Assembly (NCBI GenBank): GCA_034620365.1
Contig: JAQGEQ010000379.1
Coordinates: forward strand, 310,001 to 374,000
Reading direction: 5' to 3'
DNA from: Pegea sp. RAD2-039
Taxonomy: Eukaryota > Chordata > Thaliacea > Salpida > Salpidae
Length of the DNA: 64,000 nt
This document shows, piece after piece, positions 1 through 64,000 of the stretch (positions are counted from its first letter, which is position 1; every line of letters begins with the position of its first letter). The notes beneath the pieces are model-generated. The model worked only from the letters and a program-made list of their open reading frames with translations. It did no database searches and was not told the origin of the DNA. The translations under genes and the position numbers were made by a program.

Positions 1-1084
1 TTATTAAAATGAAACTAAAGTCTTGTGTTTGTGGGTAATCAGAAAGATTTTAGAGTTGTTTCAATTTATTCGGAAATTTTTCTATGAAGTTATGACTTTT
101 ATCAAATTTAAACAAAGAGATGTTTTCAAAAAATTTCAAGTTATTTGTTTTTATTTTACTTAAAATGTTGAGTAATTTACCAGATAGCAAAGTTTGAAAG
201 TCAACTTTCATTCCACATTATTAATTCCAAGCTACTAATATATATAATTTTAGCCAAGTTTCTTGATTATAATAACAAATTGTTTTATTTCGAAAAAAAT
301 TAAAAATCTTTTTACTTTTCCGGGTTTAAAAAGTTTTATTTTATCAAAAATTAGTAAGCACTCAACAAAAATCAAAACTAAAAATAAGATATTATTAAAA
401 TGTTGAAAAAAGGTATTTTTATACTAAAAATTCTTTTTTAACGTTAAAAATGAAAAATACTTACGTTATTAACAAATATTTGAAAATTTCCAAAAATCTT
501 TTTCAACTTTATTTAAAAATATATTTTTCAATTGTAACTGATCAGTCAAATTTGTTTTTTTAATATTTTAACATTGACTCCGACGTAAAATTATCGAACA
601 AAAAACATTTTAGATTGATAATTAGACAATTAGATAATTACCGGTATATAAATATATTACAATCTTAAATAAAAAGAAAACTTTTAAATTTTAGTTTTGA
701 AGACTTGAACTGTTACTTTAGAAAATGACGAAACAAAAAAATTTTATCAGCAAAAAAGATTTGATTGGTGACACAGAAGTTTTTAAACTGATATTTTATC
801 AATTGTCAAAATCCATTTTTAAATGCTGAGGGATACAATATAAGAGTACTTTGGTGTACTTTCAACTTAACATGCAACCGACTTAACTAATAATAATAAT
901 TATTTATTTTAATAATTAACAAATAATTTACTTGAATATTGAATTGATGATCATAACTAAAACTTATTTGTTATTATCAAAATATTTCTGTTTAAATTAA
1001 AAATATTCACGAAGACTTCAATATTAATTTATCGTTTTCAAGGATTTTTATTGTAAACATTCTTACTAATCTTATGTTAAAATT
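1..1084 (+). repeat. HOR satellite block: tail of M7, then M8
   Basis: The window opens inside an M7 module (G-rich box 2 at about 24-40, TTTGTGGGTAATCAG). The loop-free palindrome ACTGATCAGT follows near 538. The M8 hairpin at 786-804 reads AACTGAT-ATTTT-ATCAATT, with one mismatch in the stem. M8 is recognised by 'ctgagggatacaatataag' and by a stretch ending 'catgcaaccgacttaac'; it lacks box 2. No ORF of gene quality is present. Confidence 0.85.
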
Positions 1085-3602
1085 AACTGATATATAATCA
1101 GTTGTTCAAAATATCGGGAAGAAAACTGAAGTATGTTTAGCTTTCATTGTTTTCGCACTGTACTCGTTTAATAAAAAGTAATTATTATCTTATATTTGTG
1201 GGTAACTAAATTTTTTAGTCAGAGAAATTAACAGTCATTAAAAAGTTGTTTCAAAAAATAATGAATTTTCAAAAATATCGAGAAAGCGACGTCATAGAAC
1301 ATTCCAGGTTGTCAAGTAATTGTAAATTAGGATAAATTTTCAAAGGATAATAACTGTTGAGTCTTAATTATGATCAAATTATAGAAATAGATTTTAGCTT
1401 TCAGTCTACAAAAAAAGTTTGGTTTGTCATTATGATGTTTGCTAAACTAATATTTCATCAGTTGTCAAAATCACTTGATAACCCTACCAGATAAAATGAA
1501 ATCCAATATTCATTTGTTTAATCTGTTATTAAAATGAAAGTAAGGTATTGCGTTTGTAGGTAACAAAAACAATTCAGATTAGTTTCATTGTCTTTAGAAA
1601 TTGCTCTACAAAATATGATTCTTTTTAAAACTTTAAGCAAAAAGCTTCCTAAAAGATGTTAAGGTTTCAACTAAAATTAAGCAACAGTAAATGTTTACAA
1701 GTAAAAGATATTAAATCTTGATAAAGTAAAAAAATAGGTTACTTTAATCTAATGGGTTAATAAATATATTCAGTTTACTAGTTAGTAAAGTTTGAAAATC
1801 AACTTTTATTTCACAATTTTAATTCCAAGTTACTAAATTAGAAAAATGTTTGACAAGTTTCCTATTTTTCAAAAGCACAATTTTTCACATGATAAAATTA
1901 AAAGTTGTTCTGATACTTCATAAACTAAATTTTTTTATTTCAGTTAAAATTAGCAGAATGTTAAAAAAAAATGAAAACCATAAGATCAAATATTATTAGA
2001 ATCTTGAAAAAAATGTTTATATTTTAAGTTCATTTTTAACTTCAAAAATGAAAATTATTTATGTTATTAATAAATATTCGAAATTTTCAAAAATACTTTT
2101 CAACCTCAGTTAAAAATATATTTTTAAATTCTAACTGATCAGTCAAAAATATTGTTTAATAATTTTTATGTTGACTCCGAAGTAAACCTATGTAGCAAAA
2201 AATGTTAATTAATAATTATAAAATTAGTTATTTACCTGTATACAAATACATTACCATCCTAAATCAAAACAAAAACATGTAATTTTATTTTTGAAGACTT
2301 GGATTTTTACTTTAAAACATACGAAAGTAAATAACTTTATCAGCAAAACAAGTTTGATTTATGACAAGGAGTTTTTTAAGCTGATATTTCACCAGCTGCC
2401 AAAATATTTTGTAGAATTTGAAAGAAAGGAATATGATCCACATTCTTTTTAGTGTACTCTAAACTTAACATGTAACCAGTATCTAGCGTTTGTGGGTAAT
2501 TTAAACATGTTTGAAAATCATTTGACTTTTAATCTTATTTAACAAAACACTAAAGTTTAAATTCTGTAAAAACTATCCATTTTTCTGAATGACATCTATC
2601 TTATATTATCTCTTTATGAACTTTATTATAATTGTCCTTATTAGTATTATGATTTGTAGGACTGATATATAAACAGTTGCCAAATATTTTCCAGAAACAA
2701 ATATAGTATGCTGTTTCTACCAAGCTCCAGTCTACTCTTTTAATAACAAGTAACTAACATATGGAATTTGTTGATAAATTTGTTTAGACTAGTTTCACTG
2801 TCATTGAAAATTTGTCTAAAAATATATGACTTTTAAAAAAGCAAAACCACATGAAAAAAACTTTCAAAGTAATTGGCTTTTAAAATGAGATATAACAGGC
2901 GAAAGGCTGCTAGGTTTGACGACGCCAATAAATGCAGGTTATTTTCATTTAATGATTAACTATAAACAATAAAAGTATCAGTTGGCAAACTTAAAAGATA
3001 ATTTTCATTGAACAATTTTAATTTACTACATTTATGGCATCAATAATCAAGTATCAGTTGGCAAACTATCTTTGATAATTTGTTTCACAAAACGATGACA
3101 TTTAAAAAACTCTAAAGATAACGATTTAATAAAGCTTGAGTTGTCCAGTTTGCCAAGTAATTGTAAATTAGGGAATAATTTAGAAGGTGAAAGCGATTGA
3201 GTCTTATCTATATCAAATCACGTTGTTTTGAATAAAGAGTTTTTGTTAACAATTAATTTACCAGTTAGCAAACTTAAACGATATCTTTCACTAGAGGTTA
3301 TTCATTCCAAATTATTACATTTATAACATCTTAGTCAAGTTGTTTGTTTGTTGACCCACAAAATATTTTAGTTTGAAAAAAGTAGAAGTTAGATTTTTGT
3401 TACTTTTAGTTGAACTTTTTGTATTAAAATTAGAAAAAGTTCCTTTTAAAAGAAAAATCATAAAATTACATTTTTCATCTCATGTTTGAGATTAAAGATT
3501 ATATCTCAGTTGATGGAAAAAACTTTAAATTTTAATTTTACAACTAGTATTTAGCTTTCATTAAAAATTTGATTTAAAATCAAAATTCAGACAAAATTCA
3601 AG
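1085..3602 (+). repeat. HOR satellite block: M1(deleted)-M2-M4-M5b-M9-part M3
   Basis: Hairpins lie at 1085-1103 (M1), 1445-1463 (M2), 2379-2397 (M4) and 2660-2678 (M5b). M1 is cut short: after 'aattatgatcaaa' near 1380 it runs directly into the end of the module before M2, and the same breakpoint recurs near 27772. The string 'aagtatcagttggcaaac' occurs twice, about 75 bp apart (near 2974 and 3049), marking a junction into M9. The block ends in a partial M3 lead-in that is interrupted by the retroelement fragment. There are no genes. Confidence 0.8.
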
Positions 3603-4007
3603 GTTCAGGCAAAATTTACGAGATTGGTTTGCAGGAAACTTAATATCAAATACGAGAGTTATAAGCATCGTCTCAGCTTCTTCAATCTAGATACTTTGGA
3701 AATCCGAAGAATTAAATACGACCTTATTCTGATTTTTAAAATTATTCACAACCTAATTGATCTTCAGTTTGATGACTGTTTCTCCATTAGTCCCTCCCTC
3801 AAGTTATATCGACTTAGAAGACATAAACTACATCTTAATAAGCCCACTCCACCAGCTACATTAACCAGATTAAGTTTTTTCTCATACCGCACAATCAGTA
3901 CATGGAACAATCTGCCATCAGACATTGTCATGTCAAAATCACTTGTGCTGTTCAAGAAAAAGCTGAATTGTTATAATATCGCCAACATTGCCATTTTTAA
4001 ACTGTGA
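3603..4007 (+). pseudogene. C-terminal remnant of reverse transcriptase ORF
   Basis: This open stretch corresponds to the last about 135 residues of the 950-residue protein at 52633-55485, from the VCRKLNIKY segment to the stop. It ends in the same stop codon context. I count about 13 base differences over about 405 bp, roughly 97% identity by eye. Some change residues (for example G to E in KYGSY, and S to F in AISKL). There is no upstream ATG, endonuclease or RT catalytic core, so it cannot make a working enzyme. The frame is still open, which suggests a young copy and not selection. Confidence 0.88.
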
Positions 4008-4114
4008 ATTTTTCTCTTTTACAATACTATGATTCTGTGCAATTCTTCATTGTCATATGCTTTTTCGTTTACACGTCAAATAGATCTAATTTGTGAGAAT
4101 GTGTGTTAGCGAGA

Positions 4115-4133
4115 GGTGCTCTCTTTAGGCACC
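4115..4133 (+). other. 3' stem-loop of the retroelement fragment
   Basis: GGTGC (4115-4119) pairs with GCACC (4129-4133) around a 9-base loop, about 20 bp before the A/T tail. The same stem is present in the large copy, where the loop differs. By analogy with CR1/L2-type elements, a 3' stem-loop can be the site the reverse transcriptase recognises; that role is inferred here. Confidence 0.6.
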
Positions 4134-4150
4134 GTCCTTCACATTTATTG

Positions 4151-4170
4151 TAATAAACAAATAAATAAAT
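4151..4170 (+). repeat. AAAT-type 3' tail of the retroelement fragment
   Basis: A short tail of TAATAAACAAATAAATAAAT ends the fragment; one unit is changed to AAAC. The satellite resumes at once with 'attcaagaag'. Confidence 0.8.
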
Positions 4171-7100
4171 ATTCAAGAAGACCTCAATGTTAATTTATCT
4201 TTTTCAAGGATTTTTATTGTAAACATTCTTACTAATCTTATGCTAAAATTAACTGATATATAATCAGTTGTTCAAAATATCGGAAAGAAAACAGGGATGT
4301 GTCTAGAATCCTTTATATTCGCACTGTACTCGTTTAATATAAGGAATTTGTTATCTCGTATTTGTGGGCAACCAAATTTTTATCAGATAAAAATAACTGT
4401 CTTCAAAATCTGTTTCTAAAATGATAACTTTTGAAAAACTCTAAACAAAACGACGTCATAAATTATTTAAGGTGGTCTAGTAATTGTAATTAAGGGAACA
4501 TTTTACAGGATAAACGCTGTTGAGTCTTAATTATAATCAAAGTAGATTAGATTGATCTAAAGAGTTTTTATAAACAAGTACTAGTTGGAAAACTTAAATG
4601 ATAACTTTCATTGATTATTGTTAATTGAAAATTTCTGCATTCATAAAATATCAGCCAAATTTATTGTTTGTTGATTAAGATCTTATTTCGATAAAATTAC
4701 AAATTAACTTTTTGTGTCTTTCTATATTAACCTATTTTATATAATTTAGAAAAATCACTTTTTAAGAAAAATTATAAAAAAATATTTTTAATCTTTTTTT
4801 ATATTTAAAGTTTTATTATAAGTTGATTGGAAAATTTAAATGCTAATAAAATTTACAAAAATTATAAAAATGAGTATTTAGCTTTCAATAAAAATATCAT
4901 TTATATTAAACTTTACGAAACAAGTTTGATTTGTCATTATGAACTTTATTAAACTGATATTTCATCAGTTACAAAAATTACTAGTGATTTAAAGGAGCTT
5001 TTCCATGTTTTAATTCGAAGATTAATTTAGTATTAAAATGAAACTAAAGTCTTTCGTTTGTGGGTTATCAGAAAATATTTAGAGTAGTTTCACTGTTATC
5101 GGAATTTTTCCTAAAAAGTTTTGACTTTTAACAAATTTGAAAAAAAGATGTTTTCAAAAATTCAAGTTATTTATTTAAATTTTCTAAAAACTTTTATTAA
5201 TTTACCAGTTAGCAACGTTTGAAATTTAAATTTCATTGTACGTTATCAATTCCAAATTTCTATAATAATAAAATAATAATGCCAAGATTATTGTTTTTCA
5301 ATAATAAAATATTTTAGTTTAATAAAATTAAAAAATATTTTGATACTTCTCAAATTAAACTGTTTTTCTTCAGTTAAAATTAGTAAACGCTTAAAAAAAA
5401 TTAAACCAAAAGATAAAATAATATTATAACGTTGAAGAAGATTTGTTTATAATAAAAGTTCATTTTTAATTTCGAAAAAAAAATTATTTACGTTATTAAT
5501 AAATATTTAAATTTTTTCAAAAATACTTTTCAATTTCATTTAAAAATATCTTTATCAACTGTAACTGATCAGTCAAACTTAGTTTTAAGTCTTTTAAGAT
5601 TAACTCCGAAGTAAATTTATCAAACAAATAAAATTTTAGATGAATAATTAGAGAATTATATATTGACCTATATATAAATACATTACAATTTTAAATCAAA
5701 ACAAAAACTTTTAATTTTGTTTTTGAATACTTGGATTGTTACTTTAAAGCATACGAGAGTAAATAACTTTATCAGACAAACAAGTTTGATTTATGAAAAA
5801 GAGTTTTTTAAACTGGTATTTCACCAGCTGTCAAAATATTTTTTTGAAAAAGATGATAAGGAATATGATTCACATTCTTTTTAGTGTACTCTAAACTTAA
5901 GATGCCACCAGTATCTAGCGTTTGTGGGTAATTTAAACAATTTTGAGAAGAAAATAGACGCTTGGTATCTTATTAACCAAAAATTAAATGTTAAATTCTG
6001 AAGTAATTTTCAATTTTCTTGAATGATCTCTTTGTTAATTTATCCTTTTAGATTTTAATTAAAGTGATGTTGATTAATACTATGATATGTAAGACTAATA
6101 AATAACGGGTAGCACCAAATGGTTTCAAGAAAAAGATAGCATTATGTTGTTTCTACTATTTTTTGCAGTGTACTACATTAATATCAAGTAACTAACTCTT
6201 GAGTTTGTTGGTAAATTTGTTTAGACTAGTTTCACTATCATTGAAAAGTTGTCTCAAAAAATATGACTTTTAAATGAGCAAAACTACATAACAAAAACTT
6301 TAAGTAAGTAATTTTTTTACAATGAGATATAGCAGTCTAAAAGCTATTAGCTTTGACAACGCCAATAAATGCAGGTTAGTTTCATTTAATGATTAACTAT
6401 AAACAATTAAAGTATCAGTTGGCAAACTTAAAAGATAATTTTCATTAAACAATTTTAAATTCATGATAATTTTTATTGTAAACATTCTTACTAATCTTAT
6501 GTTAAAATTAACTGATATATAATCAGTTGTTCAAAATATCGGAAAGAAAACAGGGATGTGTCTAGAATCCTTTATATTCGCACTGTACTCGTTTAATATA
6601 AGGAATTTGTTATCTCGTAGTTGTGGGCAACCAAATTTTTATCAGATAAAAATAACTGTCTTCAAAATCTGTTTCTAAAATGATAACTTTTGAAAAACTC
6701 TAAACAAAACGACGTCATAAATTATTTAAGGTGGTCTAGTAATTGTAAATAAGGAAACATTTTACAAGATAAACGCTGTTGAGTCTTAATTATAATCAAA
6801 TTAGATAGTTTGATCTAAAGAGATTTTATAAACAAGTACTAGTTGGAAAACTTAAATGATAACTTTCATTGATTATTGTTAATTGAATATTTCTGCATCA
6901 TACATTTTAGCTTTCAGTCTACAAAAAAAGTTTGGTTTGTCATTATGATTTTTACTAAACTAATATTTCATCAGTTGTCAAAATTGATTGATAACCCTAC
7001 CAGATAAAATAAAATCCAACATTCATTTGTTTAATCTATTATTAAAATGAAAGTAAAGTCTTGCGTTTGTAGGTAACAAAAAATTCAGATTAGTTTCACT

Positions 7101-8808
7101 GTCTTTAGAAATTGAACTACAAAATATGATTCTTTTTAAAACTTTAAGCAAAAAGCCTCCTTAATAAATGCTAAAGTTTCAACTAAAATTAAGCAACAGT
7201 AAGTGTTTACAAGTAAATGCTGTTCAATTATGATAAAGTTAAAAATAGGTTACTTTGATCTAATGGGTTAATAAATATATTCAATTTACTAGTTAGCAAA
7301 GTTTGAAAATCAACTTTTATTTCACAATTTTAATTCCAAGTTACTAAATTAGAAAAGTATTTGACAAGTTTCTTGTTTTTCAAAAGCACAATTTTTCACA
7401 GGATAAAATTAAAAGTTGTTTTGATACTTCATAAACAAAATTGTTTTATTTCAGTTAAAATTAGCAGAATGTTAAAAAAAATCAAAACCATAAGATAAAA
7501 TATTATTAGAATCTTGAAAAAATGTTTATATTTTAAGTTCATTTTTAACTTCAAAAATGAAATGATTTACGTTATTAATAAATATTTGAAATTTTTAAAA
7601 AACCTTTTCAACTTCATTTAAAAATATATTTTTAAATTCTTAATAACTTATCAGTCAAAATGATTTTGTAATCATTTTAACGTTGACTCCGAAGTAAACC
7701 TATATAGCAAAAAAATACTGAATTAATCATTAGAGAATTAGTTATTTACCTGTATACAAATACATTACCATCCTAAATCAAAACAAAAACTTTTAATTTT
7801 GTTTTTGAAGACTTGGATTGTTACTTTAAAACATACGAAAGTAAATAACTTTATCAGCCAAACAAGTTTGATTTATGACAAAGAGTTTTCTAAACTGGTA
7901 TTTCACCAGCTGTCAAAATATTTTCTAGAATTCATAGGGAAGGATTATGATCCACATTCCTTTTAGTATACTCTAACATTAACATGTCACCAGTATCTAG
8001 CGTTTGTGGGTAATTTAAACATTTTTTAGAAGAAAATAGACGCTTTGTATCTTAATTAACCAAAAATTAAATGTTAAATTCTGTATAAATTTTCAATTTT
8101 CTTGAATGATCTTTTTGTTAATTTATCCTTTTAAGTTTTAATTAAAGCGATGTTGATTAATACTATGATAAGTAAGACTAATAAATAATGTGTAGCGCCA
8201 AATAGTTTTGAGAGAATGATAGTATTATGTTGTTTCCACTATTTTTTGCAGTGTATTAGTTTAATATCAAGTAACTAACTCTTGAGTTTGTTGGTAAATT
8301 TGTTTAAACTACTTTCACTATCATTGAAAAGTTGTCTAAAAAAATACGACTTTTAAATGAGCAAAACCACATGACAAAAACTTTAAGTATGTAATTTTTT
8401 TACAATGAGATATAACAGGCTAAAAGCTATTAGGTTATGACGACGCCAATAAATTCAGGTTAGTTTCATTTAATGATCAACTTTAAACAATTAAATCATC
8501 AGCTGGCAAACTTAAAAGATAACTTTTATTGAACAATTTTAAATTTAAAATAATACATTTAGAAATATTATAGTATTTGTAAGTTTTTGCAGTTTAGTTT
8601 ATAGCTAAAATAATATTTATTAATTATTTCATCTAAAAATCAACAAATAAAACACATGAATTATTACTTTACAAGCATTAATAAAACTTATTTGTTATTT
8701 TCAAATTATTTCTGTTTAAATTAACATTATTCAAGAAGACCTCAATGTTAATTTATCTTTTTCAAGAATTTTTATTGTAAACATTTTTACTAATCTTATG
8801 TCAAAATT
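4171..8808 (+). repeat. Scrambled HOR block: M6-M7/M3-M4-M5-M6(deleted)-M2-M4-M5
   Basis: Hairpins: M6 4251-4269, M7 4952-4970, M4 5811-5829, M6 6510-6528, M2 6958-6976, M4 7893-7911. After the M7 hairpin the body switches to M3-type sequence, so this is a hybrid module. The two M6 copies share private variants such as 'tctagaatcctttatattc', so they look like a local duplication 2259 bp apart. The second M6 has lost about 220 bp of lead-in near 6474 and jumps into the M2 lead-in near 6900. No gene is visible. Confidence 0.8.
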
Positions 8809-11800
8809 AACTGATATATAATCAGTTGTCCAAAATATCGGGAAGAAAACTGAAGTATGTTTAGCTTTCACAGTATTCGCATTGTACTCGTTTAATAAAA
8901 AGTAATTTTCATCTTGCGTTTGTGGGTAACTAATTTTTATGTCAGAGAAATTAACAGTCATTAAAAAGTTGTTTCAAAAAATGATGACTTTTCAAAAATA
9001 TAAAGAAAGCGACGTCATAGAACATTCCAGGTTGTCAAGTAAATGTAAATTAGGATAAATTTTTACAGGATAATAGCTGTTGAGTCTTAATTACGATCAA
9101 ATCACGTTATTTTGATATAGAGAGTTTTTATAAACAAGTACTAGTTGACAAATTATAAGATAACTTTCATTGATTATTCTTAATTCAAAATTTCTGCATT
9201 CATAAAATATCAGCCAAATTTTTTGTTTGTTCACTAACTAAATATTTTATTATGATAAGAAATAAAAGTAAAAATTTGTTGATTTAAAAATTAACTTATT
9301 ACAATTAAATAGAAAAAGTTTCTATTTAAAGAAAAAATCATAAAATTAGATTTTCGATCGTTTGTTTAAGGATTAAGTTTGTTTTTAGTTTCATGAAATT
9401 TCATAAAAACTTTCGTAAATGTTGGAAAAATTATAGAAATAGATTTTAGCTTTCAGTCTACAAAAAAAGTTTGCTTTGTCATTATGATGTTTGCTAAACT
9501 AAATTTTCATCAGTTGTCCAAATTGCTCGATAACCCTACAAGATAAAATGAAATTCAACATTCATTTGTTTATTCTGTTATTAAAATGAAAGTAAAGTCT
9601 TACGTTTTTAGGTACCAAAAATAATTCGGATTAGTTTTACTGTCTTTAGAAATTGAACTACAAAATATGATTCTGTTTAAAACTTTAAGCAAAAAGCCTC
9701 CTTAATAAATGATAAGGTTTGAACTAAAATTAAGCAACAGTAAATGTTTGCAAGTAAATGCTGTTAAATCATGATAAAGTTACAAAATAGGTTACTTTAA
9801 TCTAATAAGTTAATAAATATATTCAATTTACTAGTATTTGCTAGTTTTATTAATTTGCTAGTTTTATTGTATTAAAATTAGAAAAGGCTCGTTCAAAAGA
9901 AAAGTCATAAAAAAAATGTTATCTCTTGTTAAGATTAAAGATTTTTTCTAAGTTTATGAAAAATTTTAAATTCTAATAAACTTCAGAAAATTTACAAAAA
10001 TAGTTTTTAGCTTTTAGCAAAAATATCGTTTATAATCGTTTATAATAAAGTTTACGAAACAAGTTTGGTTCATCATTATGACTTTTGTTAAACTGATGTT
10101 TCATCAGTTTTCAAATTTGTACTAGGGAACTAAAGGAGCTTTACCCGTTTATAATCGAAGTTTAATCTAGTATTAAAATGAAACTAAAGTCTTGCGTTTG
10201 TGGGTAATCAGAAAAATTTTAGAGTAGTTTCACTGTTATCGGAAATTATTCTAAAAAGTTTTGACTTTGATGAAATTTAAACAAAGAGATGTCTTCACAA
10301 AATTCAAGTCATTTATTTAAAATTCCTAACAACTTTAATTGATTTACCAGTTAGCAAAGTTTGAAATTAAAGCTTCTAAAATAATAAAAATATAATGCCA
10401 AGATTATTGTTTTTCAATAACAAAATATTTTAGTTTAATAAAATTAAAAAATATTTTGATACTTCTCAAATTAAACTGTTTTTCTGTAGTTAAATTTAGT
10501 AAGCGCTTAAAAAATTAAACCAAAATATAAAATAATATTATAACGTTGAAGAAGATTTGTTTATAATAAAAGTTCATTTTTAATTTCGAAAATAAAATTA
10601 TTTACGTTATTAATAAATTTTTTAAATATTCAAAAATACTTTTCAATTTCATTTAAAAATATCTTTTTCAACTGTAACTGATCAGTCAAACTTAGTTTTA
10701 AGTCTTTTAAGATTAACTCCGAAGTAAATTTATGAAACAAATAAAATTTTAGATGAATAATTAGAGAATTATATATTGACCTGTATATAAATAAATTACA
10801 ATTTTAAATCAAAACAAAAACTTTTAATTTTGTTTTTGAAGACTTGGAATGTTACTTTAAAGCATACGAAAGTAAATAACTTTATCAGCCAAACAAGTTT
10901 GATTTATGACAAGGAGTTTTTTTAACTGGTATTTCACCAGCTGTCAAAATATTTTTTTGAAAGAGAAGATAAGGATTATGATCCACATTCCTTTTAGTGT
11001 ACTCTAAATTTAACATGCCACCAGTATCTAGCGTTTGTGGGTAATTTAAACATCTTTGAGAAGAAAATAAACGCTTTGTATCTTAATTAACCAAAAACTA
11101 AATATTAAATTCTGTATTAATTTTCAATTTTCTTGAATGATCTCTTTGTTAATTTATCCTTTTAAGTTTTAATTAAAGCGATGTTGATTAATACTATGAT
11201 AAGTAAGACTAATAAATAAGGCGTAGCGCCAAATAGTTTCGAAAAAAAGATAGCATTATGTTGTTTCTACTATTGTTTGCAGTGTAATACTTTAATATCA
11301 AGTAACTAACTCTTGATTTTGTTGGTAAATTTGTTTAGACTAGTTTCACTATCATTGAAAAGTTTTCTTAAAAAATATGACTTTTAAATGAGCAAACCCA
11401 AATGACAAAAACTTTTAAAGTAATTTTTTTTTAAATGAGATATAGCAGGCTAAAAGCTGTAAGGTTATGACGACGCCAATAAATGCAGGTTAGTTTCATT
11501 TAGTGATTAACTTTAAACAATTAAAGTATCAGCTGGCAAACTTAAAAGATAATTTTCATTGAACAATTTTAAATTCAAAATAATACATTTAGAAATATTA
11601 AAGTATTTGTAAGTATTTGCAGTTTAGTTTATAGGTAAAATAATATTTATTGACTACTTCATCTAAAAATCAACAAATAAAACACATGAATTATTACTCT
11701 ACAAGTATAACTAAAACTTATTTGCTATTATAATAATAATTCTGTTTAAATTAACTCAATGTTAATTCAAAATTTCTGCATTCATAAAATATCAGCCAAA

Positions 11801-13249
11801 TTTGTTGTTTGTTGATTAAGATCTTATTTCGATAAAATTACAAATTAACTTTTTGTGTCTTTCTATATTAACCTACTTTATATAATTTAGAAAAATCACT
11901 TTTTAAGAAAAGTTATAAAATAATATTTTTTATCTGTTTATTTTTTTTAAAGTTTTAATTATAAGTTGGACAGGAAAATTTTAAATGCTAATAAAATTTA
12001 CAAAAATTGTAGAAATGAGCATTTAGCTTTCAGTAAAAATATCTTTATAATAAACTTTACGAAACAAGTTTGAATTGTCATTATGAACTTTATTAAACTG
12101 ATATTTCATCAGTTACAAAAATTACTAGGGAGTTAAAGGAGCTTTTCCATGTTCCGATTCGAAGATTAATCTATTATTAAAATGAAACTAATGTCTTGTG
12201 TTTGTGGGTAATCAGAAAATGTTTAGAGTAGTTTCACTTTATTCGGAAATTTTTCTATGAAGTTATGACTTTTAACAAAATTAAAAAAAGAAATGTTTTC
12301 AAAAAATTTCAAGTCATTTGTTTTTATTTTTTCTTAAAAGTTTGAGTAATTTACCAGATAGCAAAGTTTGAAAGTCAACTTTCATTTCACATTATTAATT
12401 CAAACTAACTAATATATATAATTTTAGCCAAGTTTTTTGATTATAATAACAAATTGTTTTTTTCGAAAAAAATTAAAAAATCTTTTGACTTTTCCTGATT
12501 TAAAAAGTTTTATTTTAGCTAAAATTAGTAAGCGCTTAACATAAATCAAAACCAAAAGATAAAATATTATTAAAATGTTGAAAAAAGGTATTTCTATAAA
12601 AAAATTCTTTTTTAAATTCAAAAAGAAAACTATTTACGTTATTAACAAATATTTGAAAATTTCCAAAAATCTTTTTCAACTTCATTTAAAAATATATTTT
12701 TCAATTGTAACTGATCAGTCAAATTTGTTTTTTAAATATTTCAACATTGACTCCAACATAAAATTATCGAACAAAAAACATTTTAGTTTTATAATCAGAC
12801 AGTTAGATAATTACCGGTATTTAAATATATTACAATCTTAAATAAAAAGAAAACTTTTAGATTTTGGTATTGAAGACTTGAACTGTTACTTGAAAAAATG
12901 ACGAAACAAAAAAATTTTATCAGCAAAAAAAATTTGATTCGTGACAAAGAAGTTTTTAAACTGATATTTTATCAATTGTCAAAATCCATTTTTAAATACT
13001 GAGGGATACAATATAAGAATACTTTGATGTACTTTCAACTTAACATGCAACCGACTTAACTAATAATAATTATTCTAAAAATTGATATATAAAATACTTG
13101 AATAATTACTTGATGATCAGAAATAAAATTTACTTGTTATAATCAAAATATTTCTGTTTAAATTAACATTATTCAAGAAGACCTCAATTTTTATTTATCA
13201 TTTTCAAGGATTTTTATTGTAAACATTCTTACTAATCTTGTATTAAATT
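8809..13249 (+). repeat. HOR block, 4441 bp: M1-M2-M3-M4-M5-M6(half)-M7-M8
   Basis: Hairpins: M1 8809-8827, M2 9497-9515, M3 10091-10109, M4 10924-10942, M7 12096-12114, M8 12959-12977. M5 begins near 11205 with a decayed hairpin. The hairpin half of M6 is missing at the junction 'ttaactcaatgttaattc' near 11751; the same junction recurs near 23361, 25957 and 46851. The stretch 13058-13153 is almost identical to the left flank of the large retrotransposon, so it serves as an unoccupied paralogous site. Confidence 0.85.
10193..10204 (+). repeat. G-rich box 2 (representative), about 100 bp after a hairpin
   Basis: GCGTTTGTGGGTAA in the context 'aaagtcttgcgtttgtgg'. This is the most GC-rich and most repeated string in the array, found in most modules as GTTTGTGGGTAA, GTTTGTAGGTAA (M2), GTTTTTAGGTAC/A (M2), GTTTGTTGGTAA (M5) or ATTTGTGGGCAA (M6). 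It always reads on the + strand. Its function is unknown; a protein-binding site is one possibility. Confidence 0.65.
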
Positions 13250-16201
13250 AACTGATATATAATCAGTTTCCAAAATATCGGGAAGAAAACTGAAGTATGA
13301 TTAGCTTTCACAATATTCGCATTGTACTCGTTTAATAAAAAGTAATTTTTATCTTGCGTTTGTGGGTAACTAATTTTTATGTCAGAGAAATTAACAGTCA
13401 TTAAAAAGTTGTTTCAAAAAATGATGACTTTTCAAAAATATAAAGAAAGCGACGTCATAGAACATTCCAGGTTGTCAAGTAATTGTAAATTAGGATAAAT
13501 TTTTACAGGATAATAGCTGTTGAGTCTTAATTATGATCAAATCACGTTATTTTGATACACAGAGTTTTTATAAACAAGTACTAGTTGGAAAACTTAGATG
13601 ATAACTTTCATTGATTATTATTAATTCAAAATTTCTGCATTCATAAAATATCAGCCAAATTTTTTGTTTGTTGACTAACTAAATATTTTTTTTTGATAAG
13701 AAATAAAAGTTAAAAATTTGTTGATTTAAAAATTAACTTATTACAATCAAATAAGAAAAGTTTCTATTTAAAGAAAAAATCATCAAATTAGATTTTCGAT
13801 CGTTTGTTTAAGGATTAAGTTTGTTTTTAGTTTCATGAAATTTCATAAAAACTTTCGTAAATGTTGGCAAAATTATAGAAATAGATTGTAAATTTCAGTC
13901 TGCAAAAAAAGTTTGCTTTGTCATTATGATTTTTGCTAAACTAATTTTTCATCAGTTGTCCAAATTGCTCGATAACCCTACAAGATAAAATGAAATCCAA
14001 CATTCATTTGTTTATTCTGTTATTAAAATGAAAGTAAAGTCTTACGTTTTTAGGTACCAAAAATAATTCGGATTAGTTTTACTGTCTTTAGAAATTGAAG
14101 TACAAAATATGATTCTTTTTTAAACTTTGAGCAAAAAGATAAGATTCTTACTAATTCTATGTTAAAATTAACTGATGTATAATCAGTTGTCCAAAATATC
14201 GGGAAGAAAACCGAAGTGTGTTTAGCTTTCACAATATTCGCATTGTACTCGTTTAATAAAAAGTAATTTTCATCTTGCGTTTGTGGGTAACTAATTTTTA
14301 TGTCAGAGAAATTAACAGTCATTAAAAAGTTGTTTAAAAAAATAATGACTTTTCAAATATATAAAGGAAGCGACGTCATAGAACATTCCAGGTTGTCAAG
14401 TAATTGTAAATTAGGATAAATTTTTACAGGATAATAGCTGTTGAGTCTTAATTATGATCAAATCACGTTATTTTGATATAGAGAGTTTTTATAAACAAGT
14501 ACTAGTTGGCAAATTATAAGATAACTTTTTTTGATTATTGTTAATTCAAAATTTCTGCATTCATAAAATATCAGCCAACTTTGTTGTTTGTTGACTAACT
14601 AAATATTTTATTTTGATAAGAAATCAAAGTTAAAAATTTGTTGATTTAAAAATTTACTTCTTACAATTAAATAGAAAAAGTTTCTATTTAAAGAAATAAT
14701 CATAAAATTAGATTTTCGATCGTTTGTTTAAAAATTAAGTTTGTTTTTAGTTTCATGAAATTTCATAAAAAATTAGCAAATGTTGAAAACATTATAGAAA
14801 TAGATTTTAGCTTTCAGTCTACAAAAAAAGTTTGGTTTGTCATTATGATTTTTGCTAAACTAATATTTCATCAGTTGTCAAAATTGCTCGATAACCCCAC
14901 CAGATAAAATGAAATCCAACATTCATTTGTTTAATCTGTTATTAAAATGAAAGTAAAGTCTTACGTTTTTAGGTAACAAAAATAATTCAGATTAGTTTCA
15001 CTGTCTTTAGAAATCGTTCTACAAAATATGATTCTTTTAAAAACTTTAAGCAAAAAGCCTCCTTAACAAATGCTAAGGTTTGAACTAAAATTAAGCAACA
15101 GTAAATGTTTACAAGTAAATGCTGTTAAATCATGATAAGGTTACAAAATAGGTTACTTTATTATAATGGGTTAATAAATATATTCAATTTACTACTATTT
15201 GCTAGTTTTATTAATTTGCTAGTTTTATTGTATTAAAATTAGAAAAGGCTCGTTCAAAAGAAAAATCATAAAAAAAAATTTTATCTCTTGTTAAGATTAA
15301 AGATTGTTTCTAAGTTTATGAAAAATTTTAAATTCTAATAAACTTCAGAAAATTTATAAAAATAGTTTTTAGCTTTTAGCAAAAATATCGTATATAATCG
15401 TTTATAATAAAGTTTACGAAACAAGTTTGGTTCATCATTATGACTTTCGTTAAACTGATGTTTCATAAAATTAGTAAGCGCTCAACAAAAATCAAAACCA
15501 AAAGATAAAATATTATTAAAATGTTGAATAAAGTTATTTATATATTAAAATTTCTTTTTTAAATTCAAAAAGAAAACTATTTACGTTATTAACAAATATT
15601 TGAAAATTTCCAAAAATCTGTTTCAACTTCATTTAAAAATATCTTTTTCAATTGTAACTGATCAGTCAAATTTGTTTTTTAATGTTTTAACATTGACTCC
15701 GATGTAAAATTATCGAATAAAAAACATTTTAGTTTGATAATTACACAGTTAGATAAATACTTGTATATAAATATATTACAATCTTAAATAAAAAGAAAAC
15801 TTTTAGATTTTGGTATTGAAGACTTGAACTGTTAATTTAAAAAAAAGAAACTAAAAAATTTTATCAGCAAAAAAGATTTGATTCGTGACAAAGAAGTTTT
15901 AAAACTGATATTTTATCAGTTGTCAATATCCGTTTTTAAATACTGAGGGATTCAATATAAGAGTACTTTGGTGTACTTTCAACTTAACATGCAACCGACT
16001 TAACTATTAATAATAATTATTTATTCTAATAATTAACAAATAAATTACTTCAATTATTACTATTTGATCATAACTAAGACTTAACTGTTATAAACAAAAT
16101 ATTTCTGTTTAAATTAACAATATTCAAAAAGACCTCAATATTTATTTATCGTTTTCAAGGATTTTTATTGTAAACATTTTTACTAATCTTATGTTAAAAT
16201 T
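13250..16201 (+). repeat. HOR block with duplicated M1-M2: M1-M2-M1-M2-M3/M7-M8
   Basis: Hairpins: M1 13250-13268, M2 13939-13957, M1 14170-14188, M2 14858-14876, M8 15903-15921. The first M2 is cut after 'gagcaaaaag' near 14140 and the next M1 lead-in follows. The M3 hairpin at 15453 is cut in its loop (tttcat then aaaattagtaagcgctc, near 15466) and passes straight into the second half of an M7 module. This is a clean module-fusion breakpoint. No gene is visible. Confidence 0.82.
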
Positions 16202-19200
16202 AACTGACATATAATCAGTTTCCAAATTATCGGGAAGAAAACCGAAGTGTGTTTAGCTTTCATTATTTTCGCACTGTACTCGTTTAATAAAGTGTAATTT
16301 TTATCTTGCGTTTGTGGGTAACTAATTTTTTTGTCAGAGAAATTAACAGTCATTAAAAAGTTGTTTCAAAAAATGATGATAAAATGTTTTAAAAAAAACG
16401 TTTAAAGTAATTTGCTTTTACAATGAGATATAGCAGGCTAAAAGCTGTTAGAGTATGACGACGCCAATAAATGCAGGTTAGTTTTATTTAATGATTAAGT
16501 ATAAACAATTAAATTATCAGCTGGCAAACTCAAAAGATAATTTTCATTGAACAATTTTAATTTACTACATTTATAACATCTTAGTCAAGTTGGTTGTTTG
16601 TTGACCCACAAGATATTTTAGTTTGAAAAACGTAGAAGTTAGATTTTTGTTACTTTTAGTTGAACTTATTGTATTAAAATTAGAAAAGGTTCTTTTTAAA
16701 AGCAAAATCATAAAATAAAAAATTTTTATCTCTTGTTTAACATTAAAGATTTTATCTAAGTTGATGGAAAAATTTCTCATTCTAATAAGTTTTAGAAAAC
16801 TGTAAAAACAAGTATTTTGCTTTCAACAAATATATCTTTTATAATAAAGTTTACGAAACAAGTTTGGTTCATCATTATGACTTTTGTTAAACTGATGTTT
16901 CATCAGTTTTCAAATTTGCACTAGGGAACTAAAGGAGCTTTACCCGTTTATAATCGAAGTTTAATTTACTATTAAAATGAAACTAAAGTCTTGTGTTTGT
17001 GGGTAATCAGAAATTTTTTTAGACTAATTTCAATGTCATGGAAAATTTTTCTATGAAGTTTTGACTTTAATGAAATTTAAACAAAGAGATGTTTTCAAAA
17101 AATTCAAGTCATTTATTTAAATTTTCTAACAACTTTAATTAATTTTCCAGTTAGCAAAGTTTGATATTAAAACTTCTAAAATAATAAAAAATATGATGCC
17201 AAGATTATTGCTTTTCAGTAACAAAATATTTTAGTTTAATAATATTAGAAGATATTTTGATAGTTCTTAAATTAAACTGTTTTTCTTCAGTTAAAATTAG
17301 TAAGCGCTTGAAAAAATTAAACCAAAAGATAGAATAATATTATAACGTTGAAGAAGATTTGTTTATAATAAAAGTTCATTTTTAATTTCGAAAAGAAAAT
17401 TATTTACGTTATTAATAAATATCTAAATTTTTCAAAAATACTTTTCAATTTCATTTAAAAATATCTTTTTCAACTGTAACTGATCAGTCAAACTTAGTTT
17501 TAAGTCTTTTAAGATTAACTCCGAAATAAATTTATCAAACAATATAAATTTTAGACGAATAATTAGAAAATTATATATTGACCTATACATAAATACATTA
17601 CAATTTTAAATCAAAACAAAAACTTTTAATTTTGTTTTTGAAGACTTGGATTTTTACTTTAAAACATACGAAAGTAAATAACTTTATCAGCCAAACAAGT
17701 TTGATTTATGACAAGGAGTTTTTTAAGCTGATATTTCACCAGCTGCCAAAATATTTTGTAGAATTTTAAAGAAAGGAATATGATCCACATTCTTTTTAGT
17801 GTAGTTTAAACTTAATGTGTAACCGAAATCTAGCATTTGTGGGTAATTTAAACATGTTTGAAAATCATTTGACTTTTAATCTTATTTAACAAAAGATTAA
17901 AGATTAAATTCTGTAAAAACTACCCATTTTTCTAAATGACATCTATCTTATCTTTTTATGAAATTCATTATAATTGTCCTTATTAGTATTATGATTTGTA
18001 AAACTGATATATAAACAGTTGGCAAACAATTTTCAGAATCAAATATAGTATGCTGTTTCTACCAAGCTCCAGTCTACTCTTTTAATAACAAGTAACTAAC
18101 ATATGGAATTTGTTGGTAAATTTGTTTAGACTAGTTTCACTGTCATTGAAAAGTTGTCTCAAAAATTATGACTTTTAAAAAAGCAAAACCACATGATACA
18201 AACTTTTAAAGTAATTTTCTTTTACAATGAGATATAGCAGGCTAAAAGCTGTAAGGTTATGACGACGCCAATGAATGTAGGTTAGTTTCATTTAATGATT
18301 TACTATAAACAATTAAAGTATCAGTTGGCAAACTTAAAAGATAATTTTCATTGAACAATTTTACATTCAAAATAATACATGTAAAAGTATTATAGTATTT
18401 GTAAGTATTTGCAGTTAATTTTGTAGCTAAAATAGTATTTAGTAATTATTTCAGATAATAATCAACAAAGAAAACACATGAATTATTACTCTACAAGCAT
18501 AACTAAAACTTATTTGTTAGTATCAAAATATTTCTGTTCAAATTAACAACATTCAAGAAGACCTCAATGTTAATTTATCTTTTTCAAGAACTTTTATTGT
18601 AAACATTCTTACTAATCTTATGTTAATATTAACTGATATATAATCAGTTGTCCAAAATATCGGAAAGAAAACAGGGATGTGTCTAGAAATCATTATATTC
18701 GCACTGTACTCGTTCTATATAAGGTATTTGTTATCTCGTATTTGTGGGCAACCAAATTTCTATCAGACAAAAATAACTGTCTTCAAATTCTGTTTCTAAA
18801 ATGATAACTTTTGAAAAACTCTAAACAAAACGACATCATAAATTATTTAAGGTGGTCTAGTAATTGTAAATAAAGGAACATTTTACAGAATAAACGCTGT
18901 TGAGTCTTAATTATAATCAAAGTAGATTAGATTGATCTAAAGAGTTTTTATAAACAAGTACTAGTTGGAAAACTTAAATGATAACTTTCATTGATTATTG
19001 TTAATTCAAAATTTCTGCATTCATAAAATATCAGCCAAATTTTTTGTTTGTTGACTAACATCTTATTTTGATAAAATTACAAATTAACTTTTTGTGTCTT
19101 TCTATATTAACCTATTTTATATAATTTAGAAAAATCACTTCTTAAGAAAAATTATAAAATAATATTTTTTATCCTTTTTTTTATTTTAAAGTTTAATTAT

Positions 19201-20508
19201 AAGTTGATAGAAAAATTTTAAATGCTAATAAAATTTACAAAAAATATAAAAATGAATATTTAGCTTTCAGTAAATATATTATTTATATTAAACTTTACGA
19301 AACAAGTTTGATTTGTCATTATGAACTTTATTAAACTGATATTTCATCAGTTACAAAAATATACAATGGTGTTAAATGAGCTTTCCCTGTTCACATTGAA
19401 GTTTAATCAATTATTAAAATGAAACTAAAGTCTTGTGTTTGTGGGTAATCAGAAAAATTTTAGAGTAGTTTCACTTTATTCGGAAATTTTTCTATGAAGT
19501 TATGACTTTTATCAAATTTAAACAAAGAGATGTTTTCAAAAAATTCCAAGTTATTTGTTTTTATTTTCTCTTAAAGGTTTGAGTAATTTACCAGATGCCA
19601 AAGTTTGAAATTAAAAGTCAAAAAAAGATTAAAAGTCAACTTTCATTTCACATTATTAATTCCAAGCTACTAATATATATAATTTTAGCCAAGTTTCTTG
19701 ATTATAATAACAAATTGTTTTATTTCGAAAAAAATTAAAAATCTTTTTACTTTTCCTGATTTAAAACGTTTTACTTTCGCTAAAGTTAGTAAGCGCATAA
19801 CAAAAATCAAAACCAAAAGATAAAATATTATTAAAATGTTGAATAAATGCATTTGTATAAGAAAAATTCTTTTTTAAATCAAACAGAAAATTATTTACGT
19901 TATCAACAAATATTTGAAAATTTTCAGAATTTTTTTCCAACTTCATTTAAAAATATCTTTTTCAATTGCAACTGATCAGTCAAATTTTTTTTAAATATTT
20001 TAACATTGACTCCGACGTAAAATTATCGAACAAAAAACATTTTAGATTAATAATTACACAGTTAGATATTTACTTGTATATAAATATAATACAGTCTTAA
20101 ATAAAAAACTTTTAATTTTTAATATTGAAGACTTAAACTGTTACTTTAAAAAGAAACTAAAAAATTTTATCAGCAAAACAAAATTTGATTCGTGACAAAG
20201 AAGTTTTTAAACTGATATTTCATCAATTGTCAAAATCCGTTTTTAAATACTGAGGGATACAATATAAGAGTACTTTGGTGTACTTTCAACTTAACATGCA
20301 ACCGACTTAACTGATAATTATAATTATTTATTCTAAATATTAACAAATAATTTACTTGAATTATTACTATTTGATCATAACTAAAACTTATTAGTTATAA
20401 TCAAAATATTTTTGTTTAAATTAACAATATTCAAGAAGACCTCAATACTAATTTATTTCTTTCAGGGATTTTTATTGTAAAAATTCATACTTATATTATT
20501 TTAAAATT
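16202..20508 (+). repeat. HOR block, 4307 bp: M1/M5 fusion-M3-M4-M5b-M6-M7-M8
   Basis: Hairpins: M1 16202-16220, M3 16900-16918, M4 17726-17744, M5b 18002-18020, M6 18631-18649, M7 19334-19352, M8 20210-20228. M1 is fused to M5 near 16380 ('atgatgataaaatgtttt'); an equivalent fusion lies near 60783. M7 holds a small internal duplication of 'aaaagtcaa' near 19615-19640. There is no gene. Confidence 0.85.
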
Positions 20509-21230
20509 AACTGATATATAATCAGTTGTCCAAAATATCGGGAAGAAAACTGAAGTATGTTTAGCTTTCATTGTTTTCGCACTGTACTCGCTTAATAAAA
20601 AGTAATTTTTATCTTGTGTTTGTGGGTAACTAATTTTTTTGTCAGAGAAATTAACAGTCATTAAAAAGTTGTTTTAAAAAATGATGACTTTTCAAAAATA
20701 TAAAGAAAGCGACGTCATAGAACATTCCAGTTTGTCAAGTAATTGTAAATTAGGATAAATTTTTACAGGATAATAGCTGTTGAGTCTTAATTATGATCAA
20801 ATCACGCATTTCTGCATTCATAAAATATCAGCCAAATTTTTTGTTTGTTCACTAACTAAATATTTTATAATGATAAGAAATAAAAGTAAAAATTTGTTGA
20901 TTTACAAAATAAACTTATTACAATTAAATAGAAAAAGTTTCTATTTAAAGAAAAAATCATAAAATTAGATTTTCGATCGTTTGTTTAAGGATTAAGTTTG
21001 TTTTTAGTTTCATGAAATTTCATAAAAACTTTCGTAAATGTTGGAAAAATTATAGAAATAGATTTTAGCTTTCAGTCTGCAAAAAAAGTTTGCTTTGTCA
21101 TTATGATTTTTGCTAAACTAAATTTTCATCAGTTGTCCAAATTGCTCGATAACCCTACCAGATAAAATGAAATTCAACATTCATTTGTTTATTCTGTTAT
21201 TAAAATGAAAGTAAAGTCTTACGTTTTTAG

Positions 21231-23815
21231 GTACCAAAAATAATTCGGATTAGTTTCACTGTCTTTAGAAATCGTTCTACAAAATATGATTCTTTTTAAA
21301 ACTTTAAGCAAAAAGCCTCCTTAATAAATGATAAGGTTTGAACTAAAATTAAGCAACAGTAAATGTTTGCAAGTAAATGCTGTTAAATCATGATAAAGTT
21401 ACAAAATAGGTTACTTTAATCTAATAAGTTAATAAATATATTCAATTTACTAGTATTTGCTAGTTTTATTAATTTGCTAGTTTTATTGTATTAAAATTAG
21501 AAAAGGCTCGTTCAAAAGAAAAGTCATAAAAAAATTTTTATCTCTTGTTAAGATTAAAGATTATTTCTAAGTTTATGAAAAATTTTAAATTCTAATAAAC
21601 TTCAGAAAATTTACAAAAATAGTTTTTAGCTTTTAGCAAAAATAACGTTTATAATAAAGTTTACGAAACAAGTTTGGTTCATCATTATGACTTTTGTTAA
21701 ACTGATGTTTCATCAGTTTTCAAATTTGTACTAGGGAACTAAAGGAGCTTTACCCGTTTATAATCGAAGTTTAATCTAGTATTAAAATGAAACTAAAGTC
21801 TTGTGTTTGTGGGTAATCAGAAAAATTTTAGAGTAGTTTCACTGTTATCGGAAATTATTCTAAAAAGTTTTGACTTTGATGAAATTTAAACAAAGAGATG
21901 TCTTCACAAAATTCAAGTCATTTATTTAAAATTCTTAACAACTTTAATTGATTTACCAGTTAGCAAAGTTTGAAATTAAAGCTTCTAAAATAATAAAAAT
22001 ATAATGCCAAGATTATTGTTTTTCTATAACAAAATATTTTAGTTTAATAAAATTAAAAAATATTTTGATACTTCTCAAATTAAACTGCTTTTCTGTAGTT
22101 AAATTTAGTAAGCGCTTAAAAAATTAAACCAAAATATAAAATAATATTATAACGTTGAAGAAGATTTGTTTATAATAAAAGTTCATTTTTAATTTCGAAA
22201 ATAAAATTATTTACGTTATTAATAAATTTTTTAAATATTCAAAAATACTTTTCAATTTCATTTAAAAATATCTTTTTCAACTGTAACTGATCAGTCAAAC
22301 TTAGTTTTAAGTCTTTTAAGATTAACTCCGAAGTAAATTTATCAAACAAATAAAATTTTAGATGAATAATTAGAGAATTATATATTGACCTGTATATAAA
22401 TAAATTACAATTTTAAATCAAAACAAAAACTTTTAATTTTGTTTTTGAAGACTTGGAATGTTACTTTAAAGCATACGAAAGTAAATAACATTATCAGCCA
22501 AACAAGTTTGATTTATGACAAGGAGTTTTTTTAACTGGTATTTCACCAGCTGTCAAAATATTTTTTTGAAAGAGAAGATAAGGATTATGATCCACATTCC
22601 TTTTAGTGTACTCTAAATTTAACATGCCACCAGTATCTAGCGTTTGTGGGTAATTTAAACATCTTTGAGAAGAAAATAAACGCTTTGTATTTTAATTAAC
22701 CAAAAACTAAATATTAAATTCTGTATTAATTTTCAATTTTCTTGAATGATCTCTTTGTTAATTTATCCTTTTAAGTTTTAATTAAAGCTATGTTGAATAA
22801 TACTATGATAAGTAAGACTAATAAATAAGGCGTAGCGCCAAATAGTTTCGAAAAAAAGATAGCATTATGTTGTTTCTACTATTGTTTGCAGTGTAATACT
22901 TTAATATCAAGTAACTAACTCTTGATTTTGTTGGTAAATTTGTTTAGACTAGTTTCACTATCATTGAAAAGTTTTCTTAAGAAATATGACTTTTAAATGA
23001 GCAAACCCAAATGACAAAAACTTTTAAAGTAATTTTTTTTTAAATGAGATATAGCAGGCTAAAAGCTGTAAGGTTATGACGACGCCAATAAATGCAGGTT
23101 AGTTTCATTTAGTGATTAACTTTAAACAATTTAAGTATCAGCTGGCAAACTTAAAAGATAATTTTCATTGAACAATTTTAAATTCAAAATAATACATTTA
23201 GAAATATTATAGCATTTGTAAGTATTTGCAGTTTAGTTTATAGCTAAAATAATATTTATTAATTATTTCATCTAAAAATCAACAAATAAAACACATGAAT
23301 TATTACTCTACAAGCATTAATAAAACTTATTTGCTATTATAATAATAATTCTGTTTAAATTAACTCAATGTTAATTCAAAATTTCTGCATTCATAAAATA
23401 TCAGCCAAATTTGTTGTTTGTTGATTAAGATCTTATTTCGATAAAATTACAAATTAACTTTTTGTGTCTTTCTATATTAACCTACTTTATATAATTTAGA
23501 AAAATCACTTTTTAAGAAAAGTTATAAAATAATATTTTTCATCTGTTTATTTTTTCTAAAGTTTTAATTATAAGTTGGACAGGAAAATTTTAAATGCTAA
23601 TAAAATTTACAAAAATTGTAGAAATGAGCATTTAGCTTTCAGTAAAAATATCTTTATAATAAACTTTACGAAACAAGTTTGAATTGTCATTATGAACTTT
23701 ATTAAACTGATATTTCATCAGTTACAAAAATTACTAGGGAGTTAAAGGAGCTTTTCCATGTTCCGATTCGAAGATTAATCTATTATTAAAATGAAGCTAA
23801 AGTCTTGCGTTTTTG
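21231..23815 (+). repeat. Tandem duplication, left copy (M2-M3-M4-M5-M7)
   Basis: This segment and the next match almost base for base. They share the private variant 'aaataacattatcagcc' (other M4 lead-ins have 'aaataactttatcagcc'). The left copy has one CGTTTATAAT unit near 21650 where the right copy has two, which explains the 10-bp shift in spacing. Confidence 0.85.
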
Positions 23816-26400
23816 GTACCAAAAATAATTCGGATTAGTTTTAATGTCTTTAGAAATTGAACTACAAAATATGATTCTTTTAAAAACTTTAAGCAAAAAG
23901 CCTCCTTAATAAATGATAAGGTTTGAACTAAAATTAAGCAACAGTAAATGTTTGCAAGTAAATGCTGTTAAATCATGAAAAAGTTACAAAATAGGTTACT
24001 TTAATCTAATAAGTTAATAAATATATTCAATTTACTAGTATTTGCTAGTTTTATTAATTTGCTAGTTTTATTGTATTAAAATTAGAAAAGGCTCGTTCAA
24101 AAGAAAAGTCATAAAAAAAATGTTATCTCTTGTTAAGATTAAAGATTTTTTCTAAGTTTATGAAAAATTTTAAATTCTAATAAACTTCAGAAAATTTACA
24201 AAAATAGTTTTTAGCTTTTAGCAAAAATAACGTTTATAATCGTTTATAATAAAGTTTACGAAACAAGTTTGGTTCATCATTATGACTTTTGTTAAACTGA
24301 TGTTTCATCAGTTTTCAAATTTGTACTAGGGAACTAAAGGAGCTTTACCCGTTTATAATCGAAGTTTAATCTAGTATTAAAATGAAACTAAAGTCTTGCG
24401 TTTGTGGGTAATCAGAAAATTTTAGAGTAGTTTCACTGTTATCGGAAATTATTCTAAAAAGTTTTGACTTTGATGAAATTTAAACAAAGAGATGTCTTCA
24501 CAAAATTCAAGTCATTTATTTAAAATTCCTAACAACTTCAATTGATTTACCAGTTAGCAAAGTTTGAAATTAAAGCTTCTAAAATAATAAAAATATAATG
24601 CCAAGATTATTGTTTTTCAATAACAAAATATTTTAGTTTAATAAAATTAAAAAATATTTTGATACTTCTCAAATTAAACTGTTTTTCTGTAGTTAAATTT
24701 AGTAAGCGCTTAAAAAATTAAACCAAAATATAAAATAATATTATAACGTTGAAGAAGATTTGTTTATAATAAAAGTTCATTTTTAATTTCGAAAATAAAA
24801 TTATTTACGTTATTAATAAATTTTTTAAATATTCAAAAATACTTTTCAATTTCATTTAAAAATATCTTTTTCAACTGTAACTGATCAGTCAAACTTAGTT
24901 TTAAGTCTTTTAAGATTAACTCCGAAGTAAATTTATCAAACAAATAAAATTTTAGATGAATAATTAGAGAATTATATATTGACCTGTATATAAATAAATT
25001 ACAATTTTAAATCAAAACAAAAACTTTTAATTTTGTTTTTGAAGACTTGGAATGTTACTTTAAAGCATACGAAAGTAAATAACATTATCAGCCAAACAAG
25101 TTTGATTTATGACAAGGAGTTTTTTTAACTGGTATTTCACCAGCTGTCAAAATATTTTTTTGAAAGAGAAGATAAGGATTATGATCCACATTCCTTTTAG
25201 TGTACTCTAAATTTAACATGCCACCAGTATCTAGCGTTTGTGGGTAATTTAAACATCTTTGAGAAGAAAATAAACGCTTTGTATTTTAATTAACCAAAAA
25301 CTAAATATTAAATTCTGTATTAATTTTCAATTTTCTTGAATGATCTCTTTGTTAATTTATCCTTTTAAGTTTTAATTAAAGCTATGTTGAATAATACTAT
25401 GATAAGTAAGACTAATAAATAAGGCGTAGCGCCAAATAGTTTCGAAAAAAAGATAGCATTATGTTGTTTCTACTATTGTTTGCAGTGTAATACTTTAATA
25501 TCAAGTAACTAACTCTTGATTTTGTTGGTAAATTTGTTTAGACTAGTTTCACTATCATTGAAAAGTTTTCTTAAGAAATATGACTTTTAAATGAGCAAAC
25601 CCAAATGACAAAAACTTTTAAAGTAATTTTTTTTTAAATGAGATATAGCAGGCTAAAAGCTGTAAGGTTATGACGACGCCAATAAATGCAGGTTAGTTTC
25701 ATTTAATGATTAATTATAAAAAATTAAAGTATCAGTTGGCAAACTTAAAAGATAACTTTCATTGAACAATTTTAAATTCAAAATAATACATTTAGAAATA
25801 TTAAAGTATTTGTAAGTATTTGCAGTTTTTTTTTATAGGTAAAATAATATTTATTGACTACTTCATCTAAAAATCAACAAATAAAACACATGAATTATTA
25901 CTCTACAAGTATAACTAAAACTTATTTGTTATTATAATAATAATTCTGTTTAAATTAACTCAATGTTAATTCAAAATTTCTGCATTCATAAAATATCAGC
26001 CAAATTTGTTGTTTGTTGATTAAGATCTTATTTCGATAAAATTACAAATTAACTTTTTGTGTCTTTCTATATTAACCTACTTTATATAATTTAGAAAAAT
26101 CACTTTTTAAGAAAAGTTATAAAATAATATTTTTCATCTGTTTATTTTTTTTAAAGTTTTAATTATAAGTTGGACAGGAAAATTTTAAATGCTAATAAAA
26201 TTTACAAAAATTGTAGAAATGAGCATTTAGCTTTCAGTAAAAATATCTTTATAATAAACTTTACGAAACAAGTTTGAATTGTCATTATGAACTTTATTAA
26301 AATGATATTTCATCAGTTACAAAAATTACTAGGGAGCTAAAGGAGCTTTTCCATTTTCCAATTCGGAGATTAATCTATTATTAAAATGAAACTAAAGTCT
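23816..26400 (+). repeat. Tandem duplication, right copy (M2-M3-M4-M5-M7)
   Basis: It starts where the box-2 region of an M7 module ('aaagtcttgcgttttt') changes into M2 sequence ('ggtaccaaaaataattcgg') near 23812. The exchange thus took place inside the conserved box 2. Hairpins M3, M4 and M7 sit 2594-2595 bp after those of the left copy. A similar but older copy of the same run lies at about 9612-12190. Confidence 0.85.
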
Positions 26401-27480
26401 TATGTTTGTGGGTAATCAGAAAATTTTTAGAGTAGTTTCACTTTATTCGGAAATTTTTCTATGAAGTTATGACTTTTAACAAAATTAAAAAAAGAAATGT
26501 TTTCAAAAAAATCAAGTCATTTGTTTTTATTTTTTCTTAAAAGTTTGAGTAATTTACCAGATAGCAAAGTTTGAAAGTCAACTTTCATTTCACATTATTA
26601 ATTCAAACTAACTAATATATATAATTTTAGCCAAGTTTCTTGATTATAATAACAAATGGTTTTATTTCGAAAAAAATCAAAAATTCTTTTGAATTATCAA
26701 ATTAAAAAATCTTTTAACTTTTCATGATTTAAAACGTTTTACTTTAGCTAAAAATTAATAACCGCTCAACAAAAATCAAAACCAAAAGATAAAATATTAT
26801 TAAAATGTTGAATAAAGGTATTTTTATACTAAAAATTTCTTTTTAAATTCAAAAAGAAAAATATTTACGTTATTAACAAATATTTGAAAATTTCAAAAAA
26901 TCTTTTTCAACTTCATTTAAAAATTTCTTTTTCAATTGTAACTGATCAGTCAAATTTGTTTTTTAAATATTTTAACATTGACTCCGATGTAAAATTATCG
27001 AATAAAAACATTTTAGATTGATAATTAGACAATTAGATAATTACTTGTATATAAATATATTACAATCTTAAATAAAAAAAAACTTTTAATTTTGTTTTTG
27101 AAGACTTGAACTGTTACTTAAAAAGAAACTAAACAATTTTATCAGCAAAACAAAATTTGATTCGTGACAAAGAAGTTTTTAAACTGATATTTCATCAGTT
27201 GTCAAAATCCGTTTTTAAATGCTGAGGGATACAATATAAGAGTACTTTGGTGTACTTTCAACTTAACATGCAACCGACTTAATTATAAATAATAATTATC
27301 TATTTTAATAACTAACAAATAATTTACTTGAATATTTACTTGATGATCATAACTAAAACTTATTTGTTATAATTATAATATTTCTGTTTAAATTAACAAT
27401 ATTCAAGAAGACCTCAACATTTATTAATCTTTTTCAAGGATTTTTATTGTAAACATTCTTACTAATCTTATGTTAAAATT

Positions 27481-30400
27481 AACTGATATATAATCAGTTG
27501 TCCAAAATATCGGGAAGAAAACCGAAGTGTGTTTAGCTTTCATTATTTTCGCACTGTACTCGTTTAATAAAAAGTAATTTTTATCTTGTATTTGTGGGTA
27601 ACTAATTTTTTTGTCAAAGAAATTAACAGTCATTAAAAAGTTGTTTCAAAAAATGATGAATTTTTAAAAATATAAAGAAAGTCACGTCATAGAACATTCC
27701 AGTTTGTCAAGTAATTGTAAATTAGGATAAATTTTTACAGGATAATAGCTGTTGAGTCTTAATTATGATCAAATTATAGAAATAGATTTTAGCTTCCAGT
27801 CTACAAAAAAAGTTTGGTTTGTCATTGTGATGTTCGCTAAGCTAATATTTCATCAGTTGTAATCGAAGTTTAATCTAGTATTAAAATGAAACTAAAGTCT
27901 TGCATTTGTGGGTAACAGAAAATTTTTTAGAGTAGTTTCATTTTTTTCGGAATTTTTTCTAAAAAGTTTTGACTTTAATGAAATTTAAACAAAGAAATGT
28001 CTTCAAAAAATTCAAGTCATTTTTTTTAATTTTCTAACAACTTTAATTAATTTACCAGTTAGCAAAGTTTGAAATTAAAACTTCTAAAATAATAAAATAA
28101 TAATGCCAAGATTATTGTTTTTCAATAACAAAATATTTTTTTTTGATAAAATTAAAAAATATTTTGATACTTCTCAAATTAAACTGTTTTTCTTCAGTTA
28201 AATTTAGTAAGCGCTTAAAAAAATTAAACCAAAAGATAGAATAATATTATAACGTTGAAGAAGATTTGTTTAAAATAAAAGTTCATTTTTAATTTGGAAA
28301 AGAAAATTATTTACGTTATTAATAAATATTTAAAATATTCAAAAATACTTTTCAATTTCATTTAAAAATATCTTTTTCAACTGTAACTGATCAGGCAAAC
28401 TTAGTTTTAAGTCTTTTAAGATTAACTCCAAAGTAAATATATCAAAAAAATAAAATTTTAGATGAATAATTAGAGAATTATATATTGACCTATACATAAA
28501 TACATTACAATTTTAAATCAAAACAAAAACTTTTAATTTTTCTTAAAGACTTGGATTGTTACTTTAAAGCATACGAAAGTAAATAACTTTATCAGTCAAA
28601 CAAGTTTGATTTATGACAAAGAATTTTTTAAGCTGGTATTTCACCAGCTGTCAAAATATTTTTTGAAATAGAAGTTAAGGAATATGATTCACATTCCTTT
28701 TAGTGTACTCTAAACTTAACATGTAACCAGTATCTAGCGTTTGTGGGTAATTTAAACATTTTTGAGAAGAAAATAGACGCTTTTAATCTTAATTAACCAA
28801 AAATTAAATGTTAAATTCTGTATAAATTTTCAATTTTCTTGAATGATCTTTTTGTTAATTTATCCTTTTAAGATTTTAATTAAAGCAATGTTGATTAATA
28901 CTATGATATGTAAGAATAATAAGTAACGGGTAGCGCCAAATAGTTTTAAGAAAAAGATAGCATTATGTTGTTTCTACTATTTTTTGCAGTGTACTAGTTT
29001 AATATCAAGTAGCTAACGTGTTGAGTTTGTTGTTAAATTTGTTTAGACTAGTTACACTATCATTGAAAAGTTGTCTCAAAAAATATGATTTCTACAAAAG
29101 TAAAACTACGTGACAAAAACTTTAAGTAAGTAATATTCTTTTACAATGCAATATAAAAGGCGCAAGGCTGCTAGGTTTGACGACGATAATAAATGCAGAT
29201 TAGTTTCATTTAATGATTAATTATGAACAATTAAAGTATCAGTTGGCAAACTTAAAAGATAACTTTCATTGAACAATTTAAATTTAAATTACTACCTTTA
29301 GAAAACATTGTAATATTTGTAAGTATATTCAGTTTATTTTATAGCTAAAATAATATTTATTAATTATTCCATATAAAAATCAACAAATAAAACACATGAA
29401 TTATTACTCTACAAGCATAACTAAGACTTATTTGTTATTATCAAAATATTTCTGTTTAAATTAACAATATTCATGAAGACCTCATTTTTTATTTATCTTT
29501 TTCAAGAATTTTTATTTTAAACATTTTTACTAATCTTATGTTAAAATTAACTGATATATAATCAGTTTCCAAAATATCGGAAAGAAAACAGGGATGTGTC
29601 TAGAATTCATTATATTCGCACTGTACTCGTTTAATATAAGGAATTTGTTATCTCGTATTTGTGGGCAACCAAATTTTTTTCAGATAAAAATAACTGTCTT
29701 CAAAATCTGTTTCTAAAATGTTAACTTTTGAAAAACTCTAAACGAAATGACATTATAAATTATTTAAGGCGGTCTAGTAATTGTAAATAAGGGAAGATTT
29801 TACAGGATAAACGCTGTTGAGTCTTAATTATAATCAAAGTAGATTAGATTGATCTAAAGACATTTTATAAACAAGTACTAGTTGGAAAACTTAAATGATA
29901 ACTTTCATTGATTATTGTTAATTCAAAATTTCTGCATTCATAAAATCTCAGCCAAATTTTTTGTTTGTTGACTAAGATCATATTTGGATAAAATTACAAA
30001 TTAACTTTTTGTGTCTTTCTATATTAACCTATTTTATATAATTTAGAAAAATCACTATTTAAGAAAAATTATAAAAAAATATTTTTCATCTTTTATTTTT
30101 TTTAATGTTTAATTATAAGTTGATTGGAAAATTTTAAATGCTAATAAAATTTACAAAAATTATAAAAATGAGTCTTTAGCTTTCAGCAAAAATATCAATT
30201 ATATTAAACTTTACGAAACAAGTTTGATTTGTCATTATGAACTTTATTAAACTGATATTTCATCAGTTACAAAATTACTAGGGAGTTAAAGGAGCTTTTC
30301 CATGTTCCAATTCGAAGATTAATCTATTATTAAAATGAAGCTAAAGTCTTTTGTTTGTGGGTAATCAGTAGATTTTTTAAAGTAGTTTCACTTTATTCGG

Positions 30401-31390
30401 AAATTTTTTTATGAAGTTATAACTTTTATCAAATTTAAACAAAGAAATGTTTTCAAAAAAATCAAGTCATTTGTTTTTATTTTTCTTAAAATTTTGAGCA
30501 ATTTACCATTTAGCAATATTTGAAAGTCATTCCACATTATTAATTCCAAGCTACTAATATATATAATTTTAGCCAAGTTTCTGGATTATAATAACAAAAT
30601 GTTTTATTTCAAAAAAATATTAAAAAATCTTTTAACTTTTCATGATTTAAAAAGTTTTATTTTAGCTAAAATTAGTAACCGCTCAACAAAAATCAAAACC
30701 AAAAGATAAAATATTATTAAAATGTTGAAAAAAGGTATTTTTATAAACAAAATTCTTTTTTAAATTCAAAAAGAAAAATATTTACGTTATTAACAAATAT
30801 TTGAAAATTTCCAAAAATCTTTTTCAACTTCATTTAAAAATATCTTTTTCAATTGTAACTGATCAGTCAAATTTGTTTTTTAATATTTTAACATTAACTC
30901 CGATGTAAAATTATCGAATAAAAAACATTTAGGTTGATAATTAGACAGCTAGTTAATTACCGGTATATAAATTTATTACAATCTTAAATAAAAAGAAAAA
31001 CTTTTAGATTTTAGTTTTGAAGACTTGAACTGTTACTTTAGAAAATGACGAAACAAAAAAATTTTATCAGCAAAAAAGATTTGATTCGTGACACAGAAGT
31101 TTTTAAACTGATATTTTATCAGTTGTCAAAATCCGTTTTTAAATGCTGAGGGATACAATATAAGAGTACTTTGGTTTACTTTCAACTTAACATGCAATCG
31201 ACTTAACTGATAATTATAATTATTTTTTCTAAATATTGACAAATAAATTACTTGAATTATAACTAAGACTTAATTGTTATAATCAAAATATTTCTGTTTA
31301 AATTAACAATATTCAAGAAGACCTCAACATTAATTTATCTTTTTCAAGAATTTTTATTGTAAACTTTCTTACTAATCTTATGTCAAAATT
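27481..31390 (+). repeat. Short HOR block, 3910 bp: M1(deleted)-M2/M3-M4-M5-M6-M7-M8
   Basis: Hairpins: M1 27481-27499, M2 27840-27858, M4 28630-28648, M6 29549-29567, M7 30250-30268, M8 31106-31124. M1 has the same internal breakpoint as at 1380. Directly after the M2 hairpin the sequence jumps to M3 ('cagttgt' then 'aatcgaagtttaatctag', near 27861). The M4 hairpin here is the perfect form AGCTGGT-ATTTC-ACCAGCT. There is no gene. Confidence 0.85.
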
Positions 31391-34300
31391 AACTGATATA
31401 TAATCAGTTGTCCAAAATATCGGGAAGAAAACTGAAGTATGTTTAGCTTTCACCGTTTTCGCACTGTACTCGTTTAATAAAAAGTAATTTTTATCTTGTG
31501 TTTGTGGGTAACTAATTTATTCGTCAAAGAAATTAACAGTCATTAAAAGTTGTTTCAAAAAATGATGACTTTTCAAAAATATAAAGAAAACGACGTCATA
31601 GAACATTCCAGGTTGTCAAGTAATTGTAAATTAGGATAAATTTTTACAGGATAATAGCTGTTGAGTCTTAATTACGATCAAATCACGTTATTTTGATATA
31701 GAGAGTTTTTATAAACAAGTACTAGTTGGCAAAATTATAAGATAACTTTCATTGATTATTGTTAATTCCGAGTTTCTGCATTCATAAAATATCAGCCAAA
31801 CTATTTGTTTGTTGACTAACTAAATATTTTATTATGATAAGAAATCAAAGTTAAAAATTTGTTGATTTAAAAATTAACTTTTTACAATCAAATAGAAAAA
31901 GTTTCTATTTAAAGAAAAAATCATAAAATTAGATTTTCGATCGTTTGTTTAATGATTAAGTTTGTTTTAAGTTTCATGAAATTTCATAAGAAATTTAGCA
32001 AATGTTGAAAACATTATAGAAATAGATTTTAGCTTCCAGTCTACAAAAAAAGTTTGGTTTGTCATTGTGATGTTCGCTAAGCTAATATTTCATCAGTTGT
32101 CAAAATCACTTGATAACCCTACCAGATAAAATAAAATCCAACATTCATTTGTTTAATCTGTTATTAAAATGAAAGTAAAGTCTTTCGTTTGTAGGTAACA
32201 AAAAAAATCAGATTACTTTCACTGTCTTTAGAAATTGAACTACAAAATATGATTCTTTTTAAAATTTAAGCAAAAAGCCTCCTTAATAAATGCTAAAGTT
32301 TCAACTAAAATTAAGCAACAGTAAATGTTTACAGGTAAATGCTGTTAAATCATGATAAAGTTACAAAATAGGTTACTTTGATCTAATGGGTTAATAAATA
32401 TATTCAATCCTCTAGTTAGCAAAGTTTGAAAATCAAATTTTATTTCACAATTTTAATTCCAAGTTACTAAATTAGAAAAATGTTTGACAAGTTTCTTGTT
32501 TTTCAAAAGCACAATTTTTCACATGATAAAATTAAAAGTTGTTCTGATACTTCATAAACTAAATTGTTTTATTTCAGTTAAAATTAGCAGAATGTTAAAA
32601 AAAAATCAAAACCATAAGATAAAATATTATTAGAATCTTGAAAGAAATGTTTATATTTTAAGTTCATTTTTAACTTCAAAAATGAAATGATTTACGTTAT
32701 TAATAAATATTTGAAATTTTCAAAAATTCTTTTTTAAATTCATTTAAAAATATCTTTTTAAATTCTAACTGATCAGTCAAATTTATTTTTTAATAATTTT
32801 TTTGTTGACTCCGAAGTAAACCTATAAAGCAAAAAAATGTTAAAATAGAAATAAGAGAATTAGTTATTTACCTGTATACAAATACATTACCATCCTAAAT
32901 CAAAACAAAAACTTTTAATTTTGTTTGTGAAGACTTGGATTGTCTCTTTAAAACATACGAAAGTAAATAACTTTATCAGCCAAACAAGTTTGATTTATGA
33001 CAAAGAGTTTTTTAGCTGGTATTTCACCAGCTGTCAAAATAGTTTGGATAATCAGAATAAGAAATGATTTGAGCCACATTCCGTCTAGTGTACTCTAAAT
33101 TTAACATGTAACCAGTATCTAGCGTTTGTGGGTAATTTAAACATGTTTGAGAAACATTTGACTTTTAATCTTATTTAACAAAAGATTAAAGATTAAATTA
33201 TGTAAAACCTACGCATTTTTCTAAATGACATCTATCTTATCTTTTTATGAATTTCATTATAATTGTCCTTATTAGTGTTGTGATTTGTAAAACTGATATA
33301 TAATCAGTTGCCAAACAATTTCCAGAATCAAATATAGTATGCTGTTTCTACCAAGCTCCAGTCTACTCTTTTAATAACAAGTAACTAACATATGGAATTT
33401 GTTGGTAAATTTGTTTAGACTAGTTTCACTGTCATTGAAAAGTTGTCTCAAAAATTATGACTTTTGAAAAAGCAAAACCACATGATAAAAACTTTTAAAG
33501 TAATTTCTTTTACAATGAGATATAGCAGGCTAAAAGCTGTAAGGTTATGACAACGCCAATAAATGCAGGTTAGTTTCATTTAATGATTAACTTTAAACAA
33601 TTAAAGTGTCAGTTGGCAAACTATCATTGATAATTTGTTTCACAATATGATGACTTTTAAAAAACTCTAAAGATAACGATTTAATAAAGCTTGAGTTGTC
33701 CAGTTTGCCAAGTAATTGTAAATTAGGGAACAATTTAGAAGGTGAAAGCGATTGAATCTTATTTATATCAAATAACGTTGTTTTGATCTAAAGAGTTTTT
33801 GTTAACAATTAATTTACCAGTTAGCAAACTTAAACCATGACTTTCACTAGAGGTTATTCATTCCAAATTATTACATTTATAACATCTTAGTCAAGTTGTT
33901 TGTTTGTTGACCCACAAAATATTTTAGTTTGAAAAAAGTAGAAGTTAGATTTTTGTTACTTTTAGTTGAACTTATTGTATTAAAATTAGAAAAAGTTCTC
34001 TTTAAAGAAAAATCATAAAATTACATTTTTCATTTCTTGTTTAAGATTAAAGATTATATCTAAGTTGACGGAAAAATTTCAAATTCTAATAAATTTTAGT
34101 AAACTTATAAAAATGAGTTTATATGATCTTTCATATTGATGAGCTTATAATAATGAGCTTTCAATAATAATGTGATTTATAAAAAAGTTTACGAAACAAG
34201 TTTGATTTGTCATTTTGTTAAACTGATGTTTCATCAGTTTTCAAATTTGCACCAGGAAGACAACGGAGCTTTATCCGTTATTATCGAAGTTTAATCAATT

Positions 34301-37300
34301 ATTAAAATGAAACTAAAGTCTTGTGTTTGTGGGTAATCAGAAAGTTTTTAGAGTAGTTTAACTGTCACCGGAAATTATTATAAAAAGTTTTAACTTTAAT
34401 GAAATTTAAACAAAGAGATGTCTTCAAAAAATTCAAGTCATTTATTTAAGTTTTCTAAAAACTTTTACTAATTTACCAGTTAGCAATTAATGCTATGATA
34501 TGTAAGACTAATAAGTAACGAGTAGCGCCAAATAGTTTCGAGAAACAGATACCATTATGTTGTTTCTACTACTTTGCAGTTTTTAAGTTTAATATCAAGT
34601 AACTAACTCTTGAGTTTGTTGGTAAATTTGTGTAAACTAGTTTCACTGTCAGTGAAAAGTTGTCTAAAAAAATACGACTTTGAACTGAGCAAATCCACAT
34701 GACAAAAACTTTAAGTAAGTATTTTTTTTACAATGAGATTAACAAGATAAAAGCTATTAGGTTATGAAGACGCCAATAAATGCAGGTTAGTTTCATTTAA
34801 TGATTGATTATAAAGAATTAAATTATCAGTTGGCAAACTTAAAAGATAATTTTCATTGAACAATTTTAATTTCAAAATAATACATGTAAAAATATTATAG
34901 TATTTGTAAGTATTTGCAGTTTAGTTTATAGCTAAAATAATATTTATTAATTATTTCATCTTAAAATCAACAAATAAAACACATGAATTATTAATCTACA
35001 AGCATAACTAAAACTTATTTGTTATTATCAAAATATTTCTGTATAAATTATAGAAATAGATTTTAGCTTTCAGTCTACAAAAAAAGTTTGGTATGTCATT
35101 ATTTTTATTGCTAAGCTAATATTTCATCAGTTGTCAAAATCACTTGATAACCCTACAAGATAAAACGAAATCCAACATTCATTTGTTTAATCTGTTATTA
35201 AAATGAAAGTAAAGTCTTGCGTTTATAGGTAAAAAAAAATTCAGATTAGTTTCACTATCTTTAGAAATTGAACTACAAAATATGATTCTTTTTAAAATTT
35301 AAGCAAAAAGCCTCCTTAATAAATGCTAAAGTCTCAACTAAAATTAAGCAACAGTAAATGTTTACAAGTAAATGCTGTTAAATCATGATAAAACTAAAAA
35401 ATAGGTTACTTTGATCTAATTGGTTAATAAATATATTCAATTTAATAGTTAGCAAAGTTTGAAAGTCATATTTTATTTCACAATTTTAATTCCAAGTTAC
35501 TAAATTAGAAAAATATTTGACAAGTTTCTTGTTTTTCAAAAGCACAATTTTTCACATGATAAAATTAAAAGTTGTTCTGATACTTCATAAACTAAATTGT
35601 TTTATTTCAGTTAAAATTTGCAGAATGTTAAAAAAAAATCAAAACCATAAGATAAAAAATTATTAGAATCTTGAAAAATGTGTTTATATTTTAAGTTCAT
35701 TTTTAACTTCAAAAATGAAAATTATTTATGTTATTAATAAATATTTTAAATTTTCAAAAATACTTTTCAAACTCATTTAAAAATATCTATTTAAATTCTA
35801 ACTGATCAGTCAAATTTATTTTTTAATAATTTTTATGTTGACTCCAAAGTAAACCTATAAAGCAAAAAAATGTTAAAATAAAAATAAGAGAATTAGTTAT
35901 TTACATGTATATAAATACATTACCATCCTAAATCAAAACACAAACATGTAATTTTGTTTTTGAACATTTGGATTGTTACTTTAAAACATACGAAAGTAAA
36001 TAACTTTATCAGCCAAACAAGTTTGATTTATGACAACGAGTTTTTTAAACTGGTATTTCACCAGCTGTCAAAATATTTTTTTGAAAAAGATGATAAGGAA
36101 TATGATTCACATTCCTTTTAGTGTACTCTAAACTTAAGATGCCACCAGTATCTAGCGTTTGTGGGTAATTTAAACATTTTTGAGAAGAAAATAGACGCTT
36201 TGTATCTTAATTAACCAAAAATTAAATGTTAAACTCTGAAGTAATTTTCAATTTTCTTGAATGATCTTTTTGTTAATTTATCCTTTTAAGTTTTAGTTAA
36301 AGCGATGTTGATTAATGCTATGATATGTAAGACTAATAAGTAACGAGTAGCGCCAAATAGTTTCAAGAAATAGATACCATTATGTTGTTTCTACTATTTT
36401 TTGCAGTGTACTACTTTAATATCAATTAACTAACGTCATGAGTTTGTTGGTAAATTTGTTTAGACTAGTTTCACTGTCATTGAAAAGTTGTCTCAAAAAA
36501 TATGACATTTGAATGAGCAAACCCAAATGACAATACTTTAAGTAAGTAATTTTTTTACAATGAGGTATAGCAGGCTAAAAGCTGTTAGGTTATGACGACG
36601 CCAATAAATGCAAGCTAGTTTAATTTAATGATTAACTATAAACAATTAAAGTATCAGTTGGCAAACTTAAAAGATAATTTTCATTGAACAATTTTACATT
36701 CAAATTTCTACATTTAGAAAATATTATATTATTTGTAAGTTTTTGCAGTTTAGTTTATAGCTAAAATAGTATTTATTAATTATTTCATCTGAAAATCAAC
36801 AAATAAAACACATGAATTATTACTCTACAAACATAACTAAAACTTATTTGTTATAATTAAAATATTTCTGTTTAAATTAACAATATTGAAGAAGACCTCA
36901 ATATTAGTTTATCTTTTTCAAGAATTATTATTTTAAACATTCTTACTAATCTTATGCTAAAATTAACTGATATGTAATCAGTTGTCCAAAATATCGGAAT
37001 GAAAACAGTGAAGTGACCAGAATTCATTATATTCGCACTGTACTCGTTTAATAAAAAGAATTTGTTATCTCGTATTTGTGGAAAACCAAATTTCTATCAG
37101 ACAAAAATAACTGTCTTCAAAATTTGTTTCAAAAATGATGACTTTTGAAAAACTCGAAACAAAACGACGTCATAAATTATTTAAGGTGGTCTAGTAATTG
37201 TAAATAAGGGAACATTTTACAGGATAAACGCTGTTGAGTCTTAATTATAATTAAATTAGATTAGATTGATCTAAAGAGTTTTTATAAACAAGTACTAGTT

Positions 37301-40300
37301 GGAAAACTTAAATGATAACTGTCATTGATTATTGTTAATTGAAAATTTCTACATCATACATTTTAGCTTTCAGTCTACAAAAAAAGTTTGGTTTGTCATT
37401 ATGATTTTTACTAAACTAATATTTCATCAGTTGTCAAAATTGATTGATAACCCTACCAGATAAAATGAAATCCAATATTCATTTGTTTAATCTGTTATTA
37501 AAAGGAAAGTAAAGTCTTACGTTTATAGGTAACAAAAAATTCAGATTAGTTTCACTGTCTTTAGAAATTGAACTACAAAATATGATTCTTTTTAAAACTT
37601 TAAGCAAAAAGCCTCCTTAATAAATGCTAAAGTTTCAACTAAAATTAAGCAACAGTAAATGTTTACAAGTAAATGCTGTTCAATTATGATAAAGTTAAAA
37701 ATAGGTTACTTTGATATAATGGGTTAATAAATATATTCAATTTACTAGTTAGCATAGTTTGAAAATCAACTTTTATTTCACAATTTTAATTCCAAGTTAC
37801 TAAATTAGAAAAGTATTTGACAAGTTTCTTGTTTTTCAAAAGCACAATTTTTCACATGATAAAATTAAAAGTTGTTCTGATACTTCATAAACTAAATTGT
37901 TTTATTTCAGTTAAAATTAGCATAATGTTAAAAAAAATCAAAACCATAAGATAAAATATTATTAGAATCTTGAAAAAATGTTTATATTTTAAGTTCATTT
38001 TTAACTTCAAAAATGAAATGATTTACGTTATTAATAAATATTTGAAATTTTTAAAAAACCTTTTCAACTTCATTTAAAAATATATTTTTAAATTCTTAAT
38101 AACTTATCAGTCAAAATGATTTTGTAATCATTTTAACGTTGACTCCGAAGTAAACCTATATAGCAAAAAAATACTGAATTAATAATTAGAGAATTAGTTA
38201 TTTACCTGTATATAAATACATTACCATCCTAAATCAAAACAACAACTTTTAGTTTTGTTTTTGAAGACTTGGATTGTTACTTTAAAACATACGAAAGTAA
38301 ATAACTTTATCAGCCAAACAAGTTTGATTTGTGACAAAGAGTTTTCTAAACTGGTATTTCACCAGCTGTCAAAATAATTTATAAATTCATAAAGAAGGAT
38401 TATGATTCACATTCCTTTTAGTGTACTCTAAACTTAACATGTCACCAGTATCTAGCGTTTGTGGGTAATTTAAACATTTTTTAGAAGAAAATAGACGCTT
38501 TGTATCTTAATTAACCAAAAATTAAATGTTAAATTCTGTATAAATTTTCAATTTTCTTGAATGATCTTTTTGTTAATTTATCCTTTTAGAATTTAATTAA
38601 AGCGATGTTGATTAATACTATAATATGTAAGACTAATAAATAATGTGTAGCGCCAAATAGTTTTGAGAGAATGATAGTATTATGTTGTTTCCATTATTTT
38701 TTGCAGTGTACTAGTTTAATATCAAGTAACTAACTCTTGAGTTTGTTGGTAAATTTGTGTAAACTACTTTCACTATCATTGAAAAGTTGTCTAAAAAAAT
38801 ACGACTTTTAAATGAGCAAAACCACATGACAAAAACTTTAAGTAAGTAATTTTTTTACAATGAGATATAACAGGCTAAAAGCTATTAGGTTATGAAGACG
38901 CCAGTAAATTCAGGTTAGTTTCATTTAATGATCAACTTTAAACAATTAAATCATCAGCTGGCAAACTTAAAAGATAACTTTTATTGAACAATTTTAAATT
39001 TAAAATAATACATTTAAAAATATTATAGCATTTGTAAGTATTTGCAGTTTAGTTTATAGGTAAAATAATATTTATTAATTATTTCATCTAAAAATCAACA
39101 AATAAAACACATGAATTATTACTCTACAAGCATTAATAAAACTTATTTGTTATTATCAAAATATTTCTGTTTAAATTAACATTATTCAAGAAGACCTCAA
39201 TGTTAATTTATCTTTTTCAAGAATTTTTATTGTAAACATTCTTACTAATCTTATGTCAAAATTAACTGATATATAATCAGTTGTCCAAAATATCGGGAAG
39301 AAAACTGAAGTATGTTTAGCTTTCACAATATTCGCATTGTACTCGTTTAATAAAAAGTAATTTTCATCTTGCGTTTGTGGGCAACTAATTTTTATGTCAG
39401 AGAAATTAACAGTCATTAAAAAGTTGTTTCAAAAAATGATGACTTTTCAAAAATATAAAGAAAGCGACGTCATAGAACATTCCAGGTTGTCAAGTAAATG
39501 TAAATTAGGATAAATTTTTACAGGATAATAGCTGTTGAGTCTTAATTACGATCAAATCACGTTATTTTGATATAGAGAGTTTTTATAAACAAGTACTAGT
39601 TGACAAATTATAAGATAACTTTCATTGATTATTGTTAATTCAAAATTTCTGCATTCATAAAATATCAGCCAAATTTTTTGTTTGCTGACTAACTAAATAT
39701 TGTATTATGATAAGAAATAAAAGTAAAAATTTGTTGATTTACAAAATAAACTTATTACAATTAAATAGAAAAAGTTTCTATTTAAAGAAAAAATCATAAA
39801 ATTAGATTTTCGATCGTTTGTTTAAGGATTAAGTTTGTTTTTAGTTTCATGAAATTTCATAAAAAGTTTAGCAAATGTTGGAAAAATTATAGAAATAGAT
39901 TTTAGCTTTCAGTCTACAAAAAAAGTTTGGTTTGTCATTATGATTTTTGCTAGACTAATATTTCATCAGTTGTCAAAATTGCTCGATAACCCTACCAGAT
40001 AAAATGAAATTCAACATTCATTTGTTTATTCTGTTATTAAAATGAAAGTAAAGTCTTACGTTTTTAGGTACCAAAAATAATTCGGATTAGTTTTACTGTC
40101 TTTAGAAATTGAACTACAAAATATGATTCTGTTTAAAACTTTAAGCAAAAAGCCTCCTTAATAAATGATAAGGTTTGAACTAAAATTAAGCAACAGTAAA
40201 TGTTTGCAAGTAAATGCTGTTAAATCATGATAAAGTTACAAAATAGGTTACTTTAATCTAATAAGTTAATAAATATATTCAATTTACTTCTATTTGCTAG

Positions 40301-43300
40301 TTTTATTAATTTGCTAGTTTTATTGTATTAAAATTAGAAAAGGCTCGTTCAAAAGAAAAATCATAAAAAAAAATTTTATCTCTTGTTAAGATTAAAGATT
40401 TTTTCTAAGTTTATGAAAAATTTTAAATTCTAATAAACTTCAGAAAATTTACAAAAATAGTTTTTAGCTTTTAGCAAAAATAACGTTTATAATCGTTTAT
40501 AATAAAGTTTACGAAACAAGTTTGGTTCATCATTATGACTTTTGTTAAACTGATGTTTCATCAGTTTTCAAATTTGTACTAGGGAACTAAAGGAGCTTTA
40601 CCCGTTTATAATCGAAGTTTAATCTAGTATTAAAATGAAACTAAAGTCTTGCGTTTGTGGGTAGTCAGAAAATTTTTTAGAGTAGTTTCACTGCCATCGG
40701 AAATTATTCTACAAAGTTTTGACTTTAATGAAATTTAAACAAAGAAATGTTTTCAAAAAATTCAAGTCATTTATTTAAGTTTTCTAAAAACTTTAAATAA
40801 TTTACCAGTTAGCAAACTTTGAAATTAAAGCTGCTAAAATAATAAAAATATGATGCCAAGATTATTGTTTTTCAATAACAAAATATTTTAGTTTAATAAA
40901 ATAAAAAATATTTTGATACTTCTCAAATTAAACTGTTTTTCTTCAGTTAAATTTAGTAAGCGCTTAAATAAATTAAACCAAAAGATAAAATAATATTATA
41001 ACGTTGAAGAAGATTTGTTTATAATAAAAGTTCATTTTTAATTTCGAAAAGAAAATTATTTAGGTTATTAATAAATATTTAAATTTTTCAAAAATACTTT
41101 TAAACTTCATTTAAAAATATCTCTTTCAACTGTAACTGATCAATCAAACTTATTTTAAGTCATTTAAGATTAACTTCGAAGTAAATTTATCAAACAAATA
41201 AAATTTTAGATGAATAATTAAAGAATTATATATTGGCCTATATATAAATACAGTAAAATTTTAAATCAAAACAAAAACTTTTAATTTTGTTTTAGAAGAC
41301 TTGGATTGTTACTTTAAAGCATACGAAAGTAAATAACTTTATCAGCCAAACAAGTTTGATTTATGACAAAGAGTTTTTTAAACTGGTATTTCACCAGCTG
41401 TCAAAATCTTTTGGATAATTAGAACAGGAAATAATTTGAGCCACATTCCTCTAATGTACTCTACACTTAACATGTAACCAGTATCTAGCGTTTGTGGGTA
41501 ATTTAAACATGTTTGAAAATCATTTGACTTTTAATCTTATTTAACAAAACACTAAAGTTTAAATTCTGTAAAACCTACGCATTTTTCTGAATGACATCAA
41601 TCTTATCTTTTTATGAATTTCATTATAATTGTCCTTATTATTGTTGTGATTTGTAAAACTGATATATAATCAGTTGCCAAACAATTTTCAGAAACAATTA
41701 TAGTATGCTGTTTCTACCAAGCTCCAGTCTACTCTTTTAATAACAAGTAACTAACGTCTGGAATTTGTTGGTAAATTTGTTTAGACTAGTTTCACTGTCA
41801 TTGAAAAGTTGTCTCAAAAGATACAACTTTTATATGAGCAAAACCACATGACAAAAACTTTAAGTAATTTTTTTTACAATGAGATACAACAGGCTAAATG
41901 ATATAGCAGGCTAAACGCTGTTAGGTTATGACGACGCCAATAAATGCAAGCTAGTCTCATTTAATGATTAATTATAAACATTTAAAGTATCGTTTGGCAA
42001 ACTGTCATTGATAATTTGTTTCACAATATGATGACTTTTAAAAAACTCTAAAGATAACGATTTAATAAAGCTTGAGTTGTCCAGTTTGCCAAGTAATTGT
42101 AAATTAGGGAATAATTTAGAAGGTGAAAGCTATTGAGTCTTATCTATATCAAATCACGTTGTTTTGATCTAAAGAGTTTTTGTTAACAATTAATTTACCA
42201 GTTAGCAAACTTAAACGATAATTTTCACAAGAGATTATTCATTCCAAATTACTACATTTATAACATCTTAGTCAAGTTGTTTGTTTGTTTGTTGACCCAC
42301 AAGATATTTTAGTTTGAAAAAAGTAGAAGCTAGATTTTTGTTGCTTTTAGTTGAACTTTTTGTATTAAATTTAGAAAAAGTTCTTTTTAAAAGAAAAATC
42401 ATAAAATTACATTTTTCATCTCTTGTTTAAGATTAAAGATTATATCTAAGTTGACGGAAAAATTTCAAATTCTAATAAATTTTAGTAAACTTATAAAAAT
42501 GAGTTTATATGAGCTTTCATATTGATGAGCTTATAATAATGAGCTTTCAATAATAATGTGATTTATAAAAACTTTACGAAACAAGTTTGATTTGTCATTT
42601 TGTTAAACTGATGTTTCATCAGTTTTCAAATTTGCATCAGGAAGACAACGGAGCTTTATCCGTTATTATCGAAGTTTAATCTAATATTAAAATGAAACTA
42701 AAGTCTTGTGTTTGTGGGTAATCAGAAACTTTTTAGAGTAGTTTCACTGTCACCGGAAATTATTATAAAAAGTTTTGACTTTAATGAAATTTAAACAAAG
42801 AGATGTCTTCAAAAAATTCAAGTCATTTATTTAAGTTTTCTAAAAACTTTTACTAATTTACCAGTTAGCAATTAATGCTATGATATGTAAGACTAATAAG
42901 TAACGGGTAGCGCCAAATAGTTTCGAGAAACAGATACCATTATGTTGTTTCTACTACTTTGCAGTTTTTAAGTTTAATATCAAGTAACTAACTCTTGAGT
43001 TTGTTGGTAAATTTGTGTAAACTAGTTTCACTGTCATTGAAAAGTTGTCTAAAAAAATACGACTTTGAAATGAGCAAAACCACATGACAAAAACTTTAAG
43101 TAAGTAATTTTTTTTACAATGAGATATAGCAAGCTAAAAGCTGTTAGGTTATGACGACGCCAATAAATGCAGGTTAGTTTCATTTAATGATTGATTATAA
43201 AGAATTAAAGTATCAGTTGGCAAACTTAAAAGATAATTTTCATTGAACAATTTTAAATTCAAAATAATACATTTAGAAAATATTATAGTATTTGTAAGTT

Positions 43301-43523
43301 TTTGCAGTTTAGTTTATAGCTAAAATAGTATTTATTAATTTTTTCATCTTAAAATCGACAAATAAAACACATGAATTATTACTCTACAAGTATAACTAAA
43401 ACTTATTTGTTACTATGAAAATATTTCTGTTTAAATTAACAATATTCAAGATGACCTCAATGTTAATTTATCTTGTTCAAGGATTTTTATTGTAAACATT
43501 CTTACCAAATTTATGTTAAAATT
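31391..43523 (+). repeat. Scrambled satellite region with three HOR-like runs
   Basis: Hairpins in order: M1 31391, M2 32080, M4 33014, M5b 33291, M3 34221, M2 35114, M4 36048, M6 36965, M2 37414, M4 38349, M1 39264, M2 39953, M3 40548, M4 41391, M5b 41657, M3 42606. M9 modules lie near 33620 and 42005. Breakpoints: M3 to M5 near 34485 and again near 42870 with the same join; M5 to M2 lead-in near 35045; M6 to M2 lead-in near 37352. Much of 35.9-41.4 kb repeats 5.7-10.95 kb. Short expansions of 'atgagctt' elements lie at 34105-34170 and 42495-42558. There is no gene. Confidence 0.82.
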
Positions 43524-46500
43524 AACTGATATTTAATCAGTTTTCCAAAGTATCGGGAAGAAAACAGAATTGATTTTAGCTTTCACGATATTTGCACTGT
43601 ACTCGTTTAATAAAAAGTAATTTTTTTCTGGCGTTTGTGGGTAACTCATTTTTTTGTCAGAGAAATTAACGGTCATTAAGAAGTTGTTTCAAAAAATGAT
43701 GACTTTTAAAAAATATAAAGAAAGCGACGTCATAGAACATTCCAGCTTGTCAAGTAATTGTAAATTAGGATAATTTTTTAAAGGATAATAGCTGCTGAGT
43801 CTTAATTACGATCAAATCACGTTATTTTTATACAGAGAGTTTTTATAAACAAGTACTAGTTGGCAAAATTATAAGATAACTTTTTTGATTATTGTTAATT
43901 CCGAGTTTCTGCATTCATAAAATATCATCCAAACTATTTGTTTGTTGACTAACTAAATATTTTATTTTGATAAGAAATCAAAGTTAAAAATTTGTTGATT
44001 TAAACATTAACTTCTTACAATCAAATAAGAAAAGTTTCTATTTAAAGAAAAAATCATAAAACTAAATTTTCGATCGTTTGTTTAAAGATTAAGTTTGTTT
44101 TTAGTTTCATGAAATTTCATAAAAAGTTTAGCAAATGTTGGAAAAATTATAGAAATAGATTTTAGCTTTCAGTGTACAAAAAAGTTTGGTTTGTCATTGT
44201 GATGTTTGCTAAACTAATATTTCATCAGTTGTCCAAATTGCTCGATAGCCCTACCAGATAAAATGAAATCCAATATTCATTTGTTTAATCTGTTATTAAA
44301 ATGAAAGTAAAGTCTTGCGTCTGTAGGTAAAAAAAAACAATTCAGATTAGTTTCACTGTCTTTAGAAATTGCTCTACAAAATATGATTCTTTTTTAAACT
44401 TTAAACAAAAAGCTAACATACTTACAAATTGTATGTTAAAATTAACCGATGTATAATCAGTTGTCCAAAATATTGGAAAAGAAGTAGATCTTTACTTAAT
44501 ATTCGGCGAAACTGCAGTGTAATCCTTCAATAAAAAGTAATTAATGTCTTGTGTTTATGGCTAATCAATTATTTTATCAGAAAAAATTAATTGTCATAGA
44601 AATTTTGTTTGAGAAAAATGTTGACTTTACAAGAAATAAACAAAACGACGTCACAAGAAGTTTTAGATTTTTAAGTAATTGTTAATTAGGGTAAATATTT
44701 ACAGGATAAGAGCTGTTAGATCATGATTATTTTCGCTTCAGTTGATTTTGATCTAAAAAGTCTTCGAAAACAAGTAATTTACCAGTTAGCAAACTTAAAT
44801 TTTAACTTTCATTGGATGTTATTTATTCCAAATTACTACTTTTAAAAAATCTTAGACTAGTTTGTGTATGTTGACGAACTAGACAATTTATTTTGTAAAA
44901 GTAAGAGGTAGATTTTTGTTGATGTTTAGTTTTTTTAGTTAATAAACTTTTTAGTAACTAAACAACTAATTTTAATAAAATTAGAAAAGGATCTTTTTAA
45001 ACAAAAATTAAAAATGAAGTCTTACATCTTTTTTTGTGATTAAAGTAAATATTTAAGTTGATGGAAAATTGTAATTTCTAATAAATTTTAGGAAAATTAC
45101 AAAAATAGTTTTTAGCTTTATGCAAAAATATCGTTTATAATAAAGTTTACGAAACCAGTTTGGTTTGTCATTATGACTTTTATTAAACTGATGTTTCATC
45201 AGTTTTCAAATTTGTACTAGGGAGCTAAAGGAGCTTTACCCGTTTATAATCAAAGTTTAATCTAGTATTAAAATGAAACTAAAGTCTTGTGTTTGTGGGT
45301 AGTCAGAAAATTTTTAGAGTAGTTTCACTGTTATCGGAAATTATTCTAAAAAGTTTTGACTTTAATGAAATTTAACAAAGAAATGTTTTCAAAAAATTCA
45401 AGTCATTTATTTAAGTTTTCTAAAAACTTTTATTAATTTACCAGTTAGCAAAGTTTGAAATTAAAACTTCTAAAATAATAAAAATATGATGCCAAGATTA
45501 TTGTTTTTCAATAACAAAATATTTTAGTTTAATAAAATTAAAAAATATTTTGATACTTCTCAAATTAAACTGTTTTTCTTCAGTTAAATTTAGTAAGCGC
45601 TTAAAAAAATTAAACCAAAAGATAAAATAATATTATAACGTTGAAGAAGATTTGTTTATAATAAAAGTTGATTTTTACTTTCGAAAAGAAAATTATTTAC
45701 ATTATTAATAAATATTTAAAATATTCAAAAATACTTTTCAATTTCATTTAAAATATCTCTTTCAACTGTAACTGATCAGTCAAACTTAGTTTTAAGTCTT
45801 TTAAGATTAACTCCGAAATAAATTTATCAAACAAACAAAATTTTAGATGAATAATTAGAGAATTATATATTGACCTATATATAAATACATTACAATTTTA
45901 AATCAAAACAAAAACTTTTAATTTTGTTTTTGAAGACTTGGATTGTTATTTTAAAGCATACGAAAGTAAATAACTTTATCAGCCAAACAAGTTTGATTTA
46001 TGACAAAGAATTTTCTAAACTGGTATTTCACCAGCTGTCAAAATATTTTCTAAATTTATAAAGAAGGATTATGATCCACATTCCTTTTAGTGTACTCTAA
46101 ACTTAATATGTCACCAGTATCTAGCGTTTGTGGGTAATTTAAACATTTTTGAGAAGAAAATAAACGCTTTATATCTTAATTAACCAAAAATTAAATGTTA
46201 AATTCTGTATAAATTTTCAATTTTCTTGAATGATCTCTTTGTTAATTTATCCTTTTAAGTTTTAATTAAAGCGATGTTGATTAATACTATGATATGTAAG
46301 ACTAATAAATAATGCGTAGCGCCAAATAGTTTCAAGAAAAAGATAGCATATTGTTGTTTCTTCTATTTTTTGCAGTGTACTAGTTTAATATCAAGTAACT
46401 ATCTCTTGAGTTTGTTGGTAAATTTGTTTAGACTAGTTTCACTATCAATGATAAGTTGTCTCAATAAATACGACTTTTAAATGAGCAAACCCAAATGACA

Positions 46501-48372
46501 AAAACTTTTAAAGTAATATTCTTTTACAGTGACATATAACAGGCTAAAAGCTGTTAGGTTATGACGATGCTAATAAATGCAGGTTAGTTTCATTTAATGA
46601 TCAACTTTAAACAATTAAAGTATCAGTTGGTAAACTTAAAAGATAATTTTCATTGAACAATTTTAAATTCAAAATAATACATTTAGAAAATATTAAAGTA
46701 TTTGTAAGTATTTGCAGTTTAGTTTATAGCTAAAATAATATTTATTAATTATTTCATCTAAAAATCAACAAATAAAACACATGAATTATTACTCTACAAG
46801 CATAACTAAAACTTATTTGCTATTATAATAATATTTCTGTTTAAATTAACTCAATGTTAATTCAAAATTTCTGCATTCATAAAATATCAGCCAAATTTAT
46901 TGTTTGTTGATTAAGATCTTATTTTGATAAAATTACAAATTAACTTCTTGTGTCCTTTTATATTAACCTAATTAATATAATTTAGAAAAATCACTTTTTA
47001 AGAAAAGTTATAAAATAATATTTTTCATCCTTTTTTTTATTTTTAAAGTTTAATTATAAGTTGGATAGGAAAATTTTAAATGCTAATAAAATTTACAAAA
47101 ATTCTAAAAATGATATTTTAGCTTTCAGTAAAAATATCAATTATTTTAAACTTTACGAAAAAAGTTAGAAGTGTCATTATGAACTTTTTTAAACTGATAT
47201 TTCATCAGTTATAAAAATATACACTGGTGTTAAATGAGAGTTCACTGTTCACATTGAAGATTAATCTATTATTAAAATGAAACTAAAGTCTTGTGTTTGT
47301 GGGTAATCAGAAAATTTTTAGAGTAGTTTCACTTTATTTGGAAATTTTTCTGTGAAGTTATAACTTTTATCAAAATTAAACAAAGAGATGTTTTCAAAAA
47401 AATCCAAGTTATTTGTTTTTATTTTCTCTTAAAGTTTTGAGTAATTTACCAGATGGCAAAGTTTAAAAGTCAACTTTCATTTCACATTATTAATTCCAAC
47501 TAACTAATATATATAATTTTAGCCAAGTTTCTTAATTATAATAACAAATTGTTTTAGTTCGAAAAAAATCAAAAAATCTTTTAACTTTTCATGATTTAAA
47601 ACGTTTTATTTTAGCTAAAAATTAGTAACCGCTTAACAAAAATCAAAGCCAAAAGATAAAATATTATTAGAATGTTGAAAAAAGGTATTTTTATAAAAAA
47701 AATTCTTTTTTAAATTAATAAAGAAAAATATTTAAGTTATTAACAAATATTTGAAAATTTCCAAAAATCTTTTTCAACTTCATTTAAAAATATCTTTTTC
47801 AATTGTAACTGATCAGTCGAATTTGTTTTTTAAATATTTCAACATTGACTCCAACGTAAAGTTATCGAACAAAAAACATTTTAGTTTGATAATTAGACAG
47901 TTAGATAATTACCGGTATTTAAATATATTACAATCTTAAATAAAAAGAAAACTTTTAAATTTAGTATTGAAGACTTGAACTGTTACTTAAAAAAAAGAAA
48001 CTAAAAAATTTTATCAGCAAAACAAAATTTGATTCGTGACAAAGAAGTTTTTAAACTGATATTTCATCAATTGTCAAAATCCGTTTTTAAATACTGAGGG
48101 ATACAATATAAGAGTACTTTGGTGTACTTTCAACTTAACATGCAACCGACTTAACTAATAATAATTATTAATTATTCTAAAAATTAATAAATAAGTTACA
48201 TGAATTATTACTATATGATCAAAACTGAAACTTATTAAGCATAACTGAGATTTAACTGTTATAATCAAAATATTTCTGTTTAAATTAACAATATTCAAGA
48301 AGACCTCAATGCTAATTTATCTTTTTCAAGGATTTTTATTGTAAACATTCTTACTAATCTTATGTTAAAAAT
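43524..48372 (+). repeat. HOR block, 4849 bp, with orphan module M10
   Basis: Hairpins: M1 43524-43542, M2 44212-44230, M10 44444-44462, M3 45186-45204, M4 46018-46036, M7 47192-47210, M8 48054-48072. M5 starts near 46300, and M6 is the half-deleted form (junction near 46851). Its length equals the full-order HOR at 55754-60604 although the content differs, which is probably coincidence. There is no gene. Confidence 0.83.
44410..45130 (+). repeat. Orphan satellite module M10
   Basis: This module follows a cut M2 ('aaacaaaaagctaacatac') and is clearly related to M1/M6, with ACCGATGTATAATCAGT, a box 2 form TTTGTGTTTATGGCTAATC, and GACGTC. It is much more diverged, and I found no second copy in the window. 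Private strings include 'attcggcgaaactgcagtg' and 'gatcatgattattttcgc'. It joins M3 near 45110. Confidence 0.7.
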
Positions 48373-51300
48373 AACTGATATATAATCAGTTGTTCAAAAT
48401 ATCGGGAAGAAAACTGATGTGTGTTTAGCTTTCATTGTTTTCGCACTGTACTCGCTTAATAAAAAGTAATTATTATCTTGTGTTTATGGGTAACTAATTT
48501 TTGTCAGAGAAATTAACAGTCATTAAAAAGTTGTTTCAAAAATGATGACTTTTCAAAAATATCGGATTAATATTTATAGGATAAAAGCTGTTGAGTCTTA
48601 ATTATGATCAAATCACGTTATTTAGATACAGAAAGTTTTTATAAACAAGTACTAGTTGGCAAAATTATAAGATAACTTTCATTGATTATTATTAAATCAA
48701 AATTTCTGCATTCATGACGAATCATCTAAATTTTTTGTTTGTTGATTAACTAAATATTGTATTTTGATAAAAAAACAAAGTTAAAAATTTATTGATTTAA
48801 AATATAACTTATTACAATAAAATAGGAAAATTCTCTATTTAAAGAAAAAATCATAAAATTAGATTTTCGATCGTTTGTTTAAGGATTAAGTTTGTTTTTA
48901 GTTTCATGAAATCTCATAAAAAATTTAGCTAATGTTGGAAAAATTATAGAAATAGATTTTAGCTTTCAGTCTACAAAAAAAATTTGGTTTGTCATTATGA
49001 TGTTTGCTAAACTAATATTTCATCAGTTGTCAAAATTTCTTGATAACCCTACCAGATAAAATAAAATCCAACATTCATTTGTTTAATCTGTTATTAAAAT
49101 GAAAGTAAAATCTTTCGTTTGTAGGTAACAAAAACAATTCAGATTAGTTTCACTGTCTTTAGAAATTGAACTACAAAATATGATTCTTTTTAAAATTTAA
49201 GCAAAAAGCTTCCTAAATAGATGCTAAAGTTTCAACTAAAATTAAGCAACAGTAAATGTTTACAAGTAAAAGCTGTTAAATCATGATAAAACTAAAAAAT
49301 AGGTTACTTTGATCTAATTGGTTAATAAATATATTCAGTTTACTAGTTAGCAAAGTTTGAAAATCAAATTTTATTTCACAATTTTAATTCCAAGTTACTA
49401 AATTAGAAAAATGTTTGACAAGTTTCTTATTTTTCAAAAGCACAATTTTTCACATGATAAAATTAAAATTTGTTCTGATACTTCATAAACGATATTATTT
49501 TATTCCAGTAAAAATTAGCAGAATGTTAAAAAAATCAAAACCGTAAGATAAAATATTATTAGAATCTTGAAAAAAGTGTTTATATTTTAAGTTCATTTTT
49601 AACTTCAAAAATGAAATTATTTATGTTATTAACAAATATTTGAAATTTTCAAAAATACTTTTCAACTTCATTTGAAAATATCTTTTTAAACTCTAACTGA
49701 TCAGTCAAATTTATTTTTTAATAAATTTTACGTTGAATCCGAAGTAAACCTATATAGCAAAAAAATGCTAAATGAATAATTAGAGAATTAGTTATTTACC
49801 TGTATATAAATACATTACCATCCTAAATCAAAACAAAAACTTTTAATTTTGTTTTTGAAGACTTGGATTTTTACTTTAAAACATACGAAAGTAAATAACT
49901 TTATCAGCCAAACAAGCTTGATTTATGACAAAGAGTTTTTTAAACTGGTTATTCACCAGCTGCCAAAATATTTTCTAAATTCATAAAGAAGGATTGTGAT
50001 CCACATTCCTTTTAGTGTGCTCTAAACTTAACATGTAACCAGTATCTAGCGTTTGTGGGTAATTTAAACATTTTTGAGAAGAAAATAGACGCTTTGTATC
50101 TTAATTAACCAAAAATTAAAAGTTAAGTTCTGTATAAATTTTCAATTTTCTTGAATGATCTCTTTGTTAATTTATCCTTTTAGATTTTGATTAAAGCGAT
50201 GTTGATTAATACTATAATATGTAAGACTAATAAATAACGGGTAGCACCAAATAGTTTCAAGAAAAAAATAGCATTACGTTGTTTCTACTATTTTTAGAAG
50301 TGTACTAGTTTAATATCAAGTAACTATCTCTTGATTTTGTTGGTAAATTTGTTTAGACTAGTTTCACTATCATTGAAAAGTTGTCTCAATAAATACGACT
50401 CTTAAATGAGCAAACTCAAATGACAAAAACTTTTAAAGTAATATTCTTTTACAATGACATATAGCAGGCTAAAAGCTGTAAGGTTATGACGACGCCAATA
50501 ATTGCAGGTTAGTTTCATTTAATGATTAACTATAAACAATTAAAGTATCAGTTGGCAAACTAAAAAGATAACTTTCATTGAACAATTTTAAATTCAAAAT
50601 AATACATTTAGAAATATTATAATATTTGTAAGTTTTTACAGTTTAGCTTATAGCTAAAATAATATTTATTGACTATTTCATCTAAAAATCAACAAATAAA
50701 ACACATGAATTATTACTCTACAAGTATAACTAAATCTTATCTGCTATTATAATAATATTTCTGTTTAAATAAACGATATTCAAGATGACCTCAATGTTAA
50801 TTTATCTTTTTCAAGGATTTTTATTGTAAACATTCTTACTAATCTTATGTTAAAATTAACTGATACATAACCAGTTCTTCAAAATATCGGAAAGAAAAAA
50901 GGGATGTGTCTAGAATTCATTATATTCGCACTGTACTCGTTTAATATAAGGAATTTGTTATCTCGTATTTGTGGGCAACCAAATTTTCATCAGAAAAATA
51001 TAACTGTCTACAAAATCTGTTTCTAAAATGATAACTTTTGAAAAATTCTAAACAAAACGACGTCATAAATTATTTAAGGTGATCTAGTAATTGTAAATAG
51101 GGAACATTTTACAGGATAAACGCTGTTGAGTCTTAATTATAATCAAAGTAAATTAGATTGATCTAAAGAGTATTTATAAACAAGTACTAGTTGGAAAACT
51201 TAAATGATAACTTTCATTGATTATTGTTAATTTAAAATTTCTTCATTCATAAAATATCAGCCAAATTTATTGTTTGTTGATTAACATCTTAGTTCAATAA

Positions 51301-52617
51301 AATTAAAATATAAGTTTTTGTGTCTTTCTATATTAACCTATTTTATATAATTTATAAAAATCACTTTTTAAGAAAAATTATAAAAAAATATTTTTTATCC
51401 TTTTTTTATTTTTTAAGTTTAATTATAAGTTGATAGGAAAATTTTAAATGCTAATAAAATTTACAAAAATTATAAAAATGTGTATTCAGCTTTCAGTAAC
51501 AAAATCATTTATATTAAACTTTACGAAACAAGTTTGATTTGTCATTATGAACTTCATTAAACTGATATTTCATCAGTTACAAAAATATACACTGGTGTTA
51601 AATAAGATTTCCCTGTTCACATTGAAGATTAATCTATTATTAAAATGAAACTAAAGTCTTGTGTTTGTGGGTAATCAGAAAAATTTTAGAGTAGTTTCAC
51701 TTTATTCGGAAATTTTTCTATGAAGTTATGACTTTTATCAAATTTAAACAAAGAGATGTTTTCAAAAAATTTCAAGTTATTTGTTTTTATTTTACTTAAA
51801 ATGTTGAGTAATTTACCAGATAGCAAAGTTTGAAAGTCAACTTTCATTCCACATTATTAATTCCAAGCTACTAATATATATAATTTTAGCCAAGTTTCTT
51901 GTTTATAATAACAAATTGTTATATTTCAAAAAAAAATTAAACAATCTTTTGACTTTTCCTGATTTAAAAAGTTTTATTTTAGCTAAAATTAGTAAGCGCT
52001 TAACATAAATCAAAACCAAAAGATAAAATATTATTAAAATGTTGAAAAAAGGTATTTTTATAAACAAAATTCTTTTTTAAATTCAAAAAGAAAAATATTT
52101 ACGTTATTAACAAATATTTGAAAATTTCCAAAAATCTTTTTCAACTTCATTTAAAAATATCTTTTTCAATTGTAACTGATCAGTCAAATTTGTTTTTTAA
52201 TATTTTAACATTGACTCCGACGTAAAATTATAGAACAAAAAACATTTTAGATTGATAATTAGACAGTTAGATATTTACTTGTATTTAAATTTATTACAAT
52301 CTTAAATAAAAACAAAACTTTTTAATTTTAGTATTAAAGACTTGAACTGTTACTTTAGAAAATGACGAAACTAAAAAATTTTATCAGCAAAAAAGATTTG
52401 ATTCGTGACAAAGAAGTTTTTAAACTGATATTTTATCAGTTGTCAAAATCTGTTTTTAAATACTGAGGGATACAATATAAGAGTACTTTGGTGTACTTTC
52501 AACTTAACATGCAACCGACTTAACTAATAATAATTATTCTAAAAATTGATATATAAAATACTTGAATAATTACTTGATGATCAGAAATAAAATTTACTTG
52601 TTATAATCAAAATATTT
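48373..52617 (+). repeat. HOR block left of the retrotransposon: M1(deleted)-M2-M4-M5-M6-M7-M8
   Basis: Hairpins: M1 48373-48391, M2 49010-49028, M4 49943-49961, M6 50858-50876, M7 51560-51578, M8 52433-52451. M1 lacks about 70 bp near 48562. M6 shows a paired change in its hairpin (AACTGAT...AACCAGTT, one mismatch). The last 100 bp match 13050-13153 almost exactly up to the insertion point. There is no gene. Confidence 0.85.
52610..52617 (+). repeat. Probable target-site duplication, left copy
   Basis: AAATATTT lies just before the retrotransposon and recurs at 55649-55656 just after its tail. The same eight bases occur once in the empty paralogous site (about 13146-13153). Because the motif is A/T only and the tail ends in AAAT, the true duplication length is uncertain. 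Confidence 0.55.
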
Positions 52618-52632
52618 TCTTTTATATTAGGT

Positions 52633-55485
52633 ATGCTTTTCAACGCACGGTCAATTGTCAACAAAATTTTCGAATTGAAAGCTCTTTTGCTTTCTCAAGA
52701 TTTTACATTTGTTTTCATTACCGAAACTTGGTTGAAACCCTTTTATCCTGACTCCTTTCTGGATGACAGTGATCTTTTTCGTGCTTTGCGCTGTGATAGA
52801 CTGTTTGATAGAGGCGGCGGTGTTTGTGTAATCTATAAAACATCACTGGCACCCATGATTTCAAGAATTAAGATAGATACCATTGATTGCCCAGGATTTG
52901 AGATTATTGCTTTCAATTTTCATTACTCAAAGTCTAAGTTTTCCCGCTTTATATGTACCTACCTACCACCGTCTAAAGTTAACGATGAGGTTACTATTAA
53001 GGCCTTATTGAAGGTTCTGAAAAGCCTTGTTTGTCCTGAGATGTATATTCTCGGGGATTTTAATTTTAGTAGAATTGATTGGAATAACCCAAATTTAGCA
53101 TTCAATGGAAAAATGTTTAATTTGAATGGAGACAAAACTAATTTAGCCAATCTGAGTCATGTCTTTGTAAACTTCCTTGATGCCAATAATCTATCTCAGA
53201 TGGTTACTTTTCCAACCCAAGTTAGTGGTAATACTTTGGATCTTCTCATCACGTCAAAACCTGATAACGTTATCTACGTTGATCAAAATGAACCTTTTGC
53301 TCTGACATGCGATCACAACATGATTGAATTCAAGCTCCAACAAACTTTTTCTACGAACGTTAAAACTCCAAGCATACGGAACTTTTATCGTGGAAATTAT
53401 AACAGTATAAACAAGTTTTTATCAGGTGTTGACTGGATTTCTGTTTTCAACTCTACCGAAGACATCAATGATATCTACTCAAGGTTTACTAACATTGTTA
53501 ATGAGTCAATTAAAAAGTTCATACCTTTATATAGAGTCAACAAAAAACCACACTTGCCAAGATATTTAAGGAATTTACAGCATTTGAAAAACCTCTTATA
53601 CAAACAAACTAAAGCAGATCCTTCCATCAAACCTCTATACAAAGATCTTTGTCTAGTCTACAAGAAATCAGTTTATAGCCTCTATTTAGGAAAAGAAAGT
53701 GCAATCTTATCTTCACCTAGCAAGAAAACGTTTTTTGGCTTCATTAATCACAAGCTTAAGGCGAGATCTCATCTACCTCCCTTGCTTGATAACGCCAATC
53801 AGCTGGTGATGGAACCAAAGAATAAAGCTGAATTGCTAAACAAACAATTTGAAAAGGTTTTTATAACCGATGATGGCAATACTCCTACTATTTCCTACTC
53901 CAATATCCTTTCAAATATCTCTGAGATGGTAGATCTAGACATAACAGTTGATATAGTATCTAAGGCTATTTCTTCTCTAAAATCAACAGTTTCCAACACC
54001 CCAGATCAAATCCCAGCTTTGTTTTTAAGAAAAAGTACTTCTTCTTTAGCGCTACCCTTATCGCTACTCTTTAACATGACTCTTAAGCGGGGAAGACTTC
54101 CACAAATTTGGAAGAATGCTATTATTACTCCAATTTATAAGAAAGGTCCCAGAAACACTGCACTTAACTACAGACCAGTTTCGCTGACTTCGGTTATCTG
54201 CAGAACTCAAGAACATATCATTCACAACCATATAACTAGCCATTTGACGGAGCATCATCTAATATCCGATGCCCAGCATGGCTTTGTTAAGCAAAGATCT
54301 TCTTTGACTCAACATCTCACTTTTTTCAATGAGCTTACAGCTCATTACGAAAGTAATACTCCATGTGACATCATATACCTTGATTTTGCTAAAGCGTTTG
54401 ATTCTGTTCCACACAACAAGCTCATTACTGTATTGAAAAACATAAAAATCAGCAACTCTATCTTAAAATGGATTGAAGATTTCTTATCAGGTAGAACCCA
54501 ACGAACCCGTGTAGAAAGATCTTTATCTACTCCTAGTAAAGTCACCAGCGGCGTTCCTCAAGGTTCCGTCCTGGGTCCACTTCTCTTTTTGATTTTCATT
54601 GAAGACCTCATCAGAAGACTAATAACAGTAGACAATGTCAGTGTGTTTGTGTATGCAGATGACATCAAGCTATTATCTGGTTCTCACTCAAAACTCCAAA
54701 CTGCACTAAACATTGTAGAAAACTGGTCTGCGAATTGGCAACTTAAAATCCAGCCAACAAAGTCTGAAGTTATAACATTCTCCCGTAAGCCAGCGGCCAA
54801 CTTCAGCAACCAATACTACATCAATGGATCCATTCTTGAACGAGTATCCTCAGTCATAGACCTCGGCATTACTCTGACATCTGACTTCAAATGGCACAGT
54901 TATGTTTCCAGAATCTTTGGAAAATCTATCAAGCTTGTCCACCTCATCATAAAGACTTTTAATTCTAAAGATCCATGGTTTTTCGTCAACCTTTTCAAAC
55001 TGTACATACGCCCTATTCTTGAATACAATATCAGTGCATGGATGCCATATCAAGTTGGTGATATCAGAAAAATCGAATCTGTTCAGGCAACATTTACGAG
55101 ATTGGTTTGCAGGAAACTTAATATCAAATACGGGAGTTATAACCATCGTCTCAGCTTCTTCAATCTAGATTCTTTGGAAATCCGAAGAATCAAATACGAC
55201 CTTATTCTGATTTTTAAAATTATTCACAACCTAATTGATCTTCAGTTTGATGACTTTTTCTCCATTAGTCCCTCCCTCAAGTTATATCAACTTAGAAGAC
55301 ATAAATTACATCTTAATAAGCCCACTCCACCAGCTACGTTAACCAGATTAAGTTTTTTCTCATACCGCATAATCAGTACATGGAACAATCTGCCATCAGA
55401 GATTGTCATGTCAAAATCACTTATGCTGTTCAAGAAAAAGCTGAATTGTTATAATATCGCCAACATTGCCATTTCTAAACTGTGA
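52633..55485 (+). CDS. Endonuclease/reverse transcriptase polyprotein of a non-LTR retrotransposon
   Basis: The 950-residue protein would nick target DNA and copy element RNA at the nick. Residues 1 to about 230 form an apurinic-type endonuclease: NARS at 4-7, TET with the metal-binding Glu near 31, RGGGVC near 60, GDFN at 141-144, and DH at 227-228 in CDHN, where Ser is commoner than this Cys. A linker with FFGFINHKL lies near 360-370. The reverse transcriptase spans about 430-720: YRPVSL near 513, LDFAKAFD at 583-590, GVPQGSVLGP from 640, and the catalytic YADD at 674-677. The C-terminal 230 residues are the usual thumb/tail (YIRPILEYN, SFFSYRIISTWNNLP) without zinc fingers or RNase H. No frameshift or internal stop is seen. 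The ATG at 52633 falls at the family's endonuclease start and may be an internal Met of a longer ORF. Catalytic motifs are intact, but expression is doubtful because the 5' end is missing. The assignment to CR1/L2-like is from motif style, not a search. Confidence 0.93.
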   Translation: MLFNARSIVNKIFELKALLLSQDFTFVFITETWLKPFYPDSFLDDSDLFRALRCDRLFDRGGGVCVIYKTSLAPMISRIKIDTIDCPGFEIIAFNFHYSKSKFSRFICTYLPPSKVNDEVTIKALLKVLKSLVCPEMYILGDFNFSRIDWNNPNLAFNGKMFNLNGDKTNLANLSHVFVNFLDANNLSQMVTFPTQVSGNTLDLLITSKPDNVIYVDQNEPFALTCDHNMIEFKLQQTFSTNVKTPSIRNFYRGNYNSINKFLSGVDWISVFNSTEDINDIYSRFTNIVNESIKKFIPLYRVNKKPHLPRYLRNLQHLKNLLYKQTKADPSIKPLYKDLCLVYKKSVYSLYLGKESAILSSPSKKTFFGFINHKLKARSHLPPLLDNANQLVMEPKNKAELLNKQFEKVFITDDGNTPTISYSNILSNISEMVDLDITVDIVSKAISSLKSTVSNTPDQIPALFLRKSTSSLALPLSLLFNMTLKRGRLPQIWKNAIITPIYKKGPRNTALNYRPVSLTSVICRTQEHIIHNHITSHLTEHHLISDAQHGFVKQRSSLTQHLTFFNELTAHYESNTPCDIIYLDFAKAFDSVPHNKLITVLKNIKISNSILKWIEDFLSGRTQRTRVERSLSTPSKVTSGVPQGSVLGPLLFLIFIEDLIRRLITVDNVSVFVYADDIKLLSGSHSKLQTALNIVENWSANWQLKIQPTKSEVITFSRKPAANFSNQYYINGSILERVSSVIDLGITLTSDFKWHSYVSRIFGKSIKLVHLIIKTFNSKDPWFFVNLFKLYIRPILEYNISAWMPYQVGDIRKIESVQATFTRLVCRKLNIKYGSYNHRLSFFNLDSLEIRRIKYDLILIFKIIHNLIDLQFDDFFSISPSLKLYQLRRHKLHLNKPTPPATLTRLSFFSYRIISTWNNLPSEIVMSKSLMLFKKKLNCYNIANIAISKL

Positions 55486-55628
55486 ATTTTTCTCTTTTAC
55501 AATACTATGATTCTGTGCAGTTCTTCATTGTCATATGCTTTTTCGTTTACACGTCAAATAGATCTAATTTGTGAGAATGTGTGTTAGCGAGAGGTGCTCT
55601 TTTTAGGCACCCTCCTTCACATTTATTG
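55486..55628 (+). other. 3' untranslated region of the retrotransposon
   Basis: About 140 bp between the stop codon and the tail, nearly identical to 4008-4150 in the fragment (for example 'gatctaatttgtgagaatg'). Shared conservation of this non-coding part in both copies confirms that it belongs to the element and not to the satellite. Confidence 0.85.
55593..55611 (+). other. 3' stem-loop of the retrotransposon
   Basis: GGTGC (55593-55597) pairs with GCACC (55607-55611). The loop is TCTTTTTAG here and TCTCTTTAG in the fragment, so the stem is kept while the loop drifts. It probably marks the RNA end recognised by the reverse transcriptase (inference from CR1/L2 elements). Confidence 0.6.
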
Positions 55629-55648
55629 TAATAAATAAATAAATAAAT
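55629..55648 (+). repeat. (AAAT)n 3' tail of the retrotransposon
   Basis: Four to five AAAT units follow 'ttgtaat', with no poly(A). A short simple-repeat tail instead of poly(A) is typical of CR1/L2-type elements. Confidence 0.85.
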
Positions 55649-55656
55649 AAATATTT
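55649..55656 (+). repeat. Probable target-site duplication, right copy
   Basis: AAATATTT follows the tail and is continued by 'ctgtttaaattaac', exactly as in the unoccupied site at 13146-13170. Its first A's may belong to the tail. Confidence 0.55.
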
Positions 55657-55753
55657 CTGTTTAAATTAACAATATTCAAGAAGACCTCAATGTTAATTTA
55701 TCTTTTTCAAGGATTTTTGTTGTAAACTTTTTTACTAATCTTATGTTAAAATT
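55657..55753 (+). repeat. Resumed M1 lead-in right of the retrotransposon
   Basis: The satellite continues in register: 'ctgtttaaattaacaatat' and 'tcaagaagacctcaatg' lead to the M1 hairpin at 55754. Subtracting the insertion (about 3039 bp with one duplication), the M8 to M1 hairpin spacing is about 282 bp, close to the 298 bp seen at 60307-60605. Confidence 0.85.
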
Positions 55754-57028
55754 AACTGATATATAATCAGTTGTCCAAAATATCGGGAAGAAAACCGAAG
55801 TGTGTTTAGCTTTCACAATATTCGCACTGTACTCGTTTAATAAAAAGTAATTTTTATCTTGTGTTTGTGGGTAACTAATTTTTATGTCAGAGAAATTAAC
55901 AGTCATTAAAAAGTTGTTTCAAAAAATGATGACTTTTCAAAAATATAAAGAAAGCGACGTCATAGAACATTCCAGGTTGTCAAGTAATTGTAAATTAGGA
56001 TAAATTTTTACAGGATAATAGCTGTTGAGTCTTAATTATGATCAAATCACGTTATTTTGATACACAGAGTTTTTATAAACAAGTACTAGTTGGAAAACTT
56101 AGATGATAACTTTCATTGATTATTATTAATTCAAAATTTCTGCATTCATAAAATATCAGCCAAATTTGTTGTTTGTTGACTAACTAAATATTTTTTTTTG
56201 ATAAGAAATAAAAGTTAAAAATTTGTTGATTTAAAAATAAACTTATTACAATCAAATAGGAAAAGTTTCTATTTAAATAAAAAATCATAAAACTAGATTT
56301 TCGATCGTTTGTTTAAGGATTAAGTTTGTTTTTAGTTTCATGAAATTTCATAAAAAATTTAGGAAATGTTGGAAAAATTATAGAAATAGATTTTAGTTTT
56401 CAGTCTACAAAAAAGTTTGGTTTGTCATTATGATGTTTGCTAGACTAATATTTCATCAGTTGTCAAAATTGCTCGATAACCCTACCAGATAATATGAAAT
56501 CCAACATTCATTTGTTTATTCTGTTATTAAAATGAAAGTAAAGTCTTACGTTTTTAGGTAACAAAAATAATTCAGATTAGTTTCACTGTCTTTAGAAATC
56601 GTTCTACAAAATATGATTCTTTTTAAAACTTTAAGCAAAAAGCCTCCTTAATAAATGATAAGGTTTGAACTAAAATTAAGCAATAGTAAATGTTTGCAAG
56701 TAAATGCTGTTAAATCATGATAAAGTTACAAAATAGGTTACTTTAATCTAATAAATATATTCAATTTACTAGAATTTGCTAGTTTTATTAATTTGCTAGT
56801 TCTATTGTATTAAAATTAGAAAAGGCTCGTTCAAAAGAAAAGTCATAAAAAAATTGTTATCTCTTGTTAAGGTTAAAGATTTTTTCTAAGTTTGTGAAAA
56901 ATTTTAAATTCTAATAAACTTCAGAAAATTTACAAAAATTGTTTTTAGCTTTTAGCAAAAATATCGTTTATAATCGTTTATAATAAAGTTTACGAAACAA
57001 GTTTGGTTCGTCATTATGACTTTCGTTA

Positions 57029-57047
57029 AACTGATGTTTCATCAGTT
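57029..57047 (+). other. M3 box-1 hairpin (representative)
   Basis: AACTGATG-TTT-CATCAGTT, an 8-bp perfect stem with a 3-base loop. It is followed by TTCAAATTTGTACTAGGGAG. The same form is at 10091, 16900, 21700, 24295, 34221, 40548, 42606, 45186 and 63759, so it is the best-preserved hairpin class in the window. Confidence 0.75.
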
Positions 57048-57862
57048 TTCAAATTTGTACTAGGGAGCTAAAGGAGCTTTACCCGTTTTTAGTCGACGTT
57101 TAATCCAGTATTAAAATGAAACTAAAGTCTTCCGTTTGTGGGTAGTCGGAAAAATTTTTAGAGTAGTTTCACTGCCATCGGAAATTATTCTAAAAAGTTT
57201 TGACTTTAATGAAATTTAAACAAAGAAATGTTTTCAAAAAATTCAAGTCATTTATTTAAGTTTTCTAAAAACTTTTATTAATTTACCAGTTAGCAAACTT
57301 TGAAATAAAAGCTGCTAAAATAATAAAAATATGATGCCAAGATTATTGTTTTTCAATAACAAAATATTTTAGTTTAATAAAATAAAAAATATTTTGATAC
57401 TTCTCAAATTAAACTGTTTTTCTTCAGTTAAATTTAGTAAGCGCTTAAAAAAATTAAACCAAAAGATAGAATAATATTATAACGTTGAAGAAGATTTGTT
57501 TATAATAAAAGTTCATTTTTAATTTCGAAAAGAAAATTATTTAGGTTATTAATAAATATTTAAAATAATCAAAAATACTTTTAAACTTCATTTAAAAATA
57601 TATTTTCCAACTGTAACTGATCAATCAAACATAGTTTTAAGTCTTTTAAGAGTAACTCCTAAGTAAATTTATCAAACAAATAAAATTTTAGATGAATAAT
57701 TAGAGAATTATATATTGACCTATATATAAATACATTACAATTTTAAATCAAAACAAAAACTTTTAATTTTGTTTTTGAAGACTTGGATTGTTACTTTAAA
57801 ACATACGAGAGTAAATAACTTTATCAGCCAAACAAGTTTGATTTATAACAAAGAGTTTTTTA

Positions 57863-57881
57863 AACTGGTATTTCACCAGCT
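57863..57881 (+). other. M4 box-1 hairpin (representative)
   Basis: AACTGGT-ATTTC-ACCAGCT, preceded by 'caagtttgatttataac'. Other M4 copies are AGCTGGT-ATTTC-ACCAGCT (28630, 33014; perfect 7-bp stem) or AGCTGAT-ATTTC-ACCAGCT (2379, 17726; one mismatch). M6, M7 and M3 have AACTGAT and ATCAGTT at the same place. Confidence 0.75.
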
Positions 57882-60604
57882 GTCAAAATATTTTGTAAAT
57901 TTATAAAGAAGGATTATGATCCACATTCCTTTTAGTGTACTCTAAACTTAACATGTAACCAGTATCTAGCGTTTGTGGGTAATTTAAACATTTTTGAGAA
58001 GAAAATAGACGCTTTTAATCTTAGTTAACCAAAAATTAAATGTTAAATTCTGTATAAATTTTCAATTTTCTTGAATGATCTCTTTGTTAATTTATCCTTT
58101 TAAGTTTTAATTAAAGTGATGTTGATTAATACTATGATATGTAAGACTAATAAGTAACGGGTAGCATCAAATACTTTCAAGAAAAAGATAGCATTATGTT
58201 GTTTCTACTATTTTTTGCAGTGTACTAGTTTAATATCAAGTAACTAACTCTTGATTTTGTTGGTAAATTTGTTTAGACTAGTTTCACTATCATTGAAAAG
58301 TTGTCTCAATAAATACGACTTTTAAATGAGCAAACCCAAATGACAAAAACCTTTAAAGTAATATTCTTTTACAATGACATATAGCAGGCTAAAAGCTGTT
58401 AAGTTATGACGACGCCAATAAATGCAGGTTAGTTTCATTTAATGATTAACTATAAACAATTAAAGTATCAGTTGGCAAACTTATATGGTAAAATAATACA
58501 TTTAAAAATATTATAGTCTTTGTAAGTATATTCAGTTTATTTTGTAGCTAAAATAATATTTATTAATTATTTCATCTAAAAATCAACAAATAAAACACAT
58601 GAATTATTACTCTACAAGCATAACTAAAATTTATTTGTTATTATCAAAATATTTCTGTTTAAATTAACAATATTCAAGAAGACCTCAATATTACTTTATC
58701 TTTTTCAAGAATTATTATTTTAAACATTCTTACTAATCTTATGTTAAAATTAACTGATATGTAATCAGTTGTCCAAAATATCGGAAAGAAAACAGGGATG
58801 TGTCTAGAATTCATTATATTTGCACTGTACTCGTTTAATATAAGGAATTTGTTATCTCGTATTTGTGGGTAACCAAATTTTTATCAGATAAAAATAACTG
58901 TCTTCAAAATCTGTTTCTAAAATGTTAACTTTTGAAAAGTTCTAAACAAAACGACGTCATAAATTATTTAAGGTGATCTAGTAATTGTAAATAAGGGAAC
59001 ATTTTGCAGGATAAACGCTGTTGAGTCTTAATTATAATTAAAGTAGATTAGATTGATCTAAAGAGTTTTTATAAACAAGTACTAGTTGGAAAACTTAAAT
59101 GATAACTTTCATTGATTATTGTTAATTCAAAATTTCTGCATTCATAAAATATCAGCCAAATTTTTTGTTTGTTGATTAACATCTTATTTTGATAAAATTA
59201 CAAATTAACTTCTTGTGTCTTTCTATATTAACCTATTTTATATAATTTATAAAAATCACTTTTTAAGAAAAGTTATAAAATAATATTTTTCAAAATATTT
59301 TTTTATATTTAAAGTTTTATTATAAGTTGATAGAGAAATTTTAAATGCTAATAAAATTCACAAAAATTATAAAAATGAGTCTTTAGCTTTCAGTAAAAAT
59401 ATCAGTTATAATAAACTTTTCGAAACAAGTTTGATTTGTCATTATGAACTTTATTAAACTGATATTTCATCAGTTACAAAAATTACTAGGGAGTTAAAGG
59501 AGCTTTTCCACGTTCCAATTCGATGATTAATCTATTATTAAAATGAAAGTAAAGTCTTGTGTTTGTGGGTAATCAGAAAAATTTTAGAGTAGTTTCATTT
59601 TATTCGGAAATTTTTCTATGAAGTTTTGACTTTTATCAAATTTAAACGGAAAGATGTTTTCAAAAAAATTCGAGTCAGTCGTTTTTATTTTTCTTAAAAG
59701 TTTGAGTAATTTACCAGATGTCAAAGTTTGAAAGTCAACTTTCATTTCACATTATTAATTCCAAGTTACTAATATGTATAATTTTAGTCAAGTTTCTTGA
59801 TTATAATAACAAATTGTTTTATTTCGAAAGAAATTAAAAATTTTCCTGGTTTAACACGTTTTACTTTAGCTAAATTTAGTAAGCGCTCAACAAAAATCAA
59901 AAGCATAAAGATAAAATATTATTATAATGTTGAATAAAGGTATTTTTATACTAAAAATTCTTTTTTAAATTCAAAAAGAAAAATATTTACGTTATTAACA
60001 AATATTTGAAAATTTCCAAAAATCTTTTTCAACTTCATTTAAAAATATCTTTTTCAATTGTAACTGATCAGTCAAATTTGTTTTTTAAATATTTCAACAT
60101 TGACTGCGACGTAAAATTATCGAACAAAAAACATTTTAGATTGATAATTAGACAATTAGATAATTACTTGTATATAAATATAATACAGTCTTAAATAAAA
60201 ACAAAACTTTTTAATTTTGTTTTTGAAGACTTGAACTGTTACTTTAAAGAGAAACTAAACAATTTTATCAGCAAAAAAAATTTGATTCGTGACAAAGAAA
60301 TTTTTAAACTAATATTTCATCAGTTGTCAAAATCCGTTTTTAAATACTGAGGGATACAATATAAGAGTACTTTGGTGTACTTTCAACTTAACATGCAACC
60401 GACTTAACTGATAATAATAATTATTTATTCTAATATATAACAAATAAATTACTTGAATTATTACTATTTGATCATAACTAAGACTTAACTGTTATAAACA
60501 TAATATTTCTGTTTAAATTAACAATATTCAAAAAGACCTCAATATTTATTTTTCTCTTTCAAGTATTTTTATTGTAAACTTTCTTACTAATCTTATATTA
60601 AATT

Positions 60605-63600
60605 AACTGATATATAATCAGTTTCCAAAATATCGGGAAGAAAACTGAAGTATGTTTAGCTTTCATTATTTTCGCACTGTACTCGTTTAATAAAGAGTAA
60701 TTTTTATCTTGCGTTTGTGGGTAACTAATTTTTTTGTCAGAGAAATTAACAGTCATTAAAAAGTTGTTTCAAAAAATGATGATAAAATGTTTTAAAAAAA
60801 CTTTTAAAGTAATTTGCTTTTACAATAAGATATAGCAGGCTAAAAGCTGTTAGATTATGACGACGCCAATAATTGCAGGTTAGTTTCAGTTAATGATTAA
60901 TTATAAACAATAAAAGTATCAGTTGGCAAACTCAGAATCTAATTTTCATTGAACAATTTTAATTTACTACATTTATAACATCTTAGTCAAGTTGGTTGTT
61001 TGTTGACCCACAAGATATTTTAGTTTGAAAAACGTAGAAGTTAGATTTTTGTTGCTTTTAGTTGAACTTATTGTATTAAAATTAGAAAAGGTTCTTTTTA
61101 AAAGAAAAATCATAAAATTACATTTTCCATCTCTTGTTTAAGATTAAAGATTATATCTAAGTTGATGGAAAAATTTCTCATTCTAACAAGTCTTAGAAAG
61201 TTTATCAAGAATATTTTTTAGCTTTTAGCAAAAAATTCGTTTAAAATAAAGTTTACGAAACAAGTTTGATTTGTCATTATGACTTTTGTTAAACTGATGT
61301 CTCATCAGTTTTCAAATTAAAATTAGGGAACTAATGGAGCTTTATCCTTAGATAATCGAAGTTTAATCTAGTATTAAAATGAAACTAAAGTCTTGAGTTT
61401 GTGGGTAGTCCGAAAATTTTTTAGAGTAGTTTCATTTTTTTTGGAAGTTTTCCTAAAAAGTTTTGACTTTAATGAAATTTAAACAAAGAGATGTTTTCAA
61501 AAAATTCAAGTCATTTATCTAAATTTTCTAAAAACTTTAATTAATTTACCAGTTAGCAACGTCTGAAATTTAAATTTCAATGTATGTTATCAATTTCAAA
61601 TTTCTAAAATAATAAAAATATAATGCAAAGATTATTATTTTAATAAAATTAAAAAATATTTTGGCACTTCTCAAATTAAACTGTTTTTCTTTAATTAAAA
61701 TTAGTAGGCGCTTAAAAAAATTAAACCAAAAGATAGAATAATATTATAACGTTGAAGAAGATTTATTTATAATAAAAGTTCATTTTTAATTTGGAAAAGA
61801 AAATTATTTACGTTATTAATAAATATTTAAAATATTCAAAAATACTTTTAAACTTCATTTAAAAATATCTTTTTCAACTGTAACTGATCAATCAAACTTA
61901 TTTTAAGTCGTTTAAGATTAACTCCGAAGTAAATTTATCAAACAAATAAAATTTTAGATGAATAATTAGAGAATTATATATTGGCCTATATATAAATACA
62001 TTACAATTTTAAATCAAAACAAAAACTTTTAATTTTGTTTTTGAAGACTTGGATTGTTACTTTAAAACATACGAAAGTAAATAACTTTATCAGCCAAACA
62101 AATTTGATTCATGACAAAGAGTTTTTTAAACTGGTATTTCACCAGCTGCCAAAATATTTTCTAAATTCATAAGGAAGGATTATGATCCATATTCCTTTTA
62201 GTGTACTCTAAACTTAACATGTCACCAATATCTAGCGTTTGTGGGTAATTTAAACATTTTTGAGAAGAAAATAGACGCTTTTAATCTTAGTTAACCTAAA
62301 ATTAAATGTTAAAATCTGTATAAATTTTCAATTTTCTTGAATGATCTCTTTGTTAATTTATCCTTTTAAATTTCAATTAAAGCGATGTTGATTAATACTA
62401 CAATATGTAAGACTAATAAGTAACGGATAGCGCCAAATAGTTTCATGAAAATGATAGCATTATGTTGTTTCTACTATTTTTTGCAGTCTACTAGTTTAAT
62501 ATCAAGTAACTAACTCTTGAGTTTGTTGGTAAATTTGTTTAAACTAGTTTTACTATCAATGAAAAGTTGTCTCAAAAAATACTACTTTTAAATGAGCAAA
62601 CCTAAATGACAAAAACTTTTAAAGTAATATTCTTTTACAATGAGATATAACAGGCTAAAAGCTGTTAGGTTATGACGATGCTAATAAATTCAGGTTAGTT
62701 TCATTTAATGATCAACTTTAAACAATTAAAGTATCAGTTGGTAAACTTAAAAGATAACTTTCATTGAACAATTTTAAATTCAAAATAATACATTTAGAAA
62801 TATTATAGTATTTGTAAGTATTTGCAGTTTATTTTATAGGTAAAATAATATTTATTAATTATTTCATCTAAACATTAACAAATAAAACACATGAATCATT
62901 ATCCTACAAGCATAACTAAAACTTATTTGTTATAATCATAATATTTCTGTTTAACTTAAAAATATTCAAGAAGACCCCAATATTAATTTATCATTTTCAA
63001 GGATTTTTATTGTAAACATTCTTACTAATCTTATGTCAAAATTAACTGAAATATAATCAGATTCCAAAATACTTGAAAAATACAGAGATGTGTCTGGCAT
63101 TCATTGTATTCGCACTGTACTCGTTTAATATAAGGTGATTAATATCTTGCGTTTGTTGGTAAACAATGTTATTGTCAAACTAAATTAACTGTCATTGAAA
63201 ATTTATTTCACAAAATGATGACTTTTAAAAAACTCTAAAGATAACGATTTAATAAATCTTGAGTTGTCCAGTTTGCCAAGTAATTGTAAACTAGGATATA
63301 ATGTAGAAGGTGAAATCGATTGAGTCTTATCTATATCAAATCACGTTGTTTTAATCTAAAGAGTTTTTGTTAACAATTAATTTACCAGTTAGCAAACTTA
63401 AACGATAACTTTCACTAGAGGTTATTCATTCCAAATTACTACATTTATAACATCTTAGTCAAGTTGTTTGTTTGTTGACCCAGAAGATATTTTAGTTTGA
63501 AAAAAGTAGAAGTTAGATTTTTGTTACTTTTAGTTGAACTTATTGTATTAAAATTAAAAGGTTCTTTTTAAAAGAAAAATCATAAAATTACATTTTTCAT

Positions 63601-64000
63601 CTCTTGTTTAACATTAAAAATTATATCTAAGTTGATGGAAAATTTCTCAGTCTAATAAGTTTTAGAAAACTGTAAAAACAAGTATTTTGCTTTCAACAAA
63701 AATATCGTTATAATAAAGTTTACAAAACAAGTTTGATTTGTCATTATGACTTTTGTTAAACTGATGTTTCATCAGTTTTCAAATTTGCACTAGGGAGCTA
63801 AAGGAGCTTTACCCGTTTATAATCGAAGTTTAATCTAGTATTAAAATGAAACTAAAGTCTTGTGTTTGTGGGTAATCAGAAATTTTTATAGACTAATTTC
63901 AATATCATCGAAAATTTTTCTATGAAGTTTTGACTTTAATGAAATTTAAAGAAAGAGATGTTTTCAAAAAATTCAAGTCATTTATTTAAATTTTCTAACA
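60605..64000 (+). repeat. HOR block: M1/M5 fusion-M3-M4-M5-M9-M3 (runs off the window)
   Basis: Hairpins: M1 60605-60623, M3 61292-61310, M4 62129-62147, M9 63044-63062, M3 63759-63777. The M1/M5 fusion near 60783 matches the one near 16380. This is the only place where M9 is present with its full first half (hairpin plus box 2 form GCGTTTGTTGGTAAAC near 63152); at about 3070, 33620 and 42005 only its later part survives. There is no gene. Confidence 0.83.

Follow-up and report, generated by a model that had tools for sequence, protein, structure and literature searches.

A one-orientation higher-order repeat array that may derive from tandemly amplified Sm-class small-RNA genes resembling spliced-leader RNA genes

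The stretch of 64,000 nucleotides analysed here (the window) lies within a directional repeat array whose modules share, on the minus strand, a 5' box, an Sm-like site and a hairpin placed directly after that site. On balance, these sequence features favor an origin of the array in Sm-class small-RNA genes that were amplified in tandem and have decayed in part; they most resemble those of spliced-leader (SL) RNAs, and some may be expressed.

The array is larger than the 64-kb window. It spans C22:259,448-374,804 (115 kb; 115,357 bp) inside the 522-kb contig C22, 259 kb from one contig end and 147 kb from the other, and is flanked on either side by mostly unique, non-repeat, frame-bearing sequence. 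Its composition is mostly 22-26% GC. A search of C22:258,001-377,000 with a module profile (nhmmer) returned 188 modules, 102 of which have their start in the window, and placed 188/188 on the plus strand, bearing out the single orientation claimed in the original prediction. Sharing of 14-mers in the window was similarly directional (127,892 direct vs 217.5 inverted pairs; 308 direct pairs in one Markov control). That one repeat family fills nearly the whole window also proved correct, apart from two LINE-derived segments:

1..64000, unstranded: array, except for a truncated LINE fragment (~3,580-4,170) and a LINE (~52,630-55,648)
52630..55648, plus strand: inserted LINE-type retrotransposon (endonuclease and reverse transcriptase), foreign to the repeat

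For this LINE, a perfect target-site duplication of 20 bp was not confirmed, the two 20-base copies sharing their first 8 bases and then differing. All matches listed for three array probes fell within the C22 locus, as did 115 of the 115 genome-wide matches to the hairpin pattern, and a degenerate version of this pattern had 0 exact matches in the viral contigs and 0 in the genome contigs collections. We rejected a coding function, as the array holds no non-LINE frame of at least 100 aa with two exceptions, namely a 100-aa minus-strand frame at C22:324,053-324,352 and a 104-aa antisense frame within the LINE. A telomeric nature, considered for the TGTGGG inside the box, was likewise discarded because a triple TGTGGG (gaps 0-3) is absent from the whole assembly.

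Recognisable modules measure ~315 bp and make up 51,083 of the 115,357 bp of the array (44%). They are indeed diverged, main classes being 43-62% identical to each other except for two sister pairs, and they group into seven main and two minor clusters (2 and 1 members) rather than the proposed 'at least ten' classes. The linkers are not clearly the same sequence as the module: against the module profile, 1 of 134 reached E<1 and nine matches E<=10 (0 and 2 in reversed controls), and a few match a second model weakly (best 13.2 bits, E 0.025), so that very degenerate modules possibly lie within them. The anticipated periodicity was recovered in part. Self-match at a lag of ~291 bp was weak (z 4.5 after smoothing) and 4,264 bp was one among many lag peaks; several of these compete, the strongest at 11,609 and 14,203 bp, and therefore no single higher-order period describes the array. 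Tandem Repeats Finder reported no ~300-bp array, which, with the 44% module share and linkers unlike the module, argues against a simple ~300-bp head-to-tail satellite. The block singled out previously does stand as a repeat unit, with 8 recognisable modules instead of 16 intervals:

55754..60604, plus strand: higher-order unit of 4,851 bp, from class c02 to class c02

Its modules follow the order c02, c04, c00, c03, c01, c05, c00, c06 at spacings of 690, 585, 834, 304, 585, 705, 850 and 298 bp, near multiples of 300. Folding at the scale of a whole unit revealed no excess structure on either strand, and we rejected a strongly structured long RNA on these grounds.

The informative strand of the modules is the minus strand. 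The conserved hairpin described earlier does recur there, preceded by an Sm-like site that had been overlooked. This layout is illustrated by one c02 module and by the hairpins of further classes in the same unit:

55754..55874, minus strand: example module of class c02, RNA-like stretch of 121 nt, CCCACAAA box through 3' hairpin
55863..55874, minus strand: 5' box, GTTTGTGGGTAA on the plus and TTACCCACAAAC on the minus strand
55822..55832, minus strand: donor-like GUACA|GUGCGA of classes c02 and c05, from a pattern search
55773..55784, minus strand: Sm-site-like GAUAUUUUGGAC, directly 5' of the hairpin
55754..55772, minus strand: 3' hairpin AACUGAU-UAUAU-AUCAGUU (the former 'box-1 hairpin'), stem kept across arrays with two-sided changes
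56443..56461, minus strand: class c04 hairpin position, adjoining Sm-like AAUUUUGA; absent from the minimum-energy fold of this copy
57029..57047, minus strand: class c00 hairpin, adjoining Sm-like AAAUUUGAA
57863..57881, minus strand: class c03 hairpin, adjoining Sm-like AUAUUUUGA
58752..58770, minus strand: class c05 hairpin, adjoining Sm-like AUAUUUUGG; donor-like GU kept

On the minus strand, 149 of 179 modules carry an Sm-like A-U(3-6)-G-R motif immediately 5' of the hairpin, compared with a mean of 6.5/179 (maximum 39) at 102 control offsets and 0/179 on the plus strand. Scanning for an Sm-like site with an adjacent perfect hairpin yielded 58 matches on the minus strand of the array, all of them module hairpins, and 0 on the plus strand, with 0, 0, 1 and 1 in the flanks and 0, 0, 0, 3 and 2 in Markov controls. 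When G-U pairs were allowed, these counts became 95 on the minus vs 0 on the plus strand, with 1 and 3 in 145 kb of flanking sequence. The 5' box is best kept in classes c00, c02, c03 and c05, where it precedes the Sm-like site by 87-92 nt (n=71); it is changed in c01, c04 and c07 and was not reached in c06. The hairpin is retained throughout C22 apart from class c01, where it has decayed in 24 of 33 copies and the inner pairs are 65-69% standard. A plus-strand reading of the modules as splice sites, with an exon-like piece before GGTAA, was dropped because the acceptor is not common to the classes.

Conserved columns between classes are clustered (window variance, reached by 0/5,000 shuffles), and within-class variation is lower at these columns (26% of 418 cells vs 58% of 838), also when private alleles only are considered (odds ratio 0.54). 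The longest conserved-column run is ordinary (813/5,000 shuffles), and constraint by 10-column bins correlates weakly (rho -0.31, p 0.09). Across arrays, in a set of 23 rows that we chose (21 distinct), the stem displays two-sided changes at 4 of its 7 pairs (16/500 shuffles reach this figure) and a covariation score of 0.393 vs 0.198 (0/500 shuffles), which is at most 0.131 when slid. These chosen rows prefer minus-strand pairing: 96.6% paired as minus RNA vs 91.2% as plus, with 9 vs 1 G-U pairs. With all C22 hairpins counted, the strand asymmetry by event count was not significant (A.C 9 vs G.T 3, p 0.15; inner pairs, 7 vs 1, p 0.07), and the distinct C22 hairpins alone had two-sided changes at 2 pairs, no more than shuffles (611/2,000 on minus). 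Background mutation is free of strand bias (82/495 vs 76/467, p 0.93). Both the lower variation at conserved columns, private alleles included, and the two-sided nature of the stem differences between arrays speak against an old tandem repeat that evolves neutrally, derived for instance from a transposable element, in which the boxes would be functionless relics of shared descent. Such a repeat would fit the approximately half identity between classes, the decayed c01 hairpins, the lack of a donor-like GU in most classes and the long copies that are ~90% alike regardless of their distance apart; we hold it to be improbable.

Related, contig-specific repeats are present on five other contigs, and pieces of four of these (C72, C282, C182 and C195) were inspected. 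The relatives had been linked to the array via a 20-base pattern, the reversed control of which also matches 3 places. In 5/5 pieces the CCCACAAA box is followed 80-86 nt on by an Sm-like site, and the hairpin aligned at the corresponding position, where C182, C195 and C282 each have a single bulged base; an unbulged Sm-plus-hairpin scan recovers 2 of the 5. Model R1 assigned 19.0 bits to each of pieces L051 and L052, the next best score outside known modules being 13.2 (264.5 kb), and only 6.9 bits to the C182 piece. The full-module profile separates the relatives poorly (C72 reached 9.9 and 6.1 bits, the top-scoring of 364 flank chunks 5.6), with the C182 piece outside the top 12. Minimum-energy folds of single stretches contained the 3' hairpin in 7 of 10 cases (C72a, C72b, C282, c02, c00, c03 and c05) and lacked it in C182, C195 and c04. 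SL RNA genes have inverted repeats flanking the Sm site on either side; on the donor side, a stem of 10 bp is present in C72b and one of 5 bp in C72a.

Contig-specific relatives on several contigs and boxes conserved amid divergence would also suit a centromere-type satellite with a conserved protein-binding box or palindrome, as would the palindromic half-sites, which are separated by 5 bases in those C22 class consensi where they are retained; conserved boxes in satellites have precedent (PMC9673304). We deem this explanation unlikely, if deserving of attention, for a binding palindrome gives no reason for an Sm-like motif directly beside it on one strand in those 149 modules, nor for the one-strand wobble pairs of the chosen rows, and the C22 array sits between frame-bearing flanks. 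Accordingly, of the original prediction, the large, irregular, one-orientation higher-order array with diverged classes and a recurring hairpin holds, whereas its centromeric, subtelomeric or recombination-prone reading finds no support. Because diverged relatives occur on other contigs, the array may still have a role in chromosome structure. The relatives bear equally on the idea of a macrosatellite or local-repeat locus that produces one very long nuclear noncoding RNA, with the repeats as multivalent binding sites (cf. hsr-omega, Firre, DXZ4): as five other contigs carry related repeats, there is no single locus. Moreover, the layout is that of a discrete ~120-nt gene and not of an uninterrupted repeat, and module sequence is not recognisable in the linkers. 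Local repeats of a single orientation, spaced at close to multiples of 300 bp (at one locus among the matches listed), few open reading frames besides LINEs and conserved short elements would all accord with such an RNA, and Firre local repeats and the DXZ4 array offer precedents (PMC4820808, PMC3218863), but we find it improbable.

Small-RNA genes of SL type, the reading that we prefer, would be expected to carry a splice donor. A donor-like GU was found in at least 13 of 22 c02 copies and in 14 of 14 c05 copies, and by pattern was not found in c00, c01, c03, c04, c06 and c07 (CU, CC or no match). Judged by eye, a GU occupies the donor place in 5/5 relative pieces (three lineages), and AATTTTTG[GA] follows 42-48 nt after it in C72, C282, C182 and C195 (counted by eye). 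For comparison, SL RNA genes are expected to have their Sm site (AT4-6G) 20-60 nt past the donor (PMC7986045). Known SL exons end in WWG (PMC3795323), and the putative C72 exon, AAUACA|GUAAGG, ends in ACA. Wnt gene pieces occur on eight contigs, which identifies the genome as that of an animal; searches for COX1 and for arthropod cuticle and nematode collagen families returned nothing, the latter two with equally empty controls. Were the animal a monogonont rotifer, a guess from size and GC, the SL reading would have to contend with an EST survey that found no SL in that group (PMC1925144); the bdelloid SL exon, with up to 3 mismatches, is not found in this genome. The 5' part of the modules varies greatly from class to class, in contrast to a single SL exon. 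Rfam returned no family at gathering score in the window and, with E up to 5, nothing credible for window positions 55,700-58,300 and pieces L051-L055; none of the spliceosomal snRNAs (U1, U2, U4, U5, U6, U7, U11, U12) was matched. For SL RNAs of new lineages, an Rfam match would not be expected. Since box, GU, Sm-like site and 3' stem-loop together make up the layout of an SL RNA gene, an SL RNA would be the most likely identity of the module RNA.

We propose that the C22 array arose when a small-RNA gene was amplified in tandem. On its minus strand, a typical module would carry ~120 nt laid out as an Sm-class RNA: the 5' box CCCACAAAcGC first, a middle part with, in some copies, a splice-donor-like GU 40-50 nt before the Sm-like site, and the 3' stem-loop directly after this site. 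In working copies, an RNA would be transcribed from each module and associate with Sm proteins, and trans-splicing may donate its 5' part to mRNAs. Because most C22 classes lack the donor-like GU, the array probably combines diverged variants with copies in decay, and unequal exchange would carry these along in units of several kb. The related repeats elsewhere share this layout but differ in the sequence of the stem. More tentatively, the arrays could encode an undescribed Sm-class small-RNA family, or polymorphic SLs in an animal lineage without known trans-splicing, in the form of numerous strongly diverged variants that extend across 100-400 kb on several contigs, their 3' stem kept by compensatory change.

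Satellites with higher-order organisation tend to be regarded as structural DNA, and those resembling alpha satellite combine diverged monomers in higher-order units with a conserved CENP-B box. The C22 array has diverged units, higher-order organisation and a conserved box in common with them, but divergence between its classes is far greater, recognisable modules account for only 44% of it and its layout is that of an RNA gene on one strand. The genes of tandem SL clusters (Ciona, Schistosoma) encode one SL each, in uniform copies, whereas in the C22 array the 5' part and the donor vary by class and most copies lack a donor. The Ciona cluster has a 264-bp tandem unit, and 110 SL RNA genes were found in Schistosoma, with up to 200 reported (PMC7986045). 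Many copies in repeat units are common to these clusters and the C22 array; their GU donor, the Sm site 20-60 nt beyond it and the flanking stem-loops have candidate counterparts in some of the modules and relatives. Hydra has several SL types, with SL RNAs of 80 and 107 bp and the Sm site AAUUUUGA in common with class c04; the passages of PMC7986045 on them describe no satellite-like arrays. The closest published case is MelSat01, a Meloidogyne satellite DNA carrying the Mi-SL1b spliced-leader gene (PMC9673304, which also treats CENP-B boxes in satellites). As presented there, MelSat01 resembles the C22 array in being a satellite repeat with a small-RNA gene (here putative) at several genomic locations, and in that conservation is focused on a 5' element and the Sm site, amid divergence elsewhere in the repeat; it differs in its known SL sequence and moderate transcription, and the C22 array in its diverged classes in higher-order units, absence of a known exon and the lack of a donor in most classes. 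In Brachionus asplanchnoidis, another animal with a small genome, rotiSat1 and rotiSat2 likewise form long satellite arrays; their units (154- and 143-bp monomers) and GC content (~37%) are different (PMC8447722).

If built from small-RNA genes, the array would tie satellite evolution to gene amplification, with a short RNA signature, the Sm-like site plus hairpin, outlasting the divergence of copies to half identity. An Sm-like site beside a hairpin on one strand would then provide a sequence-only criterion for hidden SL-type RNA genes in repeats missed by standard RNA-family searches, and the array yields exact sequences for trans-splicing tests in this animal.

The repeat fills positions 259,448-374,804 of contig C22 (115,357 bp; C22:200,001-464,000 examined), from which the window (C22:310,001-374,000) derives in an assembly of 105.7 Mb and 387 contigs. 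On both sides it gives way to sequence in which repeats are scarce, the exceptions being LINE pieces and a distinct repeat at 202-218 kb. A profile seeded with five of the ~315-bp modules and iterated with nhmmer over C22:258,001-377,000 recovered 188 modules, all 188 on the plus strand, which bears out the uniform orientation of the original prediction. These modules fell into clusters of 37, 33, 30, 30, 27, 14, 14, 2 and 1. Consensi of the seven main classes share 43-62% identity, sister pairs excepted (c02/c05, 77%; c03/c06, 68%), and the small class c07 resembles c02 at 72% and c05 at 68%. The classes succeed one another approximately as 6-2-4-0-3-1-(5 or 2), with numerous rearranged runs, and larger copies within the array are ~90% identical with no drop over distance (90.7% below 6 kb and 90.2% beyond 48 kb; 272 alignments, each of at least 1,500 bp). 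The proposal of one tandem family across nearly the whole window has to be narrowed: modules account for 44% of the array, and the linkers between them are not clearly the same sequence. One of 134 linkers matched the module profile at E<1 (reversed controls, 0/134), and a few weakly matched R1, a second, 128-position model that covers the module's first part (13.2 bits at best, E 0.025). The expected periodicity of ~300 bp is real but weak, no single higher-order period was found in the array, and the block at window positions 55,754-60,604, said to hold 16 intervals, contains 8 recognisable modules instead.

Specificity was assessed genome-wide. Three array probes of 640-660 bp yielded at least 49 (40 of 53 candidates scored), at least 37 (37 of 37) and at least 40 matches (40 of 50), counts that are lower bounds, and all matches among those listed sit in the C22 locus. 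The hairpin pattern, allowing up to three mismatches, returned 115 forward and 0 reverse matches in the whole genome, and likewise 115 inside the array.

Other features occur in and around the array. A LINE with a 964-aa frame encoding endonuclease and reverse transcriptase is inserted at window 52,591-55,485, and a near-identical duplicate of an older, truncated copy (window ~3,580-4,170), surroundings included, lies at C22:291,862-292,430. The left array edge (C22:259,439-259,448) adjoins the 3' end of another LINE (C22:256,459-259,439); just beyond the right edge lies a degenerate, TTTTAAATTGATATTTTATCAGTTGTTAAATA-like hairpin (L020:921-950, that is, C22:374,921-374,950). At C22:202,000-218,000 (L009, L010), a separate ~5.8-kb tandem repeat carries tRNA-Lys genes and LINE pieces at that spacing, and tRNA-Val genes with anticodons TAC and AAC, eleven in the right flank by ARAGORN, are scattered over C22:399,700-439,100 (L022, L023, L025, L026). 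Similar uninterrupted frames of the CENHGLVLSPINT...-type recur at C22:236,900-255,300 and 418,000-440,300; by eye only, they look C-type-lectin-like, and none of those scanned reached the Pfam cut-off. A single uninterrupted 1,005-codon frame at C22:425,603-428,617 (L025) encodes a myosin head.

Across five deep classes, columns conserved between classes cluster along the module, the hairpin and GTTTGTGGGTAA standing out most. The window variance was reached by 0 of 5,000 shuffles and the highest conservation window by 35 of 5,000; the longest conserved run was not exceptional (813/5,000). Within classes, variation rose from the most to the least conserved columns (26% of 418, 45% of 505 and 58% of 838 cells). 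Because between-class exchange could mimic lower variation, we counted private alleles, those that no other class has in its consensus. These were rarer at conserved than at less conserved columns for both transitions (40/379 versus 110/554) and transversions (67/794 versus 162/1,260), with a Mantel-Haenszel odds ratio of 0.54, and in 10-column bins the correlation was weak (rho -0.31, p 0.09). A low mutation rate, rather than selection, may lie behind this reduced variation.

The hairpin could be placed in 179 copies, 9 of the 188 modules being devoid of the 5' part. With c01 left out, standard pairs occupy 97.8% of stem cells read as minus-strand RNA versus 91.8% as plus-strand RNA. Counted once per class and pair and written on the plus strand, mismatch events numbered 9 A.C versus 3 G.T (p 0.15), and 7 versus 1 at inner pairs (p 0.07); the general mutation spectrum evidenced no strand bias. 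In c01 the hairpin is changed in 24 of 33 copies, and pairing over its seven pairs is 64.5 and 66.2%. When the set was restricted to distinct C22 hairpins, the share of paired cells was greater than in shuffles (reached by 5/2,000 on minus and 7/2,000 on plus), and two-sided changes were no more frequent than in shuffles. Immediately 5' of the hairpin on the minus strand, the Sm-like site A-U(3-6)-G-R occurs in 149 of 179 modules (c00 22/37, c01 24/33, c02 21/22, c03 29/30, c04 26/27, c05 14/14, c06 11/14, c07 2/2), versus a mean of 6.5 and a maximum of 39 over 102 control offsets and 0 on the plus strand. A free scan for such a site with an adjoining perfect hairpin gave 58 matches on the array minus strand, all 58 of them module hairpins, 0 on plus, 2 in the flanks (146 kb, both strands together) and 0-3 in five Markov controls. 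Allowing G-U pairs, it gave 95 on minus, 0 on plus, and 1 and 3 in the flanks.

Diverged relatives reside on other contigs. With up to three mismatches allowed, the box pattern AGTCTTGCGTTTGTGGGTAA matches 115 places forward and 8 in reverse (reversed-pattern control, 2 and 1), five of those among the 100 places listed being on C72 minus. Relatives are known from five short pieces, L051-L055, two of them taken from C72 and one each from C182, C195 and C282. Against R1, the 500-base C72 piece L051 scored 19.0 bits, the next best outside known modules being 13.2 (264.5 kb); the second C72 piece, L052, scored 19.0 and the C182 piece 6.9. With the full-module profile, C72 yielded 9.9 and 6.1 bits, and 5.6 was the highest score among 364 flank chunks. 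As a DNA query, L051 retrieved 61 pieces spread over C72, C94, C282, C182 and C195, spanning most of C72 (42.6-457.7 kb of 467 kb) and parts of the other four contigs, in both orientations on C195; recognised C72 copies are several to tens of kb apart. All five short pieces share CCCACAAA, then the Sm-like site, then a stem in the same place, with 80-86 nt from CCCACAAA to the Sm-like site in 5/5; in c00, c02, c03 and c05 the box lies 87-92 nt away (n=71). A scan for unbulged stems recovered two of the five pieces, both from C72, the other three having one bulged base.

Stem sequences by contig
C22: AACTGAT/ATCAGTT
C72: CACCGCC/GACGGTT
C182 and C195: AACCGTC/GA-G-CGGTT
C282: AACCGTC/GA-T-CGGTT

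Covariation was scored on 23 hand-chosen rows (21 distinct), comprising the five relatives and 18 C22 hairpins picked to span variants, decayed c01 copies being left out. As minus-strand RNA, 96.6% of cells are paired, with two-sided changes at 4 of 7 pairs (16/500 shuffles) and in 14 cells (0/500), although kinship among rows inflates these shuffle tests. Covariation was 0.393 versus 0.198 (0/500 shuffles) and at most 0.131 when slid. The same rows as plus are 91.2% paired, with 1 G-U versus 9 on minus; another count on the plus strand, made on 21 likewise hand-chosen rows, came to 90.7% and 0.225. The 3' hairpin formed in 7 of 10 minimum-energy folds of single stretches and was absent in C182, C195 and c04.

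An RNA of ~120 nt in which a 3' stem-loop comes after the Sm site has the layout of snRNA-type genes. SL RNA genes are recognised by the same layout when a splice donor also precedes the Sm site by 20-60 nt (PMC7986045). By eye, the donor place reads ACA|GUAAGG in C72, ACC|GUGAAG in C282 and AUU|GUAAAA in C182 and C195. GU also occupies it in the C22 sister classes c05 (14/14) and c02 (at least 13/22); the remaining C22 classes show CU, CC or no match instead. No Rfam family matches. SL gene repeats are present in Ciona and Schistosoma (PMC7986045), and in Meloidogyne the satellite MelSat01 corresponds to the SL sequence Mi-SL1b and is conserved at its exon and Sm site (PMC9673304). An EST survey detected no SL in monogonont rotifers (PMC1925144), which bears on these arrays only if their animal belongs to that group. 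Firre local repeats (PMC4820808) and DXZ4 (PMC3218863) exemplify other functions of local repeats, and hsr-omega has repeats of 280 bp (PMC9865238). These features lead us to interpret the arrays as amplified Sm-class small-RNA genes that most resemble those for SL RNA, many of the C22 copies being decayed. Such modules may be transcribed and bound by Sm proteins, and may have a function.
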